From the NCBI GenBank assembly GCA_018057765.1, contig JAGPDB010000010.1:1-62851 (forward strand): DNA of 62,851 nt. The letters run 5' to 3'. Under the pieces are notes generated by a model that did no database searches, was not told the origin of the DNA, and saw only the letters and a program-made list of their open reading frames with translations. Numbering within the stretch: position 1 is the first letter of the stretch; every line of letters starts with the position of its first letter. Below are positions 1 through 62,851 of this stretch, piece by piece. Source of the stretch: Acidimicrobiia bacterium. Lineage in GTDB: Bacteria > Actinomycetota > Acidimicrobiia > IMCC26256 > JAGPDB01. Made by a program: the position numbers and the translations under genes.

Positions 1-60
1 TTGATGTTGGGTGCTGGTGTTGCGATTTATTTCTTAACTCGCAAGCGTAGGACAATATAG
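1..60 (+). CDS. C-terminal tip of a surface-anchored protein (partial)
   Basis: Only the last 19 codons are in the window, read in frame from base 1 and ending at TAG 58-60. They encode a short hydrophobic stretch (LGAGVAIYFL) followed by a basic tail (TRKRRTI). This is the usual end of a sortase-anchored protein, a membrane segment then positive charges, and it resembles the tail of the large adhesin that follows. The sorting motif itself would lie upstream of the window. A perfect hairpin terminator follows, so this gene and the next are separate transcription units. It could instead be the last helix of another membrane protein. Confidence 0.6.
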   Translation: MMLGAGVAIYFLTRKRRTI

Positions 61-90
61 TTTTTGTAATTAGAAGCTAGTATTTATTGA

Positions 91-122
91 TAAACCTCCC
101 TTTAACAGGGAGGTTTATTTTT
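91..122 (+). terminator. Rho-independent terminator
   Basis: A perfect 10-bp stem (TAAACCTCCC at 91-100 with GGGAGGTTTA at 108-117) encloses a 7-base loop and is followed by a run of T. It ends the upstream surface-protein gene. Confidence 0.9.
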
Positions 123-160
123 GCGCATTATAAGGTACTAATATAAGGCTGTAATGAGAT

Positions 161-189
161 TTGCGTAAAAATAACACATAAAGTACAAT
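161..189 (+). promoter_or_regulatory. Promoter of the large adhesin gene
   Basis: TTGCGT (161-166), a 17-base spacer and TACAAT (184-189) match a housekeeping promoter. Transcription would start near 196, giving a leader of about 40 bases that carries the GGAGGA (228-233) ahead of ATG 237. Confidence 0.5.
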
Positions 190-236
190 GGTGTGATATG
201 CAACGAACCAAGTTGCAATTTTATCACGGAGGAACC

Positions 237-3200
237 ATGATCCGAACACTAACTTATAGGTTTTCATCAATGCGAAAGATTTGGAAAGCTAACTTTGCGC
301 TCTTTTTATTGTTGGTATTAGCGATTGGAATGTTGCCTTCATATGCTGGGGTTAATACTAAAACTAGTAGTGCTAAGGCTTTTGCTAGTGGTGATTGTGG
401 AGCGAGAATTGCTGTTAGCCTGGATCGTTCTTCCTCAATTGGCGTTAGCGAGTTTGGTGGATCTCAAGCAAATGTTGACACAATTAAAAGAGGCGTAACA
501 TTATTAAATAATTCTATTATTGGTCCTGATTCTTATACTGATTATTATACTTTTGCTTCTGCATCTAGACGTGTTAATACTGGTGGCTGGTTTAATCTTA
601 AAGATCAGACTGCTTCTAACTGGCAGAATCAGATAGTTAGTGGTGTGAAGTTTAAAACTGGTGCTACCAACTATTCTTCTGGTGATCTTTATGATGATGG
701 TCTAGCTGCTAACTCTGAAGGTCTTACTAACTGGGAAGGTGCTATAACAAATATACTTTCTTCTCGTCAAGATCCTTTTCCTGATGCAATTATTATGTTT
801 ACTGATGGTGAACCAACTACTAATAACGCAGAGACAAGAGCTGCTGTAGCTGCTGGCGGCACTTACACTGCTGCTGGCATTCCTAATGCTGATGGTACAG
901 ATCCAGATGATCTTGCTGCTGCTTATAATGCTGCTGATTTTGCTCGCGCTGCTGGTGTTCGTGTGATTCCTGTTGCTATTGGTGATTTTTCTGGAGATAA
1001 TTATTCACATCTTGTTCGTCTTGCTGGTGGAGGAAAAGTTTATACATCTAGGAGTCTTAATGATCTAGGTAATTTATTAAAGCTAGCTGCTGCGGATGTT
1101 TGTAAAACTCCTACCCGTTTAGCATTTAGTGCTTTTGAGAAAACTGCTCCTGGTACTTTTGTTAATCGTTCTATTCCAATAACTATTACTGGTCCAGCTG
1201 CTGGAACAGTAACTACTACTGGTGATCCTTTAAACCCATGGGCAACAAAAACTTTCAATACTGCTACTGATTGGGACATGCGTGCACGTGCTGGTATTCC
1301 TGCTGGCTATCATCCTATATCTGAGCGATGCGAACGTGATAAATGGGATGGCAAAGCACCAATACTTGCTGAAGCGGGAGACTCTGTTGGAGTTAACGGC
1401 CAAATATTAATCCAAAACCAAAAACCAGGTGGTACAACATACTGTGAATTCGTATACGAAAAAAATCCAGTAATACCTGTTTCAACAGTAGGTGTGAGAA
1501 TAATGGTCAAAGGATCTAACGGTTCTTTAAGTCCTTATGCTGGAACAGTAAATCTTAATGCTACAAATATATTTCAAGGTAACGTAACTACTATTTCAAG
1601 TGGAGATGGATACGTTGTTAAATCCGGAAAGCCAACTACTAAATTTAGTGCTGATTTGAGTATTGCAAATAACATTCCTAATAATTACCGAGTTATCTCA
1701 GGTGACAAATGTGTAGCTCTAGGTTCGAGCACGCCACTAAATGATTCTGAATCTGCGAAAGATAAAATTTCAACATCTAATTTAGCACCTGGTTCTAATA
1801 CTCGATGCGAATTTATTATTGAACTTTTACCAGCAAAACCAGCTGCGCTATCAATAATTAAAAAAGTTAATGGTCAAGATGCTCCGGTATCAAATCCTGT
1901 TCAAGTAAGAATTGGCGACAAACTTATTTATAGTTTTGATATTAAAAATATTGGACAAATTCCAGTAAAAAATATAAACCTAACAGACTCTACTTTAACT
2001 TCAAAAAGAAGTGATGCTCTTGCAGACTGCGTTAGCTCTCTAAATGGCAGGGTATTAGCAGTTAATGAAACGTTTACCTGTAATTCTCGCGAGATAACAG
2101 TACCTACTGATTCTCCGAAAACAGTTAAAAATATAGCTATTGCTAATGGTACTGGCGTTGTTTTGCCTGGACAAAGTCCATCTAATCCTGCACAGGTTCA
2201 AGATGATGCAAATATAAAAATTATTAAACCAATCGTAACTATTGACAAAAAAGTTAATCCGTCAGTTTTATCATATGACGGTCAGACAGTAACTTATACA
2301 ATTACGGCTAAAAACACAGGTGATGCTAGTTACGAAGGAACAATTACTGACAGCCTATTTGGTTTGTCTAAGACTGTATCTATAGAACCAAATAATGGAA
2401 GTATAACAATAACACTTGTTGGTAAATTTGATTTAGCTAATAGGTCAATTACTTTCTTGAAATCACAAAACAATGATTTGTCTTCTAACAAGACTGTATC
2501 AATCTCAAACAACTCTTTGATCAATACAGCTTGTATTAAAGAGGTTAATATTTGTGATAACGCAACTATAGACGTTGCTGATTTATCAATAACTAAAACA
2601 GCTGTTCCAACTAACTTAATTGTTACACAAAATGGAAAGTATGTAATTTCTATAAAGAATACAGGAAAAGCTTTATTAAACAACACTGTAATCAAGGACG
2701 ATACCTTAAAAGCATTATTTGCAAGTGCAAATGATGGTGTTAATAATAATGTTAAAACTCAGTACTCTATAACTGATCCAGGTGTCTTTTGTGACAAAGT
2801 ACAAAACGATATACTTGAAATTGGTGAAACATGTACAGTTAATATTAACTACACTATGACTGAAAAACTCTATAAAGAAATTAAAGGTACATCTCAGTCC
2901 AATACAGTCACTTTTGCTAATACTGCAAGTGTAAATGCAAAAACAGTAATTGATGGACAATCGCTAACTCGTCAAGATGATGCGACCATTACAGTAACAG
3001 CAACACCGTCATTGACTATTAATAAGAAAGTTTCTGAGAAGGTAGTAACAAAAGCTGGCGATACTGTTACTTATACTATTACTGTTAAAAATACTGGTAC
3101 TGGTGACGCAACTAATGTAACAGTTTATGAACGTGGCCTCGGAGTAAATTTTGGTCCATTTAATATTAATGCTGGACAAAAAGTTGTAATAAATGTTGTT

Positions 3201-6200
3201 GCTACTTATGATGGTAATAATACACTGACGTTTACAAGAGATAATCAAGTTATTGCAACAAAACAATTCACTGATGGTAAATTTAAAAATATCGCGTGTC
3301 TGTCACCAACTGGTACGGTACCTTGTTCTCCTGAAGTAACTGTTTATGAGCCAGGTCTAAAATTAGACAAGTCGGCAAATGCGACAACATATAGTATCAA
3401 CGATAATGTTATATATACATTTAAGTTAACAAATACTGGTGCTACAGCGCTTGGAAACGTCAAACTTAATGACAATACTATCCCTACATTATTTACTTCA
3501 GCGGGAGAATCAAATCCGCCAAAGACTTCATTTATCACTTCAGATTTTTCTGGTGATACTAATAATAATGGCCTCTTGGATCTAAGCGAAACTTGGACTG
3601 TTAACGCTACATTTAAGATGACACAAAAACTCTCATCTTATATTGAATCACATGACTCAAATGCACAATTAGCAGGTGCACAATTTAAGAATATTGCTAT
3701 TGCTAAAGCTGATGTTGTAGTTCCAGGAACAACTACACCAGATACTACAAAACCAGTTGGTCCAGTACAAGATGATGCTGAAATTACAGTGAATCTCAAT
3801 CCCGGTTTAGAAGTAACTAAAGCTACATCTAAGACAGTTGCGGTTGACGGTGATACATATACCTATACAATAACTGTGAAAAATATTGGAACTTCTAAAT
3901 TAAATAATGTTATTGTCAAAGATAACAATGTTGGATTTAATACTACAATTTCCACACTTGCTGTTGGCGAAACAAAAACATTTGTAATTGACGCATCGGT
4001 TAGAGGAAATACTATTACGTTTAAATACAACGGCACACTTACTTCTAAAACTGGAACATTCGATGCTAGCGGTAGATTCGTTAACGTTGCGTGTGCGGAA
4101 TCAGGAGATGTTGCAGATTGTTCTCCAGAGGTACTTGTTAAGACACCTAAGATAACGTTAGAAAAAACAGTTAAAGGTAATTCAACAATTCGTGTGGGCG
4201 AAACAATCACATACCAATTTATTGTTACAAATGTTAATGAAGTCCCTATTAAAGACTTAGTTATAACAGATGAAACCTTAAAGACACTATTTGGTCTTTC
4301 TGGTATTCCAACTATTAACATTGATAATTCTAAGCTTGGCACTGATGGAGTCTTAACTAAAGACGAAAAATCACAGGTTGTAGAATATACGACACCTGTT
4401 GTTACATCGGCTATCGCTGCTAAATTTATAAATAATAAATTTACAAACATTGCTATAGTTAATGGTAAAGCAGTGCTTGACGATGGATCAACAAAAGCTG
4501 TAAAACCAGCTCAAGACGATGCTGTTGTAAACTTAGAATTACAAACTAGTTGGACATTTAATAAAGTTGCAGATAACCATGTAGCTCGTCCAGGCGACAC
4601 TATTACATATAGCTTCACTGTAAAAAATACTGGTGAAACTACTATTCCGAGTATTACAATTACAGATAATACAATTGCTAAGACAATTGTCGTTGCTGGC
4701 CCGATTGCACCTGGTGCAACTAAAACAGCTACTACAACATATGTTTTACCAGCAAATTACACTGGAACAAACTTTGTTAATGTTGCTAATGCTTGTATCA
4801 CAGGCACAACTGATTGTAAGCCAGGTACAGACAAAGTACTTGTACCTAAGGTTCAACTCGATAAAAGTGGACCAGCAGTTGCAATGGCTGGTGACAAAGT
4901 TACATATAAATTTGTTGTAAAAAATATTGGTGAAACAGACTTAACTAACATAGTTATAACTGATCAAGCATTAAGTACATTATTAGGTAAAGAAGTTAAA
5001 ATCTCTGTACCTGGTATATTAAAGCCAGGTGAAAGTTCATCTATCATAAATTACGATGCGACATTCCCTGCAAACTTTAGTGGAAAATCATTTAAGAATG
5101 TAGCTATTGTCACAGCGATTCCATTAAATCCTAAGACGAACATTCCAGAAACAGATAAGCCAGTGACTGATGACGATGATCACACTATATTATTTGCCCA
5201 ATGGCATGCAACTAAAACTGCGGATAAGATTGCAGTTAAACCAGGTGAAACTATCAATTACATAATCACTGTGTATAACGATAGCGACGTTGCTTTAACC
5301 GATGTTGAAGTTAGCGACCCTACTATTGGTTTCCCAGCGGATGGTAAGCCAGTAAAAGTTAATATACCTGCGAATTCGAAAGTTGAAATTCCGGCTTCAT
5401 ACGTTGTACCTGTGAATTATGTAGGAAATACGTTCAAGAACGTAGCTCTTGTTTGTGTACCACGAACTGGTCAAGATGCTAACTGTGAAAAGCCAACAGT
5501 TGAAGTTCCAGTAGTTAAATTAACAATTGTTAAATCTGCTGATAAGAAACAAGTGCTTGTTGGCGACGAAGTAACATTCTCTTTCGATGTTACTAATAAC
5601 TCAACAATCGATCTAAAGAATGTAAGAGTAGTCGACTCAAAAGTAAATTTTGACGAAATAATTACTCTTCTTAAAGCAGGTCAAAAAGTAACAATCAAAG
5701 CTACTAATAAATATATTGTCACAGAAGCTGATCTAGAAGCAGAGAAGTTAACAAATATTGTTAGTGCATGTGCAGTTATACCAGGCCGTGATATATCTGA
5801 TGCTTCAGATTGTACCCCATCATCTAGTGGAGTTTGTATTGAAAAAGCAGATACAGTTTGCGATGATGACGAGATAACAATCCCTGTTATCAGTCCTTCC
5901 ATCTCGATCGTTAAATCTGCTGATCAAACAACTGCAAGTGTTGGCGATACTGTGAACTATAGCTTCGTAATAACTAATACTTCAAAGATAGAAATCAATG
6001 ATATAACTGTTACTGATAATGTCTTAGGTGATCTTGGTGCAATTGAAAAATTAGCTCCAGGTGCTTCAGTTACTAAAACAATTGCTTATGTTGTGCCGGC
6101 AGGAATACCACAAGGTATTCTTAGAAACGTTGCTAGCGCTTGCTTTGCATCTCCAGTAGTTGTGAATAATTGTGATAGTGATGATCACGTACTTAGTATC

Positions 6201-6359
6201 ACAGAAGTACTAGGTCAAAATATCACAAGAATTTCACCTTCAGGAATGCTTGCTTATACTGGTTCAACATCAGATTATATATTGCGAACTGTACTTTGGT
6301 TAATGCTCCTAGGTTCTACTTTCGTAATGTTTGCATTCAGAAAGAAGAGAACTGTATAA
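237..6359 (+). CDS. Giant VWA/DUF11-repeat cell-wall-anchored adhesin
   Basis: This is a surface protein of about 2040 residues. I start it at ATG 237 because GGAGGA lies just upstream. ATG 198 is in frame but sits almost at the predicted transcription start, and ATG 270 is another option. A signal peptide (about residues 12-45) is followed by a von Willebrand factor A domain with the metal-site motif DRSSS at residues 63-67 and a second motif (TDGEPT) near 190. Next come twelve tandem DUF11-like repeats of about 100-140 residues. Each opens with a K-rich strand such as LTINKKV or LSIVKSA, then GDxVTYxxxVxNTG, and many end in QDDA. The C-terminus has LAYTG (about 2005-2009), a membrane helix and RKKR. 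In actinobacteria LAXTG is the class E sortase signal. No sortase is visible here. The likely role is adhesion or surface-layer formation, and the ligand is unknown. Confidence 0.85.
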   Translation: MIRTLTYRFSSMRKIWKANFALFLLLVLAIGMLPSYAGVNTKTSSAKAFASGDCGARIAVSLDRSSSIGVSEFGGSQANVDTIKRGVTLLNNSIIGPDSYTDYYTFASASRRVNTGGWFNLKDQTASNWQNQIVSGVKFKTGATNYSSGDLYDDGLAANSEGLTNWEGAITNILSSRQDPFPDAIIMFTDGEPTTNNAETRAAVAAGGTYTAAGIPNADGTDPDDLAAAYNAADFARAAGVRVIPVAIGDFSGDNYSHLVRLAGGGKVYTSRSLNDLGNLLKLAAADVCKTPTRLAFSAFEKTAPGTFVNRSIPITITGPAAGTVTTTGDPLNPWATKTFNTATDWDMRARAGIPAGYHPISERCERDKWDGKAPILAEAGDSVGVNGQILIQNQKPGGTTYCEFVYEKNPVIPVSTVGVRIMVKGSNGSLSPYAGTVNLNATNIFQGNVTTISSGDGYVVKSGKPTTKFSADLSIANNIPNNYRVISGDKCVALGSSTPLNDSESAKDKISTSNLAPGSNTRCEFIIELLPAKPAALSIIKKVNGQDAPVSNPVQVRIGDKLIYSFDIKNIGQIPVKNINLTDSTLTSKRSDALADCVSSLNGRVLAVNETFTCNSREITVPTDSPKTVKNIAIANGTGVVLPGQSPSNPAQVQDDANIKIIKPIVTIDKKVNPSVLSYDGQTVTYTITAKNTGDASYEGTITDSLFGLSKTVSIEPNNGSITITLVGKFDLANRSITFLKSQNNDLSSNKTVSISNNSLINTACIKEVNICDNATIDVADLSITKTAVPTNLIVTQNGKYVISIKNTGKALLNNTVIKDDTLKALFASANDGVNNNVKTQYSITDPGVFCDKVQNDILEIGETCTVNINYTMTEKLYKEIKGTSQSNTVTFANTASVNAKTVIDGQSLTRQDDATITVTATPSLTINKKVSEKVVTKAGDTVTYTITVKNTGTGDATNVTVYERGLGVNFGPFNINAGQKVVINVVATYDGNNTLTFTRDNQVIATKQFTDGKFKNIACLSPTGTVPCSPEVTVYEPGLKLDKSANATTYSINDNVIYTFKLTNTGATALGNVKLNDNTIPTLFTSAGESNPPKTSFITSDFSGDTNNNGLLDLSETWTVNATFKMTQKLSSYIESHDSNAQLAGAQFKNIAIAKADVVVPGTTTPDTTKPVGPVQDDAEITVNLNPGLEVTKATSKTVAVDGDTYTYTITVKNIGTSKLNNVIVKDNNVGFNTTISTLAVGETKTFVIDASVRGNTITFKYNGTLTSKTGTFDASGRFVNVACAESGDVADCSPEVLVKTPKITLEKTVKGNSTIRVGETITYQFIVTNVNEVPIKDLVITDETLKTLFGLSGIPTINIDNSKLGTDGVLTKDEKSQVVEYTTPVVTSAIAAKFINNKFTNIAIVNGKAVLDDGSTKAVKPAQDDAVVNLELQTSWTFNKVADNHVARPGDTITYSFTVKNTGETTIPSITITDNTIAKTIVVAGPIAPGATKTATTTYVLPANYTGTNFVNVANACITGTTDCKPGTDKVLVPKVQLDKSGPAVAMAGDKVTYKFVVKNIGETDLTNIVITDQALSTLLGKEVKISVPGILKPGESSSIINYDATFPANFSGKSFKNVAIVTAIPLNPKTNIPETDKPVTDDDDHTILFAQWHATKTADKIAVKPGETINYIITVYNDSDVALTDVEVSDPTIGFPADGKPVKVNIPANSKVEIPASYVVPVNYVGNTFKNVALVCVPRTGQDANCEKPTVEVPVVKLTIVKSADKKQVLVGDEVTFSFDVTNNSTIDLKNVRVVDSKVNFDEIITLLKAGQKVTIKATNKYIVTEADLEAEKLTNIVSACAVIPGRDISDASDCTPSSSGVCIEKADTVCDDDEITIPVISPSISIVKSADQTTASVGDTVNYSFVITNTSKIEINDITVTDNVLGDLGAIEKLAPGASVTKTIAYVVPAGIPQGILRNVASACFASPVVVNNCDSDDHVLSITEVLGQNITRISPSGMLAYTGSTSDYILRTVLWLMLLGSTFVMFAFRKKRTV
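1840..6190 (+). repeat. Twelve tandem DUF11-like repeat units within the adhesin
   Basis: Units begin at ALSIIKKV, VTIDKKV, LSITKTA, LTINKKV, LKLDKSA, LEVTKAT, ITLEKTV, WTFNKVA, VQLDKSG, WHATKTA, LTIVKSA and ISIVKSA. They are homologous at protein level but clearly diverged in DNA, so they are not a recent slippage product. Many carry cysteine pairs such as NxACxxxxxxC that may form intradomain disulfides after export. Confidence 0.8.
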
Positions 6360-6400
6360 TAAAACTATTTTGTCGTTATTTACTAACAGTACAATTAATT

Positions 6401-6432
6401 AAATGGAGCCGAGCAATCGGCTCCATTTTTTA
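6401..6432 (+). terminator. Rho-independent terminator after the adhesin
   Basis: An 11-bp perfect stem (AATGGAGCCGA at 6402-6412 with TCGGCTCCATT at 6417-6427) has a GCAA tetraloop and a T tail. Confidence 0.9.
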
Positions 6433-6522
6433 TACTTCATCCATTACGAGAAGGCTAAGTGAAACGAGAAATATAGTCAAATATTTAGATCCCTCGACTA
6501 CACTCAAAATGATAAATCGATA

Positions 6523-6528
6523 TAAACT
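6523..6528 (+). promoter_or_regulatory. -10 box of prfA, leaderless type
   Basis: TAAACT lies exactly six bases before the prfA ATG, so transcription would begin at or next to the start codon. No ribosome-binding site is visible. Confidence 0.5.
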
Positions 6529-6534
6529 ATAAAA

Positions 6535-7611
6535 ATGGATTTTGATCAACTATCATCACTGAGTGGGGAACTTACATCACTCGAAGATTCTGTGTCTGCA
6601 TTATATGCGAGTGGCGATATTGATGAAGCTAATAAAATATCTAAACGCATATCTGACTTAAGACCAGTAGTAGAAGCATACGCACGATACGAGAATGCAA
6701 AAAATGAAGTATCTGGAGCTCGTGAACTTTTAGAAACTGAAAAAGATAATGATATGCGTGAATTTCTGAATGATGAAATAGAGAGTAAAAAAACTGTACT
6801 TGAAGATATTGAAGCAGAACTAAAAGAATTATTGCTACCTAAAGACCCTAATGATGGACGCAATGTAATCATTGAAATTCGTGGTGGTGAAGGTGGAGAA
6901 GAAGGCAACCTTTGGGCTAGCGACCTTTATAAAATGTATTCAAAATTTTGCGAAAGACACAATTTTAAAATCGAAATTATAGACGCAATGGAATCCGCAA
7001 ATGGTGGATATACGAATTTAACTTTTTTGGTTAAAGGTGATGACGCATGGAGCCAATTCAAATTTGAAGGCGGGCCTCATCGAGTACAGCGAGTACCTCA
7101 GACAGAGACACAAGGCAGAGTGCATACTTCTGCGGCTACAGTAGCTGTACTTCCAGAAGCCGGCGAAGTTGATATTCAGATAGACTTAAATGATGTAGAT
7201 ATAGATGTATATAGAAGTTCAGGACCTGGTGGTCAGTCTGTAAATACAACAGACTCTGCAGTACGACTTACACATAAGCCAACAGGACTAGTTGTAACTT
7301 GTCAAGATCAGAAAAGTCAGATAAAGAATAGGGAACAAGCATTCAAAGTTTTACGTGCTCGTCTACTTGCTTTTGAGCAAGAAAAAGCTGCAGCTGAATT
7401 AGGTGAAGCTCGTTCTAGTCAAGTTGGAAGTGGTGGTCGAGGTGAAAAGATTCGTACATATAATTATAAAGATAATCGCATAACTGATCACCGTATTGGA
7501 CTAACACAGTACAACTTAGACCGAGCATTAGAGGGTGATTTAGATTCTGTCGTCGACGCACTCCGCGCTTTTGAACGTTCAGAACAATTATCACAAAGTG
7601 TCACTAGTTAA
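6535..7611 (+). CDS. prfA: Peptide chain release factor 1
   Basis: Class I release factor reading UAA and UAG, 358 residues, the usual length. The stop-codon-reading tripeptide PxT is PQT at residues 188-190, which distinguishes it from RF2. The peptidyl-tRNA hydrolysis motif GGQ is at 232-234 within SSGPGGQSVNTTDSAVRLTH. The N-terminal helical region is acidic, and the C-terminal basic region after GGQ is complete. The next gene, prmC, which methylates the GGQ glutamine, starts two bases after the stop, so the pair is an operon. A -10 box six bases upstream and the lack of a ribosome-binding site suggest a leaderless mRNA. Confidence 0.97.
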   Translation: MDFDQLSSLSGELTSLEDSVSALYASGDIDEANKISKRISDLRPVVEAYARYENAKNEVSGARELLETEKDNDMREFLNDEIESKKTVLEDIEAELKELLLPKDPNDGRNVIIEIRGGEGGEEGNLWASDLYKMYSKFCERHNFKIEIIDAMESANGGYTNLTFLVKGDDAWSQFKFEGGPHRVQRVPQTETQGRVHTSAATVAVLPEAGEVDIQIDLNDVDIDVYRSSGPGGQSVNTTDSAVRLTHKPTGLVVTCQDQKSQIKNREQAFKVLRARLLAFEQEKAAAELGEARSSQVGSGGRGEKIRTYNYKDNRITDHRIGLTQYNLDRALEGDLDSVVDALRAFERSEQLSQSVTS

Positions 7612-7613
7612 AC

Positions 7614-8495
7614 GTGGTTAGTTATTCGCAATTGCAAAAAGATATTGTATCGAAACTAAAGATCATTAATAATTCTGACGACGTTCGAGATTTTGAAGCA
7701 AGGCTAATAATAGAAAATGTAACAGGTTTAAATTATTCAGAGATGATAATCAACGATCATGATATCGATATAAATATAGACAATAATATTAACTCAATTA
7801 TTTCGAAAAGAAATACAGGCAAGCCTCTGGCATATATTTTAGGTCATTCTAATTTTTATGGTTTAGAATTTAACGTTGATGATAGAGTATTAATTCCAAG
7901 GAGTGAAACTGAAGAGCTTGTAAAAAAAGCTATTGATATACTGAAAAACCAGGAATATCAACCTCAAATGGTTATAGATATAGGAACGGGGTCTGGTGCA
8001 ATTGCAGTAGCTCTTGCTTGTAATGTAAGAAATTTAGAAGTTTTAGCGATTGATATATCTAGTGATGCATTAGAACTAGCTCAAGAGAATTATAAAAGTA
8101 ATACAGGTAAAATGTATGAAAACTCGATAATTAAATTTTTAAAAAGTGATTGTTTTAATAATTTAGATCGTTCTCTATTAGAAAAATTCGATCTTATTAT
8201 TTCAAATCCTCCTTATATCGCCAAGGATGAAGAAGATACTCTAGATGATAGTGTTAAACAATATGAACCACATATCGCATTATTTGCCCATGATGAGGGA
8301 TTTGCAGTTTATGAAAAAATAATAATCGAATCAGTTAATTGGCTAAAACCAGGTGGATTTTTAATATTAGAGATTTCGCCACGTCATACAAAAAATATAA
8401 AAGATTTTATAAACAGCTGCGAATATTCTGAATTAAAAATATTCGAAGATCTTTCAAAACGTGATCGAATTTGTGTTGCAAAAATGCCTGGTTAG
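7614..8495 (+). CDS. prmC: Release factor glutamine methyltransferase PrmC (HemK)
   Basis: SAM-dependent N5-glutamine methyltransferase that modifies the GGQ glutamine of RF1 and RF2 in the cytoplasm. It has 293 residues and begins with GTG two bases after prfA. It has an N-terminal helical substrate-binding domain (about 1-95) and a Rossmann methyltransferase domain with the SAM loop DIGTGSGAIAVALA (about 122-135). The catalytic NPPY motif is at 198-201, as required for glutamine methylation. Coupling to prfA supports the assignment. Its 3' end overlaps the stop of the convergent DUF983 gene by three bases. Confidence 0.95.
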   Translation: MVSYSQLQKDIVSKLKIINNSDDVRDFEARLIIENVTGLNYSEMIINDHDIDINIDNNINSIISKRNTGKPLAYILGHSNFYGLEFNVDDRVLIPRSETEELVKKAIDILKNQEYQPQMVIDIGTGSGAIAVALACNVRNLEVLAIDISSDALELAQENYKSNTGKMYENSIIKFLKSDCFNNLDRSLLEKFDLIISNPPYIAKDEEDTLDDSVKQYEPHIALFAHDEGFAVYEKIIIESVNWLKPGGFLILEISPRHTKNIKDFINSCEYSELKIFEDLSKRDRICVAKMPG

Positions 8496-8875
8496 TCTTT
8501 GTCGAGCTCAGCCATAAATCCATGATCGATTGCCATCCACAAAGTATGTGAGTATGGGTAACCAAATATGGGCATAAAAATAGCTATAGGTAATAGTGCT
8601 AAAATTATAGGAACAACAGCAATGTTGGGTGATGTGACAACTAGTCCAATAACTAAGCCTAATACTATTACTGTTGACGTTAAAGCTACATTCAAAGCCA
8701 TTGCGCCGGTCCAATAGCCAGGTTCTTTATCAAAAAGTAAGTCACATTTAATACAATTTTTTCGTATATTAAAATATTTTATATGAGTTTTATGTGATCC
8801 ACATCGAGGACAGGCGCCTGTTATTCCTCGAATTAAAAAGGTTAGTTTAGATTTAGGAAATTCATATTTTGTCAT
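8492..8875 (-). CDS. DUF983 zinc-ribbon membrane protein
   Basis: Small membrane protein of 127 residues. The cytoplasmic N-terminus carries a zinc-ribbon-like pair of motifs, CPRC (about 22-25) and CIKC (about 41-44), followed by LLFDKEPGYWTGAM and two hydrophobic helices (about 58-80 and 86-105). This arrangement matches the DUF983 family. The molecular function is not known, although family members in other bacteria are often found near respiratory-chain assembly genes. It is transcribed against prmC and divergently from the GT4-type transferase, with only 44 bases between the two starts. Confidence 0.75.
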   Translation of the reverse strand: MTKYEFPKSKLTFLIRGITGACPRCGSHKTHIKYFNIRKNCIKCDLLFDKEPGYWTGAMALNVALTSTVIVLGLVIGLVVTSPNIAVVPIILALLPIAIFMPIFGYPYSHTLWMAIDHGFMAELDKD

Positions 8876-8919
8876 ATGGATGATTATTTTACTCTCCTAT
8901 CAGTCTAGAATGCTCATTA

Positions 8920-10083
8920 ATGGGTGGATATGCAATTGTACTTTCAGTGGTAGTTTTAACAACGTTTGGTGTAACACCTATACTCGCTCGGATTGCATAT
9001 AAAGTCAATGCAATAGCGTATCCTACAGCAAGAAGTGTGCACACTAAGCCAATGCCGCTTATTGGTGGAATTGCAATGATTTTTGGTCTAATGGCGGGGC
9101 TATTAACAGCTATGAGTCTTGATCAATTTGATAATATGTTTAAATCATCCACAGAGCCATTGGCTTTAATTTTGGCAGCAGGGGTAATCACATTTGTTGG
9201 ATTTATTGATGATATCAGAGAAGTTTCTCCTCCCGCAAAAGTAGCCGGTCAAGTTCTAGCTGGCTCAATAATGAGCTTACTTGGTTTAACGATGTTATAT
9301 TTTCGTGTACCATTCGCAAGTTTTGATTATATTGTATTGTCAAAAGATATTGCACCTATATTTACAATAGTTGCAGTAGTTATATTAGCTAACGCAATAA
9401 ATCTTATCGATGGACTAAATGGATTAGCCGCGGGTATATGTGTAATTGCAGGGAGTGCATTATTTTTGTATTCGGATCGATTATTTAAAGCTGGACTTTT
9501 GGAAGGTTCAAACCTTGGGCCACTAATTGCAATAATTACGGTTGGTTTAGGTTTAGGCTTTTTGCCGTGGAACTTTTTTAAACCAATAACATTTATGGGT
9601 GATTCTGGAGCATTATTATTAGGTTTATTGATGGCTGCTTGTACAATTAGCGTTGGTGGTAGGGTAGCCGATCAATTCTCTGGTCAAACATATTTCTTTT
9701 ATGCGCCATTATTTATTCCTTTAGTAATTCTAGGTGTTCCATTAGCAGATACTTTCTTTTCAATTATTAGACGGATAATCAAAAAGCGCTCTTTTTCTGT
9801 AGCCGATAAAGATCATATGCATCATCGTTTAATGCGATTAGGGCATGGCCCGAGGAGAACTGTCGTAATACTGTGGTTGTGGACTGCACTACTGTCTGTG
9901 ATTGTATTGGTGCCAACATATAGTAATGGTACTGGTAATAGCGTAATTCCTTTTGCCATACCAGCATTAGGACTTATATTGTTTGCATTCTTCTCGCCGG
10001 CTCGAAATCAAGTTAATAAAGAGGATGAATTGGCACGTTCACAAAGAAAAAGGTCTGGTTTAACTTCGAAATTTAGAAAATAG
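8920..10083 (+). CDS. WecA/MraY-family undecaprenyl-phosphate sugar-1-phosphate transferase
   Basis: Multi-pass membrane enzyme of 387 residues that moves a sugar-1-phosphate from a UDP-sugar to undecaprenyl phosphate, the first step of a wall or teichoic-type polymer. I count about ten hydrophobic segments. Diagnostic motifs are the acidic pair in GFIDDIREVSPP (about 107-118), NLIDGLNGLAAG (from 161), GDSGALLLG, and the cytoplasmic HHRLMRLGHGPRR. The histidine-rich loop favours the WecA/TagO branch over MraY, and no mur cluster is adjacent. The position between prfA-prmC and the atp operon is typical of actinobacteria. TAGAAT eight bases before the start suggests a nearly leaderless mRNA. 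Confidence 0.88.
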   Translation: MGGYAIVLSVVVLTTFGVTPILARIAYKVNAIAYPTARSVHTKPMPLIGGIAMIFGLMAGLLTAMSLDQFDNMFKSSTEPLALILAAGVITFVGFIDDIREVSPPAKVAGQVLAGSIMSLLGLTMLYFRVPFASFDYIVLSKDIAPIFTIVAVVILANAINLIDGLNGLAAGICVIAGSALFLYSDRLFKAGLLEGSNLGPLIAIITVGLGLGFLPWNFFKPITFMGDSGALLLGLLMAACTISVGGRVADQFSGQTYFFYAPLFIPLVILGVPLADTFFSIIRRIIKKRSFSVADKDHMHHRLMRLGHGPRRTVVILWLWTALLSVIVLVPTYSNGTGNSVIPFAIPALGLILFAFFSPARNQVNKEDELARSQRKRSGLTSKFRK

Positions 10084-10137
10084 CATTAATATTTTCTCAA
10101 ACATTCGAAAATAGTGCTTAAATCCGGTAAAACGATC

Positions 10138-10166
10138 TTGATATAGCTGATCTACGATGTTATTAT
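10138..10166 (+). promoter_or_regulatory. Promoter of the secreted protease gene, leaderless
   Basis: TTGATA (10138-10143), a 17-base spacer and TATTAT (10161-10166) place the transcription start at the GTG codon at 10173, six bases beyond the -10 box. Confidence 0.6.
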
Positions 10167-10172
10167 AAGCTA

Positions 10173-11393
10173 GTGGGGAGAAATGCGCCAAATATACCTT
10201 ATCGTAGGCTAGCTGCTGCACTGGCAGTACTAGCTACTTCCGCTGTCGTAACGAGCTCTAAAGCTGACGTACCACCACCAGATGAAGTTTCGGCACCACT
10301 ATTAGATGCTAGAAATACATCACCTAGTTCTTTAAGTAGTGAAACTACAACATTTACAAAAGCACAATGGCGAAGTGCCACAATACCTGTACACTTCACT
10401 AAAAGTGATGGATCAATTGCATCGGGCACCGCATTTTTCTTTACAGAACCTGGTACAAATAAAATTCTTATCGGTTCAGTGGGCCATGTCGTCAATGACG
10501 AAGTGAACAATGCATTAAAACAATTAGAAAAAGAGCGTTGCAAAGAGACAGGTAAATCATCTGATTGTGTTACTTCGTCTTTCGCTTTCTCTGACTCTGT
10601 GCCAGGTACAACAACTATTGATTTAGGTCTATATTTCGGTGAGATGGATATTTCTCAATTTGTAAGAGCTAGTAAATATTTTAAAGATAATCCGACTTCA
10701 ATTACGGCAGGATCTGATGGAATTGTTAAAGATCATGATGGGTTTTTTATATCGACACCCACTGGAGAAGTCGAAGAACAGATAAAACAATTAATAAAAA
10801 GTGGGCAATTTGTGGCGCCAGAACTAGCCCCGACTGGGATATCGTCACTTAAATTCGATAACGCACGGAATAACCCTGATCCCGATTTTGATGGTGCCAC
10901 ACCTATTCAGCCTATAACTTTTACATTACCTTCGCTTGGTAAGCCAGTTGATATGAGATTCGTAAGCATTGGAGACACTCCGATGAAAGTAGTCCCGAAA
11001 GATATAATCTCAGTTGTACCAACTGAAGTAGCCAAGGAAATGCTCGATGATAATGGTGACCTATGGTCCACCGTAGATGCAACGAATAAAAAAGGCGTAG
11101 AAGTTAGTACAAGCCCATTATCATACCCAGATATAACTGGACATGGTGACAACACATTTACTGTGGCAGGCGTTGGAATAACAGGTGGGCCTATATGTCA
11201 TGGAGAAAGCGGAACACCATTCTTTCATGATGGCAAAATTGTCGGCATTTTAACTATTGCAGCAGGAAATCAGAAACCATTACAACAGCAAAGGTCTAAT
11301 ATTCCTGAGCAATTTTCTCAAGAACAATCGGCATTAGCTTTTTATGCAAAACAAACAAAATGTTCTGTTGCTGGAGGGTTATTAGCACTTTAA
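10173..11393 (+). CDS. Secreted trypsin-like serine protease
   Basis: Exported protein of 406 residues. The GTG start at 10173 coincides with the predicted transcription start. A basic N-terminus and a hydrophobic stretch ending near SSKADVP form a signal peptide. Three segments fit a chymotrypsin-fold triad: His105 in SVGHVVND, Asp150 in TIDLGLYF and Ser346 in CHGESGTPFF, followed by the KIVGILTIA strand typical of this fold. The serine motif is GESGTP rather than the common GDSGGP or GNSGGP. About 190 residues separate Asp and Ser, longer than in a minimal trypsin, so there is an insertion. Substrate unknown. I infer family membership from motifs only. Confidence 0.65.
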   Translation: MGRNAPNIPYRRLAAALAVLATSAVVTSSKADVPPPDEVSAPLLDARNTSPSSLSSETTTFTKAQWRSATIPVHFTKSDGSIASGTAFFFTEPGTNKILIGSVGHVVNDEVNNALKQLEKERCKETGKSSDCVTSSFAFSDSVPGTTTIDLGLYFGEMDISQFVRASKYFKDNPTSITAGSDGIVKDHDGFFISTPTGEVEEQIKQLIKSGQFVAPELAPTGISSLKFDNARNNPDPDFDGATPIQPITFTLPSLGKPVDMRFVSIGDTPMKVVPKDIISVVPTEVAKEMLDDNGDLWSTVDATNKKGVEVSTSPLSYPDITGHGDNTFTVAGVGITGGPICHGESGTPFFHDGKIVGILTIAAGNQKPLQQQRSNIPEQFSQEQSALAFYAKQTKCSVAGGLLAL

Positions 11394-11497
11394 ATCATGT
11401 ATTAATTCAAGCATTTTGATTGTGTATTTGAGATTGTATGGAATATAGAACCTCCAATTACACTATAAATCTCAAGGTCAATTAAACTCGTTGGTTC

Positions 11498-11836
11498 ATG
11501 AAACTTATACCTGATTTAACAAAATTTGTTAACAAAACTACGGCATCTCCAAAAGATAATATTCATTCTTTAGAACTTGTACTTACTGTTGTTATTTTTG
11601 TGCTATTAGGTAGATTTTTAGACTCTAAGTTTGATACGAAGTATCTCTTAACGATTTCTGGAACGTTTTTGGGATCATGTGGGGCATTTGCATCAGCATA
11701 TTATCGTTATATGGAAATATCGAAACGTCAAGACAAAGATAAAGTATATACACGAAAAACCGAGAAGAAATCTATAGAAATAATTGAAGAAAAAGAAGAA
11801 CTAATAGTACCGAAAGGCTATGGTCAAGATGAATAG
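11498..11836 (+). CDS. AtpZ-like small membrane protein at the head of the ATP synthase operon
   Basis: Protein of 112 residues with two central hydrophobic segments (about 25-43 and 49-68) and a charged, lysine- and glutamate-rich tail. Its position directly before an AtpI-like gene and atpB, and the motif LLGRFLDSKF near the first helix, fit the AtpZ family, small proteins associated with Fo assembly or Mg/Ca transport. The last 17 bases overlap the next gene. TAAACT at 11483-11488 could be its -10 box, nine bases before ATG. Confidence 0.65.
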   Translation: MKLIPDLTKFVNKTTASPKDNIHSLELVLTVVIFVLLGRFLDSKFDTKYLLTISGTFLGSCGAFASAYYRYMEISKRQDKDKVYTRKTEKKSIEIIEEKEELIVPKGYGQDE

Positions 11837-12302
11837 CGAATATTCGGTAAACAATTCAGAAACACAAAGTTATATCCCCCAAGGTGATGAACTCAATTCG
11901 CTAGAAGTAGATATAGCTAAAGATATAGCTAAAAAAGCTCTATTACTTTTTGTTCCAGTTGCAATAGGGGTCTATTTTATTGATAAATTTCATAGTGTTG
12001 CTGGTTTAGCACTAGCTACATTATTGGTAGTTATGAATTTATTTTTTGCAGCATTAATAGCAAAGATATGTTCAAAATTAGGCCCAAATGCGTTTCTAGC
12101 AGGGGCTCTTTTTGGCTTTACTACTAGGCTGATACTGGTATTCGTTGCAGCACTAATTATCAAACAAATCACTTATATTGACTTTGCTACGTTCTTGTTA
12201 GCTGTTGCTATTGGGCACTTAGTATTGTTAATGGTTGAAATGAAACAAATTAGTTTTTCTTTATCGAGCCCCGGTGTGAAATCTAAGTCCAAAATGAAAT
12301 AG
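11820..12302 (+). CDS. atpI: AtpI-like ATP synthase accessory membrane protein
   Basis: Protein of 160 residues with four hydrophobic segments between about 40 and 145 and a polar N-terminus of about 35 residues. Four helices and a location immediately upstream of atpB match AtpI (subunit I), which helps assemble the c-ring. Sequence conservation in this family is low, so the call rests mainly on topology and position. Two starts are possible: ATG 11820 and ATG 11829. Both overlap the end of the AtpZ-like gene, which implies translational coupling. Confidence 0.7.
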   Translation: MVKMNSEYSVNNSETQSYIPQGDELNSLEVDIAKDIAKKALLLFVPVAIGVYFIDKFHSVAGLALATLLVVMNLFFAALIAKICSKLGPNAFLAGALFGFTTRLILVFVAALIIKQITYIDFATFLLAVAIGHLVLLMVEMKQISFSLSSPGVKSKSKMK

Positions 12303-12382
12303 ATTGTTAGCAAATAAATCGTTAAATTAAAAAATCGCACTCAGAGTTTTGGTTGTGATCCCACCAAAGAGGAGAAAAATAA

Positions 12383-13159
12383 GTGACATTTGCCGCTCTA
12401 TTTCCGCATGGTATTTCTGAACTTTTCAATTGGAAAGGAATATTCTTTGATGGTACACCTTTTGAAATAAACAAGACAGTCATTATGGTTTTCGTATCAG
12501 TAGCTATATGTTTTTACATGTTCATAGTTGGTGGACGGAAAAAAGCCTTGATACCAGCAACTGCACAAAGTGTTGCTGAAATTGGTTATGAATTTGTTCA
12601 AAAGAATATTTCAGAAGAAATCATGGGTGAAGATGGACGTAAATGGACTCCATTTTTAGGAACTATGTTTTTCTTTTTGTTTTTTGTAAATATCTGGTCA
12701 ATAATTCCACCAATCATTTACCCAGCAACTTCGCGAATAGCTATTCCTCTCGTACTTTCCTTGGTTTCGTATTGTATTTTTATAGGGGTCGGTTTCTATA
12801 AACAAGGACCACTATATATCCTTAAAGCCATTTTTCCTCCAGGTGTGCCGAAGCCTGTTTATATCTTTATTGCACCTATTGAGTTTATTTCTAAATTCGT
12901 AGTTAGACCAATGTCATTAGCCATTCGACTTTTTGCGAACATGTTCGCAGGTCATATATTGATTACACTTTTTACAATTATGGTTGCTGAACTAGTTGCT
13001 CACAAATCTGGTATATATCAAGTTCCACTAGCTATAGTTCCATTTTTGGGTCTAACATTTATTACCATTTTTGAAATCCTCGTGGCTTTCTTACAGGCGT
13101 ACATATTTACAACATTAACTGCTGTATATATTGCCGAATCCTCTTCGGAGGAGCACTAA
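12383..13159 (+). CDS. atpB: ATP synthase subunit a (Fo)
   Basis: Subunit a forms the two proton half-channels next to the c-ring. It has 258 residues and begins with GTG after AAAGAGGAG. The essential stator arginine is Arg182 in SLAIRLFANMFAGH. The C-terminal helix FEILVAFLQAYIFTTLTAVYI carries the conserved glutamate and glutamine residues. Five to six hydrophobic segments are visible. It is preceded by about 80 bases of spacer and followed by atpE. Confidence 0.96.
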   Translation: MTFAALFPHGISELFNWKGIFFDGTPFEINKTVIMVFVSVAICFYMFIVGGRKKALIPATAQSVAEIGYEFVQKNISEEIMGEDGRKWTPFLGTMFFFLFFVNIWSIIPPIIYPATSRIAIPLVLSLVSYCIFIGVGFYKQGPLYILKAIFPPGVPKPVYIFIAPIEFISKFVVRPMSLAIRLFANMFAGHILITLFTIMVAELVAHKSGIYQVPLAIVPFLGLTFITIFEILVAFLQAYIFTTLTAVYIAESSSEEH

Positions 13160-13214
13160 GTCTTAAAAGATTTTGATAAAACAATCAGAATCTTAAAGAA
13201 ACATCTAAAAATAA

Positions 13215-13463
<249 letters not shown>

Positions 13464-13475
13464 ATATTTACAATT

Positions 13476-13519
13476 AGGGTCTGTACCTCGACCGAACTTG
13501 CGAGGACAGGTGCGACCCT
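13476..13519 (+). promoter_or_regulatory. Stem-loop in the atpE-atpF spacer
   Basis: CTGTaCCTCG (13481-13490) pairs with CGAGGACAG (13501-13509) with one bulged A. An outer AGGGTC (13476-13481) can pair with GACCCT (13514-13519) as an alternative. It lies between a highly expressed gene and its neighbour and may act as an mRNA stabiliser or processing site that sets c-subunit stoichiometry. The function is inferred. There is no T tail. Confidence 0.55.
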
Positions 13520-13568
13520 CCTCAATAATCAACTGATTATAACAGGGAACACTAAAAGGAGACTTAAA

Positions 13569-14261
13569 ATGCGCAGAACCCATAGGGTACGCTTTGCACT
13601 CATAACATTATCCGTGCTTATAGGTGTAGTATTAGTTCCTTCATCGGCATATGCTAGTGAAGGTGCCGGAGAGCACGAAAAATGTATTGCTGATATAGCT
13701 GCAAAAGTGCAAAAGAAAGAAATTTCTGATGCGGAAGCCGAGAAAGAAACAACAGATTGCTTTTCAGCTCCCTCACCAATAGTTCCTGCGACTAATGAAT
13801 TAATTTGGGGCTCAGCAGCATTCTTATTAGTTGCAGTTGGGTTGATGAAATTCGGTTTCCCTGCTGTTAAAAAAGGTATAGCTGGCCGTGAAGAAAAAAT
13901 TCGTGGAGATCTAGCGTCAGCAGAATCATCAATGCAAGAAGCTGCAAATAAATCAGCAGAATTCGATGCGAAATTGGCAGATGCTAAAAATGAGGCTGCA
14001 AAAATAATTGATGAAGCTAAAGAACAAGCATTGCTTGTTAAAGCAGATTTAATTAAAAAAGCTGAATCTGAAGCTGCATCAATACGTGAGAAAGCAAACA
14101 ATGATGCAAAATCTACTGCTTCTCGTGCAATGGATGACATACAAAATCAAGTTGCTTCACTAAGTGTTGACTTGGCCGAAAAATTGGTCAAGAAAAACCT
14201 AGATCGCGATACACAAATTGCGCTTGTTAATTCTTATATAGAAGAACTTTCTAAAAACTAA
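13569..14261 (+). CDS. atpF: ATP synthase subunit b with a secreted N-terminal extension
   Basis: Peripheral stalk subunit of 230 residues, longer than the usual 155-170. AAAAGGAG precedes ATG 13569. Residues 1-29 look like a cleavable signal peptide ending SSAYA. They are followed by an acidic extracytoplasmic segment containing Cys39 and Cys64. The normal membrane helix then appears (about 77-97, with ELIWGSAAFLLVAVG), followed by a long alanine- and lysine-rich coiled coil to about 215. Two N-terminal hydrophobic segments instead of one is the unusual point: the outside segment could form a disulfide or contact another Fo subunit. Subunits b and delta are separate here, unlike the fused form of mycobacteria. 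Confidence 0.93.
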   Translation: MRRTHRVRFALITLSVLIGVVLVPSSAYASEGAGEHEKCIADIAAKVQKKEISDAEAEKETTDCFSAPSPIVPATNELIWGSAAFLLVAVGLMKFGFPAVKKGIAGREEKIRGDLASAESSMQEAANKSAEFDAKLADAKNEAAKIIDEAKEQALLVKADLIKKAESEAASIREKANNDAKSTASRAMDDIQNQVASLSVDLAEKLVKKNLDRDTQIALVNSYIEELSKN

Positions 14262-14279
14262 AATAACGTTAGGTCTAAA

Positions 14280-14810
14280 ATGAGTGAAAAAGTTAAGGCA
14301 TATGCAAAGGCTTTAGTTTTAATTGGTCGTGCAGAGAATCGTCTTGCAGATATTGAAGATGAACTATTTCAATTTGCGACGATATTGAAATCTAATGACC
14401 AACTAAGACTTACTTTAAATGATGCAAATATTGCTATAGAACAAAGAATTGCTGTTATCGATACTATTTTAGAAGGTAAAGCACTAAATGCAACCAAAGG
14501 AATTATTTCTATGTTGGTAGCAAGTGAGCATACTGGCTTAATTGATGAGATCGTTGATGCTTTTGTTCAAGAAGCAGCAAAAACTCGCTCAAAAGAAGTT
14601 GCAACTATCAGAACTGCTATTGCACTAGATGACGAAACAATAGCGAAAATAGCAAAAGCTTTAAGTAAAACTACTGGAAAAGATCTAGATGTAAAAGTAA
14701 TTGTTGATGAATCTGTAATGGGCGGAATAATTGCAAATGTTGGAGATGAAATTATTGACGGATCTGTAAAATCTCGTCTAGCTAAATTAAAGGAAACTAT
14801 CAATGGCTGA
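14280..14810 (+). CDS. atpH: ATP synthase subunit delta (F1)
   Basis: Connects the top of F1 to the b stalk. It has 176 residues, the normal size, with an N-terminal helical bundle ([22 protein letters not shown]) and the conserved C-terminal segment [28 protein letters not shown]. It begins 18 bases after atpF, and its last eight bases overlap the start of atpA, so translation is probably coupled. Confidence 0.94.
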
Positions 14811-16413
14811 ATTAACTATTAACGGTACAGATATAGCAAAAGCTATCGCTGATAAGGTATCTGCCTTTGATCCAAAAATAACACAAGCACGAATTGGTCG
14901 AGTCTTAGAGGTTGGTGACGGTATTGCGCGTGTTGCAGGTTTGCCACAAAGCGCTGTCAACGAAATTTTACAATTCGAATCTGGTATTTTAGGTTTAGCT
15001 TTAAACCTCGATGAAGAATCTATAGGTTGTGTTGTACTTGGTGAAGCTTCATCTATTGAAGAAGGTCAAAGTGTAAAAGCTACTGGACAAATTCTTTCAA
15101 TACCTGTTGGTGATTCACTTATTGGTCGTGTTGTTAACGCACTAGGTGATCCTATTGATGGAAAAGGATCTTTGGGTGAAACTATTACTCGTCGTTTGGA
15201 AGTTCAAGCACCTGGAATTGTTTCTCGTCAACCTGTAGGTGAACCATTACAAACAGGTATCAAATCAATCGATGCTATGACACCTGTAGGTAGAGGTCAA
15301 AGACAACTGATTATTGGTGACAGAAAAACTGGTAAAACAACCATTGCTATCGATACGATCATTAACCAAAAAGGTTCTGGCGTTAAATGTATTTATGTTG
15401 CTATTGGTCAAAAAGGTTCAACTGTTTCTCAAACAGTTGCGACGCTTGAAGAACATGGCGCAATGGATTATACAGTTGTTGTTTGTGCTCCTGCATCTGA
15501 CCAAGCAGTGTTTAAATATTTAGCTCCTTATGCTGGTGCTGCTATTGGCCAACACTGGATGGAAAACTCTGAACATGCTTTAGTAGTTTTTGATGACCTT
15601 TCAAAACAAGCTGAAGCATATCGTCAAATGTCTTTGTTGCTTCGTCGTCCACCAGGTCGTGAAGCATATCCTGGTGATGTTTTTTATCTACATTCTCGTT
15701 TGCTTGAACGTGCTGCGAAACTTAGCGATGAACTAGGTGGCGGTTCTTTAACTGCACTTCCAGTTATTGAAACTAAAGCTGGTGACGTTTCTGCTTTTAT
15801 TCCTACTAATGTTATTTCTATTACTGACGGTCAGATTTATCTTCAAGATGATCTTTTCAAATCTGGAATCCGACCTGCTGTAGATGTTGGTATATCAGTT
15901 TCTCGTGTTGGTGGAGCTGCTCAAACTAAAGCTATGAAATCTGTAGCTGGTACTTTGAAACTAGACCTTGCACAATTTCGTGATTTAGAAGCATTCGCAA
16001 CTTTTGGTTCTGAGCTTGACGCAGTTTCTAAACAACAATTAGAGCGTGGATATCGTTTAGTTGAACTATTAAAACAAAACTTGAACTCGCCTATGCCTAT
16101 GGAAGAACAAGTAGTTGTAATCTTTGCTGGTACAAATGGTTATTTTGATGATATGAGTGTTTCTCATGTGAAACCTTTTGAGAGCTACTTGCTTGAATCT
16201 TTTAATACTAAATATTCAGCAATTCTTAAAGGTATTAAAAGTAGCGGTAAAATCGAAGATCAAAATGCCTTCGAAGACGCAGTAAAAGCATGTAAAGAAG
16301 AATACTTATTGAAGAATAATTTAAATAAACCAGAACCAGAAGCTGATGGTTCAGAAACTGATGCAGATCCTCTAGGTGAAGCAAAATCAGAAAAGGTATT
16401 AGCAACAGAATAA
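14803..16413 (+). CDS. atpA: ATP synthase subunit alpha (F1)
   Basis: Non-catalytic nucleotide-binding subunit of 536 residues. The P-loop GDRKTGKT is at 172-179. Other alpha markers are [10 protein letters not shown], the [11 protein letters not shown] segment, the arginine-finger region [15 protein letters not shown], and the C-terminal helical domain. The last ~30 residues are an acidic, low-complexity tail rich in E, D and A that extends beyond the typical family end. Confidence 0.98.
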
Positions 16414-16427
16414 ATTCTAAAAATGCA

Positions 16428-16496
16428 AGGTCCGTCCTTACTAGACGATTTATCCACATGTGGATAAAAATGATTGTAAAGACAGACCCTACAAAA
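16428..16496 (+). promoter_or_regulatory. Structured atpA-atpG spacer with abutting DnaA boxes
   Basis: The centre is an 18-bp perfect palindrome (16450-16467) made of two DnaA boxes head to head: TTATCCACA (16450-16458) and TGTGGATAA (16459-16467). Around it, a GGTCCGTCCTTAC-type arm near 16431-16443 can pair, with a few mismatches, to GTAAAGACAGACC near 16477-16490. The RNA would form a long hairpin and the DNA would offer a DnaA binding pair. Confidence 0.55.
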
Positions 16497-16517
16497 TAAT
16501 AAGAGAAAGTAAATAAA

Positions 16518-17489
16518 GTGGCCGGTGGACAAGAGCGAATCTTAAAGCGCAGAATTAAGTCAATTCAATCGACTAAAAAAATTACTCGTGCTATGGAATT
16601 AATAGCTGCGTCCAGAATTAGAAAAGCTGAAGATAAAACTAGAGCTGCTACACCTTATGCGAATGCTCTAACAGAAGCTGTTAAAGATTTAGCAGCTGCA
16701 TCTGGTGCGAATTCGATCAGTCCTTTACTTAAACCTCGTGAAGTTATAAAAAATGTTGCGCATATTGTGTGTGCGGCTGACCGCGGACTTTGCGGTGGCT
16801 ATAACTATCAGATTATGCGGTCTGGCGAAGGTGAGATAAAAGAACAAAAAGATCAAGGTCGCGGTTACAAACTGTATACAGTGGGTAAAAAGACTCTTGG
16901 ATATTTTCGTTATCGTAAATACGCAATAGAGGAAAGCTTTACTGGATTCTCTGAGCGTCCAACTTATGAAGATGCTGCTCGCATAGCCGATGTAGTTACA
17001 GCTGCTTATATTGCTGGTGAAATTGATGAAGCTCATATTATTTATACACGTTTTATTTCTACTGGATCACAAGAAGTTTTGGTGCGACCAATTCTTCCTT
17101 TAGATTCTGAATTACTACAAGGTGGTGATGCAAGACCTGAGGTTAAAGATGGTGTCGTTGCGCCCCAATACTCTTTTGAACCTAGCCCAGATAAACTACT
17201 TGATTCATTATTACCAACATATGTGCGAGCACGTATATATGCAGCGCTATTGAATGCTTCTGCAAGTGAATTAGCTTCGCGCCAACGAGCGATGAAATCT
17301 GCTACTGATAATGCAGAAGAACTAATCACGAATTTAACTCGAATAGCAAACCGTATTCGTCAAGAGTCAATAACTTCAGAAATTATGGAAGTTGTTAGTG
17401 GGGCAGAATCACTTCGAAAAGGACACAAAACTGGTCCTGAAATGATACTTGCTGAAAGTAATGAATATTTAACTGGTGCACAATCATGA
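16518..17489 (+). CDS. atpG: ATP synthase subunit gamma (F1)
   Basis: Central rotor shaft of 323 residues starting with GTG. The N-terminal helix RRIKSIQSTKKITRAMELIA and the C-terminal helix with ASRQRAMKSATDNAEELI form the coiled coil inside F1. The middle Rossmann-like part contains VCAADRGLCGGYN. A segment of about 40 residues around 190-235 (GGDARPEVKDGVVAPQYSFE) is longer than in the E. coli protein, as in other actinobacteria. Confidence 0.96.
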   Translation: MAGGQERILKRRIKSIQSTKKITRAMELIAASRIRKAEDKTRAATPYANALTEAVKDLAAASGANSISPLLKPREVIKNVAHIVCAADRGLCGGYNYQIMRSGEGEIKEQKDQGRGYKLYTVGKKTLGYFRYRKYAIEESFTGFSERPTYEDAARIADVVTAAYIAGEIDEAHIIYTRFISTGSQEVLVRPILPLDSELLQGGDARPEVKDGVVAPQYSFEPSPDKLLDSLLPTYVRARIYAALLNASASELASRQRAMKSATDNAEELITNLTRIANRIRQESITSEIMEVVSGAESLRKGHKTGPEMILAESNEYLTGAQS

Positions 17490-17502
17490 GTGTATCAAGT
17501 GA

Positions 17503-17513
17503 GGGTCGTACCC
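17503..17513 (+). repeat. Small hairpin motif in the atpG-atpD spacer
   Basis: GGGTCGTACCC can form a tight 4-bp hairpin. It resembles the AGGGTC/GACCCT elements in the atpE-atpF and atpA-atpG spacers, so three spacers of this operon carry a related short inverted motif. Confidence 0.35.
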
Positions 17514-17522
17514 GTAGCGTAA

Positions 17523-19010
<1,488 letters not shown>

Positions 19011-19024
19011 TAGATTAGGTTATT

Positions 19025-19273
19025 ATGAACGTCGAAATTGTTACACCAGAAAAAGTCTTGTTCTCTTCAGAAGCTGAGATGGTGGTTTGTAGAACTACAA
19101 ATGGTGATCTTGCTTTTCTAGAAGGGCATGAACCATTTCTTGGTCTTTTATCACCTGGCAAAATTCGTGTTATAAACGAAGATGTTGAAATTGCTTTTGA
19201 GAGTACAACTGGTTTTGTTGAAGTTAATAGTCACGAAGTCCGTATAATCTCCGACGACGCTAAAGCTGTCTAA
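19025..19273 (+). CDS. atpC: ATP synthase subunit epsilon, short form
   Basis: Only 82 residues. The N-terminal beta-sandwich is complete (MNVEIVTPEKVLFSSEAEM, EGHEPFLGLLSPG, GFVEVNSHEVRIISDDA). The C-terminal two-helix domain found in most bacterial epsilon subunits of about 120-140 residues is absent. The sandwich alone is enough to bind gamma and the c-ring. The missing helices are the part that inhibits ATP hydrolysis in other bacteria. The downstream sequence does not continue an epsilon-like reading frame, so this looks like a true short form rather than a frameshift. Confidence 0.9.
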   Translation: MNVEIVTPEKVLFSSEAEMVVCRTTNGDLAFLEGHEPFLGLLSPGKIRVINEDVEIAFESTTGFVEVNSHEVRIISDDAKAV

Positions 19274-19277
19274 TCAA

Positions 19278-19308
19278 CAATGGGTCCCAAGTTGGACAAT
19301 GCCCATTG
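19278..19308 (+). terminator. Hairpin after atpC, possible weak terminator
   Basis: CAATGGG (19278-19284) pairs with CCCATTG (19302-19308), with further pairing possible inside. There is no T tail, so it may be an mRNA end-stabilising structure rather than an intrinsic terminator. Confidence 0.4.
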
Positions 19309-19369
19309 AAGTAAAGTTAAGAAAACTTGAAACCCTATTATAAGACTAGCAATAAAATAACTAAAATAA

Positions 19370-20554
19370 TTATTGTCCTATAGGGTTGCCATTTTGATCA
19401 AGTGTAGGTTGGTTGCCAGCATCATTTTGACTAGGTACAATGATCACTGGCTTTTCATTTGAAGTTCCAGTCTTTAGATTCGTAGGAACAGGAATGCTTT
19501 TTGAATCACTTGATGATGTGAAACCAATATACAAAACAGCAGTACACAAAATAAACACAATACTAGCTATGATTATAAGTATTTCTTTCTTATAATTCAA
19601 TACAAGTTCTGTAAAATTCTTTGATTGTTCACGCTCTTCATCTTGCGCTACTTTAATCTTTGATGTTACAAAATCATTGTTCTCGAATTGTAGAGTATTA
19701 TTCTTTGTGTCGTGAACTTCATTGCCTCTAAACATTGAATAGTCAAAATCATTGTTCACTTCTTCTACCATTTGCTGTGATACTTCGCTTGGAGCCATTA
19801 AGTGTTCATAATCTGAAATTGGTATTTGATTAGCGGTATCTATAGGAAATGTACTGTTTGGAAATTGATTTTGATAATTAAATATATCTTCATAGGCGTT
19901 TGGTACATCTTGGTTTGTATCTTGAACATCATATTCGATATAACTTTGTTCTAATATAGGTTCGAGTTGAACTATTGGTTGTTCTTCAGTGAAATTAGGC
20001 TCGTAGTTAATACTTGGATTTAGATCTGTCGTAGTTAAAGCTTGGTGAGTAATAAACGGATCATTACCTATATCTTGTTGTCTTAGAACATATTCATTAT
20101 CTAACTCTGATTGTTCAAATGCTAATACTTTTTCATCTGTTCGTTGAGCATCTATATCATGTTGATAATTTAATATTTCATGTGATTGACTTTGTGGTAG
20201 CGAAGCCGATAATGGTGCCACATCGGAAAAAGTACTTGTTGCAAAACTATGTTCATGTGGTTTTTGCGGAAAATCATAATTTGTTTTTAACGCTGCTCTA
20301 TATATTGGTGTTTGGGGTGCTTCATCTGTGTAGTTCCCAATGTACCCAAATTCATTCTGCTCGTTCGATGCATATTTTTGTCCACGTGTTGAAAAACTAT
20401 TTGAAGATGGAATTGTTTTTGCTGCAAATTTAGAGACTATGTTATGCTCGTCGAACTCTTGTATTTCGCCGCTCTCAGTTTCTGCTCCCCAAATATCAGG
20501 CGCAAATATACGTTTTGGAAAAAATGCATTTACCTTCACTGATCGCTTACTCAT
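19370..20554 (-). CDS. Single-pass membrane protein with long acidic N-terminal region
   Basis: I do not recognise this gene. The product has 394 residues. Residues 1-310 are polar, rich in N, Q, D, E and Y and without an obvious fold, starting MSKRSVKVNAFFPKRIF. One strong membrane helix lies at about 322-344 (ILIIIASIVFILCTAVLYIGF), followed by a short Ser/Pro/Asn-rich outer tail. Few positive charges precede the N-terminus, so the disordered part is probably cytoplasmic. TAAGG precedes the start. It converges on the atp operon. Such proteins can be scaffolds or anti-sigma-like regulators, but no motif supports either. Confidence 0.6.
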   Translation of the reverse strand: MSKRSVKVNAFFPKRIFAPDIWGAETESGEIQEFDEHNIVSKFAAKTIPSSNSFSTRGQKYASNEQNEFGYIGNYTDEAPQTPIYRAALKTNYDFPQKPHEHSFATSTFSDVAPLSASLPQSQSHEILNYQHDIDAQRTDEKVLAFEQSELDNEYVLRQQDIGNDPFITHQALTTTDLNPSINYEPNFTEEQPIVQLEPILEQSYIEYDVQDTNQDVPNAYEDIFNYQNQFPNSTFPIDTANQIPISDYEHLMAPSEVSQQMVEEVNNDFDYSMFRGNEVHDTKNNTLQFENNDFVTSKIKVAQDEEREQSKNFTELVLNYKKEILIIIASIVFILCTAVLYIGFTSSSDSKSIPVPTNLKTGTSNEKPVIIVPSQNDAGNQPTLDQNGNPIGQ

Positions 20555-20676
20555 TAAAAACCTTAAAAATTAGTTGTTATATTCATATTGACATATAATC
20601 GGAGAAAAGTCACTACATATAAAGTGCTATTTAGGTTATCTATTTCGCGTTATTCGTGAAATAGAGCAATATTCGC

Positions 20677-20946
20677 TTAAGAGTTTAAATCGTTAGAACC
20701 TGAATTGACATTTGGAATTTTTACGTTAAGAATCGAGCATTCAGTTCCATTTTTTTGGCATTCTCCAAGCCTGTTAAATGATATATAGCTTACGTAAACA
20801 AAAATTAAAAGAAAGCCAACAACAGTTACTCGAAGCATTGGTTTCTCTACATGTTTAATTACCATAAACATAACCAATAAACTTATAACACCTAAAATTA
20901 CAAAGATAATTCGCATGTGTGATAGATCAAAAAATTCAGGAAGCAT
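20677..20946 (-). CDS. Small two-helix membrane protein, unknown
   Basis: Protein of 89 residues with two hydrophobic segments (about 11-31 and 37-56), a basic connection between them (KHVEKPMLR), and a polar tail with two cysteines (GECQKNGTEC). TAGTCT lies seven bases before ATG, fitting the near-leaderless pattern of this genome. The gene sits between glpX and the 394-residue protein on the same strand. No family recognised. A DUF2516/DUF2550-like identity cannot be supported from sequence alone. Confidence 0.55.
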   Translation of the reverse strand: MLPEFFDLSHMRIIFVILGVISLLVMFMVIKHVEKPMLRVTVVGFLLIFVYVSYISFNRLGECQKNGTECSILNVKIPNVNSGSNDLNS

Positions 20947-21004
20947 AACATTAAGACTATCTTGTTTTAAGAGAGAAATGGTGGAAATAAGTGTTTAATT
21001 GTAA

Positions 21005-22003
21005 TTATTCGAATTCTATAGCAGAGAATTCACGTAATTTGTCTAAATGATGTTGTGCTTCAACTAGACGTATTGTCCTTGATTTACTTCGCATTGACAG
21101 TGAATATGTTTTTGCCCCATTACCAAAGTACTGGACGCCATCTAAAAAATCACCATTCGATATTCCAGTTGCAGCAAAAAATACATCTTTACCTGAGACT
21201 AAATCATCTGTAGTTAATATTTGATCTAGGTCATACCCTAAATCTTGTGCCAGATTTTTTTCCGCTTCATTGCGTGGATATAGCCTACCTATTAGTTCTC
21301 CACCTAAACATTTTAATGCTGCTGCAGAAATTACTGCTTCTGGGGTACCACCGATACCCATCAATACATCTGTTCCAGAACCTTCCCAACTAGCAGCAAT
21401 TGCACCAGCGACGTCTCCGTCTTGAATTGATTTAATACGTGCACCCGCATCTCTAACATCTTTTATCAATTGTTCATGTCTTGGCCTATCTAAAATAACC
21501 ACTGTTAAATCGTTTACTTGACAGCTACTTGCACTTGCAATATTTTTTAAATTAGTTTTAACATCTGCATCTAAGTCTATTGAACCTATAGCTTTAGGTC
21601 CCACTGCTATTTTGTTCATATACATTAATGGGCCTGGGTCAAACATAGTTCCTTTTTCGCTCAAAGCAATCACTGAAATTGCATTATCGCGTCCATATGC
21701 AGTTAGGGTGGTACCGTCAATTGGATCAACTGCGATATCGAACGCTGAGCCACCTAGCCCTAGCTTCTCTCCATTAAATAGCATTGGTGCTTCGTCTTTT
21801 TCACCTTCACCAATAATTATTGTACCTTCAATTGATAATTGGTTTAAAACTATACGCATAGCATCCACTGCTGCCTTATCAGCACCATTTTTATCGCCTC
21901 TACCTAGCCACCTACCACTAGCAAGTGCTGCAGCTTCGGTCACACGAACTAATTCAAGTGCGATATTTCGAGTTGGCACTTCTTTTTGATTATCTAAAGA
22001 CAT
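21005..22003 (-). CDS. glpX: Fructose-1,6-bisphosphatase, class II
   Basis: Gluconeogenic enzyme that removes the 1-phosphate from fructose 1,6-bisphosphate. It has 332 residues. Metal- and substrate-site motifs of the GlpX family are GEGEKDEAPM (65-74), VDPIDGTTL (92-100) and GIGGTPEAVISAAALKCLGGE in the second half. In actinobacteria GlpX is commonly the only FBPase. The phosphatase loop VDPIDGTT also occurs in the inositol monophosphatase superfamily, but the length and C-terminal motifs specify GlpX. TAATCT seven bases before ATG is a possible -10 box. Confidence 0.95.
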   Translation of the reverse strand: MSLDNQKEVPTRNIALELVRVTEAAALASGRWLGRGDKNGADKAAVDAMRIVLNQLSIEGTIIIGEGEKDEAPMLFNGEKLGLGGSAFDIAVDPIDGTTLTAYGRDNAISVIALSEKGTMFDPGPLMYMNKIAVGPKAIGSIDLDADVKTNLKNIASASSCQVNDLTVVILDRPRHEQLIKDVRDAGARIKSIQDGDVAGAIAASWEGSGTDVLMGIGGTPEAVISAAALKCLGGELIGRLYPRNEAEKNLAQDLGYDLDQILTTDDLVSGKDVFFAATGISNGDFLDGVQYFGNGAKTYSLSMRSKSRTIRLVEAQHHLDKLREFSAIEFE

Positions 22004-22140
22004 CTCTACAAGATTAGTCGCAATTATTTAGATAACGAGGCAAGTAGTATTATTTTGTTTATTATATAAAACCATACTTAGAGGAAATATTTTATTAAAT
22101 GTCATATATTTGCAAATAGATAATATTCCGAAGATAAAGC

Positions 22141-22146
22141 TAGAAT
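22141..22146 (+). promoter_or_regulatory. -10 box of murA, leaderless type
   Basis: TAGAAT lies six bases before the murA ATG. There is no ribosome-binding site. Confidence 0.5.
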
Positions 22147-22152
22147 ATATAG

Positions 22153-23415
22153 ATGGATCGTCTCATAGTTCACCCTTGTACCAAACCTTTAAACGGCACT
22201 GTTCGCGTATCTGGAATGACAAAGAATGCAGGACTCAAACAAATGGCCGCCTCTTTAATGGCTCGTGGGAAAACTACTTTATCTAATATGAATTCAGTTG
22301 CAGATCTATCAATAATGTGTGAACTTTTAGAGTCAATTGGTGCAAAAGTCGTAAAAGAAAATGATACATGCTATTCAATAGATTCCTCTGCTGAATTAAC
22401 GCCAGAAGCACCCTATGAGTTAGTTTCTAAAATGCGCGCATCAATAAATGTACTTTCACCATTATTGGCAACAGTTGGTAAAGCAAAAGTTTCAATGCCT
22501 GGAGGAGACAATATTGGGTTGCGAAAATTAGATATGCATTTTCGTGCCTTAGAAAAAATGGGTGTGACTATAGAATTAGAGCAAGGATATATTGAAGCAT
22601 ATGTAGACAAACTTGTTGGCGCGAGAATAGTATTAGAATTTCCCAGCGTTGGAGCAACTGAAAATATACTTTGTGCAGCTGTTTTGGCCAAAGGCGAAAC
22701 TGTAATTGAAAATGCTGCTCGCGAGCCAGAAGTAAAAGACTTATGTAACTTTTTAACAAAAATGGGAGCAAATATTGAAGGCGCTGGTACTTCAACTCTA
22801 ACTATTACTGGAGTAGATGAATTGATGCCAACATCACATTCAATAGTAGGTGATCGTATTGAAGCTGGAACGTTTTTAATGGCATGTGCAATAGTAGGTG
22901 GCGAAATTGCTTTAGAGGGTATTGCTATTTCTGACCTAGAAATGGTTGTATTAAAACTTGGAGATATGGGTATGAAAGTATCACCAACAAAAGATGGTAT
23001 ATGGGCAATGGCAGATACGCCATTGAATTGTGTTGATGTATCAACATTACCTTTTCCTGGTTTTGCAACAGACTATATGCCTTTTGCTGTGACGCTTATG
23101 AGCGTAAGTAAAGGAACAAGTATTATTACCGAAAATATTTATGACAATCGATTTGCCTTCACTACAGAGCTTGTAAGAATGGGTGCAGATATTCGTACAG
23201 AAGGTAGACACTGTGTTATTCGTGGAGTGGATCGTTTGAGTGGAGCACAGGTAAGCGCAGCTGATGTTCGTGCAGGGGCCGCTTTATGTTTGGCAGGGTT
23301 AGTTGCAGATGGTGAAACAGTGGTTCATGATACTATGCATGTGTGGCGTGGTTATCACGATTTAGCTAAAAGTCTTACAAAACTCGGTGCTGATGTAAAA
23401 TGGGAATCAAATTAA
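22153..23415 (+). CDS. murA: UDP-N-acetylglucosamine 1-carboxyvinyltransferase (MurA), Asp-type
   Basis: First committed enzyme of peptidoglycan synthesis, adding enolpyruvate from PEP to UDP-GlcNAc. It has 420 residues. Family motifs include MTKNAGLKQMAASLMARGKT (about 22-41), MRASINVLSPLLATVGKAKV, FPSVGATENIL and FPGFATDYMPF. The active-site loop reads GGDNIG, with Asp119 in place of the cysteine in the usual GGCAIG. The same Cys-to-Asp change occurs naturally in mycobacterial MurA and is known to block fosfomycin alkylation while keeping activity, so intrinsic fosfomycin resistance is likely. A general EPSP-synthase-fold relative is an alternative, but the motifs favour MurA. Confidence 0.9.
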   Translation: MDRLIVHPCTKPLNGTVRVSGMTKNAGLKQMAASLMARGKTTLSNMNSVADLSIMCELLESIGAKVVKENDTCYSIDSSAELTPEAPYELVSKMRASINVLSPLLATVGKAKVSMPGGDNIGLRKLDMHFRALEKMGVTIELEQGYIEAYVDKLVGARIVLEFPSVGATENILCAAVLAKGETVIENAAREPEVKDLCNFLTKMGANIEGAGTSTLTITGVDELMPTSHSIVGDRIEAGTFLMACAIVGGEIALEGIAISDLEMVVLKLGDMGMKVSPTKDGIWAMADTPLNCVDVSTLPFPGFATDYMPFAVTLMSVSKGTSIITENIYDNRFAFTTELVRMGADIRTEGRHCVIRGVDRLSGAQVSAADVRAGAALCLAGLVADGETVVHDTMHVWRGYHDLAKSLTKLGADVKWESN

Positions 23416-23462
23416 TATATAATATATAAATCTCGCTAGATAAATACCACAAAGGAAACAAA

Positions 23463-23744
23463 ATGACCGAAATGCTACATGACGCTAATCTTGAAGCCGG
23501 GGTTCTCGCTGCATTAGATGTTATTAGACCAGCATTACAAAGTGATGGCGGAGATATTGAATATATTGGAGTTGATGCTAATGGTATTCTCCATGTAGCT
23601 TTATTAGGTGCTTGCGGCACTTGCGCTATATCTACTATGACTTTAAAAGCTGGGGTAGAGCGTATTGTTATGGATAGAGTTCCTGGTATAACAGGTGTTG
23701 TTAATGATGGTGAATCATCAAATGAAGAAGTATCTGAAGTTTAA
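23463..23744 (+). CDS. NifU-type iron-sulfur scaffold protein
   Basis: Protein of 93 residues corresponding to the stand-alone C-terminal domain of NifU (Nfu). It starts at ATG after AAAGGAAA. The domain begins VLAALDVIRPALQSDGGDIEY. The cluster-binding cysteines are Cys51 and Cys54 in GACGTC, followed by TMTLKAGVERIVMDRVPGI. A dimer would hold one [4Fe-4S] cluster for transfer to client enzymes. No other Fe-S assembly genes are adjacent. Confidence 0.92.
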   Translation: MTEMLHDANLEAGVLAALDVIRPALQSDGGDIEYIGVDANGILHVALLGACGTCAISTMTLKAGVERIVMDRVPGITGVVNDGESSNEEVSEV

Positions 23745-23772
23745 TCTATCGCAGAAGTCATATTTTCGGATT

Positions 23773-23781
23773 TTATCCACA
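23773..23781 (+). promoter_or_regulatory. Perfect DnaA box
   Basis: TTATCCACA occurs in the 96-base gap before the DUF4190-type gene. A single box could be chance or a DnaA-controlled promoter. It is listed because the same sequence forms an inverted pair in the atp operon. Confidence 0.35.
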
Positions 23782-23840
23782 CTTTAATCTTATATACAGC
23801 CTATAATTACTAATCAATATAATCGAACGTAAGGAATAAT

Positions 23841-24566
23841 ATGACTATGCCGCCAATTAACCCACCGGGTGATCAACCGGGTGGAATCCCAACTCCGCCA
23901 ATGCCACCCCAACAACCGCCAATGCCACCCCAGATGCCACCGATGCCTCCTGGCCAAAGTGTTCAAAAAAATGATACGGCAATGTTTGCGATGATCGCGG
24001 GTATCTTGGGTGTAACTGTCTGTGCTCTTTTTGCTGGTATTCCTGCGATCATACTTGGTATGTCAGGTAAGAAAAAAGCAAAAGAAATGGGTGGTGAAGG
24101 TGAAGGCCAAGCAAAAGCTGGTATCATCCTCGGATGGATTTCAGTGGTTTTGTCTATTATTGCAATAATCTCTTGGGTTCTTTTAGCATTTGTTTTCGTT
24201 GATTCTGTAAATAGAATAGACATTTTTAATGATGGTAAACTTTATTCTGACTACCAAAGTTCTGATGATCAATCTGGAGATACTGTAAGCACTGGTGATT
24301 ATGATATATCAAACCAAGATGTTCTCGTTGAATCTGACGGTGAAATAACTTATTCTGCAACTATTTATAACGATAGTGATGTTGATGCAAGCTATGAAAT
24401 AATTGTATATTGCGAAGATTCTGATGACGATTACTACTCTGATACTTCAACGGCATACGTGGATAATTTAAGTCCAGGAGATAGTGAATCGTTTGATACC
24501 ACTATATATCTAGATACTTCAACATTAGCTGCAACTTGTAGAGTAGAGAATGTAGATTATTCTTAA
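23841..24566 (+). CDS. Proline-rich DUF4190-type membrane protein
   Basis: Protein of 241 residues. TAAGGAAT precedes ATG 23841. The first 40 residues are repeats of P, M and Q (PPMPPQ). Two membrane helices follow (about 48-72 and 92-122), separated by a Gly/Lys segment containing KAGIILGWISV, the hallmark of DUF4190. The C-terminal ~100 residues are acidic, rich in S, D and Y, and contain an FxLYD-like beta pattern (SATIYNDSDVDASYEI) that would sit outside the cell. Function unknown. The proline-rich end could bind cytoskeletal or division proteins, which is only a guess. Confidence 0.65.
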   Translation: MTMPPINPPGDQPGGIPTPPMPPQQPPMPPQMPPMPPGQSVQKNDTAMFAMIAGILGVTVCALFAGIPAIILGMSGKKKAKEMGGEGEGQAKAGIILGWISVVLSIIAIISWVLLAFVFVDSVNRIDIFNDGKLYSDYQSSDDQSGDTVSTGDYDISNQDVLVESDGEITYSATIYNDSDVDASYEIIVYCEDSDDDYYSDTSTAYVDNLSPGDSESFDTTIYLDTSTLAATCRVENVDYS

Positions 24567-24591
24567 TAAACAATAGATCCAATACTAATTT

Positions 24592-24624
24592 AAAAAGGAG
24601 AGGCTAATAACCTCTCTTTTTTTT
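24592..24624. terminator. Bidirectional terminator
   Basis: GAGAGG (24598-24603) pairs with CCTCTC (24611-24616), extended by a G-T pair and A-T pairs, with eight T on the plus strand and five A before the stem. It serves the DUF4190-type gene and can also stop the convergent carboxylase gene. Confidence 0.85.
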
Positions 24625-24633
24625 ATATAAAAA

Positions 24634-26412
24634 TTACTCAATTATTATTAGTGAATCACCAACACCTACGAGATCACCAGATGTAATAAGGATATCTTTT
24701 ATTGTTCCATCTATAGATGCTTTAATTTGGTTTTCCATCTTCATTGCTTCTAAGACGCATAGCGAATCACCCTTAGTTACTGTTTGGCCTAATTCTACTG
24801 AGACAGAAATGATTGTACCTTGCATAGGTGCAATAACGTTTCCGGAGCTTTGTGATTGTGATCCTCCACTAATTTTTTTCGGTTTTTTTCTTTTTCTACT
24901 TGAAGAAGTATTAGTACCCCCAGATGACATATTCGAAGGAACATAGAGTGTGACATCAATACGTTTTCCGTCAACTTCAGTAATCATTGAAAATGGTTGG
25001 TGATCTTCAACTTCATTTGTCGCATTTATATCATCACTTTGGCTAGACCACATTGTCGGATCTAATTCATCTTCAACCCACTTAGTATGATGATTGCCAT
25101 TAGCAAATGTTTCAGTTTCAATCATATATTTTTGTGCGGAAAGTGTATTTAATACACCTGATATTTTCGTTTCATCGATAGCACGAGAAAGTCTTTTTAT
25201 TGCCTCATCACGAGTTGGAGCCCATACAATCAATTTTCCAATCAAATTATCGTAATATTGCGATATCTCATCTCCAGCTTCGTAGCCTCCGTCAAATCTA
25301 ACTCCTAAACCCTGTGCAATAGTAATAGATTCAATTTTGCCTGGTGAGGGTATGAATCCTGAATGAGTATTTTCAGCATTTATACGACACTCAATTGAGT
25401 GGCCACTAACTTGAATATCATCCTGTGTAAAACTTAAATCATTTCCCATTGCAACATTAAGTTGCTCTTTAACAAAATCAAACCTAGTAATTTCTTCACT
25501 AACGCAATGTTCAACTTGTAATCTTGTGTTCATCTCCAAGAAATAGAAATTCTCCTCTTGGGTATCAGTCTTAGGAACATAAAGCATTTCTATGGTTCCT
25601 GCATTTGAATATCCACATGCGCGCGCAACAGCAATGGCTTGTTCACCCATCGCATTTTCAACTTCAGGTGATATAAAGGGAGCTGGTGCTTCTTCAACCA
25701 ATTTTTGGTGTCTTCTTTGTATAGAGCAATCTCTAGTAGACAGCCAAACATAATTACCATTTTTATCACCAAATATTTGTACTTCAACGTGACGAGGTTT
25801 AATCAAATACTTTTCCATGTATGCTTCTGGTCTACCAAAATAGTTTTGTGCTTCTCGTGTTGCTGACTCGAATGCTTCTTTGGCTTCATCGGGCGCATTT
25901 ACAACTCGCATACCCCTACCACCACCTCCATAAGCTGCTTTGATAGCGATCGGATAACCGTATTTATCACCAAATTCTGTAATTTCTGACACTTGCAATA
26001 TTGGAGTGTCAGTACCAGGAACCATGGAAACATTAGCTTTTTTTGCTACTTCTCGAGCTGATATTTTGTCACCCATAGATTCAATGGCGCTTGGATCTGG
26101 TCCGACCCATATAACATTTGAGTCAATAAGTTTTTGTGCAAAATCAGAATTTTCGCTATAAAAACCATACCCGGGATGTACAGCATCTATATTTGCTTTT
26201 TCTATTACCTTTAGAATTTCATCTGTATTTAAATAACTTTCAGCACTAGTATTCCCACCAAGTGCGTATGCTTCATCGGCAAGGCGTACATGTAGAGAAT
26301 TACGATCTTGATCAGAATATACTGCAACAGTACTAATACCCATCTCTTTTGCCGTACGCATTACCCTTACGGCTATTTCACCACGGTTGGCTATCAGTAA
26401 TTTCTTAATCAT
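24634..26412 (-). CDS. accC: Acyl-CoA carboxylase alpha chain (biotin carboxylase + biotin carrier)
   Basis: Fused alpha subunit of 592 residues of an acetyl-/propionyl-CoA carboxylase. The start follows GGGAG. The biotin carboxylase part spans about 1-450 with KLLIANRGEIAVRV at the start, the ATP-grasp glycine loop YGGGGRGMRVV, and the EMNTRLQVEH motif. A linker of about 70 residues rich in S, G and K follows. The carrier domain ends the protein with biotinylated Lys558 in EAMKMEN. The beta chain (carboxyltransferase) is not in the window. The gene is divergent from birA, which attaches its biotin, and a 16-bp inverted repeat lies between them. Confidence 0.95.
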   Translation of the reverse strand: MIKKLLIANRGEIAVRVMRTAKEMGISTVAVYSDQDRNSLHVRLADEAYALGGNTSAESYLNTDEILKVIEKANIDAVHPGYGFYSENSDFAQKLIDSNVIWVGPDPSAIESMGDKISAREVAKKANVSMVPGTDTPILQVSEITEFGDKYGYPIAIKAAYGGGGRGMRVVNAPDEAKEAFESATREAQNYFGRPEAYMEKYLIKPRHVEVQIFGDKNGNYVWLSTRDCSIQRRHQKLVEEAPAPFISPEVENAMGEQAIAVARACGYSNAGTIEMLYVPKTDTQEENFYFLEMNTRLQVEHCVSEEITRFDFVKEQLNVAMGNDLSFTQDDIQVSGHSIECRINAENTHSGFIPSPGKIESITIAQGLGVRFDGGYEAGDEISQYYDNLIGKLIVWAPTRDEAIKRLSRAIDETKISGVLNTLSAQKYMIETETFANGNHHTKWVEDELDPTMWSSQSDDINATNEVEDHQPFSMITEVDGKRIDVTLYVPSNMSSGGTNTSSSRKRKKPKKISGGSQSQSSGNVIAPMQGTIISVSVELGQTVTKGDSLCVLEAMKMENQIKASIDGTIKDILITSGDLVGVGDSLIIIE

Positions 26413-26437
26413 TTTTCTCCCGGTTAGCTATTAATTA

Positions 26438-26479
26438 AAATTTATCATTAATTCTAATACTAAAATTAATGATAAATTT
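26438..26479. promoter_or_regulatory. 16-bp inverted repeat, candidate operator between carboxylase and birA
   Basis: AAATTTATCATTAATT (26438-26453) and its exact complement (26464-26479) are separated by ten bases. A minus-strand TAGAAT (26451-26456) lies inside, so a bound protein would cover the carboxylase promoter. The arms are A/T-rich but far longer than expected by chance. Confidence 0.5.
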
Positions 26480-26511
26480 ATATAGCCTATCTTAAGGCAG
26501 GGGAGTCCAAA

Positions 26512-27267
26512 ATGATAAAACGCACGTTTGCAGATATTCCCATTTTTGATTTTGATGTGATTGATTCAACTAATAAATATTGTTTAGACAATATAAAATC
26601 GCTTGAGAATGAATTCTCTAGATCAAATAGCTGGTTAAAAGCTGTTGTAACAGCACAATTCCAAACTGATGGTAAAGGTAGGCGTGATCGTCAATGGCAA
26701 AGTGAGCCCAGCTCAGCTTTGCTTAGTAGCTTCATTATTTATCCAAAATTCTTTGGCACAATGTTAGATACTACATTAATAATAACAACTATTAATATGA
26801 TTCTTCAAGAATACTCTGTACCTTCGAGCATCAAATGGCCGAACGATATAATCATTGAAAATGGTGAAAATGAAAAAAATAATAAAATCTGTGGAGTTTT
26901 AACTCAAATAATTGATGAATATTTAATTATTGGCATTGGGTTAAATGTTGTTAGAGATGATAAAAGTACTTTAGAAAATATCTCTTATCTCGATGATTTT
27001 AAGATAAATAAATCGCCCAAGTCTTTATTAGAAGAAATAATTACAAGAGTATGTGGATTTAATGATGACACATTTATACCAAAAAATATACTTGATCAAT
27101 ATAGGAATGCTAGCTCGACAATCACAAAAAAAGTACGAATAGAAACTATTCGAGATAAATTCGAGGGCACTGCGAAAGGAATTTCCCAAAGTGGTTCAAT
27201 AATTATTGAATTAGAAGATAAAAGTTTGATTGAACTCAGTGAAGGCGATATTATTCACATTCGTTAA
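26512..27267 (+). CDS. birA: Biotin-[acetyl-CoA-carboxylase] ligase
   Basis: Enzyme of 251 residues that makes biotinyl-AMP and biotinylates the carrier lysine of acyl-CoA carboxylase. GGGGAG precedes the start. The catalytic domain has the motif TDGKGRRDRQWQSEPSSALL (about 52-71, the GRGRxGRxW loop), SIKWPNDIII for biotin binding, KICGVLTQ, and a small C-terminal SH3-like domain. There is no N-terminal helix-turn-helix, so this protein cannot act as the classical bio repressor. Its last 17 bases overlap the convergent pabB gene. Confidence 0.93.
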   Translation: MIKRTFADIPIFDFDVIDSTNKYCLDNIKSLENEFSRSNSWLKAVVTAQFQTDGKGRRDRQWQSEPSSALLSSFIIYPKFFGTMLDTTLIITTINMILQEYSVPSSIKWPNDIIIENGENEKNNKICGVLTQIIDEYLIIGIGLNVVRDDKSTLENISYLDDFKINKSPKSLLEEIITRVCGFNDDTFIPKNILDQYRNASSTITKKVRIETIRDKFEGTAKGISQSGSIIIELEDKSLIELSEGDIIHIR

Positions 27268-29086
27268 ATATTGAAATTAAATTATCGTGGAAAATTCTTT
27301 CTAATTCTAATTCTAAAATTGGCAACCCAGGTATAAATTTGTTCAAATTCGGAAAGAGTTGACTATCAATTTTGGTAATTGAGCTGACACCTCTTAATGC
27401 ATTCACCAAAATTAACTCGTCAATACATTCTAGCTCTTCTACAAAGATATCTTTTTCTATTAATGTCAATTCAGTATTGCTGAATTGTTCAAATATAATC
27501 TGTCTAAATATCCCATCAATAACATTCGTACCAAGCAAGGGAGTTAATATTTTGTTATCTTTACGAATAAATACATTTGATCTAGTTGATTCTGTGATTT
27601 TTCCAGATACAACAATTATAGATTCGTCAATGGTTCCAGTCGCCAATAGTTGACCTTGTCTCATAAGTTCTAAGTATTGTTTTCTCGGATATGTTTTTAT
27701 TACCTGAGGTGATCTAATTTCTAAATCTTCAATTGAATCGACAGAAATCCCTAATACCCGAAACTTTTCAAAACTTTCTTTAACTGTATTGCTTTGAATG
27801 CTTATTAATCCATTCATATCTATAGTTAGCTTTAATTGACCAGCGATAATATTACTTTTCTTTAAATATTCAATAATTGCTGCCTTAATTGTACTTTCGT
27901 CTATTGGAATCTCATAAAATTTAATTGAGTTAATTAGACGATTTATATGGTGGTGGTATCCAAATGCAAAATGAATATCTTTTATAAATATTGAAGTAAA
28001 TACATTTGTAGGCGTACACTTTTCTGCTTTTTCAACAAGTAGTTGAAGTCGTTTTGCTTTTAATTGTGTTTCCTTAAATTCTTCTTCAGAAATTGATCGA
28101 GATGTTATTCCTGAACCAACACCTATTGTTGTTTTGTTGTTTTGAAATTCGATTCCTCTAATCGCGACACTTAAATCACATTCATTTTTTTCTAAATCAA
28201 TCCAGCCTAAAGCTCCACAATATAAACCTCTATCATTATTTTCATAATCATCAATAACTTTTAAAACTCTTGGTTTAGGTGTACCAGTAACTGATGCTAT
28301 TGGCATAAGTTCTAAAATGCATTTTTTTATATCGAAATTATCTTCAAGCGTTCCGATAATAGAAGAATTCATTTGTACCAAACCTGGGTGCGCTGTTATC
28401 TTATGGAAATCAACAACTTTTATAGTTCCGGGCCTGCAGACTCGAGCTAGATCAGATCGCACTAAATCTACGACCATTGTGTTCTCCTCGTGGTCCTTCT
28501 CATTATTATTCAGCTCATCGTACGTTTGTGCTGTTCCTTTAATTGGTTGAGAAAGTATTTGATTATTTTTTATTGATATAAATCTTTCAGGTGATAATGA
28601 AAGATAAGAGAAACTAGGAGAGTAATGAAAAAACCTGAATTCACATTCATGATCGAATATGCTTTGTATTGCAACTTTAATAGGGTCAACTATCTTATCG
28701 ATATATAATTTGCGAGTTAAATTTATTAGAAAGTAATTTCCTCTTTCCGTATCGCCAATTATCTGGCCACATTTAGTTATAAATTCTTTATCGCTCATAT
28801 TCGTTTGCCAAATTAAATCGGTGGAGTCATCTAAATAGTTGTTTATATAATCAATATCTTTTTGTAGAGAAAAATATTGTACATCCTTCCATTTATACCA
28901 ATGGCCAGATTTTGAGTCATAACTTTGAAAGCCAGTTACGAAAGATCCTGACGGAACCTCTTCAAGATGCTTATATTCTGCTTCTATATTCGTATACAAT
29001 TGCGTAGAAGAATTTTTTTTGATTATGCAAAACTGCATATTTTCACGACTGGCTATTGATAAAGCTTTTAGAAAATCCACATCCAT
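27251..29086 (-). CDS. pabB: Fused aminodeoxychorismate synthase component I / aminodeoxychorismate lyase
   Basis: Folate-branch fusion of 611 residues. The chorismate-binding part (about 60-355) carries PIKGTA (181-186), whose Lys183 marks PabB rather than TrpE, plus VDLVRSDLARVCRPG and GVGSGITSRS. The C-terminal part (about 360-611) is a PLP class IV aminotransferase fold with the catalytic lysine at 464 (VIKTYPRKQY) and ESTRSNVF. It should convert chorismate to aminodeoxychorismate and then p-aminobenzoate and pyruvate. A glutaminase (PabA) is not nearby. TAGCAT lies six bases before ATG, so the mRNA is probably leaderless. Confidence 0.93.
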   Translation of the reverse strand: MDVDFLKALSIASRENMQFCIIKKNSSTQLYTNIEAEYKHLEEVPSGSFVTGFQSYDSKSGHWYKWKDVQYFSLQKDIDYINNYLDDSTDLIWQTNMSDKEFITKCGQIIGDTERGNYFLINLTRKLYIDKIVDPIKVAIQSIFDHECEFRFFHYSPSFSYLSLSPERFISIKNNQILSQPIKGTAQTYDELNNNEKDHEENTMVVDLVRSDLARVCRPGTIKVVDFHKITAHPGLVQMNSSIIGTLEDNFDIKKCILELMPIASVTGTPKPRVLKVIDDYENNDRGLYCGALGWIDLEKNECDLSVAIRGIEFQNNKTTIGVGSGITSRSISEEEFKETQLKAKRLQLLVEKAEKCTPTNVFTSIFIKDIHFAFGYHHHINRLINSIKFYEIPIDESTIKAAIIEYLKKSNIIAGQLKLTIDMNGLISIQSNTVKESFEKFRVLGISVDSIEDLEIRSPQVIKTYPRKQYLELMRQGQLLATGTIDESIIVVSGKITESTRSNVFIRKDNKILTPLLGTNVIDGIFRQIIFEQFSNTELTLIEKDIFVEELECIDELILVNALRGVSSITKIDSQLFPNLNKFIPGLPILELELERIFHDNLISIFNECE

Positions 29087-29092
29087 TCTTAA

Positions 29093-29098
29093 ATGCTA
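29093..29098 (-). promoter_or_regulatory. -10 box of the pabB fusion gene, leaderless type
   Basis: On the minus strand TAGCAT is followed by six bases and the ATG at 29086. Confidence 0.45.
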
Positions 29099-29156
29099 GT
29101 TTCACAATGTGCTCTAATGGTATCTGGCATGAGTATTCCAGTTAGAATTAATTAAT

Positions 29157-30587
29157 ATGCTTATGTTGATACCAATGTTTCGAAGATTTATGAGTAGATT
29201 TTTGCTAGCTGTAATAATTAGTATTGTTTTATCTAGTATTGGTATAGTCGCAGTGAACGCAATGATCAATTCAAGATTTGATGCGTTAAGACGGACACAA
29301 GCAAATGTTGCAGCTGATACAGCACTTAGCGAGCCTGCAAACTATTTACTTATAGGTTCAGACTCTCGAGAATTTGCTACTTCGGATGCTGATAAAGATA
29401 AATTTTCAGATGCCTCTGGAGAAAGTGGCCAACGTTCCGATACCATGATGATAATTCACGTCGATCCGAAACAGAAAAAGACACTTATCATGGCTATTAG
29501 ACGCGATTCTAAAGTAAAAATACCAGGTATTGGCACCCAAAAGATAAATGCTGCTTTTAATAAAGACATCGGTGGAGGAGTGGACAAACTAATTGAGACA
29601 ATAGATGTTAATTTTGGTATACCAATTCAACATTATATAAATATGGATTTTCAAAGTTTTCAGGAAATCGTGAAAGCAGTTGGTCCTGTTAATGTATATT
29701 TCCCTTATCCATCGAGGGATAAATTATCTGGACTAGATACCGCAGGAAAGAGTGGATGCTTAGGGTTAGATGGACCACTCGCACTCTCATATGTGAGATC
29801 ACGTCATTTTGAAGAACTGAAAAAAGGAAAATGGGTAGAGGACCCTTCATCTGCTGTTGGTCGAATTGTTCGCCAGCAAGACTTTATGAAACGTGTTGCA
29901 TCTATTGCTATAAAGGAATCGTTTACAGATCCTTTGGCAGGACGTAATGTTGTTGATGGTGTTGCAAAGAACTTAGAAGTTGATCAGAACTTTGATAAAA
30001 ATGCTATTTTTAAATTAATGAATACCTTTAAAGGAGTGGATCCGAACGATACAAACCATGTAGTTTTTGAAACATTACCTGCTAATTCAAAATATGAAAA
30101 CGGTGTGTCATACGATATAATTGATTATAAGAGTGCTGAACCACTATTAGCAGAATTTAGAAATTTAACTTCTTCTTCTCCAGCAATTACAATTTTACCA
30201 AAACCAAAAAATATTAAACTTCGAGTTCTTAACACGACAGCTACCGCAGGCTTGGCAAAGAAAGTCGACTCAGAATTTACATCATTTGGTTTTGTCTCAG
30301 CGGGATCGGGAAATGCTTCGCTGATTGAACGAAATGAGATCCATTACAATACTAAATCTAAAGCGAAAGCAGAATTAGTTGCAAAATATGTTGATGCTAC
30401 ATTAATTTTAGATAATCAAATCAAAGATGCTGATGTTGTCCTATATTTAGGCACAAACTATAAAAACTTAATTGATCCTAAAGCTCCAACAACGACCACA
30501 TCCACACTACCCACTAGCAAAGTAAAAAACACCACTCCTACAAACGATGTTGTAGGTAATGATCCATCATTAGAATGTAAAGCATAA
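29157..30587 (+). CDS. LytR-CpsA-Psr family wall-polymer ligase
   Basis: Membrane-anchored LCP enzyme of 476 residues that transfers a lipid-linked glycopolymer to peptidoglycan outside the cell. There is an N-terminal membrane helix (about 14-34). The LCP domain (about 60-235) has YLLIGSDSRE, SDTMMIIHVDPKQKK, the basic motif IRRDSKVKIPG, KINAAFNKDIGGG and LSYVRSRHFEE. A C-terminal LytR_C domain (about 355-450) is followed by a Thr-rich linker (TTTTSTLPTS). ATG codons at 29157, 29163 and 29175 are all possible. TAGAAT is eight bases before the first. It heads the sugar-polymer genes that follow. Confidence 0.92.
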   Translation: MLMLIPMFRRFMSRFLLAVIISIVLSSIGIVAVNAMINSRFDALRRTQANVAADTALSEPANYLLIGSDSREFATSDADKDKFSDASGESGQRSDTMMIIHVDPKQKKTLIMAIRRDSKVKIPGIGTQKINAAFNKDIGGGVDKLIETIDVNFGIPIQHYINMDFQSFQEIVKAVGPVNVYFPYPSRDKLSGLDTAGKSGCLGLDGPLALSYVRSRHFEELKKGKWVEDPSSAVGRIVRQQDFMKRVASIAIKESFTDPLAGRNVVDGVAKNLEVDQNFDKNAIFKLMNTFKGVDPNDTNHVVFETLPANSKYENGVSYDIIDYKSAEPLLAEFRNLTSSSPAITILPKPKNIKLRVLNTTATAGLAKKVDSEFTSFGFVSAGSGNASLIERNEIHYNTKSKAKAELVAKYVDATLILDNQIKDADVVLYLGTNYKNLIDPKAPTTTTSTLPTSKVKNTTPTNDVVGNDPSLECKA

Positions 30588-30589
30588 TC

Positions 30590-31441
30590 ATGGCAAAAAT
30601 AAAAGTCTTAATTGCTGGTGTTAACGGTCAAGTAGGTAGTGCGGTAAAAGAGCTTTTAAGTACTAATGAAAAATTTGAAATCTACGGATTTAACCATAGT
30701 GAATTTGATATTTCTTCACGTAATAGTGTTAGGAATATAATCTACGAATTGATACCAGACGTTATAGTTAATGCCGCTGCAATGACGAATGTTGATCTTT
30801 GTGAAACTGAGCAAAATAAGGCTTATAATATAAATTCATTGGGGGCTAGAAACCTAATGCAAGCTGCAAATGAAATTAATGCTCATCTAATACACCTATC
30901 AACAGATTATGTTTTTGATGGCGAAAAAAAATCTCCTTACACTGAATTCGATATTCCAAATCCACAATCAGTTTATGCAACAAGTAAATTAGGTGGAGAT
31001 AATGAAATTCTTATATACGATAAATCAACAGTACTAAGAGTTGCATGGGTATTTGGTAATAAAAAAGGTGATTTCTTTTCATGGGTATTAGATGGAGTTA
31101 AGAATAATACAATCAAATCATTAATAGGTGACGCAGTTTGTACTCCAACGTATTCAAATGATATTGCATACGTAATTAATTATGTAATATTAAATAGAAT
31201 ATTTGGTTTAATAAATGTCGCAAATACTGGAGAAACAACCCGATTAGAGATGGGTAACATATTTTTAAAAAAGCTGGGAATTGATGTTGAGCTAAATTCG
31301 ATAACAACGCAATCTTTAAATAGACCAGCGAAACGACCGCTATATTCTTCTTTGGAAACAAATACATTAAATATTGTAACTGGTATTTCAATGAGGAATT
31401 GGCAAGATGCTCTAGAAGAACATATAGAAAAGTTTAAATAA
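30590..31441 (+). CDS. rfbD: dTDP-4-dehydrorhamnose reductase
   Basis: Last enzyme of dTDP-L-rhamnose synthesis, a short-chain reductase of 283 residues. The NAD(P)-binding loop is GVNGQVGSA (10-18), followed by HLSTDYVFDGEK (about 102-113) and the catalytic pair Tyr129/Lys133 in YATSK. It begins two bases after the LCP gene and is followed one base later by a glycosyltransferase. rfbA, rfbB and rfbC are not in the window. Confidence 0.93.
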   Translation: MAKIKVLIAGVNGQVGSAVKELLSTNEKFEIYGFNHSEFDISSRNSVRNIIYELIPDVIVNAAAMTNVDLCETEQNKAYNINSLGARNLMQAANEINAHLIHLSTDYVFDGEKKSPYTEFDIPNPQSVYATSKLGGDNEILIYDKSTVLRVAWVFGNKKGDFFSWVLDGVKNNTIKSLIGDAVCTPTYSNDIAYVINYVILNRIFGLINVANTGETTRLEMGNIFLKKLGIDVELNSITTQSLNRPAKRPLYSSLETNTLNIVTGISMRNWQDALEEHIEKFK

Positions 31442-31442
31442 T

Positions 31443-32300
31443 ATGACTGCTAATAAAGAATATAGTGCTGTAATCGTAGAATACAATAGTGGAGATTATC
31501 TTTTTTCTTGCATTGATTCATTGATGAATCAAACGTTATTGCCAAAAAAGATTGTTGTAGTTAATAACGGAACTAGTAGAACTACATTAACAAAACTACA
31601 AAAATATGACAGAGTACATGTAATTAACCCATCAAAAAATCTTGGATATGCAAAAGCTGCAAATTTAGGTATTGCAAATACAGAATCTGAGATCGTTGCA
31701 ACATTAAACCCAGACATAAACTTAGACCCAGATTGTGCACAAATATTAGTCGAATATCTTAAAGAGAATAATAGAGTTGCTGTAATTGGGCCTATGATTT
31801 TTCAAACAGATGGCTCAATATATCCATCTGCGCGTAAAGACCCTTCAATCAAAATTGCTATAGGTCATGCGATATTTAGTTTATTTAAAAAAAATAATAG
31901 ATTCTCAAATGAATATAGAAATTCTAATATAGAAAAAGATTTGCCAAGCAAAGTTGACTGGTTAAGTGGTGCAGCATTGTTTTTGCAAAGAAAACCATTA
32001 GATGAAGTTGGATTATGGGATGAGAGATACTTTATGTATTGCGAGGATATAGATCTTTGTAATTCTTTTAGGGAAAAAGGATATGATTGTATATACGAGC
32101 CAAGAGCAAAGATAGTTCATGCAGGTGGAATCTCTACAAGTAAAACTCCAATAAAATTACTATTTTTTCATCATAAAAGCTTATATCTTTACACAGTCAA
32201 AAAGTATCATAATAAACCTATAATTAAACCCTTGGCATTAGTATTTATTGGATTTAGATTTCCATTTGCCGTTATTAAACGTAATATTAATATAGACTAA
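31443..32300 (+). CDS. GT2 glycosyltransferase (rhamnosyltransferase-like)
   Basis: GT-A fold glycosyltransferase of 285 residues without strong membrane segments. Motifs are SAVIVEYNSGDYL at the start, NLGYAKAANLGIA, the DxD-type NPDINLDPDC (about 92-101), DWLSGAALFL, and YFMYCEDIDLC with the likely catalytic acid. This pattern matches WbbL-type rhamnosyltransferases, which fits the adjacent rfbD. The acceptor is unknown. It sits in a tight operon with neighbours within five bases on each side. Confidence 0.88.
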   Translation: MTANKEYSAVIVEYNSGDYLFSCIDSLMNQTLLPKKIVVVNNGTSRTTLTKLQKYDRVHVINPSKNLGYAKAANLGIANTESEIVATLNPDINLDPDCAQILVEYLKENNRVAVIGPMIFQTDGSIYPSARKDPSIKIAIGHAIFSLFKKNNRFSNEYRNSNIEKDLPSKVDWLSGAALFLQRKPLDEVGLWDERYFMYCEDIDLCNSFREKGYDCIYEPRAKIVHAGGISTSKTPIKLLFFHHKSLYLYTVKKYHNKPIIKPLALVFIGFRFPFAVIKRNINID

Positions 32301-32304
32301 GACA

Positions 32305-33387
32305 ATGAAAGCAATAATTCTCGTAGGTGGCCAAGGTACAAGAATGAGGCCGTTAACTTTAGATTTACCAAAGCCATTGTTGCCAATTGCAAATATAGCC
32401 TTTATTACTAGGCAATTATTGTGGCTTAAACAGTATGGTATTTATGATGTAGTTTTGTCACTTTGCTATTTACCTGATCAGTTTGTCGAATATTTTGATA
32501 AAAATCCAATAGAAAATATGAAAATTTCATATATCGTTGAAGATTCACCTTTAGGAACAGGTGGTGCTATCAAATACTCAGCTGGTGAAATTCAAGATTC
32601 TGTGATTGTTTGTAATGGTGACGTTCTTACAGAAATTGATCTGCAAGAACTTATTGATTTACATAACTCAAAAAATTCTTTAGCAACAATTGCTTTGACT
32701 AAGGTTGAAGATCCAAGTGCATTTGGTGTTGTTCCAACAAATGCAGATAGACAAGTTGTTGCATTTGTTGAGAAACCATCAAAGCAAAATGCGCCTAGTC
32801 ATTGGATCAACGCTGGTATATATGTATTATCGAAAGACTTCCTTGACATTATCCCTGAGGGTATACAAGTTTCGATAGAACGAGAAACATTTCCCAAAGC
32901 AATTCTTCAAGGCTCTCTGTATGCTTTAGAATCTGACGAATATTGGCTGGACATAGGAACTGTAGATAAATATATACAAGCGCATACTTATATTCTTAAC
33001 AAACTTTCTAGTACATCTAATAATGAGACCTATCGTGAAGTATCTAATAACATTTTTAGCGATGGCGCTGTTGATCTAGGAAAGGATGTAGTTGTATTAT
33101 CAAAATGCCTGCTTGGAGATGGTACAAAAATTGGTGATAATACTATTTTGGACAATGTAACTATCGGTAAAAATGTAGAAGTATCCAAAAATGTTAAAAT
33201 AATTAATTCAGTTATATATGATGGCGCTGTTATAAATTCCGATGTTAATATATATGACAGTATTATAGGAAATAACGCATTGATAAGTGAAGGCGTTTCA
33301 TTAAGTGAACTTTGTGTCATTGGCTCAAACGAGAAACTAGCTCCTGGGGAGAGTCTCGTTGCCAAAAGAGTTCCTTCGAACGAATAG
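32305..33387 (+). CDS. Sugar-1-phosphate nucleotidyltransferase
   Basis: Pyrophosphorylase of 360 residues that joins a sugar-1-phosphate to an NTP. It has GGQGTRMRPLT (about 8-18) with KPLLP, CNGDVLTEID as the metal-binding GD motif, and a C-terminal left-handed beta-helix of I/V/N-rich hexapeptide repeats (DNTILDNVTIGKNVEV). The repeat domain is typical of mannose-1-phosphate guanylyltransferase-like enzymes, and phosphomannomutase and phosphomannose isomerase genes occur 14-16 kb away. Glucose-1-phosphate thymidylyltransferase remains possible given the rfbD neighbour. Confidence 0.85.
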   Translation: MKAIILVGGQGTRMRPLTLDLPKPLLPIANIAFITRQLLWLKQYGIYDVVLSLCYLPDQFVEYFDKNPIENMKISYIVEDSPLGTGGAIKYSAGEIQDSVIVCNGDVLTEIDLQELIDLHNSKNSLATIALTKVEDPSAFGVVPTNADRQVVAFVEKPSKQNAPSHWINAGIYVLSKDFLDIIPEGIQVSIERETFPKAILQGSLYALESDEYWLDIGTVDKYIQAHTYILNKLSSTSNNETYREVSNNIFSDGAVDLGKDVVVLSKCLLGDGTKIGDNTILDNVTIGKNVEVSKNVKIINSVIYDGAVINSDVNIYDSIIGNNALISEGVSLSELCVIGSNEKLAPGESLVAKRVPSNE

Positions 33388-33399
33388 AATATTGCACTT

Positions 33400-34341
33400 A
33401 TGCTCATTATGATTACCGGTGGAGCCGGATTTATTGGTTCAAACCTTACAGACAGACTTTTAGCAGAAGGTCACGATGTTGAAGTAGTAGACGATTTATC
33501 AAGTGGTTCTTTAACAAACCTTTCTGAAGCCAGACGCGTTGGTAAAAGGAAATTTTCTTTCCATCGTTTGGATATTAAAACACGTGCTGTTACTGATTTG
33601 ATAGCATCACGTAAACCAGAGATTGTAATTCATTTAGCAGCACAAACCGACGTTAAAACAAGTATAGATAACCCAATCTTTGACGCAAATACCAACATTA
33701 TCGGAACACTAAATGTTTTAGAAGGTTGTGTAAAAGCCAAAGTTAAAAAAATTATCTTTGCTGCAAGTGCTGCAATATATGGTGATCCACAAACACTTCC
33801 AATACGTGAAGGTCATCCTATGATTCCACTATCTAACTATGGTGTCTCAAAAAAAGTTATTATCGACTATTTAAACTGCTATAGAAATATGTATGATTTA
33901 GAGTTCGTTGCTTTGGTTCTCTCAAATGTTTATGGCCCAAGACAGTCATTCTCAAATGAAGGTGGAGCTATTGCAAAATTCGCATCCTTGATGATTTCGC
34001 GAGAACGTCCAACAATATATGGCGATGGTAGTCAAACTAGAGATTTTATTTTTATTGATGATGTTGTCGATGCATTTGTTAGGAGTATTGATAAGGGTAG
34101 TGGTTTAGCTATGAACATCGGTACGGGTAAACAAACATCAGTGCAGAGTCTTTTTGACACAATTGCAAAAAGCGTAGGTTACAAAGATCCTCCACGATAT
34201 AGTGATCTCTCAAATGGCGAAATTATAGACTCAGTATTGGACTTTAAACGAGCTGAAGTGCATATTGGCTTTACACCTTTTACTTCATTTGATGATGGTA
34301 TTGGCCGAACTGTCCAATGGTATAAATCTCTAGCTAAATAA
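33400..34341 (+). CDS. NAD-dependent sugar epimerase (UDP-glucose 4-epimerase-like)
   Basis: Extended short-chain dehydrogenase of 313 residues. The N-terminal MITGGAGFIGSNLTDRL binds NAD. Catalytic residues are the serine in AASAAIYGD, Tyr147 and Lys151 (NYGVSKK). SNVYGPRQS and IYGDGSQTRDFIFIDDVVDA are typical of GalE- and RmlB-type enzymes. ATG 33400 or 33409 may be the start. Its last 12 bases overlap the convergent CofE-like gene. It ends the sugar-polymer operon that starts at the LCP gene. Confidence 0.88.
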   Translation: MLIMITGGAGFIGSNLTDRLLAEGHDVEVVDDLSSGSLTNLSEARRVGKRKFSFHRLDIKTRAVTDLIASRKPEIVIHLAAQTDVKTSIDNPIFDANTNIIGTLNVLEGCVKAKVKKIIFAASAAIYGDPQTLPIREGHPMIPLSNYGVSKKVIIDYLNCYRNMYDLEFVALVLSNVYGPRQSFSNEGGAIAKFASLMISRERPTIYGDGSQTRDFIFIDDVVDAFVRSIDKGSGLAMNIGTGKQTSVQSLFDTIAKSVGYKDPPRYSDLSNGEIIDSVLDFKRAEVHIGFTPFTSFDDGIGRTVQWYKSLAK

Positions 34342-34965
34342 CTTTTCATTGTTCGGAGTGATTAGATCTGAGGCTTTTCCATTACCTCTATATTTCTTAT
34401 CTATGCCTCTTAATAGAACTCCGTAAGAATCTGCATCTGACATTACAATCGATGCTGCACTTGCAAGTTCATCACAAATAGCAGTTTTGGTATCTAGCCC
34501 TGATATTCCCATAGCAATACTAATTTTACCTTGTCTAAATGGCCTAAAGATATCTCCATTAATAATCACAGGTATGTCATATCCGTTTAAATGTTTTAAA
34601 GCATTCCGTAAAGAATGCGCTGCTTTATCAATATCGCGAGGTAATAGTATTAAATTTTTTTCATCAAATTCCAAAACACCTGAGTTTTCAGATATAAGTC
34701 CATGTATTGTTTCAGTAATTTTTCTGTCTTTAATTATACGCAAATATCTAATAGATTCATTTTCTATTATGCGTGATTTCTCTTGCTGATTTTCATATTC
34801 AGCAATATTGCATTGAGCCATAGATATAGAGATAGATGAAAAAATGAATACATCTTTTTCTGTAAGTGGGAATAGATCTTCAGGGATAGTCAAAGATACA
34901 GTTTGAGCTAAATCAATTCCGGGTTTTAGTGATTGATTAGTAGCTATTGGATATATTGCTAGCAT
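34330..34965 (-). CDS. Degenerate CofE-like protein (F420:gamma-glutamyl ligase fold)
   Basis: Protein of 211 residues, shorter than the ~250 of CofE/FbiB. It follows the CofE pattern from end to end: LAIYPIATNQSLKPGIDLAQ at the start, DVFIFSSISISMAQ, ESIRYLRIIKDRKITETIHG, LLPRDIDKAAHSLRNAL, INGDIFRPFRQG where CofE has ISDTFGRPWRxG, and CDELASAASIVM. The acidic residue of SDTFGR is displaced (NGDIF), and the ~20-residue loop that usually separates GIAG from DELA in CofE (DxxGRxDxxGRELxVT) is missing. Enzymatic activity as F420-0:glutamate ligase is therefore doubtful. It may be a decayed or repurposed relative. It lies next to wall-polymer genes, not cofactor genes. Confidence 0.6.
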   Translation of the reverse strand: MLAIYPIATNQSLKPGIDLAQTVSLTIPEDLFPLTEKDVFIFSSISISMAQCNIAEYENQQEKSRIIENESIRYLRIIKDRKITETIHGLISENSGVLEFDEKNLILLPRDIDKAAHSLRNALKHLNGYDIPVIINGDIFRPFRQGKISIAMGISGLDTKTAICDELASAASIVMSDADSYGVLLRGIDKKYRGNGKASDLITPNNEKLFS

Positions 34966-34974
34966 TAAATATTT

Positions 34975-35268
34975 TTAATGTATACGGCTTTTTGCTTCTT
35001 TGGCTATTTTTATAGTTGAACTAATTGCATCCTCGCTTCGCTTTATAACTTTACAAATAACGTCGTTAGCAAATGGAGCAACATTATTACTGAATGAATT
35101 TGAAATATTCTCAGCTGTTGTTTCGACTTTTGGTTTAATTTGTTTTTTTACAGTACCTAATTTAGTTGAAATCATTTCACCTTTTTTTGTGATTTGAGTA
35201 AAGCCTATTGCACAGGCACCAAGTGCAATATAAGTACTATTTCTAACATTCTTTTTTATATTTGGCAT
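34975..35268 (-). CDS. Small amphipathic helical protein, unknown
   Basis: Protein of 97 residues, rich in K, S, T and I. One weakly hydrophobic stretch near 12-24 (YIALGACAIGF) is followed by long amphipathic helices (about 40-95) containing KPKVETTAENISNSF and SEDAISSTIKIAKEAKSR. This resembles phasin-like or membrane-surface helical proteins but I cannot name a family. The gene starts ten bases upstream of the CofE-like gene and shares a divergent promoter region with the large glycosyltransferase. Confidence 0.55.
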   Translation of the reverse strand: MPNIKKNVRNSTYIALGACAIGFTQITKKGEMISTKLGTVKKQIKPKVETTAENISNSFSNNVAPFANDVICKVIKRSEDAISSTIKIAKEAKSRIH

Positions 35269-35274
35269 ATTTTG

Positions 35275-35280
35275 AGTCTA
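35275..35280 (-). promoter_or_regulatory. -10 box of the 97-residue gene, leaderless type
   Basis: TAGACT on the minus strand lies six bases before the ATG at 35268. Confidence 0.5.
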
Positions 35281-35290
35281 ATCTTATTTT

Positions 35291-35306
35291 GCTTGCAAGT
35301 GCAAGC
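35291..35306. promoter_or_regulatory. Palindromic operator candidate between divergent promoters
   Basis: GCTTGCA (35291-35297) and TGCAAGC (35300-35306) form a 7-bp inverted repeat around AG. It covers the -35 positions of both divergent leaderless promoters, which is where a dimeric repressor could control both sides. Confidence 0.5.
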
Positions 35307-35322
35307 GGAGAATGTGTTCTGA

Positions 35323-35328
35323 TATAAT
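35323..35328 (+). promoter_or_regulatory. -10 box of the giant glycosyltransferase gene, leaderless type
   Basis: A consensus TATAAT lies six bases before the GTG start at 35335. Confidence 0.65.
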
Positions 35329-35334
35329 GAACGA

Positions 35335-38301
35335 GTGAGAAGCCCCAAGTCTAAAAATAACTTCGTTGAAAAATCTGAAAAATCTGAAGAATCCGACAAA
35401 GATATTAATTTAAAAGAAAATAACTTAAGTAACGTAAAAGAACCAGAGGGTCTAGCTTGGCCAAGCGTCGTTTGTGTCGTAGTAACAAATGACCCGGGTG
35501 AGTGGTTTGATGAATCAATAAAATCAATAATGGATTCAGGCTACCCAGACCTAACCACGTTAATCTTAGATCTGAGTATAAACGATGGATTAAAAGAAAG
35601 AGTATCAAAATTAGCGCCAAAAGCATTTTTAAGAAAATTTGATGAGACTTATAATTTTGCATCAGCTATTAATGATGCTGTTAATTCTATAGAAGGTGCA
35701 ACATATGTATTGATCTGTCATGATGATGTTATTATCAACAAAGGTGCAATATCATCTATGGTACAAGAAGCATTTCGATCTAACGCATCTATGGTTGGTC
35801 CTAAGATACTTGACGGAGAAAATCCTGATTGTCTTTTAGAAGTTGGTGGAATGATCGACCGTTTTGGAGTGCCCTATAGTGGTCTTGAATTTGGAGAAGT
35901 GGACCAAAGTCAACATGATGGTGTTAGAGATGTCTTTTATGTTTCCAGCGCAGCAATGTTGGTTAGGGCAGACCTATTTCGTGCACTAGGTGGATTTGAT
36001 GAATTATGTTTTCCTGGAGCTGAAGATATAGATTTATCTTGGAGAGCGCATTTAGTTGGAGCACGAGTATTAGTTCAACCTGACGCGACAGTACTGCACC
36101 ACCAAATTAGTGAATCGATAAATTCCCAACGTAACTCTACAAAAGCAATAGTGGCACAACATAGAATGCGTGCTGTTCTTAAAAACTCTTCCAAGGTATC
36201 TTTATTTTGGATACTTCCGATATCTTTCGTTCTTCATAGCATCGAAGGGATTTTCTTTTTACTGAGACTTAATCCATATAGATCAGTTGTTTTATTTAAA
36301 GGTTGGGTTTGGAATATAAAACATCTTAGAAATCTAAGGAGATCTAGAAAAGAAGTACAACATACACGAACAGTGTCCGATAGAGTCATATCTGGCCATC
36401 AAATAGCGGGTTCTTCCAGAATTAGAAGGTTTTTTAATTCAATATCAAGACGAAGACAAAATACGCTATATAAAAATGTTGTAGCAAGTTCAAAAGTAGA
36501 TAAAAGCACTCAAACAAATTATGGCACCTTTTACACTGGCGCATTTTTCATCTATCTACTAGCTATTAGAAATTTAATTTTTGGTCAGATTGAATCCATT
36601 GGGTCTTTTGTAAAGTGGGGATCATTTAGTAATCAAATTTCTTCTTTATTACATGGTGGTTTTCCAACTGTTTCTAGTCCAAATTATTCATCATCGCTAC
36701 AAAGAATAGTTGCTCTAATCCTGACACCAATATTTGGTTTTAATGCTGCTTTCGCTCAACGTATATTTGTATTGAGCCTAATTCCAATAGCTGTGATTGG
36801 TTTACATTATTTGCTAAAAAATCTGGCTCTTTCATCAAGATCTATAATTGCTGGTTCAATATCTTATGGCTTAGTTATTTTTGGTATGGGCATCTTTGAA
36901 AATGGAAAACTCGGCGTCTTAGTGACAGCTGCTTCACTTCCATATTTAATAGACGGTATATTAAAAAATCGATCACGTAAATATGGTCTAAGCGCTGCTT
37001 CTATTATTGCATTTAATCCTGCCGCGATAATAATATTGTTAATAACTAGCTTTGCTTACCTATTGGTAGGGGTACGTAGCGATGCCCGAAGAAAAACACT
37101 AAGAACCATTACTTTCGGTTTATTTCTTTCCATTGTAATTAATCTAGGCCTAGTTTATGATTCGATAAATAGAATCGATAGATCAACATTTGGGTTTACT
37201 GAAGTCTTTACTAGTAACAACAACTATTTCTTTGGCACCGGCTTTTCTAAGAACATAATTCTTGCAATGCTTTTTGTAGGCTTAACAGCTATATTGATTT
37301 CGAAAGGAATGAAGTACTCAATACTAAAAGTAGTAGTTTTTTCTACAATATTGTCGTCATCTATAGCAATCGTTGGTATCAATATAAATGAACCAATTTT
37401 TGATAATTATAATGTTGTTCTTTTGTTCTCATTTACTTTTTCTTTATCTGTTGGGTATTGTTTAAATTCATTTTCGTCAGAGTTAACCGAAAAATCATTC
37501 GGTTTATATCATCTAATAAATGTAATAGCACTCTTTATTATCATAGGAACATTATTATTACAATTGCCAACAATAGTAAATGGAAGGTTAAATTTAAGCT
37601 CTTCCAGTTGGTCAAGCCAAATAGAAAATAAATTTCAATCACGTGTAGTCTATCTTGGAAATACTAAAAAAATAGGTTCTAATCCCTCTATGTTGCCTGG
37701 AAACAAAGGCTTTGTAATAGCGAGTAATACTGAGATCAAAACTTCAAATTCAATTATTGGTCCTAGCTCGAAATTAGATGATGACTTTAGAAAAATATAT
37801 TCCGTGATAATAAAAAATGAAACAAATCATGGTGGCTATCTATTTAGTAAAATGGGTATAGGTGTGATAGTTGTGCCAACAGCATTAAGTCCTGATTCTA
37901 AGATCTCTAAAAACGATTCTGAACTTTTGGCTGCATTCGATAGACAAATAGATTTGGTAAGAATTAAAGACAGAGATGGTTTAGTTGTATACAACAATCT
38001 AGCTCTAACTACGCAATTTAAATCTGATCAAATATCTAATCCTGTAAATATAGCGAATGAATTAATTAATCCAAACATAGATAAAATAAATAAAATTAAG
38101 TATTCAAAGCTAGGTCTAATTAATTATTTGATTATTTCACTAAATGGCTTTGTGTTATTACTCGTATTTTTGTGGCCCAGAAGAAAGGAATTGATTTCTA
38201 ATGCATATTCTTCGGTCAAGAAAATGCAGGCAAATATTAGCGAAGATACAATAGAAGAACCTGAAGGAAATGTCAAAAAAAAATTAAAGAATCAGAAATA
38301 A
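35335..38301 (+). CDS. Giant GT2 glycosyltransferase fused to a polytopic membrane domain (3' frameshift likely)
   Basis: Protein of 988 residues starting at GTG 35335. Residues about 1-45 are charged and low complexity. A GT2 domain follows (about 45-300: VVCVVVTNDPGEWFDESIKS, ICHDDVIINKGA, VSSAAMLVRADLFRALGGFD, FPGAEDIDLSWR). The remainder has about a dozen hydrophobic segments (400-800), a soluble outer part and a last helix near 920. It resembles actinobacterial membrane-anchored galactofuranosyl/rhamnosyl-type transferases. It ends at TAA just after a run of nine A (38275-38283). In the -1 frame the reading continues for about 23 more K/E-rich codons, to a TGA that overlaps the next ATG as ATGA. 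The true 3' end is therefore probably 38372. This points to a lost A, a sequencing error or ribosomal slippage. Confidence 0.85.
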   Translation: MRSPKSKNNFVEKSEKSEESDKDINLKENNLSNVKEPEGLAWPSVVCVVVTNDPGEWFDESIKSIMDSGYPDLTTLILDLSINDGLKERVSKLAPKAFLRKFDETYNFASAINDAVNSIEGATYVLICHDDVIINKGAISSMVQEAFRSNASMVGPKILDGENPDCLLEVGGMIDRFGVPYSGLEFGEVDQSQHDGVRDVFYVSSAAMLVRADLFRALGGFDELCFPGAEDIDLSWRAHLVGARVLVQPDATVLHHQISESINSQRNSTKAIVAQHRMRAVLKNSSKVSLFWILPISFVLHSIEGIFFLLRLNPYRSVVLFKGWVWNIKHLRNLRRSRKEVQHTRTVSDRVISGHQIAGSSRIRRFFNSISRRRQNTLYKNVVASSKVDKSTQTNYGTFYTGAFFIYLLAIRNLIFGQIESIGSFVKWGSFSNQISSLLHGGFPTVSSPNYSSSLQRIVALILTPIFGFNAAFAQRIFVLSLIPIAVIGLHYLLKNLALSSRSIIAGSISYGLVIFGMGIFENGKLGVLVTAASLPYLIDGILKNRSRKYGLSAASIIAFNPAAIIILLITSFAYLLVGVRSDARRKTLRTITFGLFLSIVINLGLVYDSINRIDRSTFGFTEVFTSNNNYFFGTGFSKNIILAMLFVGLTAILISKGMKYSILKVVVFSTILSSSIAIVGININEPIFDNYNVVLLFSFTFSLSVGYCLNSFSSELTEKSFGLYHLINVIALFIIIGTLLLQLPTIVNGRLNLSSSSWSSQIENKFQSRVVYLGNTKKIGSNPSMLPGNKGFVIASNTEIKTSNSIIGPSSKLDDDFRKIYSVIIKNETNHGGYLFSKMGIGVIVVPTALSPDSKISKNDSELLAAFDRQIDLVRIKDRDGLVVYNNLALTTQFKSDQISNPVNIANELINPNIDKINKIKYSKLGLINYLIISLNGFVLLLVFLWPRRKELISNAYSSVKKMQANISEDTIEEPEGNVKKKLKNQK

Positions 38302-38368
38302 TAGATCTAACAATTGAAAAAGAACAAATTTTGACTACAGAAGTTAAAGAATCCGAAACGATAAAAAA

Positions 38369-39874
38369 ATGAAGAGAACCAGACATAGAAACAAAGATTT
38401 TGATGGAAGTATTGCAGTGCAGGAAAAAAGTAAAAAGAAAAGAAATTTCCTTATACCTTCATTAACTTCACCTATATTTTTTATTATTATTTGTGCATTG
38501 GTTGTCGCAGGGGCATTTTACGGGACTAAAAATATAAGTCCAAAATCTAAAAAAATTGATTCTATAAATTCTGAGTTTGTTAATTTGAATTCTGTTTCTG
38601 ACTCATGGAGTTGTCCTTATTTAGTATCAAATAGTACAAGTGTTGATAATCAAATAATTTATTATAATCCAAGCGATAAAGAGGCAAATATAACTGTTCA
38701 TCTATATAATTTGGATGGCAGTTTACTCTCTTCAAAAGATTTCAAATTAAAATCAAAATCATCTCTATCGGAGTTGGTTTCAACTTATGGAGAGAATGTT
38801 AATGCTTCTGGTGTTATTGAAAGTTTCGGCTCACCAATAGTCGTATATAGAAATATTGTTTTATCTGATGGTCCTGAGGTGTTGCCTTGTGTAAAAAATC
38901 CTAAGGATATATTGGAATTAGATAACTTAACCACTGCCCAATATACCAATACAACTTTAATTTTAAATAATCCTTTTAGTGCAGATGTAGTAGTGGATGT
39001 AAATGCTCGACTGGTGGATAATACTCAAAGTCCATTCAAAGTACTATTAGACGATGCAAAGGCTATAGTTATTCCTGGTCATGGACGCGTTGATATTGAT
39101 GTACAAAAAACATTTGGCCGATATCCAATGATAAATTTAACAGTGCAGACAAGGAGTGGTTTTATCTCTGGTGAAGCAATAGTTAATAAGCAAATTGCTA
39201 ATACTTCGAATGGTCAAACTATAGTCACTTCATCATTATCTAACTATACGAATGACACGATCTACATATTTGGTAATTCACCTTTAACAATATATGCACA
39301 AAGTAATTTATCGAAATCAGCTGCCTTAGATATTAAAGCTTATGGTACTGACAATAGGACAATAGCAACTCAAGAACAATCTATAAATGTTGGATCAACA
39401 ATATCAATAGCTGATCCTGGAGTGGAGTTTGGCTTTCATGTTGTCGAAATTATTTCAAACGCAGGAAAAATAATTACTAAAAATGGTGCATCGAATGATG
39501 AAGTATTAGCGCAAAATAGATCGTCATTTGTTTCTTATGTTGGTAGTTTTACAAATAATGAGACACTTAGCGCAAGTACAGTGACATCGTTAACTTCTAA
39601 ATCTATTGTATTAGTTGCTAGAGACAGCGATACTCTTGGATTATTTAATCCATCAACAAAAACAACAAAAGTAAATGTGTCATTTATCGATACAAATATT
39701 AAACAATTATCTTTTGAAATAGGACCAAATAGTTTTTTTCGATATGTCCTCAATGAAGTTGACCTAAAGCCCGGTGTTGTCGTCTTAAGCATAGATTCAA
39801 CACAAGATTTAGTTGCATCAAGTTCGAGAATAGGACTTTCTGGCATAACTAACGGAGTGTATATTAAAAAATGA
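38369..39874 (+). CDS. DUF5719-like single-pass exported protein
   Basis: Protein of 501 residues. A basic N-terminus and one membrane helix (about 33-50) precede an extracellular region of repeated beta strands such as IIYYNPSDKEANITVHLYN and LILNNPFSADVVVDVNARL, which look like immunoglobulin-type domains. In actinobacteria the DUF5719 family sits just after a large glycosyltransferase, as here, which is my main reason for the name. The start (ATG 38369) overlaps the probable true stop of the upstream gene, and its stop (TGA at 39872-39874) overlaps the thioredoxin ATG, so the three genes are translationally coupled. Confidence 0.65.
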   Translation: MKRTRHRNKDFDGSIAVQEKSKKKRNFLIPSLTSPIFFIIICALVVAGAFYGTKNISPKSKKIDSINSEFVNLNSVSDSWSCPYLVSNSTSVDNQIIYYNPSDKEANITVHLYNLDGSLLSSKDFKLKSKSSLSELVSTYGENVNASGVIESFGSPIVVYRNIVLSDGPEVLPCVKNPKDILELDNLTTAQYTNTTLILNNPFSADVVVDVNARLVDNTQSPFKVLLDDAKAIVIPGHGRVDIDVQKTFGRYPMINLTVQTRSGFISGEAIVNKQIANTSNGQTIVTSSLSNYTNDTIYIFGNSPLTIYAQSNLSKSAALDIKAYGTDNRTIATQEQSINVGSTISIADPGVEFGFHVVEIISNAGKIITKNGASNDEVLAQNRSSFVSYVGSFTNNETLSASTVTSLTSKSIVLVARDSDTLGLFNPSTKTTKVNVSFIDTNIKQLSFEIGPNSFFRYVLNEVDLKPGVVVLSIDSTQDLVASSSRIGLSGITNGVYIKK

Positions 39875-40326
39875 TTTGGATAGTTTATATTGTAATAGTT
39901 TTATTGTTAATCGCGGTATTTCTGTTTGCTTCTAGGAGAAAAGAAACTAATGTTCAGGTAACTAATTATGAGTTGCCTACTTATATTGATATAACGGATA
40001 TTAAGTCCAATAGCGAAGACTTTTTCGTCATAATTTTTTCTTCAGAGAACTGTGATGGCTGTAAGATAGTTTTAGAAAAAGCAAAAGTATTAGAAAGTAA
40101 TTCAGTTGCAGTAGAAGAAATTTCATATCAAACAACTCAAGGCAAAAAACTCCATCTAAAATATCAAATAGAAGCTGTACCCAGTTTACTTATAGTTGAT
40201 AAACATGGAAATGTTATAAAAACATATATGGGTAACGTAACAGCTACAGATTTATGGGCAGCAGTCGCACAAGCTCGTGGTTCAGAATTAGGTTGTACTG
40301 ATTCTGGAAGTTGTACTTCGCATTAA
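39871..40326 (+). CDS. Membrane-tethered thioredoxin-like protein
   Basis: Protein of 151 residues. One N-terminal membrane helix (about 3-20) and a short basic stretch are followed by a thioredoxin fold with the active site Cys61-Asp-Gly-Cys64 (SSENCDGCK) and the cis-proline segment EAVPSLLIVD. A second cysteine pair lies at the end (GCTDSGSC). If the N-terminus is inside, the domain lies outside and could reduce or form disulfides in exported proteins, such as the cysteine-rich surface repeats. CDGC is unlike the CGPC of cytosolic thioredoxins. ATGA coupling links it to the DUF5719-like gene. It converges on ftsH, with 10 bases between stops. Confidence 0.8.
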   Translation: MIWIVYIVIVLLLIAVFLFASRRKETNVQVTNYELPTYIDITDIKSNSEDFFVIIFSSENCDGCKIVLEKAKVLESNSVAVEEISYQTTQGKKLHLKYQIEAVPSLLIVDKHGNVIKTYMGNVTATDLWAAVAQARGSELGCTDSGSCTSH

Positions 40327-40336
40327 GCTTATATGA

Positions 40337-42298
40337 TTAATTAGTAGTATCTACATCGATTGAAGTTATTGAATTAGCGCATTCGCGACCCATAGCCTCG
40401 TCGACTAATTGGCCAACTTCTTCACCACTAATTTCTTCTTTTTCAACAAGAGCCCCCGCAATAGCATCTAAACCTTTACGGAATTCTTTCAATACCTTAT
40501 GTGTTCTGACTTCAGATTCTTTAAGGATCAATGATGCTTCATCGTCAATTAATTTAGCTGTATCATCAGAATATTTCTTTGAGCTCATCATTTCATCGCC
40601 AAGAAAAATGGAACTTGAACTACCCCAAGCCATAGGTCCTATCTTGTCAGACATACCCCATTCTTTTACCATGGATTGTGCAATATCAGTAGCTCTTTCT
40701 AAATCATTTGAAGCACCAGTGGATTGATTATCAAATACAGTTAGTTCAGCACCACGTCCAGCTAACATAACCATTAATTGGTCAAGCAGATAGTTTTTGT
40801 TATATGAATATCTTTCCTCTAGAGGTAATTGTTGGGTCATACCTAAAGCCATACCAGTAGGAAGTATTGTTACTTTATGAACTGGGTCAGCATTTTTTGA
40901 AAGATATGCAAGCATTGCATGTCCACCTTCGTGATATGCAGTCAATTTCTTTTCATGCTCATTCATTAAAACCGAAGGTCTACGAAGACCCATTAGAACT
41001 CTATCAATAGCTGAATTGAAATCTTGGTAATGAACTTCATTCTGTCCACGTCTAACAGCATGTAAAGCTGCTTCATTAACTAAGTTTGAAAGATCTGCAC
41101 CACTCATTCCAGGTGTTGCTCTTGATAATGTATCAATATTTACATCGTCAGCAATCTTCTTTCCAATAAAATGTACTTTTAGTATTTCTAAGCGTTCATC
41201 TTGTGTTGGAAGAGGGACAACTATTTGTCTATCAAAACGTCCTGGACGCAAAAGTGCAGCATCAAGAATGTCTGGACGGTTAGTAGCAGCCATCATCACA
41301 ATGCCTTCGCTAGTTTCGAATCCATCCATTTCAGCGAGCATCTGATTCAATGTTTGTTCACGCTCATCGTGTCCACCACCAACACCTGCGCCTCGTTTTC
41401 TACCTATAGAATCAATCTCGTCTACGAAAATTATTGCAGGCGCACTTTTTCGTGCCATTTCAAAAAGATCGCGAACTCTAGCTGCACCTACACCAACAAA
41501 CATTTCCATAAAATCAGAACCAGTAACAGAAATAAACGGTACACCAGCTTCACCAGCAACAGCTCTGGCAATAAGAGTTTTACCTGTACCTGGAGGCCCT
41601 ACTAATAGAACACCTCTAGGTATTCGAGCACCAATATCTTTGAACTTTGACGGATTTTTTAAGAAGTCAACAACTTCACTAATTTCTTGTTTAACGGGAC
41701 CGTATCCAGCAACATCCTTAAATGTTGTTTTTGGATTTTCGCTGTTATATATTTTTGCTTTAGAACGTCCAACGTTCATAACCGAGCCCATTTGGCCACC
41801 TGCTCGTTTAGAAACAAATAAGAATAATCCAATTAGGATTGCTGACATGATAATAAAAGGCATCCAATCAGCTAAGAAATTTGAACTCACTTTCTTATAA
41901 CTAAATTTAACTTTTGCATCTTCAATTAGCTTTAGATCTCTTTCAGAAATATCTTGAAGTGGACCGTCGGTTTTATATTTAGTGTATTTATCAATTTTAG
42001 TTTTTAAATCACCCTCGATATTTCCTGATGCAGGCTCATATATCGCAGATTTTATCTTTCCATTTTTAACAAGAGTTTTAAAGCTTTCCTTTGAACCAGA
42101 ATATTTTATAGATTTTATATCTTTGCTATTTAAAAGAGAGCTAGATGTTGAGATAAGGATTATTGCAAATGTAGCAATGGCCACCCAAGCCCATAAAGAA
42201 GGTTTCTTGCTTGTTGGTGGTTTGGGTAGTTTAGAACTCTTTTGTTTCTCGTTAGAAGGTTTAGTAGGCTTTTGGGGTGTAGGTGGGTTGTTTGACAT
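40337..42298 (-). CDS. ftsH: ATP-dependent zinc metalloprotease FtsH
   Basis: Membrane-bound AAA+ protease of 653 residues that degrades misfolded membrane proteins and selected regulators. The start follows AAGGA. A Pro/Lys-rich cytoplasmic N-terminus (1-33) is followed by two membrane helices (about 35-55 and 145-163) around a short periplasm-side loop. The AAA module has Walker A GPPGTGKT (234-241), Walker [12 protein letters not shown] and the second-region RPGRFDRQ. The protease zinc site is HEGGH (456-460), with the third ligand in the [19 protein letters not shown] region. The central residues of HExxH are GG instead of the common AG, which is tolerated. Confidence 0.97.
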
Positions 42299-42464
42299 CG
42301 GTTCCTTTTTGAATTTGTCTTAGAGTCATTTTAGGCGTTAGTCGCGCGCTTGGCTCGAGTTTAAAGACTTTTATGTAAAATAGAATAAGAATAAGTGTCT
42401 ATTCGCTAACTATTTTTTTCATACTTTGAATATAAAACCATTTAGATCGAATAATATTTCATAT

Positions 42465-43262
42465 ATGGAAAATATAAGTCATGATAATACTCAGTTATCA
42501 GATAAAAGCGAATCAAAGATTCCTCGATTTGGCACACTAGCTGGAGTAGGCGCAATTTTGACCTATTTGCTTGCCTCGCTTCCACTTGTTGCTATAGCGG
42601 GTTTAATTGTTGCTTTGAATTCTTCAAAGGAAAATGGTGTAAATAATGATTTAAGTTCATCGGAAGTATCAAATAAGATAAACGATTTAATTGCCAAACC
42701 CGGATTTATTATAGCAATTATTGCGGCAAATTGTATAGGTCTATACATATGGGTCTTTCTTGTATCAAAGATCCGTGGATCTAAAAATATAAGAGATGAT
42801 TTTGGATTACATTTTACGAAAAGTGCGTGGTGGTTTATTCCAGTTGGAATAGGATTGCAATTATTAAGTCTCATATTGTCCTTGCCAATATCATTATTAA
42901 AAGATAATCTTAAAAATCAAGATGTAGCAGTTGGCCTAGTTTCTGCAAAAGGGGCTATTTTATTCCTTTATTTTTTATTCGTTGCCTTAATAGTTCCTTT
43001 TACAGAGGAGCTATGCTTTCGAGGAGTATTTCTTCGTGGCATATTAAGACGTTATAAGCCTATTCTTTCAATTCTTATATGCGGGATACTGTTCGCTTCG
43101 ATACATTTATCGGATAAAAATGCATTCTACGGATTTTCCTCATTAATGATTATAGGTATATTCTCTAGTGCATTAACCGTTTATAGAGGCAGGATCGATG
43201 CTTCAATAGCGTTACATATAGGGTTCAACTTAACAGCTGCAATTTTCTTAGTAATTACATAA
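42465..43262 (+). CDS. CPBP-family intramembrane metalloprotease
   Basis: Integral membrane protein of about 265 residues, with ATG 42465 chosen over the in-frame TTG at 42426. It has about eight hydrophobic segments and the three conserved motifs of the CAAX-protease/bacteriocin-processing family: EELCFRG (181-187, EExxxR), FASIHL (FxxxH) and the final HIGFNLTAA (HxxxN). Substrates in bacteria are mostly unknown. It is divergent from ftsH, separated by about 165 bases. TAATAT seven bases before ATG could be its -10. Confidence 0.85.
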   Translation: MENISHDNTQLSDKSESKIPRFGTLAGVGAILTYLLASLPLVAIAGLIVALNSSKENGVNNDLSSSEVSNKINDLIAKPGFIIAIIAANCIGLYIWVFLVSKIRGSKNIRDDFGLHFTKSAWWFIPVGIGLQLLSLILSLPISLLKDNLKNQDVAVGLVSAKGAILFLYFLFVALIVPFTEELCFRGVFLRGILRRYKPILSILICGILFASIHLSDKNAFYGFSSLMIIGIFSSALTVYRGRIDASIALHIGFNLTAAIFLVIT

Positions 43263-43370
43263 ATTTGATAATTAATCATATTTTTTATATTTCTTCGTCA
43301 AAGCTAAAGGTTTTTCTGATAAATGACGATTATTCGTATATAAGTTCCATATTGACCATAGGAGAAAATT

Positions 43371-43544
43371 ATGCGCTGTCCAAACTGTAAAAGCGATACA
43401 TACGTAGAAATAAACATGCATTTAGGTGAAAAAGATGTTGCATTTCGTAGATGTGGACGTTGTGAGACACAAAAATGGGAAAGTCAAGATGTAGATATTG
43501 ACTTAAGCGAAGTATTGGTTTTTGCGAAAGATCTCGAATCTTAA
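43371..43544 (+). CDS. 57-residue zinc-ribbon protein
   Basis: Short gene with AGGAG seven bases before ATG 43371. The product begins MRCPNCKSD and has a second pair CGRC at about 31-34, so two CxxC pairs could hold one zinc. The rest is charged and ends ...FAKDLES. The spacing and the strong ribosome-binding site make it a credible gene. No named family. It could be a small transcription- or RNA-associated factor. Confidence 0.65.
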   Translation: MRCPNCKSDTYVEINMHLGEKDVAFRRCGRCETQKWESQDVDIDLSEVLVFAKDLES

Positions 43545-43574
43545 AATATAATTCATTCTAATTATAGAATTTTA

Positions 43575-43603
43575 TTGGCTTTGTCGTTTTACGTGGCTAT
43601 AAT
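43575..43603 (+). promoter_or_regulatory. Promoter of the 917-residue membrane protein gene
   Basis: TTGGCT (43575-43580), a 17-base spacer and TATAAT (43598-43603). The start of transcription would be about nine bases before GTG 43619. Confidence 0.5.
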
Positions 43604-43618
43604 TCTGTAAAATGGTGA

Positions 43619-46372
43619 GTGGCCAAAACCAAACAAGATATCAAACAAAATTACAAACAAGATTTCAAAAATAGTTTTAATAAAATATTTAGTCGACCTA
43701 TTCTTTTTTATAAAAGAAAAGCTAATTTATTAGATACTAACCCGATTGCTTTTGCGCTTCAATCGATAACAGCTTTTGGTGTATTTGGATGCGTTGTCAC
43801 AGTATTAGTAGCTGTACATCCAAATTTAATTTTACATGACAGTACGCCCACCGGTGGAGATATGGGTGCCCATGTGTGGTGGCCTGCTTATATGCGCGAC
43901 ATATTACTTCCAGCTGGAAGAATCTTCGGTTGGTCTATGGACTATTACGCAGGATTCCCGGTTGGGCAATATTATTTTCCTGTTCCTGCTGTGATGATTG
44001 CAATCCTGGATATTATCTTTCCATATAATGTTGCATTTAAAATTGTTGCTGTATCTGGTTCTGTTATTTTGCCTTTAGCTGCATATGTCTTGGGGCGTGC
44101 CATAAAAGCTTACCGTCCAATACCTATGTTGATGGCTTTTGCTGCGATGATTTTTTTGTTTTTTCAAGGCGATCCAAGGAGTTCTAGTCCATCGGTTAAT
44201 TCATTGTTAGACATCAAAGGTGCGGTTGGTAATCAAAGAATCATGGGTGGTCCATTAGTCTCAACTATGGCTGGCGAATTCTCCTTTTCGATATCGCTTT
44301 GTTTTGCATTGTTTTTCTTAGCAGCATTTTATACAATGATAAGAGATGGAAAATACCGAGTTACTACTGCGGTACTTTTAGCTCTTACTATAATGAGCCA
44401 TTTAGTTGTGGCGATATTTGTTGGTCTGGCAGCAATAGTATTTTGGGGATCATATTATATTTCTACAAAGGGTTTCAAAAAGGTATTTGGATATATGCTC
44501 TTGTTATGGATAGGTATTATTACCATGTCTATTGGAGCAATAGGTCGCTACTTTTTTGATCATAAGACTGACTGGCTTGTGTATCTAGTTTTTCTATCAT
44601 CATTTATTTTGCTTGTAGTTTTTATTTATGGTTACAAAAGACGAAAAGGTGCTAAAGAAATAATCAAGGATGGGTATCCTCTTGTTTTAGGATTATTACT
44701 TTCTAGTATTTGGTTTTTACCTTTATTGGCTAGGTTTTCTTATACTTCAAATATGAGATATACGAAAGTTACTAACGATCCAGCGACAAAAGTTAACGAA
44801 CTTTTTGAACTTTATATAACTCCGCGTTATATGTTTATAGCAGTATTTATACCAGTTGCCATTGGCTTTATCTTAAGTGCAACATTATTAAGAAAGCATA
44901 TAATCCCATTAATTTTGACCTCACTCATGATGGCAACGGTTTTTGCTCTATGGCCAGAAGGTCACGCCTGGAACTTAAGATTCTTACCATTTTGGTATTT
45001 ATGTATTTATTTCGTTGCAGCTGTAGGTATCGGAGAATTAATTAGGGTACCTGCAGAACTATTATCTTATTTTGGGCGTAAAACTAGAACTAAAATAATG
45101 TTCAAATTGTCAGGAATTTATCAGATCGTAATTTTAATCTTCATAATAGCCATGACACTTGTCTACATTGTAGGATTTGGTTCAAAAAGTATTGGTCCCG
45201 ATGGAGTAGATCACCGAGCAATTCAAGATAAGCGCGGTGCAGGTGTTGATTGGTCAAAATATAATTTTAACGGATACGAAAATCTTCCTGACTATAAAGA
45301 ATTCAAAGCTTTAATGGACACCATGGCTAAATTAGAACCAGGTCGCGCACTTTGGGAAACAACACAGAGCGGTTATGGGACAACTCTGGCTTTAATGTTG
45401 TTACCGTATTATACAAACCACCGTATTTCTTCAATGGAAGGTTTATACTTTGAGGCCAGTGGTACTACTGCATATCATTTTCTAAATGTTGCTGAAGTTT
45501 CAAAGCAATCTTCTAATCCAATGGCCTGGCCCAAATGCGAAAAGAATAAAGATCTTAGCCTTGTAGACCCTAATTGTATCGATCAGTATTATGGCAATAT
45601 TGCTGATTTTGATCGTGGTATTGATCATATGAAGCTTATGGGCGTGAGATACTATATGGCTTATAGCGAAGATACTAAAGAGTTAGCTAAAACAAACAAA
45701 AATTTGAAACTGGTTGCAGAAGTCCCAGATATGCCAGATGCCATAGACCAACAAACACTCGATTATTATAAGCAAAATAAATTACCATTACCTGATCCTA
45801 TTTATTCTGTACCTAATGGTTGGAAAATTTATGAGGTAGTTGGTTCTTCGGTTGTTGAACCATTAGCTATTGATCCAATAATTGTTTCTGATAAATCTGA
45901 TAAGTCCGACTGGGTTCAAAGTGGTAATAGGTGGTTATATGATTGGTGGAATTCCTATACCAAATACCCTGTATTCTTAGATCATGGACCATCAAACTTT
46001 AAAAAAATGACAGCTGATGATGCTTTAAAGGATGTATTATCTGCAAAAGAGCAAAAAACAGTTAGTAAAGTAAAAGTATCAAAAGTTCAATTGAAAAATG
46101 ATTCAATAAGTTTTGATGTTGATCAAATTGGTAAACCAGTTCTAGTGAAAGTATCTTATTACCCAACATTTCAGGTTAGTGGTGCAAAAGAAATATATCG
46201 TGCAAGTCCAAACTTTATGGTTGTGGTTCCAACCTCTAAACATGTAAAAATTCAAATAGAGCGAGATGCTATTGAATGGATATCAATTTTCTTATTCTTC
46301 CTAGCAGTATTTTTACTAGTTTTGATTAAAACAAAGAAACCTTTAATTTTTATAAAAAAAGCATTCAAATAA
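43619..46372 (+). CDS. Large polytopic membrane protein, GT-C glycosyltransferase-like
   Basis: Protein of 917 residues with GTG start. About a dozen hydrophobic segments (about 40-500) are followed by an outer-face domain (500-890) and one last helix (about 888-908). After the first helix, the loop HDSTPTGGDMGAHVWWPAYM carries an acidic residue where GT-C enzymes have their catalytic DD/DxD motif. Many Trp and Tyr residues line the loops (FGWSMDYYAGFPVGQYYFPV), as expected for a carbohydrate pocket. The gene precedes phosphomannomutase, so transfer of a polyprenyl-linked sugar is plausible. No family name can be given with confidence. Actinobacterial '6-pyruvoyl-tetrahydropterin synthase-related' membrane proteins have a similar architecture. 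Confidence 0.6.
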   Translation: MAKTKQDIKQNYKQDFKNSFNKIFSRPILFYKRKANLLDTNPIAFALQSITAFGVFGCVVTVLVAVHPNLILHDSTPTGGDMGAHVWWPAYMRDILLPAGRIFGWSMDYYAGFPVGQYYFPVPAVMIAILDIIFPYNVAFKIVAVSGSVILPLAAYVLGRAIKAYRPIPMLMAFAAMIFLFFQGDPRSSSPSVNSLLDIKGAVGNQRIMGGPLVSTMAGEFSFSISLCFALFFLAAFYTMIRDGKYRVTTAVLLALTIMSHLVVAIFVGLAAIVFWGSYYISTKGFKKVFGYMLLLWIGIITMSIGAIGRYFFDHKTDWLVYLVFLSSFILLVVFIYGYKRRKGAKEIIKDGYPLVLGLLLSSIWFLPLLARFSYTSNMRYTKVTNDPATKVNELFELYITPRYMFIAVFIPVAIGFILSATLLRKHIIPLILTSLMMATVFALWPEGHAWNLRFLPFWYLCIYFVAAVGIGELIRVPAELLSYFGRKTRTKIMFKLSGIYQIVILIFIIAMTLVYIVGFGSKSIGPDGVDHRAIQDKRGAGVDWSKYNFNGYENLPDYKEFKALMDTMAKLEPGRALWETTQSGYGTTLALMLLPYYTNHRISSMEGLYFEASGTTAYHFLNVAEVSKQSSNPMAWPKCEKNKDLSLVDPNCIDQYYGNIADFDRGIDHMKLMGVRYYMAYSEDTKELAKTNKNLKLVAEVPDMPDAIDQQTLDYYKQNKLPLPDPIYSVPNGWKIYEVVGSSVVEPLAIDPIIVSDKSDKSDWVQSGNRWLYDWWNSYTKYPVFLDHGPSNFKKMTADDALKDVLSAKEQKTVSKVKVSKVQLKNDSISFDVDQIGKPVLVKVSYYPTFQVSGAKEIYRASPNFMVVVPTSKHVKIQIERDAIEWISIFLFFLAVFLLVLIKTKKPLIFIKKAFK

Positions 46373-46424
46373 CCATTTTTCTTCAATTGCCATCGTTCGT
46401 TTAAGGCCAATTAGACTGATTGTA

Positions 46425-47789
46425 ATGAAATCTGAAGTAGATATAAAAGACAGTGTAAAAAAAGTATTTAAGGCATATGATGTTAGAGGTCTATTTCCAG
46501 GGGAATGGGATGATGATATTGCAAGACTTGCTGGAAATGCATTTGTTCAATATCTAAATGCGGAATCTATTGTTATTGGTCGAGATATGAGAAATTCATC
46601 TCCTGTATTAGCAAAAGCATTTTGTGAAGGCGCCATTATGGCTGGGGCAGAAGTATTTGACATTGGTCTTGCTTCAACAGACATGCTTTATTTTGCTAGT
46701 GGACATTTAAATATGCCAGGTGTCATGGTCACAGCATCGCATAACCCTGCTCAATATAACGGCTTAAAAATGTGCAGACAAATGGCAGCTCCAATTGGTG
46801 AAGACTCGGGGCTATCTCAAATTAAAGCCGCTGTTGAATCAGGTATTTTGGTACGTCATGAAATCCCTGGTGAACTAAAAGAAATCGATTTAGCTAATGA
46901 ATTTAGAGACCATTGTTTATCATTTATTAATCCAAAAACAATAGAAAACTTAAAAATTATTGCTGACACTGCAAATGGTATGGGTGGCTACGTTGTTCCG
47001 AAAGTTTTCGACAAACTTAATTGCAAAATTGAGATAATGTATGGTGAATTAGATGGTTCTTTCCCGAATCATCCAGCCGACCCTTTGCAAGCAGAGAATT
47101 TAAAAGACCTTCAAAACAGAGTTGTCGAAACCAGTTCTGATATTGGTTTAGCTTTTGATGGTGATGCAGATAGAGTATTTCTTGTCGACGACATGGGTCA
47201 AACTATGGGCGGCTATTTGACTGTTGCAATGGTTGCACAGTCATTACTAAAGAAATTTCCAGGAGAAACAATTGTTTATAATCTCATTTGTTCAAAAGCT
47301 GTCCCAGAGCTAATAGAAAAGTCCGGCGGTATTGCTCATCGTACACGTGTGGGTCATAGTTTTATAAAACAAGTCATGGCTGATACTGGCGCAATATTTG
47401 GTGGCGAGCATAGCGGACATTACTATTTCCGCGATAATTATTATGCAGACTCAGGATTGATAGCAGCACTTATGGTCCTTGAATTACTTGCTGAATCGGA
47501 AAAAAAACTTTCTGAATTGCGTAAAGAATTTGAACCATATTTTCAAAGTGGCGAGATAAATTCTGTTGTAAAATCTGTGCCAAAAAGTATCGAGAAGGTT
47601 ACTAAATATTTTTCTAAAAACGAAATCGATAATTTAGATGGGCTAACGATTAACGATGGAAATTGGTGGGCAAATATTCGTCCGAGCAATACTGAACCTC
47701 TTGTGCGGCTAAATGTAGAAGCGCATAGTGACGAACTTTGTCGAACAAAAACACGTGAGATTTTAGAGATTATACGAGGCGAACAGTGA
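46425..47789 (+). CDS. manB: Phosphomannomutase/phosphoglucomutase
   Basis: Alpha-D-phosphohexomutase of 454 residues interconverting mannose-6-P and mannose-1-P (or the glucose pair). All four family signatures are present: the phosphoserine loop TASHNP with Ser105, the metal loop DGDADR (245-250), the sugar-binding GGEHSGHYYFRDNYYADSG and the phosphate-binding RPSNTEP near the end. Together with the isomerase at 48083 it would supply mannose-1-phosphate. TAGACT lies seven bases before ATG. Its stop overlaps the next start as GTGA. Confidence 0.95.
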   Translation: MKSEVDIKDSVKKVFKAYDVRGLFPGEWDDDIARLAGNAFVQYLNAESIVIGRDMRNSSPVLAKAFCEGAIMAGAEVFDIGLASTDMLYFASGHLNMPGVMVTASHNPAQYNGLKMCRQMAAPIGEDSGLSQIKAAVESGILVRHEIPGELKEIDLANEFRDHCLSFINPKTIENLKIIADTANGMGGYVVPKVFDKLNCKIEIMYGELDGSFPNHPADPLQAENLKDLQNRVVETSSDIGLAFDGDADRVFLVDDMGQTMGGYLTVAMVAQSLLKKFPGETIVYNLICSKAVPELIEKSGGIAHRTRVGHSFIKQVMADTGAIFGGEHSGHYYFRDNYYADSGLIAALMVLELLAESEKKLSELRKEFEPYFQSGEINSVVKSVPKSIEKVTKYFSKNEIDNLDGLTINDGNWWANIRPSNTEPLVRLNVEAHSDELCRTKTREILEIIRGEQ

Positions 47790-48046
47790 GCGACCCGAAA
47801 TTGCTTACTTCAAATAAATTAGAAGATACTTTACTAGATATAATTGTATGTCCAATTGATAAACAGCCATTAATATATTCCTATATCGACGATATAAATA
47901 GTCCGATTCTGGCTAATATTAGAATTAATAGATATTACGAAATAAAAGATTCGATACCTATATTGTTAGAAGAAGAATCTATAGATATTAATAATAATGA
48001 AATAGAAATTTTGAAAAGGAACACTATCCGTACTACCGGAAAGTAA
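47786..48046 (+). CDS. Trm112-like small protein
   Basis: Protein of 86 residues starting at GTG 47786, overlapping the manB stop. The segment LEDTLLDIIVCPIDKQPLIY (about 12-31) and the later YYEIKDSIPILLEEE match the Trm112/YcaR (UPF0434) family, a small fold that partners methyltransferases. The usual zinc pair CPxC is reduced to a single cysteine (CPID). Its place between manB and the phosphosugar isomerase is conserved in actinobacteria, but its role there is not established. Confidence 0.7.
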   Translation: MSDPKLLTSNKLEDTLLDIIVCPIDKQPLIYSYIDDINSPILANIRINRYYEIKDSIPILLEEESIDINNNEIEILKRNTIRTTGK

Positions 48047-48082
48047 ATTAAAACAGCCAATAAGATTAGGGTAAAGGAAAAA

Positions 48083-49126
48083 ATGACTGAACAACAAATT
48101 ATAGATTCAATTGATTATTTTGGGATGGTAAAAGGTCTTCCAGAGCAGTTTATTACTGCATTAGCTTCAGCTGATAAAGTTGATGTTTCACCAATTGATT
48201 CATCAAAAATAAAAAATATAATCGTATTAGGGCTTGGTGGTTCAGGTGTTTCTGGCGATGTTGTACAAAGTGTTGTTAGTGATGAATGTTCAATTCCAGT
48301 AATTGTATCTAAGCACTATGAGTTACCAGCATTTGTTGATGAATCAACTTTAGTTATAGCTGCTAGTTATTCTGGCGATACAGAAGAAACTTTATCTGCA
48401 TTTTTACAGGCGCGCGAATGTGGTGCACAAATAATTTGTGTAAGTTCAGGCGGTAAATTAAAGGAATATGCACAGCAATCTGCTTCAATAGTATATTACC
48501 CAACTCAACAGAATCTACAACCTCGTGCTGCTTTAGGGGCTATGTCTTCACCAATCTTTACTGCTTTAGATAAATTAGGTATTTATAATGGTGGAATAGA
48601 AAAATGCCATCAGGCTGTATCTCAATTAGAAAAACGAAAACAAGAATGTCAAGACTATAACTCGTCTAATGTTGCAACTGATTTAGCAAAGAAAATCGGT
48701 TCAACTATTCCTATTTTTTATGGTGGAGATGCACTAGGTGCTGTTGCTGCATATCGTTTTAAATGTGAAGTTAACGAGATTGCTAAATCGCCTGCATATA
48801 ATCACTATTATCCAGAACTTTGTCATAATGAAATTGTTGGGTATGGTCAGCATGGAGATGTCACAAGGCAACTTTTGACACTTGTTGAATTACGCAATGA
48901 CTATGAACACCCGCAAACTATTCGTCGTTTTGAAATAACTAGAGACCTTATTCGAGAGACACTCGTGGATGTTTTAGAATTTAGAGCACAAGGTGATAAT
49001 AAATTTGCCCAGCTCTGTGATACCTTCTATGTAGCATCTTTTACTTCAGTATATATGGCTTTCGACGCTGGTGTTGATCCTGGACCTGTCGACATTATTT
49101 GGCAATTAAAAAATGCTCTAGCTTAA
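48083..49126 (+). CDS. SIS-domain phosphoglucose/phosphomannose isomerase
   Basis: Bifunctional-type sugar phosphate isomerase of 347 residues with two SIS domains. GGTAAAGGA precedes ATG 48083. The first domain has IIVLGLGGSGVSGDVVQS and the phosphate-binding AASYSGDTEETLSA. The C-terminal half carries the PGI/PMI-type segment NEIAKSPAYNHYYPELCHNE with the likely catalytic Glu and His. It should connect fructose-6-P with mannose-6-P and glucose-6-P, upstream of manB. It resembles the archaeal and actinobacterial bifunctional enzyme rather than cupin ManA. Confidence 0.88.
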   Translation: MTEQQIIDSIDYFGMVKGLPEQFITALASADKVDVSPIDSSKIKNIIVLGLGGSGVSGDVVQSVVSDECSIPVIVSKHYELPAFVDESTLVIAASYSGDTEETLSAFLQARECGAQIICVSSGGKLKEYAQQSASIVYYPTQQNLQPRAALGAMSSPIFTALDKLGIYNGGIEKCHQAVSQLEKRKQECQDYNSSNVATDLAKKIGSTIPIFYGGDALGAVAAYRFKCEVNEIAKSPAYNHYYPELCHNEIVGYGQHGDVTRQLLTLVELRNDYEHPQTIRRFEITRDLIRETLVDVLEFRAQGDNKFAQLCDTFYVASFTSVYMAFDAGVDPGPVDIIWQLKNALA

Positions 49127-49158
49127 TTTCCTGTTAAGGTTTAGTATTTTCAACTAAT

Positions 49159-49167
49159 TTATACACA
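49159..49167 (+). promoter_or_regulatory. DnaA-box match upstream of the RNA methyltransferase gene
   Basis: TTATACACA matches the DnaA consensus TTATNCACA. Single occurrence, so chance is possible. Confidence 0.25.
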
Positions 49168-49195
49168 TCAAAATAGGGATTAAAGAAAGTGAAAG

Positions 49196-49804
49196 ATGAC
49201 AAAAGATCCAGACGCTACCGGTGATTCATATTCGGAGTTTGATGATCCATCACGTTATGATATTTTCTTAAAGCGCGATGGGGACCCACGCAATGTAGTC
49301 GATAAATATAAAACAATGAAACTCGAATATATAATTGAGGATTTAGAAGCTAATCGCCAAGCATTACATGTAGCAGTGGAAAACTGGGAAAAAGATATTA
49401 ATCTTGGAACAATAACGCGTTCAGCGAATGCCTATAACGTTTCGGGTTTTCATATTGTTGGTGAAAAAAGGTTCAATCGCCGTGGGGCTATGGCAACATA
49501 TAGATATATCACAATGCATCATCATGAAACTGTTCAAGATTTAAGAGATTATTGTGATGAGAATGATTTAGTAATGATAGGTATTGATTGTATCGAAGGT
49601 TCAGTTCCCATTGAAGATGTTGATCTACCGTCTAACGCCATGTTGTTAATGGGAAATGAAGGCGTTGGTTTAACTGATGAGGCAGTAAAACTATGTGATG
49701 TTATTTACGAGATAACTATGTATGGTTCAACAAGGTCTCTTAATTCATCTGTTGCGGCTGGAATAGCTATGTTTCATTGGGCGCAATGTAATATAAAAAG
49801 ATAA
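49196..49804 (+). CDS. TrmH/SpoU-family RNA 2'-O-methyltransferase
   Basis: SPOUT methyltransferase of 202 residues. The three SpoU motifs are present: NLGTITRSANAYNVSGFHIVG (motif 1, with the catalytic arginine), LLMGNEGVGL (motif 2) and STRSLNSSVAAGIAMFHW (motif 3). It uses SAM to methylate ribose 2'-OH in tRNA or rRNA; the target cannot be told from sequence. The N-terminus is short with no extra RNA-binding domain. It starts at ATG 49196, about 70 bases after the isomerase. Confidence 0.88.
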   Translation: MTKDPDATGDSYSEFDDPSRYDIFLKRDGDPRNVVDKYKTMKLEYIIEDLEANRQALHVAVENWEKDINLGTITRSANAYNVSGFHIVGEKRFNRRGAMATYRYITMHHHETVQDLRDYCDENDLVMIGIDCIEGSVPIEDVDLPSNAMLLMGNEGVGLTDEAVKLCDVIYEITMYGSTRSLNSSVAAGIAMFHWAQCNIKR

Positions 49805-49857
49805 GGTATTAATCCTGCAATTCGCTTAAATTAGCGTTGAGTTTAAAAAGATCTGAA

Positions 49858-51321
49858 ATGAGAAATATGAATGAAATATTAATGGAAAATGATTATAAAG
49901 TTGCAGATTTATCTTTAGCCGATTTTGGTCGTAAAGAAATAGAGTTGGCAGAAATCGAAATGCCAGGACTAATGGCATTACGTGAAGAATATGGTCCAAG
50001 TCAGCCCCTTAAAGGTGCAAGGGTTGCAGGTTCATTGCATATGACAATACAAACAGCTGTGTTAATAGAAACTCTTATCGATCTTGGCGCACAAGTTCGG
50101 TGGGCGAGTTGCAATATTTTTTCTACACAAGACCATGCAGCTGCAGCTATTGTTGTAGGTCGTAGTGGATCAGTGGAGAAACCACAAGGTGCGCCGGTTT
50201 TTGCATGGAAGAATGAGACTTTAGAACAATATTGGGAATGCACACAAAGTATGTTGAATTTTGGTCCCGACTATGATGGGCCAACAATGATTCTTGATGA
50301 TGGTGGAGATGCGACTCTATTAGTTCATAAAGGTGCAAAGTTTGAAAAGGATGGATCTGTTCCTGCACCAAAAGATTCTGATAACCACGAATACAAATTG
50401 ATATTACAAACTATTTCTAAATCATTAGAGCAAGACCCAACTTTTTATACACGTTGTGCTTCAACTATTAAAGGAGTTAGCGAAGAAACCACTACGGGTG
50501 TGCATCGACTTTATCAAATGCATGATAGCAAAGAATTGATGTTTCCTGCTATAAATGTTAATGACTCTGTGACTAAATCAAAATTTGATAATTTATATGG
50601 TTGTCGTCATTCATTGATTGATGGGATATGTCGTGCTACTGATGTAATGTTGGCTGGTAAATTGGCTGTAATTTGTGGCTATGGTGATGTAGGAAAAGGT
50701 TGTGCGCAGGCCTTAAGAGGACAAGGTACTCGTGTTGTAATTACTGAGATCGACCCAATATGTGCATTACAAGCAGCAATGGAAGGTTATGAAGTTGTTT
50801 TACTCGAAGATGTCTTAACAGATGCTGATATTTTCATTACAGCTACAGGCAATACTTCAATTATTAATGAAAACCATATGTTTAAAATGAAGAATAATGC
50901 CATTGTAGGAAATATAGGCCACTTTGATAATGAAATAGACATGGCTGGTCTAATTGCTAATGAAGATATCAAAGAGAAGAATATTAAACCACAAGTGGAT
51001 CAATATGAATTTCCTGATGGCCACAATGTTATTGTTCTCGCTCAAGGACGTTTGCTGAATTTGGGCTGTGCTACTGGACATCCAAGTTTTGTGATGTCGT
51101 GTAGTTTTGCAAATCAAGTTCTTGCACAAATAGATTTATATAAAAATGAAGATAAATATGAAATTGGTGTTCACACTTTAAGCAAAGAGCTAGACGAGCA
51201 TGTTGCTAGGTTACACCTTGACAAATTAGGCGTTCGCTTAACTGAATTGAGTAATGAGCAAGCGGAATATCTAGGGATTAGTAAATCCGGTCCTTTTAAA
51301 CCTGATCACTATCGATATTAG
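49858..51321 (+). CDS. ahcY: Adenosylhomocysteinase
   Basis: S-adenosylhomocysteine hydrolase, about 487 residues from ATG 49858. A TTG at 49837 and ATGs at 49867 and 49882 are alternatives, and conservation begins at [17 protein letters not shown]. Substrate-domain motifs are [16 protein letters not shown] and [16 protein letters not shown]. The NAD site is [21 protein letters not shown], and the C-terminus closes with the dimer-contact KPDHYRY. It recycles SAH, the product of SAM methyltransferases such as PrmC and the SpoU protein here, to adenosine and homocysteine. The insertion of about 40 residues around [13 protein letters not shown] is the long bacterial type. Confidence 0.97.
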
Positions 51322-51346
51322 TAATATATTTGTCACATGTTGATAT

Positions 51347-51352
51347 TAAATT
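51347..51352 (+). promoter_or_regulatory. -10 box of the comF-like gene, leaderless type
   Basis: TAAATT lies six bases before the ATG at 51359. Confidence 0.4.
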
Positions 51353-51358
51353 ATTGGC

Positions 51359-51898
51359 ATGTCTTCATTGAATATATCTATTAATAAATCGACACTGAAT
51401 TTAAAAAATTCTTACTTAGATACACATACATGGTTTTTAGATTACAATGATGTTAAATACCTATTATGGAATGCTAAATATAGACAAGAATTTTCCATTT
51501 ATAATAAGTTTATAAAAAAAATAGCAATACAATTGACTGACTTAGATAATGTCGATTTCATCACAAATGTTCCAACATCGAAACATCACATCACTAAGCG
51601 TGGTTTTGACCATGGAGAATATTTGGGAAGAACATTTTCAAAGAATTTAATGCTGACGTATAAAAATTTATTAATACCTGTACATGATATTGATCAAGTC
51701 CATAGTAGCGGTGACATGAGGCGAAAACTGCCTAGATATATGTGTAAAAAAAATATATATAATAAAAAAATATTAATCATAGATGATATTGCTACAACTA
51801 GAACTTCACTAAATAGGTGCGCTCAAGCACTAAAAGAAAAGGGTGCAAATCGAGTTGATGCTGTGACTATTGCCTTTCGACATTTGCAACATTATTAA
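51359..51898 (+). CDS. ComF-like phosphoribosyltransferase
   Basis: PRT-type I protein of 179 residues. The PRPP-binding motif LIIDDIATTRTSLNRCAQAL (about 140-159) and TNVPTSKHHITKRGFDHGE (the KRGFxH segment of ComF) are clear. The N-terminal zinc ribbon of classical ComF is missing. Location before hpf and secA is the normal place of comF in actinobacteria. It may act in DNA uptake or nucleotide salvage, and no competence genes are visible. Confidence 0.82.
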   Translation: MSSLNISINKSTLNLKNSYLDTHTWFLDYNDVKYLLWNAKYRQEFSIYNKFIKKIAIQLTDLDNVDFITNVPTSKHHITKRGFDHGEYLGRTFSKNLMLTYKNLLIPVHDIDQVHSSGDMRRKLPRYMCKKNIYNKKILIIDDIATTRTSLNRCAQALKEKGANRVDAVTIAFRHLQHY

Positions 51899-51911
51899 TG
51901 GATATTTTTAA

Positions 51912-51940
51912 TATAAAATTAAAAATTGATTAATTTTATA
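51912..51940. terminator. AT-only hairpin, weak terminator candidate
   Basis: TATAAAATTA (51912-51921) pairs with TAATTTTATA (51931-51940) in the gap after the comF-like gene. Its stability is low because the stem has no G-C pair. Confidence 0.3.
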
Positions 51941-52080
51941 TATCTATTTGCGCATTAAACGAAAGAATAGTTATATCACAACAGAGAAAATATATCCTAT
52001 TTAAGTAGTTTGTCTAAAATACCGATTAATAAATATGATGAAAATTAAAAATATTCTCAACAAAATGTACTGGGGTAGCC

Positions 52081-52299
52081 ATGAACAAAAATGAAATAGT
52101 ACAGAGTGAATTTACTGAACAAGAAGTTTACATGATAGCTGTTGAGACAGCTATCAGTACCTTATTCGAACAAGCTGATGACGATTCTAGGTATCACCAT
52201 AGTGCACTATCTTGTAAACAAAAGTTAAGAACTAGCAGTATAAAAGCAGATTCAAGTGATGTCGCGGAATCATTTTTAGGGTGGACAGTTGTTTTATAA
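52081..52299 (+). CDS. 72-residue acidic protein, unknown
   Basis: Small cytoplasmic protein beginning MNKNEIVQSEFTEQEVYMIA, with an acidic/serine-rich middle (EQADDDSRYHHSALSCKQK) and an end FLGWTVVL. There is no signal or membrane segment. It lies 44 bases before hpf in the same direction. The start ATG 52081 has only GGGG upstream. No family recognised. Confidence 0.5.
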   Translation: MNKNEIVQSEFTEQEVYMIAVETAISTLFEQADDDSRYHHSALSCKQKLRTSSIKADSSDVAESFLGWTVVL

Positions 52300-52342
52300 G
52301 TACTAACATTAGTTATAATTGTAAAAACAACAAGGAGAAAAT

Positions 52343-52915
52343 GTGGACATCACTATTCATGAAAAACATACGTCAGTTTCAGAAGAAATAAAAAATATTG
52401 CGATTACGAAACTAGAGAAAATAACTCGATTCGTACATGATGCTCATAAGTTAGAGGTTGATTTCATTGAACAGCCAGCAAAGAAAGCTACTCAACGTTT
52501 TGTTTGTGAAGTTACTGTTCACTGCAAGCGTAATGTATTAAAAGCTCATGCAGAATCAACGGAGATTGGTGATGCTTTAGATAGAGTTATTGATAAAGTT
52601 GAATCACAAGCAGCAAAACTAAAAGACAGAAGAGTAAAAAGATATCATCCTCGAAAAAGGGACCTAAAGACCAATGCTTTGGTGAATGATGACGATCTTG
52701 CAGCGAGAATATTTGCTACTGATCAAGTTGAGGAAGATGCAAAAGTCATAAAAGTAAAGAAACTTGAATTTAAACCTATGGAAGTTGGGGAAGCAAGTTT
52801 GCAAATGGATTTATTAGGTCATGACTTCTTTGTCTTCCAAAGTATAGATAGTGAAAAACTAAATGTACTATATCGCCGAAAAGACGGACATCTGGGTATC
52901 ATTGAACCTAGCTAG
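52343..52915 (+). CDS. hpf: Long-form ribosome hibernation promoting factor
   Basis: Ribosome-associated factor of 190 residues that dimerises 70S ribosomes in stationary phase. AAGGAG precedes GTG 52343. The N-terminal S30AE domain (1-100) has DITIHEKHTSVSEEIKNIAI and a KRNVLKAHAEST strand. The C-terminal dimerisation domain (about 130-188: KVKKLEFKPMEVGEASLQMD, FQSIDSEKLNVLYRRKDGHLG) makes it the long form. An overlapping ATG at 52341 is in another frame. In front of secA as in other actinobacteria. Confidence 0.94.
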   Translation: MDITIHEKHTSVSEEIKNIAITKLEKITRFVHDAHKLEVDFIEQPAKKATQRFVCEVTVHCKRNVLKAHAESTEIGDALDRVIDKVESQAAKLKDRRVKRYHPRKRDLKTNALVNDDDLAARIFATDQVEEDAKVIKVKKLEFKPMEVGEASLQMDLLGHDFFVFQSIDSEKLNVLYRRKDGHLGIIEPS

Positions 52916-52962
52916 GCTTAATTATTGCTTCAGAAAATACTCAATTTCTAATTAATAGCGTG

Positions 52963-52968
52963 TAACCT
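52963..52968 (+). promoter_or_regulatory. -10 box of secA, leaderless type
   Basis: TAACCT lies six bases before the GTG start of secA. Confidence 0.45.
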
Positions 52969-52974
52969 TTATGC

Positions 52975-55695
52975 GTGGCAATTCTAAAAAAAGTATTAAG
53001 TGTCGGTGAAGGCAAAAAAGTAAAAAAACTCGAGGCTGTAGTTCCTGCTGTAGCGTATTTCGAAGATTCAATGATTGCAAAAAGTGATCTTGAATTAGCA
53101 AACCAGACAATATTATTTCGTGAACGACTAGCTAAAGGTGAAACCCTCGACGATATTTTACCCGAAGCATTTGCAACGGTACGAGAAGCCGCAAAGCGTG
53201 TTTTGGGTCAGCGTCATTATGATGTACAGATAATGGGTGGTGTTGCACTTCATTACGGTTGGGTTGCCGAAATGAAAACTGGTGAAGGTAAAACTTTAGT
53301 TTCAACATTGGCAGCATACTTAAATGCACTTGCTGGTAAAGGTGTCCATATTGTTACTGTCAACGATTACTTAGCTAAACGTGATGGTATGTGGATGGGT
53401 CAAGTTCACAAATTTTTGGGATTAAGCGTAGGCATGGTTTTGCCCGATATTGATGATCCAGAAGAAAAGCGCAATGCTTATGCATGTGATATCACATATG
53501 GAACTAATAATGAATTTGGTTTTGATTATCTTCGTGACAATATGGCAATTACTAAAAATGACCAAGCCCAACGAGGACACTTTTTCTGTATTGTCGACGA
53601 AGTTGACTCAATTTTAATTGATGAATCCAGAACTCCTCTGATAATTTCTGGACCATCTAATGAATCAAATGAACTCTATGCGCAGTTTGCAAAAATAATT
53701 AAAGCCTTAGTTATAGATCGTGATTATGAAGTCGACGAAGCAAAATTTTTAGTCTCACCAACTGATGAGGGTATCAGTCGGGTTGAAGCTGCTCTTGGTA
53801 TTGATAATTTATATGAACATGTAAACCAAAATTTTGTACATCAAATGACTACTGCTATTAAAGCAAAAGAATTATATAAAAAAGGTGTCGACTATATCGT
53901 TGCCGATGGTGAAATTAAAATTGTTGATGAATTTACCGGCCGTATTCTAGAGGGTCGCAGATGGAGCGATGGTGTACACCAAGCTGTCGAAGCAAAAGAA
54001 AATGTTTCTATTCAAGAAGAAAATCAGACACTAGCAACAGTGACATTACAAAACTATTTCAAACTTTACGAGAAGATTTCAGGTATGACTGGTACTGGTG
54101 TCAGCGAAGCCGGTGAGTTCATGCACACTTATGGACTCAATGTTGTTTCTGTCCCAACTCATAAACCTAAAGCACGAGCTGATCATGCCGATTATATATA
54201 TAAAACTGAAGCAGGGAAATTTAATGCTGTAGTTAATGATTTACTTGAATGTCATAAACGTGGTCAACCAGTATTAGTCGGTACGGTATCTGTAGAAAAA
54301 TCTGAGCGACTTTCTAGAATGTTGGACAAAATAGGTGTCAAACATAGTGTATTGAATGCTAAAGAGCATACACAAGAAGGCCCAATAATTGCACAAGCTG
54401 GACGAGTTGGTTCAATTACTGTTGCTACAAATATGGCTGGTCGTGGTGTTGACATTTTGCTTGGGGGTAATCCTGAAGGATTAGCCTTACAACAATTGTT
54501 AGCTGAAGGCAAAGATCTTGAAGATGATGGTGTTAAATCAGAACTTGTAGCTTTAGAAGAAACCTATGATCAGCAATGTAAGTCTGAAGGTGATCAAGTG
54601 CGTGAACTTGGTGGTTTATATGTACTTGGTACAGAAAGACATGAATCACGACGAATAGATGACCAGTTACGCGGTCGTTCTGGACGTCAAGGTGACCCTG
54701 GTGTTTCTCGTTTTTATCTTTCGCTTGAAGATGATCTTATGCGTTTGTTTAATAATGGTGCTATGAACTGGGTAATGGATAAAGCATTTCCCGAAGATGT
54801 GCCACTTGAAGCAAAAATGGTTTCAAAAGCAATAGAGCGCGCTCAAACAACAGTTGAATCACGTAACTTTGAAATACGAAAAGATGTTTTGAAATACGAT
54901 GAGGTAATGAATGAACAGCGAAAAATCATTTATCGTCGTCGTCAACAAATAATTGATGGTGAAGATTTAAGTGATCAAGCTTATGAGATTATTGAAGAGG
55001 TTGTTTCTAGCATCGCCAGTAGCTATTGTGAATCTGAATATAGCGAAACATGGGAAATCGACGGGTTGTTAAAAGAATGTGCGACATATTATCCAGTTAC
55101 ACTTTCCCATGAAGCAATACTTCAATTAAGAAGCATCAAAGAATTAGTTGAAAGTATTGTCAATGATGCTTTAGAGCAATATAAACAAAAAGAAAGCCAA
55201 ATAGGTTTTGATACTTTAAGAAATATTGAACGTAAGGTTATGCTAGATGTTATTGATCAGCATTGGCGCGAACATTTATATGAGATGGATTACTTACGTG
55301 AAGGTATCAACCTTCGTGCTATGGGTCAGCGTGACCCACTTACAGAATGGCAACGCGAAGGTTTCGAAATGTTCGGTGTCATGATGGAGAGTATAAAATC
55401 TGACTTTGTGAGATTTGTTATGAAGTTAAATGTAGTTTCTAAAGATGAAGGTCGCCGAAAAGAGCAAGAGCTTTCATATAGCGCTCCAGAAAACCCTGTT
55501 CAAGGATCTGATGCATATGCTAATTTAAGTCTTGATCCTGCATTGGCTGCTGCTCAAAGTGGATCCATAAATCAAGGTCAAGCAAACCAGGAAAGAAGTA
55601 TACCAACACCTGTAAAAGTTGAAAAAGTCCCAGGTAGAAACGAACTTTGTTTTTGTGGGTCTGGTAAAAAATATAAACTTTGTCATGGTAGATAA
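52975..55695 (+). CDS. secA: Preprotein translocase ATPase SecA
   Basis: Motor of the Sec pathway, 906 residues, GTG start. It has the first nucleotide-binding fold with Walker A in AEMKTGEGKTLVSTL (lysine at 106), DEVDSILIDESRTPL as Walker B, the preprotein-crosslinking domain, the second ATPase half (TNMAGRGVDILLGGNPEG, GRSGRQGDPG) and the helical scaffold. A C-terminal SEC-C zinc motif is intact: Cys892, Cys894, Cys903 and His904. It would export the adhesin, protease, LCP and M23 proteins of this window. Confidence 0.98.
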   Translation: MAILKKVLSVGEGKKVKKLEAVVPAVAYFEDSMIAKSDLELANQTILFRERLAKGETLDDILPEAFATVREAAKRVLGQRHYDVQIMGGVALHYGWVAEMKTGEGKTLVSTLAAYLNALAGKGVHIVTVNDYLAKRDGMWMGQVHKFLGLSVGMVLPDIDDPEEKRNAYACDITYGTNNEFGFDYLRDNMAITKNDQAQRGHFFCIVDEVDSILIDESRTPLIISGPSNESNELYAQFAKIIKALVIDRDYEVDEAKFLVSPTDEGISRVEAALGIDNLYEHVNQNFVHQMTTAIKAKELYKKGVDYIVADGEIKIVDEFTGRILEGRRWSDGVHQAVEAKENVSIQEENQTLATVTLQNYFKLYEKISGMTGTGVSEAGEFMHTYGLNVVSVPTHKPKARADHADYIYKTEAGKFNAVVNDLLECHKRGQPVLVGTVSVEKSERLSRMLDKIGVKHSVLNAKEHTQEGPIIAQAGRVGSITVATNMAGRGVDILLGGNPEGLALQQLLAEGKDLEDDGVKSELVALEETYDQQCKSEGDQVRELGGLYVLGTERHESRRIDDQLRGRSGRQGDPGVSRFYLSLEDDLMRLFNNGAMNWVMDKAFPEDVPLEAKMVSKAIERAQTTVESRNFEIRKDVLKYDEVMNEQRKIIYRRRQQIIDGEDLSDQAYEIIEEVVSSIASSYCESEYSETWEIDGLLKECATYYPVTLSHEAILQLRSIKELVESIVNDALEQYKQKESQIGFDTLRNIERKVMLDVIDQHWREHLYEMDYLREGINLRAMGQRDPLTEWQREGFEMFGVMMESIKSDFVRFVMKLNVVSKDEGRRKEQELSYSAPENPVQGSDAYANLSLDPALAAAQSGSINQGQANQERSIPTPVKVEKVPGRNELCFCGSGKKYKLCHGR

Positions 55696-55713
55696 TACAA
55701 CTGTATATTTGGA

Positions 55714-55719
55714 TATATT
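55714..55719 (+). promoter_or_regulatory. -10 box of prfB, leaderless type
   Basis: TATATT lies six bases before the ATG of prfB. Confidence 0.45.
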
Positions 55720-55725
55720 TATATA

Positions 55726-56853
55726 ATGAGAGATTTCACTAACCAGATATCTGATTTACGTCGCCGTGTTAATGAAGCAAATTTTTATTTAAAAATTGAT
55801 CTTGCATTAGAAGAAGTAAAAGAATTAAATATAATTGCGTCTGATTCAAAATTGTGGGATGACCCTGAAAATGCGAAAAAAGTTAATTCTCAATTAGCTG
55901 GTTTTAATGATGATATTGAACTAGTCAAAAACTTAGAAAGTAAATTGAGCGATATTGCTACTTTACATGAAATGATGCGTGAAGCAAAAGATGACTCTTT
56001 GGAACCTGAAATTGATATAAACATAACTGAACTAGCGAAGCAATTGGATTCAGTTGAATTAAGGTCGCTATTCATAGGTGAAAATGACGAACGTGATGCA
56101 ATATGTTCAATAAATTCAGGAGCTGGAGGAACTGAAGCCTGTGATTGGGCAGATATGCTGTTCCGAATGTATTCGCGTTGGTGTGAACGAAAAGGTTTTG
56201 AACTTAGTATCGATGATCTATCCCAGGGAGAAGAAGTTGGTATTTCTTCAATATCCTTTACAATAAAAGGTAAATATGCATATGGCATGTTAAGCGGAGA
56301 ATCAGGTGTCCACCGTTTGGTGAGAATATCTCCATTTGATTCTCAATCAAGAAGACATACATCATTCGCTTCAATGGAAATTGTGCCGGCACTAGAAGAG
56401 TCACAAGTTATAGAGATCGATGAATCAGAATTGCGTGTTGATACATATCGTTCTTCGGGTGCTGGTGGACAACATGTAAACAAAACCGATTCTGCAGTTC
56501 GATTGACACACATACCATCAGGGATAGTTGTCCAGTGTCAAAACCAGAGAAGCCAGATCCAAAATAAAGCTAGAGCAATGCAAATATTGAGCGCTAAATT
56601 AGCTGAAAAACAACGTATTGAAAGACTAGAAGAAGTAGCTAAACTAGCAGGAACTAAAATGGAAGTTGGATGGGGAAGCCAAATACGTAGTTACGTACTA
56701 GCACCATACCAGCTCGTACGTGATGAACGTTCACAAGTAATTGATAATCAAGAAAAATCAATCTGTGAGACTGGAAATATTATTAATGTCCTAGATGGCG
56801 ATATAGATCAATTTATTTCAGCGTATCTACAGTACAGACGTACACAATCGTAA
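55726..56853 (+). CDS. prfB: Peptide chain release factor 2
   Basis: Release factor for UGA and UAA, 375 residues. SPF at 202-204 is the stop-recognition tripeptide of RF2, and GGQ is at 247-249. The reading frame is continuous from ATG 55726: no internal UGA with a shift site is present, unlike E. coli prfB. The gene sits 30 bases after secA and before ftsE, the standard actinobacterial order. Confidence 0.97.
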   Translation: MRDFTNQISDLRRRVNEANFYLKIDLALEEVKELNIIASDSKLWDDPENAKKVNSQLAGFNDDIELVKNLESKLSDIATLHEMMREAKDDSLEPEIDINITELAKQLDSVELRSLFIGENDERDAICSINSGAGGTEACDWADMLFRMYSRWCERKGFELSIDDLSQGEEVGISSISFTIKGKYAYGMLSGESGVHRLVRISPFDSQSRRHTSFASMEIVPALEESQVIEIDESELRVDTYRSSGAGGQHVNKTDSAVRLTHIPSGIVVQCQNQRSQIQNKARAMQILSAKLAEKQRIERLEEVAKLAGTKMEVGWGSQIRSYVLAPYQLVRDERSQVIDNQEKSICETGNIINVLDGDIDQFISAYLQYRRTQS

Positions 56854-56936
56854 TATTAACCATTATTTTTGCAAATAATACATTAAATGGCCAAAGATGT
56901 AATTTTAAGGTCAAAATTTTGATAACCTAATGTCGC

Positions 56937-57638
56937 ATGATTCGATTTGAAAACGTAACTAAATACTATGGCCAAAATGTTGTAGCTTTAAGAGAAATAA
57001 ATTTAGAGATCCAAAAAGGAGAGTTTGTCTTTTTAGTTGGTCCTTCTGGTTCTGGTAAATCATCTTTTTTGCGATTATTACTAAGAGAAGAAATAGCTAG
57101 CCAAGGTCGTGTCCATGTCGCAGGCCGTGATATTGGAAGATTGTCTCAATGGAAAGTTCCTCAACTTCGTAGAAACATAGGATGTATTTTTCAAGACTTT
57201 AAATTATTACCTCAACGAACTGTTTATGAAAATGTTGCTTTCGCACAAGAGGTTATTGGTAGGCCGCGAGATATTATTCGTGCACAAGTTCCTCAAATAC
57301 TTGAACTTGTAGGTTTGGCTGAAAAACAAAATCGTTTTCCTGATGAACTATCTGGTGGAGAACAACAACGTGTTTCGATTGCACGAGCATTCGTTAATCG
57401 ACCATTAATCCTTTTAGCCGATGAGCCAACCGGAAATTTAGATCCAGCAACTACTGTTGGAATTATGCGTTTGCTTGATAGAATTAATAAAACTGGTACA
57501 ACAGTAGTAATGGCGACACATGATGTTCGAATAGTTAATGAGATGCGAAAACGTGTTATTGAGCTTGATCATGGAAATTTAGTTAGAGATCAAGCACGTG
57601 GTGTTTATGGATCTGCACTGGAAGAGGGTGCTGAATAA
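56937..57638 (+). CDS. ftsE: Cell division ATP-binding protein FtsE
   Basis: ABC ATPase of 233 residues that powers FtsX. Walker A is [12 protein letters not shown] (about 36-47), the signature is [15 protein letters not shown], Walker B is [13 protein letters not shown], and the switch histidine is in MATHD. The start is ATG 56937 with TAACCT eight bases upstream. Its stop shares one base with the start of ftsX (TAATG), so the two are coupled. Confidence 0.97.
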
Positions 57639-58522
57639 TGCTTTCTAGAATGTTTTATTTCTTAAGAGAAACTGGTATCTCGCTATGGCGAAATGTTTCT
57701 ATGACTATTGCAGCAATTTTGACAATATTTGTGACACTCTCACTTGTGGGTGTTGCCATGCTTGTATTCTTCTGGAATAGTGCTGGTACAAAGAATGTAG
57801 AAAAATCTGTACAATATGAAGTGTTTTTAGTCTCTAAGGCTGATGAAACGCAGATAAAAACAGTCAAAGACCAAATTGAAACGGATAAGAAAAAAAATCT
57901 GGTTGTTAATTATGAATTTATAACTAAAGATCAAGCTTGGGAATTTTTCAAACGTGAATTTAAAGATGAAAAGGATACATTAAAGTCTGTAGATAAAGAT
58001 GTGTTGCCAGTGAGTTTTATTATTGCTCCAAAAGATCCAAAATTACTAGATTCACTAGTCGCAAAATATAGTGCTATACCTGGAGTTGAGAATGTCACGA
58101 AGGCCGATTTTAAAGATGAAATACGTCGGGCTAATTTAATTAATCAAACCCTATCCGTTTTTGCTCTTATACTTTTAGTGGCTAGTTGCGTATTAGTCTT
58201 TAACACGGTTCGTCTGGCGGTGTTCGCTCGTCGTAGGGAAATCGAAATCATGAAGCTAGTTGGCGCATCTAACTGGTTTGTCCAGGTTCCATTTATGGCT
58301 GAAGGTGCTGTACAAGGTTTATTTGGTGGTATCTTTGCTTCTATTAGTGCATTTATTTTTAAAACAGTAATCCTTGATGATACATTTTCAGGAAAAGGTT
58401 TTCGCGGTTTCTTTGTGACTAGTAGTGATCTTCTACTAACAATTTTGTTGGTGCTATTCGCTGGTATCGCTGTTGGATTCGTATCTAGTTATCTGGGACT
58501 AAAACGCTATCTTGATGTTTAA
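57638..58522 (+). CDS. ftsX: Cell division membrane protein FtsX
   Basis: Permease-like partner of FtsE, 294 residues. One N-terminal helix (about 22-46), a large outer domain (about 50-170) that in mycobacteria contacts an M23/NlpC hydrolase, and three further helices (about 175-200, 220-250, 260-290) fit FtsX. The FAxRRREIEIMKLVGAS segment near 190-210 is the standard FtsX/MacB motif. It would activate the M23 peptidase encoded immediately downstream. Confidence 0.95.
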   Translation: MLSRMFYFLRETGISLWRNVSMTIAAILTIFVTLSLVGVAMLVFFWNSAGTKNVEKSVQYEVFLVSKADETQIKTVKDQIETDKKKNLVVNYEFITKDQAWEFFKREFKDEKDTLKSVDKDVLPVSFIIAPKDPKLLDSLVAKYSAIPGVENVTKADFKDEIRRANLINQTLSVFALILLVASCVLVFNTVRLAVFARRREIEIMKLVGASNWFVQVPFMAEGAVQGLFGGIFASISAFIFKTVILDDTFSGKGFRGFFVTSSDLLLTILLVLFAGIAVGFVSSYLGLKRYLDV

Positions 58523-58746
58523 GATCATACTTAGCATTACTTAGTTCTCTGTGCTTGCTTCAATACGTGAAACTGTAGATGTTCATTTCATGATTATAAC
58601 TACTTAAAAATAGCATTTAAGACTTGATATCAATCAATTATTTCGCTTAATGCGTGTAAGGTCTCCATAATACCTTAAATACTTTTCTTCCGGCTCTTTA
58701 CTTTTTCTTGTTTAGTGACGAGAATACATCGAGAAAAAAAGTTGGG

Positions 58747-59988
58747 ATGATAATGAGGAAATATTTTAAATATATAGTTCCATTAACTATTTGTTGTGCG
58801 ATTATTAGTTCACAATATATTGCATATGGTACTGTTGAAAAATCTGTAGCAAAACATACAACAATAATATCTGCGACAGATCCACGTATCCAAAAATTAA
58901 CGGCTGATCTTGAATATGCAACAAAAGCAGAAGCCGTTGAGATATTAAAATATGCAACTGCAAAACAGGCACGACTTGATGCTGATGCAAAATTAGCAAG
59001 TTTAAATTCTAAAATTAAAGCCGCACAAAATGCTAGAGCAATAGCGATTGCAGATCAAGAATCAGCGAAAGCAGAATATGCTGATTCACAATTAAAGTAT
59101 GATACTTCAATTAAAGAAAGTGATGATGCTAAGAATCAAAGAGACAGAGCAATCATCGATCTATATATTCAAAGTTCCGATCCAGATTTTATACCGTCAG
59201 TTTTAGATGTACCTATAAACGAACGCCAAGATGTTGTAAGAAAAACAATTTTAAGATTTCGTTACACCGATCAGAAAATAGAAACTATAAAAGTTTCTGC
59301 GATAAAAGCAGATGAGGCAGTGGCAGAAAAAGCTTTACATATTGATGCCTTAATGAGGGCAGAAGCTTCAAAACAAGAAGCTGATCGACAAGAGGCAGCA
59401 CTTATTCCACTTAAAGCAGATCTAGCAAACGCGCAGGCTGATGCAAAAGAAAAAGAAGCAATAGAGCAAAAAGCTGTAAATGCAATAAAGTCACAAAAAT
59501 CATCTTACACTAGTCAAATAAATCAAATAAAAGCAGACTCAGATGCTTTGGCTGCTCAAATTAAACGTAAACAGAATCAAATTATTACACCAACACCCGT
59601 CATTCCTGGGAGAATGATCCACCCTGTATCAGGTAGTATAAATTCTTCATTTGGCTATAGAACTCATCCTATTTATGGAGATGCGAGATTACATGCTGGA
59701 ATAGATTTTAATGCTGGCGTAGGAACTCCAATTAAAGCTGCAAAAGCAGGTACGGTGATTTCCGCATCAGTAATGTCTGGTTATGGCAATGTGATAGTAA
59801 TTGACCACGGTGGTGGAATATCGACACTATATGCACATCAGAGCTCATTTGCTGTTAGTGCAGGTACGTATGTAACGCAAGGACAAATTATTGGCTACAG
59901 CGGTATGTCAGGAAATGTTACTGGACCACATTTACATTTTGAAGTGAGAGTTAATGGAACGCCTACTGATCCAATGGCGTATTTATAA
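58747..59988 (+). CDS. Secreted M23 peptidase with coiled coil (EnvC/FtsEX-partner type)
   Basis: Exported peptidoglycan endopeptidase candidate, 413 residues from ATG 58747 (an in-frame TTG lies at 58708). A signal peptide or anchor covers about 1-30. A long Ala/Lys/Glu coiled coil (about 40-285) follows, then an M23 LytM domain (about 295-413). Zinc ligands are seen as His316 and Asp320 (HAGID) and the HLH motif at 395-397. Because all key residues are present the domain should be active, unlike degenerate activators such as EnvC. Coiled coil plus LytM next to ftsEX is the known arrangement for proteins switched on by FtsEX at division. Confidence 0.9.
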   Translation: MIMRKYFKYIVPLTICCAIISSQYIAYGTVEKSVAKHTTIISATDPRIQKLTADLEYATKAEAVEILKYATAKQARLDADAKLASLNSKIKAAQNARAIAIADQESAKAEYADSQLKYDTSIKESDDAKNQRDRAIIDLYIQSSDPDFIPSVLDVPINERQDVVRKTILRFRYTDQKIETIKVSAIKADEAVAEKALHIDALMRAEASKQEADRQEAALIPLKADLANAQADAKEKEAIEQKAVNAIKSQKSSYTSQINQIKADSDALAAQIKRKQNQIITPTPVIPGRMIHPVSGSINSSFGYRTHPIYGDARLHAGIDFNAGVGTPIKAAKAGTVISASVMSGYGNVIVIDHGGGISTLYAHQSSFAVSAGTYVTQGQIIGYSGMSGNVTGPHLHFEVRVNGTPTDPMAYL

Positions 59989-60018
59989 AAAAATCGACAT
60001 GCCCTAAAGCATGTCGAT
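59985..60018 (-). terminator. Terminator of the peroxiredoxin gene, also usable on the plus strand
   Basis: Perfect 10-bp stem (ATCGACATGC at 59993-60002, GCATGTCGAT at 60009-60018) with a 6-base loop. On the minus strand it is followed by seven T, so it ends the peroxiredoxin gene. The plus-strand tail is weaker. Confidence 0.85.
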
Positions 60019-60044
60019 ATTAAATTTAATTAATTTTTTACTTA

Positions 60045-60695
60045 TTAATTAGAAGTTACTTTTGAAGCAGGATCTGCAACATAACGTAAATATGGTTTTA
60101 CTGCATTGAATCCTTCTGGGAAAAGCTCGTTTGCTTCCTCGTCACTAAGACCTGATCCTACTACTACGTCGTCGCCTGATTTCCAGTTTGCTGGTGTAGC
60201 AACTTTATATTTAGCTCCAATTTGTAGAGAGTCAATAACTCGAAGAATTTCGTCGAAGTTTCGACCAACTGATGCAGGATATGTAAGTGTTAACATTACT
60301 TTCTTATCCGGATTAATAATAAAGACACTTCTTACAGTTAGTGTTGCCAATTCATTAGGGTGGATCATATCGTATGCGTTAGCAATTTCTTTATTTTCGT
60401 CTGCAAGTAGTGGATAATTCATTTCAGTCTGGCATACATCTTCTATATCGCCAACCCAATCATTATGTGATTCGATACCATCTACACTAAGTCCAAGAAC
60501 TTTTACATTCCGTTTTTCGAATTCATCGCTAAGTTGAGCAACAGTACCAAGTTCTGTTGTGCAAACTGGGGTAAAGTCCTTTGGGTGTGAGAATAATACT
60601 GCCCAAGATCCATCGATATATTCGTGAAAATTTATCTCGCCTTTAGTTGATTGTGCAGTGAAGTTCGGCGCTTCGTCGCCTAATTTAATTGACAT
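60045..60695 (-). CDS. Peroxiredoxin, 1-Cys (Prx6) type
   Basis: Thiol peroxidase of 216 residues reducing H2O2 and organic hydroperoxides. AAAGGAAAG precedes the start. The peroxidatic cysteine is Cys45 in PKDFTPVCTTE, with the conserved Thr and Pro. Length and the C-terminal extension (about 160-216) fit the Prx6/1-Cys subfamily. A second cysteine, Cys88, is in DVCQTEMN, a position where several Prx6 members also have one; it is not the usual resolving site. A partner reductase is not in the window. Confidence 0.92.
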   Translation of the reverse strand: MSIKLGDEAPNFTAQSTKGEINFHEYIDGSWAVLFSHPKDFTPVCTTELGTVAQLSDEFEKRNVKVLGLSVDGIESHNDWVGDIEDVCQTEMNYPLLADENKEIANAYDMIHPNELATLTVRSVFIINPDKKVMLTLTYPASVGRNFDEILRVIDSLQIGAKYKVATPANWKSGDDVVVGSGLSDEEANELFPEGFNAVKPYLRYVADPASKVTSN

Positions 60696-60851
60696 TTATC
60701 TTTCCTTTACTTTAATTTTTATTACATATGTCAGTTACAGCCTAGATCTTTTAGTTCTTAAAGTAAAATAGTTGTTAAATGTGATACTTTAATCCAAATT
60801 GAATAAATTTCTTTTTCTTGCATTTGACACAGGGTACTAATTTCGAGAAGA

Positions 60852-61280
60852 TTGTTTGTTGTGGGGAATATTTTTGCGCAGGGGCTAGAACGAAAACTTG
60901 GTTTTCGAGAAGATCAAAGGATAGCTTTAATAGGTGCTAGTCAAGATGTTGTAGAACATTTTGCAACTGAATTTAACTATATAGATTTTTCTACAACGTT
61001 ACGCGGTGGTTTTGATATAATAGTTTTTTTTGCAACACGTAATTTTGAACTAGAAAAAAGAATAACCATACTCACAAGATCACTTAGACCTAAAGGCGCT
61101 TTGTGGATTGCTTGGCCGAAAAAAACTTCACGGATTGTTACTGATCTAAACTTTGATGTTGTACAAGAAATAGGTTTAGCACAATCTTTAGTTGATACAA
61201 AAGTTTGCTCTATTTCCGAGGTATGGTCCTCACTACGTTTCACAGAAAAACGCACAATCCCATCGCTTTCTAACGTTTAA
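60852..61280 (+). CDS. DUF3052 family protein
   Basis: Cytoplasmic protein of 142 residues (from TTG 60852; GTG 60861, with GAGAAG eleven bases upstream, is an alternative). Motifs are KLGFREDQRIALIGASQD, the central FDIIVFFATRNFELE, the LRPKGALWIAWPKKTSRIVTDL core and the C-terminal WSSLRFTEK. DUF3052 is nearly restricted to actinobacteria and resembles a small Rossmann-like methyltransferase fragment lacking a clear SAM loop. Biochemical function unknown. Confidence 0.82.
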   Translation: MFVVGNIFAQGLERKLGFREDQRIALIGASQDVVEHFATEFNYIDFSTTLRGGFDIIVFFATRNFELEKRITILTRSLRPKGALWIAWPKKTSRIVTDLNFDVVQEIGLAQSLVDTKVCSISEVWSSLRFTEKRTIPSLSNV

Positions 61281-61416
61281 TTTTGGCCCATTGTCGGCAT
61301 TTGATATTTCTCCAGCGCTCCGCAATCGTTCCGAAATAAAAATACCTACAAACTCGTATTAACTACTTAGAAGCATAATTGATGCTATTTCAATTTAAAT
61401 GAAGGTTCAGTTGATT

Positions 61417-62094
61417 TTATTCTTTAGGTGCAATAGCTTCTTTTAATACTTCGATAACATGTTCGCGTCTTGTCGCTAGAGCTTTAATGCTTAGAGGGTC
61501 ACCGTCTATAACTTGTGAGACGAGTGAAGAGTCGGACAAATATGAAAAAGCAGCACCATATCCTGTGATAAGCAACTGTCGGGCATCGTATTTTTTTAGA
61601 CGCCCATGTTTCATTTCGTTTTCTAAGAATTTAGCACCACGATCGATTAATGGTTTTAGAGCTGTGCCGAGTTCACTCGAGAAAAGCGAATCTGGATCTA
61701 ATGCTTCTCTTCTAGCGATCTTAACGAAGTATGGATGTTGTTCGAAAAAAGTAAAGGCAGCACGTAAGAGTTGTTCAACTTGGTCCCAGCCATGAACTTC
61801 TTTTCCAGTCGCATCGCTCATCAAAAAGATCCAACCTTTAAATTCATTCAAAATAACTTCACGATACAAAAGTTCTTTTGAAGAAAAGTGATACATGATC
61901 GATGGCTTTTTAATTCCTACGTCGTTAGCGATATCATTTAATGAGGTTGAATCATAACCGTGATCTGAAAATCGTTTTAATGCCGCATAAAGTATTTGAT
62001 ATTTTGTGTCTGGTTGGACGGTTGAATTTCCTTTGTCTGTAATATTTATAACTTTTGCAATGTTTGCATCTTCTTTTTTATTTGCTTTCGACAT
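61417..62094 (-). CDS. TetR-family transcriptional regulator
   Basis: Repressor-type protein of 225 residues. The N-terminal helix-turn-helix (about 26-72) has KYQILYAALKRFSDHGYDST, SLNDIANDVGIKKPSIMYHF and SSKELLYREVI, the classic TetR pattern. The C-terminal ligand domain is helical, with RRKALDP-like conserved residues replaced by ARREALDPDSLF. TAGACT lies six bases before ATG (leaderless). The gene starts next to the stop of the membrane-protein gene. Its ligand and targets are unknown; an auto-regulated site would be in the region just upstream of 62094. Confidence 0.9.
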   Translation of the reverse strand: MSKANKKEDANIAKVINITDKGNSTVQPDTKYQILYAALKRFSDHGYDSTSLNDIANDVGIKKPSIMYHFSSKELLYREVILNEFKGWIFLMSDATGKEVHGWDQVEQLLRAAFTFFEQHPYFVKIARREALDPDSLFSSELGTALKPLIDRGAKFLENEMKHGRLKKYDARQLLITGYGAAFSYLSDSSLVSQVIDGDPLSIKALATRREHVIEVLKEAIAPKE

Positions 62095-62096
62095 AA

Positions 62097-62705
62097 TTAC
62101 AGTCTAACCGCGAATAACTTTCTATGGTAAATGCATATAAGAGTGACGATACAATTCGAAATTATATATATTTGAAATATCGAATCATTACTTATAGGAA
62201 ATGCCAATAGTCCGAGTAAAGCAGCCAATATGCTTAATGTATATACCCAGTGAGATTCAGTATCTGGGAATCGCCAAGTTTTTAAGAAAACAGGTAGGTA
62301 GGCAACTAAATTCGCCGTAATGGATAGCCAAATTCCTAAATATGCATTACCTGTAAGTTGCCAAGCTATTACACCACAAATTGCTACGACAAGACAGCTC
62401 CAATCAAATAATGAGGTACCTCCCATGCCCCTATGGATAGAAAGTATAAAAACAATTAATGCAAATATGAGATCGATACCAGCAAAAATCCGTGCACCTA
62501 AATTTCCTTGCGCCGCAATAATGCTCAAGAAATTGAGTGAATGAACGAAAGTTAATATGAACCTGGTTGTTCGATGTGGTTTGGATGTTCCACGAATTAT
62601 ACTTACGACATAAGAGCAAGGAGCAAGCAATGCAACTAATGTGCTCGAAATTAATAAAAAATTATGCATGTTTGATTCTATTACGTTTGACAACCATTCA
62701 TTCAT
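62097..62705 (-). CDS. Seven-helix membrane protein with internal pseudo-repeat
   Basis: Protein of 202 residues, about 60% hydrophobic, with roughly seven membrane segments. Two halves look alike: the first has CSYVVSIIRGTSKPHRTTRF followed by HSLNFLSIIAA, and the second NLVAYLPVFLKTWRFPDTES followed by YTLSILAALLG. This duplicated V-x-x-xP/x-W/R-x pattern is typical of SWEET/PQ-loop-type small transporters, but I cannot confirm that family. It is transcribed towards tetR with three bases between, so they may form a two-gene operon. Confidence 0.65.
   Translation of the reverse strand: MNEWLSNVIESNMHNFLLISSTLVALLAPCSYVVSIIRGTSKPHRTTRFILTFVHSLNFLSIIAAQGNLGARIFAGIDLIFALIVFILSIHRGMGGTSLFDWSCLVVAICGVIAWQLTGNAYLGIWLSITANLVAYLPVFLKTWRFPDTESHWVYTLSILAALLGLLAFPISNDSIFQIYIISNCIVTLICIYHRKLFAVRL
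62101..62106 (-). promoter_or_regulatory. -10 box of the tetR gene, leaderless type
   Basis: On the minus strand TAGACT is followed by six bases and the ATG at 62094. It overlaps the last codons of the upstream gene. Confidence 0.45.
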
Positions 62706-62811
62706 ATTTTTCTGTGCGTTAGCTGTTTATACTGCGCAATACTGCACCATGAACAGCTAACGCCCAACATTCTGAGAATAGTTCTGAAAGTAATGTGACG
62801 AAATAAAAAAT

Positions 62812-62851
62812 TGGTGGAGGTGGGGGGTATCGAAACCCCCGTCCTTTAAAC
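62812..62851 (-). ncRNA. ssrA: tmRNA (ssrA), 3' end only
   Basis: Read on the minus strand, the last 40 bases are TTTAAAGGACGGGGG, then TTTCGATA, then CCCCCC and ACCTCCACCA. A GGAC run directly before a five-G stem, a T-arm-like hairpin and an encoded CCA end are the signature of tmRNA 3' ends. Proximity to prfB-ftsEX-M23, where smpB-ssrA usually follow, supports it, though no smpB is visible. The loop between the five-G and five-C stems has eight bases rather than seven, which is slightly unusual. The gene continues beyond the right edge. A tRNA is the alternative. Confidence 0.7.

Follow-up and report, generated by a model that had tools for sequence, protein, structure and literature searches.

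Along the window, i.e. the whole analysed stretch of 62,851 nucleotides, which is one contig of the assembly GCA_018057765.1, eleven genes carry a TANNNT box exactly six bases ahead of an ATG or GTG start codon. On the forward strand, a -10-like TAAACT box (6523-6528) precedes the ATG of prfA at 6535 (NCBIfam TIGR00019), TATTAT (10161-10166) precedes the GTG at 10173 of a gene for a 406-aa protein, and TAGAAT (22141-22146) lies ahead of the murA ATG at 22153 (TIGR01072). Further along the same strand follow TAGACT (32293-32298) before the ATG at 32305 of a gene for a nucleotidyl transferase domain protein (PF00483), TATAAT (35323-35328) before the GTG at 35335 of a gene encoding a 988-aa protein with a family 2 glycosyltransferase domain (PF00535), and TAAATT (51347-51352) before the ATG at 51359 of a gene for a ComF-like phosphoribosyltransferase (PF00156), whose TIGR00201 match is below the family cut-off. 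Two more forward boxes, TAACCT (52963-52968) and TATATT (55714-55719), belong to secA (GTG at 52975; TIGR00963) and prfB (ATG at 55726; TIGR00020), respectively. On the reverse strand, TAGCAT (29093-29098) lies before the ATG at 29086 of a gene for a chorismate-binding/aminotransferase IV fusion of the pabB-pabC type (PF00425 and PF01063), TAGACT (35275-35280) before the ATG at 35268 of a gene for a 97-aa protein, and a further TAGACT (62101-62106) before the ATG at 62094 of a gene for a TetR-family regulator (PF00440). Neither the 406-aa protein, which had been labelled a secreted protease, nor the 97-aa protein matched an NCBIfam or Pfam family at E ≤ 0.001.

Ten of these boxes had been listed in a preliminary description of the window, and all ten are correct in letters, strand, position and six-base spacing, but the list missed the box at 32293-32298. 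The latter overlaps the stop codon of the preceding gene and may be fortuitous.

The host assembly comprises 1.76 Mb (1,759,823 bases) in 51 contigs and is 97% complete, with a GC content of 35.5% in the sampled part of the genome. The best 80 secA matches in the genome collection are all titled actinobacterial (57-66% identity), and about half of them are Acidimicrobiia if Microthrix and Ilumatobacter are counted, which we take to belong to this class. On the basis of these matches rather than of a tree, the host is taken as an actinobacterium of the Acidimicrobiia type whose GC content is unusually low. A genome search yielded two relatives of the same genus (G001 and G002) as well as further ones from its order and class. 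The 3' end of the host 16S rRNA reads CACCTCC, so that initiation at Shine-Dalgarno sequences should be available in this organism, too.

Genome-wide enrichment and promoter-like behaviour

Genes were called with our own, unbenchmarked gene caller, which chooses starts from coding score and start codon and ignores upstream motifs, on the window and 40 further stretches of 20 kb, together 862,851 of 1,759,823 bases (49% of the genome). In the following, -12 denotes the position of the first T of TANNNT, i.e. a spacer of six bases to the start codon. A first run gave 745 starts, 137 of them with TANNNT at -12 compared to 25.9 ± 5.8 at other offsets, and a rerun with a shorter margin gave 751 starts, 138 of them boxed versus a mean of 25.6 per other offset. 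Around the peak, TANNNT was counted 23, 138, 26, 39 and 26 times at -11, -12, -13, -14 and -15, respectively, and 200 shuffles of the upstream sequences yielded 26.8 ± 5.3 boxes at -12 and never more than 41. Among 8,822 internal in-frame start codons, 80 carried the box at -12, a figure which is lowered by codon phase. The peak between -12 and -7 that had been set beforehand as a check is thus present in the roughly half of the genome that was sampled.

In the window itself, 10 of the 51 called starts are boxed, including the gene at 32305 and excluding the comF-like gene, which was not called, whereas the other offsets average 1.52 (Poisson P = 4.6e-6). Such a count could in principle reflect chance matches in AT-rich DNA that were selectively noticed; the match rate at a single offset is 3.4% of starts, close to the chance rate of 1/27 (3.7%) assumed earlier. 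Chance should hence account for about 25 of the 138 boxes, and roughly two of the eleven window boxes may be fortuitous. For the class as a whole, however, chance is refuted and has hardly any probability left, since 128 of 700 starts outside the window are boxed versus 24.3 expected (Poisson P = 2e-49) and the offsets -13 and -11 remain at background, even if single genes may still be chance matches. The commonest hexamers at -12 (n = 137) were TAGAAT (28), TAAAAT (13), TATAAT (12) and TAGACT (9).

The boxed genes differ from the remaining ones in several respects. A Shine-Dalgarno-like motif (AGGA, GGAG, GAGG or AGGT) precedes 10 of 138 boxed versus 247 of 613 unboxed genes (Fisher P = 6e-16) and 12% of internal start codons, and TTG starts are found in none of the 138 boxed compared to 25 of the 613 unboxed genes. 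The box is present in 53 of 188 divergent genes, but in only 2 of 93 overlapping same-strand genes (P = 1.4e-8), which equals the background (2.0). This rarity in operon-internal genes is not absolute, since 19 of 142 same-strand genes spaced by 0-24 bases are boxed, indicating that operon-internal promoters or wrong operon guesses occur. A pyrimidine at -1 was found in 98 of 170 boxed versus 315 of 697 unboxed genes of the genus (P = 0.005); in six other relatives it was found in 34 of 45 genes with a spacer of six and 37 of 51 with a spacer of seven versus 356 of 742, and their spacer-eight boxes showed no such preference (13 of 24). The pyrimidine fits a putative start of transcription at the purine with which the start codon begins. 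For a -35 element the signal is weak, the mean match to TTGACA being 1.99 of 6 at -30 (the maximum) and 1.97 at -36 over a background of 1.69.

A constant distance to the start codon and the avoidance of Shine-Dalgarno-like motifs might equally be expected of a translation signal, and the box could accordingly be read as an element of an mRNA leader, e.g. an A/U-rich ribosome or S1 site, rather than of a promoter. We consider this very improbable, since the box is at background in overlapping same-strand genes, which have to be translated yet can do without their own promoter, the hexamers look like a -10 element, the pyrimidine preference at -1 suits a transcription start, and secA of the relatives retains the box across spacers of 6 to 12.

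We regard the boxes, with a probability of roughly 93%, as sigma-70-type -10 elements that yield leaderless or near-leaderless mRNAs. The box would represent the -10 element of housekeeping promoters. As known from work on E. coli, RNA polymerase prefers to initiate about seven bases downstream of the -10 element. Counted from the last T of the box, this distance would lead to the first base of the start codon; the mRNA would then have no leader, or a few bases at most, and ribosomes would load on the 5'-terminal AUG or GUG without a Shine-Dalgarno sequence. On this basis, about one in seven host genes seems to bear a putative promoter box that places the transcription start at the start codon. 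The leaderless reading had already been put forward in the preliminary description, and it gains support from the genome-wide occurrence and spacing of the box, its avoidance of overlapping genes and of those preceded by Shine-Dalgarno-like motifs, and its conservation, from which we infer the leaderless status itself.

For a view of the functions involved, 40 of the 99 genes outside the window that are boxed according to a stricter core were drawn at random and scanned for families; as the scan covered the boxed set only, it carries no claim of enrichment. Thirteen of the 40 matched a family at E ≤ 1e-30, some of them below the family's own cut-off, and 27 did not. The families comprise alanine dehydrogenase, methylmalonyl-CoA decarboxylase alpha type, ABC ATPase, xseA, gatB, cysteine desulfurase, dapB, agmatinase, ispG, folD, dxr, radA and dnaX.

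Conservation and spacing in relatives

With the same-genus relative G002, 82 reciprocal best pairs were obtained, 44 of which had agreeing starts. The box at -12 was retained in 8 of the 12 boxed orthologues and present in 1 of the 32 unboxed ones (P = 2e-5), compared to 5 of 44 TANNNT matches retained at control offsets, and prfA of G002 has a TAGAAT box with a spacer of six. For G001, 18 of 50 pairs had agreeing starts, and the sole boxed gene among them is unboxed at -12 in this relative.

Relatives of murA and pabB were found by protein search, and the box was compared gene by gene for prfA, secA and prfB, taking as the relative's start the in-frame start codon closest to the aligned first residue. 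For secA, 78 of the 80 relatives have TANNNT at a spacer of 5-12 bases, versus 0.8% in control windows, with spacers of 6 (1), 7 (12), 8 (6), 9 (22), 10 (32), 11 (4) and 12 (1). For prfA, the same holds for 22 of 28 relatives, i.e. of 29 loci except for one dropped for lack of a start codon, with a mode of 7 and 1.2% in control windows. We conclude from these two distributions that the putative promoters adjoining prfA and secA are old. By the same comparison, prfB was rejected as an old leaderless gene: the box was found in only 5 of 72 relatives (80 loci, 8 of them without a usable start; control windows: 2.3%), and its box in the host appears to be recent or fortuitous. The listed genes are thus unequally safe as candidate leaderless genes, prfA and secA being backed by many relatives and prfB not.

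The spacers of 9-10 that prevail in secA of the relatives suggest that their secA mRNA may carry a leader of a few bases, and they raise the question of whether the boxes are real -10 elements whose transcripts mostly have leaders of 1-5 bases, which would be part of the reading given above. In the host, such leaders would agree with small excesses of stricter-core boxes at -13, -14 and -15 (18, 24 and 20 versus a background of 9.1). The earlier observation that several other genes have the box seven or eight bases away is weakly borne out by them as a genome-wide trend, although counts of plain TANNNT stay at background at -13 and are slightly raised only at -14. However, in the genus (the host, G001 and G002; 981 starts) the single offset -12 accounts for 83% (bootstrap 73-93%) of the excess boxes from -15 to -11, which points to one register and makes predominantly short-leadered transcripts unlikely.

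This strictness is not shared by the six other relatives (872 starts), for which 35% (27-44%) of the excess lies at -12, with 45, 51 and 24 boxes at -12, -13 and -14, respectively; in two of the six the excess is small, at 5.4% in G010 and 4.5% in G057. By the stricter core, the share at -12 is 72% in the genus compared to 27% in the six relatives. Small samples had suggested that the strict spacing stems from GC content, an explanation which we rejected: across 60 Actinomycetota genomes, with counts from five additional genomes left aside, the ratio of spacer-six to spacer-seven enrichment did not correlate with a proxy for AT content (Spearman rho 0.04, P = 0.73), in a coarse test that counts every ATG of a genome without singling out gene starts. 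In the same set, 41 genomes lean to a spacer of seven and 19 to a spacer of six, the host ranking third for six. Given the lack of correlation, the register seems to differ between lineages. We therefore propose tentatively, and with somewhat less than even confidence, that the distance from box to start is a lineage-specific trait, in that the genus would be locked at six and related Acidimicrobiia would tolerate six to eight, start-site selection by RNA polymerase having shifted by a base between lineages and the leaderless genes, including prfA and secA, having followed. A search by listing, with most subscription journals outside its reach, found no literature on spacer shifts or leaderless genes in this lineage.

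For annotation, these results indicate a leaderless model for gene starts in an uncultured, AT-rich actinobacterial lineage. Moreover, the orthologous prfA and secA promoters, which occur class-wide at varied spacings, would constitute a natural series for the co-evolution of start-site selection and leader length.

Comparison with known systems

Since the host is an actinobacterium, leaderless genes are expected for its phylum. According to the accessible text of Zheng et al. 2011 (PMC3160421), in the main text of which the word Acidimicrobium is absent, TA-led genes are defined by TANNNT with the first T about 12 bases ahead of the start codon, occur in 86 of 89 actinobacterial genomes, where they make up about 20% of genes, and tend to be fewer in genomes with a larger share of operon-distal genes. 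The host shares the box, its position and its scarcity in overlapping genes, and its excess of boxes over -15 to -11 amounts to 16.5% of genes by our start calls, a little under the phylum figure. In contrast, the low-GC examples given there are Firmicutes with TAtAAT, some of them with a TG peak, whereas the low-GC host favours TA(G/A)A(A/C)T and has no clear TG peak.

For M. tuberculosis, Cortes et al. 2013 (PMC3898074) reported that 22% of the genes expressed in exponential phase are leaderless; release factors go without mention in the accessible part of that paper. The -10 motif is TANNNT in both organisms, with no conserved -35 motif there and a weak -35 signal here, but leaderless status rests on mapped 5' ends in M. 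tuberculosis, whereas in the host it is predicted from sequence. In D. radiodurans, a member of another phylum (Deinococcus-Thermus), nearly one third of the genes are preceded, at a distance of about 6-7 bases, by TANNNT, which was read as a -10 region giving leaderless mRNA, with promoter function tested according to the section headings (Zhong et al. 2025, PMC12340547); the commonest form there is TACACT, compared to TAGAAT in the host. A table of Shine-Dalgarno and anti-Shine-Dalgarno sequences by class lists Acidimicrobiia at 45%, as far as the accessible part of that source goes (PMC10783764). Besides this source, the only literature within reach that pairs "leaderless" with "Acidimicrobi-" was a paper on sterol degradation.

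Judging from the accessible parts of these sources, leaderless genes are already described for the phylum, and the host is a low-GC addition to them that is not new in kind; the strict six-base register is the sole part that might surprise a specialist.

Inverted repeats between a divergent gene pair and near the TetR-family gene

Between the divergent boxed genes encoding the 97-residue protein (ATG at 35268, minus strand) and the large glycosyltransferase (GTG at 35335, plus strand) lies a perfect inverted repeat, GCTTGCA-AG-TGCAAGC (35291-35306), which may represent an operator; none of 100 shuffles gave one. A second perfect inverted repeat, composed of two 12-base arms (62716-62727 and 62752-62763), is located upstream of a minus-strand gene, which starts at 62705 and adjoins the TetR-family gene.

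The secA start and its relatives

At 52971-52977, an ATG that is out of frame with secA begins four bases ahead of the secA GTG, directly after the box, and the secA start codon is ATG in 75 of the 80 relatives. Among the best secA matches are five records titled Bifidobacterium breve (L070, L080, L085, L090 and L120), with secA identities of 59-61%. Since they rank interspersed with Acidimicrobiia records, these titles are probably erroneous.

The 406-residue protein and the chorismate-binding fusion

The 406-residue protein (10173-11393) had been labelled a secreted protease in the preliminary description; searches of NCBIfam and Pfam assigned it no family at E ≤ 0.001, so that this label is a tentative one. 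A single minus-strand gene (27251-29086) encodes fused chorismate-binding and aminotransferase IV domains. Among the matches listed, relatives show similarity to one or the other half of this fusion, and the two genomes of the same genus (G001 and G002) contribute weak matches.

Follow-up and report, generated by a model that had tools for sequence, protein, structure and literature searches.

The window, by which we mean the whole 62,851-nucleotide stretch of Acidimicrobiia DNA that was analysed, belongs to a genome (G000) assembled as 1.76 Mb in 51 contigs, at approximately 35% GC, and it carries on its forward strand three genes that follow one another closely (Table 1). The upstream gene, a single open reading frame from the GTG at 35335 to the TAA at 38299-38301, codes for a protein with many membrane-like segments and a GT2 glycosyltransferase domain at residues 46-259 (PF00535/PF13641, above the Pfam cut-off); a scan of NCBIfam returned no equivalog at cut-off for this protein. 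The TAA sits five codons 3′ of an uninterrupted run of nine A residues, A9, at 38275-38283. When read from 38283 in the -1 frame, the sequence goes on as IKESEIIDLTIEKEQILTTEVKESETIKK*, that is, 29 codons (38283-38369), some 23 of them past the TAA, and the TGA that ends this frame overlaps the start of a DUF5719 protein gene as ATGA. A second ATGA, at 39871-39874, links that gene to a thioredoxin-like gene. All of these positions (TAA, A9, TGA and both ATGA) had been given in the original prediction, and proved exact when the sequence was read again. Scans for promoters, terminators and Rfam families around the GT2/DUF5719 junction found nothing.

Table 1. Features of the GT2/DUF5719 region, in window coordinates
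Feature	Position	Strand	Remarks
GT2-family membrane glycosyltransferase gene, as assembled	35335..38301	+	988 aa, GTG start, TAA stop; open reading frame
AAGGA, Shine-Dalgarno-like	38264..38268	+	8 nt 5′ of the in-phase A_AAA_AAA at 38277-38283; sequence only
A9 tract, site of the frame break	38275..38283	+	AAA AAA AAA in frame 0
-1 frame extension, 29 codons and TGA	38283..38372	+	coding-like codon usage, conserved junction position
Premature TAA, frame 0	38299..38301	+	67 nt upstream of the next start codon
ATGA	38369..38372	+	-1 frame stop TGA (38370-38372) overlapping the DUF5719 start codon, ATG
DUF5719 protein gene	38369..39874	+	501 aa; PF18986 at 28.8 bits, above cut-off
Thioredoxin-like gene	39871..40326	+	PF00085; open reading frame

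The neighbourhood has some features of its own. Beside the GT2 gene lies, on the minus strand, a short and diverged CofE-like gene (34330-34965, 211 aa), in the place of which G001, a genome of the same genus, has a CofD gene (L003:31-984, minus strand); G000 has one copy of CofD elsewhere (C1:150426-151172) and G001 has two. Further along the window, 43619-46372 codes for a membrane protein of 917 aa without Pfam match.

The family of the window's genome consists of three genomes. With a single protein as query the search of genome contigs found no relative; with a two-sequence alignment it brought in 14, among them G001 (an uncultured actinobacterium MAG), the named ones being Acidimicrobiales and unclassified Actinobacteria MAGs. 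The G001 orthologue of the GT2 protein is 46% identical to that of the window and runs in one uninterrupted frame to the ATGA. G002, of the same genus and 94% complete, has no clear GT2 orthologue (best E 2e-5), either because a contig is missing or through a real loss. Across the order, the TGA of the GT2 gene overlaps the next start by 4 nt, as ATGA or GTGA, in 29 of the 32 junctions that could be read, and a scan of 32 downstream proteins, that of the window among them, matched 31 to DUF5719. The three exceptions are a start placed 5 nt past a TAG (L067), a longer overlap (L069) and a gene broken before its end (L024). The GT2 frame is also interrupted in the assemblies of three relatives (L021, L024 and L058, in G010, G027 and G019, respectively), possibly by indel errors or as pseudogenes.

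The pair of genes in the window thus shares its gene order and the position of its junction with those 29 relatives, as a GT2-DUF5719 pair of the kind found in Acidimicrobiales-type Actinobacteria, and differs from them in that only the -1 frame arrives at this conserved place. The 4-nt overlap of stop and start by which translational coupling is predicted is likewise found here through the -1 frame only. Because the junctions of the relatives do so, the GT2 gene should continue to the ATGA, and we may take the -1 frame as the ancestral 3′ end of the gene, so that the assembly, judged by this comparison of sequences, is one A short. This bears out the claim, already made in the original prediction, that A9 shifts the frame of the glycosyltransferase ahead of an ATGA junction; no relative was found in which the gene ends at this TAA and an unrelated spacer follows. 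The A run itself is absent in G001 and is not conserved among relatives.

It is worth emphasizing that the openness of the -1 frame is, by itself, weak evidence, as a first-order model of the spacer puts the chance of its staying open at P ~0.12. The prediction had held that a neutral spacer would hardly give such a pattern. The codon log-odds of the extension reach 0.51 per codon, for a mean of 0.55 in 380 real gene windows of 29 codons; none of 59 stop-free off-frame windows and 5% of 308 intergenic windows score as high, and none of the remaining five frames over the extension exceeds 0.03. The frame is indeed open for some 23 codons past the TAA, as had been noticed, but its K/E-rich composition, which had been taken to continue that of the existing tail, could not be turned into evidence of homology: local alignment with the tail of G001 was not significant (a fraction of 0.76 of shuffled sequences aligned at least as well), and homology of the two tails was dropped. 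As a consequence, the extension is held as coding by its codon usage and the position of its junction only. This dissimilarity is as expected of a variable cytoplasmic tail located past the last membrane segment and a WPRR motif, in a topology that was judged by eye. One might still suppose that nothing is broken, that the gene truly ends at the TAA and that a spacer is open in the -1 frame by chance, as the P value just cited and the lack of an alignable tail would permit; with coding-like codon usage and, decisively, a 4-nt overlap conserved in relatives, the extension is more than chance openness, and this supposition is barely credible.

The assembly of G000 holds 15 runs of A9/T9 and none longer, as compared with 182 A8 runs. 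Twelve of the 15 are genic A9 runs of the sense strand, and three are intergenic. Ten of the 12 genic runs are in intact frames; the other two are frame-broken, both short of exactly one A. Besides that of the window, the break affects a gene for a DUF459/SGNH hydrolase, with A9 at G000:C21:24857-24865 (L048:1501-1509, minus strand), where an N-terminal part of 99 codons, with a membrane segment, stops just past the run while the DUF459/SGNH hydrolase domain goes on in the -1 frame. The hydrolase occupies a single frame in G001 (L117; 387 residues) and G002 (L118; 390 residues). On the one G001 protein, the halves of the split gene fall one after the other, at residues 46-106 and 115-387. Neither broken gene shows other decay. 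In the 385 kb of G000 that were surveyed, none of the 88 A8 and 130 A7 runs lying in the sense strand of long open frames showed a true break (Fisher p = 0.013 for A9 against A8, 0.0025 against A7 plus A8); the test depends on a long frame or a 4-nt overlap at the junction, and some cases escape it. Four break-like flags at runs of at least seven were inspected, and the two at A9 are the real breaks just described. Of the two at A7, one, in L162, looks like noise of the non-coding strand; the other, at 46354, belongs to the ordinary end of gene 43619-46372, ahead of the next gene. A6 and T6 runs gave few break-like flags, which were counted only. Synonymous shuffling of the window's genes leads one to expect 2.0 A9 per 56 kb, where the window has one, a number too small to be informative; scaled, roughly, to the genome, the expectation is several times the 12 genic runs observed. 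The same shuffling finds A7 and A8 at expected numbers in these genes and sense-strand T runs of at least seven rare (two T7 for approximately 11.5 expected, no T8 for four). A DNA pattern, run against viral contigs in search of another copy of the site, gave two 18-mer matches with no wider similarity.

Cases of this kind are known, in which the frame of a gene is broken at a poly-A run prone to slippage. In many genomes selection against A/T runs starts at nine nucleotides, and dnaX of Thermus thermophilus slips on A9 (Baranov 2005, PMC1088944). As in the window, the dnaX run is a sense-strand A9 late in the gene, from which heterogeneous mRNA is expected (PMC1088944); there, however, the full product comes from the templated A9, while here the A9 gives the short one, from a run that is not conserved. 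In Blochmannia vafer, eight genes have poly-A breaks, and a share of 30% full-length transcripts has been reported for frameshifted genes (PMC3017870). Blochmannia and Buchnera resemble G000 in that a single indel sits in a poly-A run of at least nine of otherwise intact genes, with transcriptional rescue in those organisms, and in that several such genes are met in one AT-rich genome (PMC3017870). The A11 of tssM1 in Citrobacter rodentium and the A9 of tssM3 in Yersinia pseudotuberculosis also shift frames, by a transcriptional process, again at sense poly-A runs (of 11 and 9) behind which coding goes on in the other frame, the run of tssM1 being placed, as that of the window, shortly before a stop (PMC4256274). 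Both comparisons have their limits: the coding regions of Blochmannia have 114-153 poly-A tracts of at least nine, against 12 genic A9 in G000 at 35% GC, and for tssM two length variants have been demonstrated experimentally, functional ones in the case of tssM1, as against a short, poorly conserved tail here.

The explanation that we favour, tentatively and holding it to be close to evenly balanced, is a derived loss of one A at a slippage-prone tract, with leaky transcriptional rescue. The loss of a single base at A9 accounts for both broken genes. In G000, nine would be the length at which A runs become slippage-prone; an A10 would have become A9 in the assembled population, and RNA polymerase would add one A in part of the transcripts. 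Insertions in A/T runs of transcripts are mostly of a single base (PMC5574713), which is the sense needed to restore both genes. Two of the features by which poly-A rescue is recognized are found at both sites, an uninterrupted sense A run of at least nine at the break (38275-38283 in the window) and coding that continues in the other frame with no other decay. Slippage at the A9 of the window is extrapolated from other bacteria, and mixed transcripts are likely if the DNA does contain A9. Ribosomes translating the A9 mRNA would end 67 nt upstream of the DUF5719 start, with tight coupling lost, and those translating an mRNA with one A more would arrive at the ATGA and start again there, as in relatives; an extra A supplied by RNA polymerase would probably make the break leaky. 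The loss would be tolerated because of this insertion and because the tail that is lost is cytoplasmic and poorly conserved. As only this tail is removed, the GT2 enzyme would survive truncation, and the cost may be, at most, that of the tail and of the coupling to DUF5719. The number of A residues could even set how much DUF5719 and thioredoxin-like protein is made, RNA polymerase inserting an A in a fixed share of transcripts and these alone bringing ribosomes to the ATGA so that slippage would meter expression, a role that we regard as highly improbable.

The main rival to this real loss of one A is an undercall, in which each of the two runs would truly be A10, one A having dropped out of the consensus in sequencing or assembly. 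We see it as a serious possibility, if not one to be preferred. Both breaks fall on runs of the maximum length found in the assembly, each short of one A in a gene otherwise free of decay; that 1.76 Mb should contain nothing longer than nine fits a collapse of A10, and the assembly is a 51-contig draft. With two broken genes only, a sharp failure of base calling at A10 would produce the same picture. Yet sharp it must be: as the surveyed A7 and A8 sense runs showed no break and ten of the 12 genic A9 runs are intact, errors would need to begin abruptly at ten. Runs of ten or more would be scarce in coding sequence anyway, in line with the steep fall already seen between A8 and A9, and among singleton frameshifts close to a 3′ end indel mutations outnumber errors (Antonov 2013, PMC3711429).

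A deletion might also be real and have no meaningful transcriptional rescue, either as a neutral truncation or as phase variation at the DNA level, where replication slippage would flip the length of the tract and toggle both tail and coupling; we judge this reading, in its two forms together, rather unlikely. Homopolymers of this length are hypermutable and surface-sugar enzymes are classic phase-variable genes. Poly-A tracts do occur in genes (Orsi 2010, PMC2831843). Here, however, the switch would affect the C-terminal tail alone and leave the enzyme as it is, the run is absent in G001, and A runs of at least nine may be avoided in G000 rather than enriched. As for neutrality, the hydrolase would not survive its break, so that rescue, loss of function or sequence error must hold there, which counts against a purely neutral interpretation and raises the weight of error. 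A programmed -1 ribosomal frameshift on A_AAA_AAA, which would yield two forms of the GT2 protein and set the expression of DUF5719, was among the options of the original prediction and is suggested by the in-phase slippery heptamer with AAGGA 8 nt upstream. It has become very improbable: no stable structure lies downstream to stimulate it (fold z = 0.27), the A run is not conserved, G001 and other relatives get to the junction in one frame without any shift, and the break in the hydrolase gene has no comparable upstream element.

To what was known of genes interrupted at poly-A runs, this locus adds a comparison with relatives that supports the ancestral frame, together with a second gene broken alike in the same genome. 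Whatever the cause, neither the GT2 stop as annotated nor the split of the hydrolase gene should be taken at face value. If they are errors, the two sites mark where the assembly fails. If both breaks are real, gene callers truncate or split such genes, and a poorly known Actinobacterium of approximately 35% GC would tolerate frameshifts at A9, as insect endosymbionts do.
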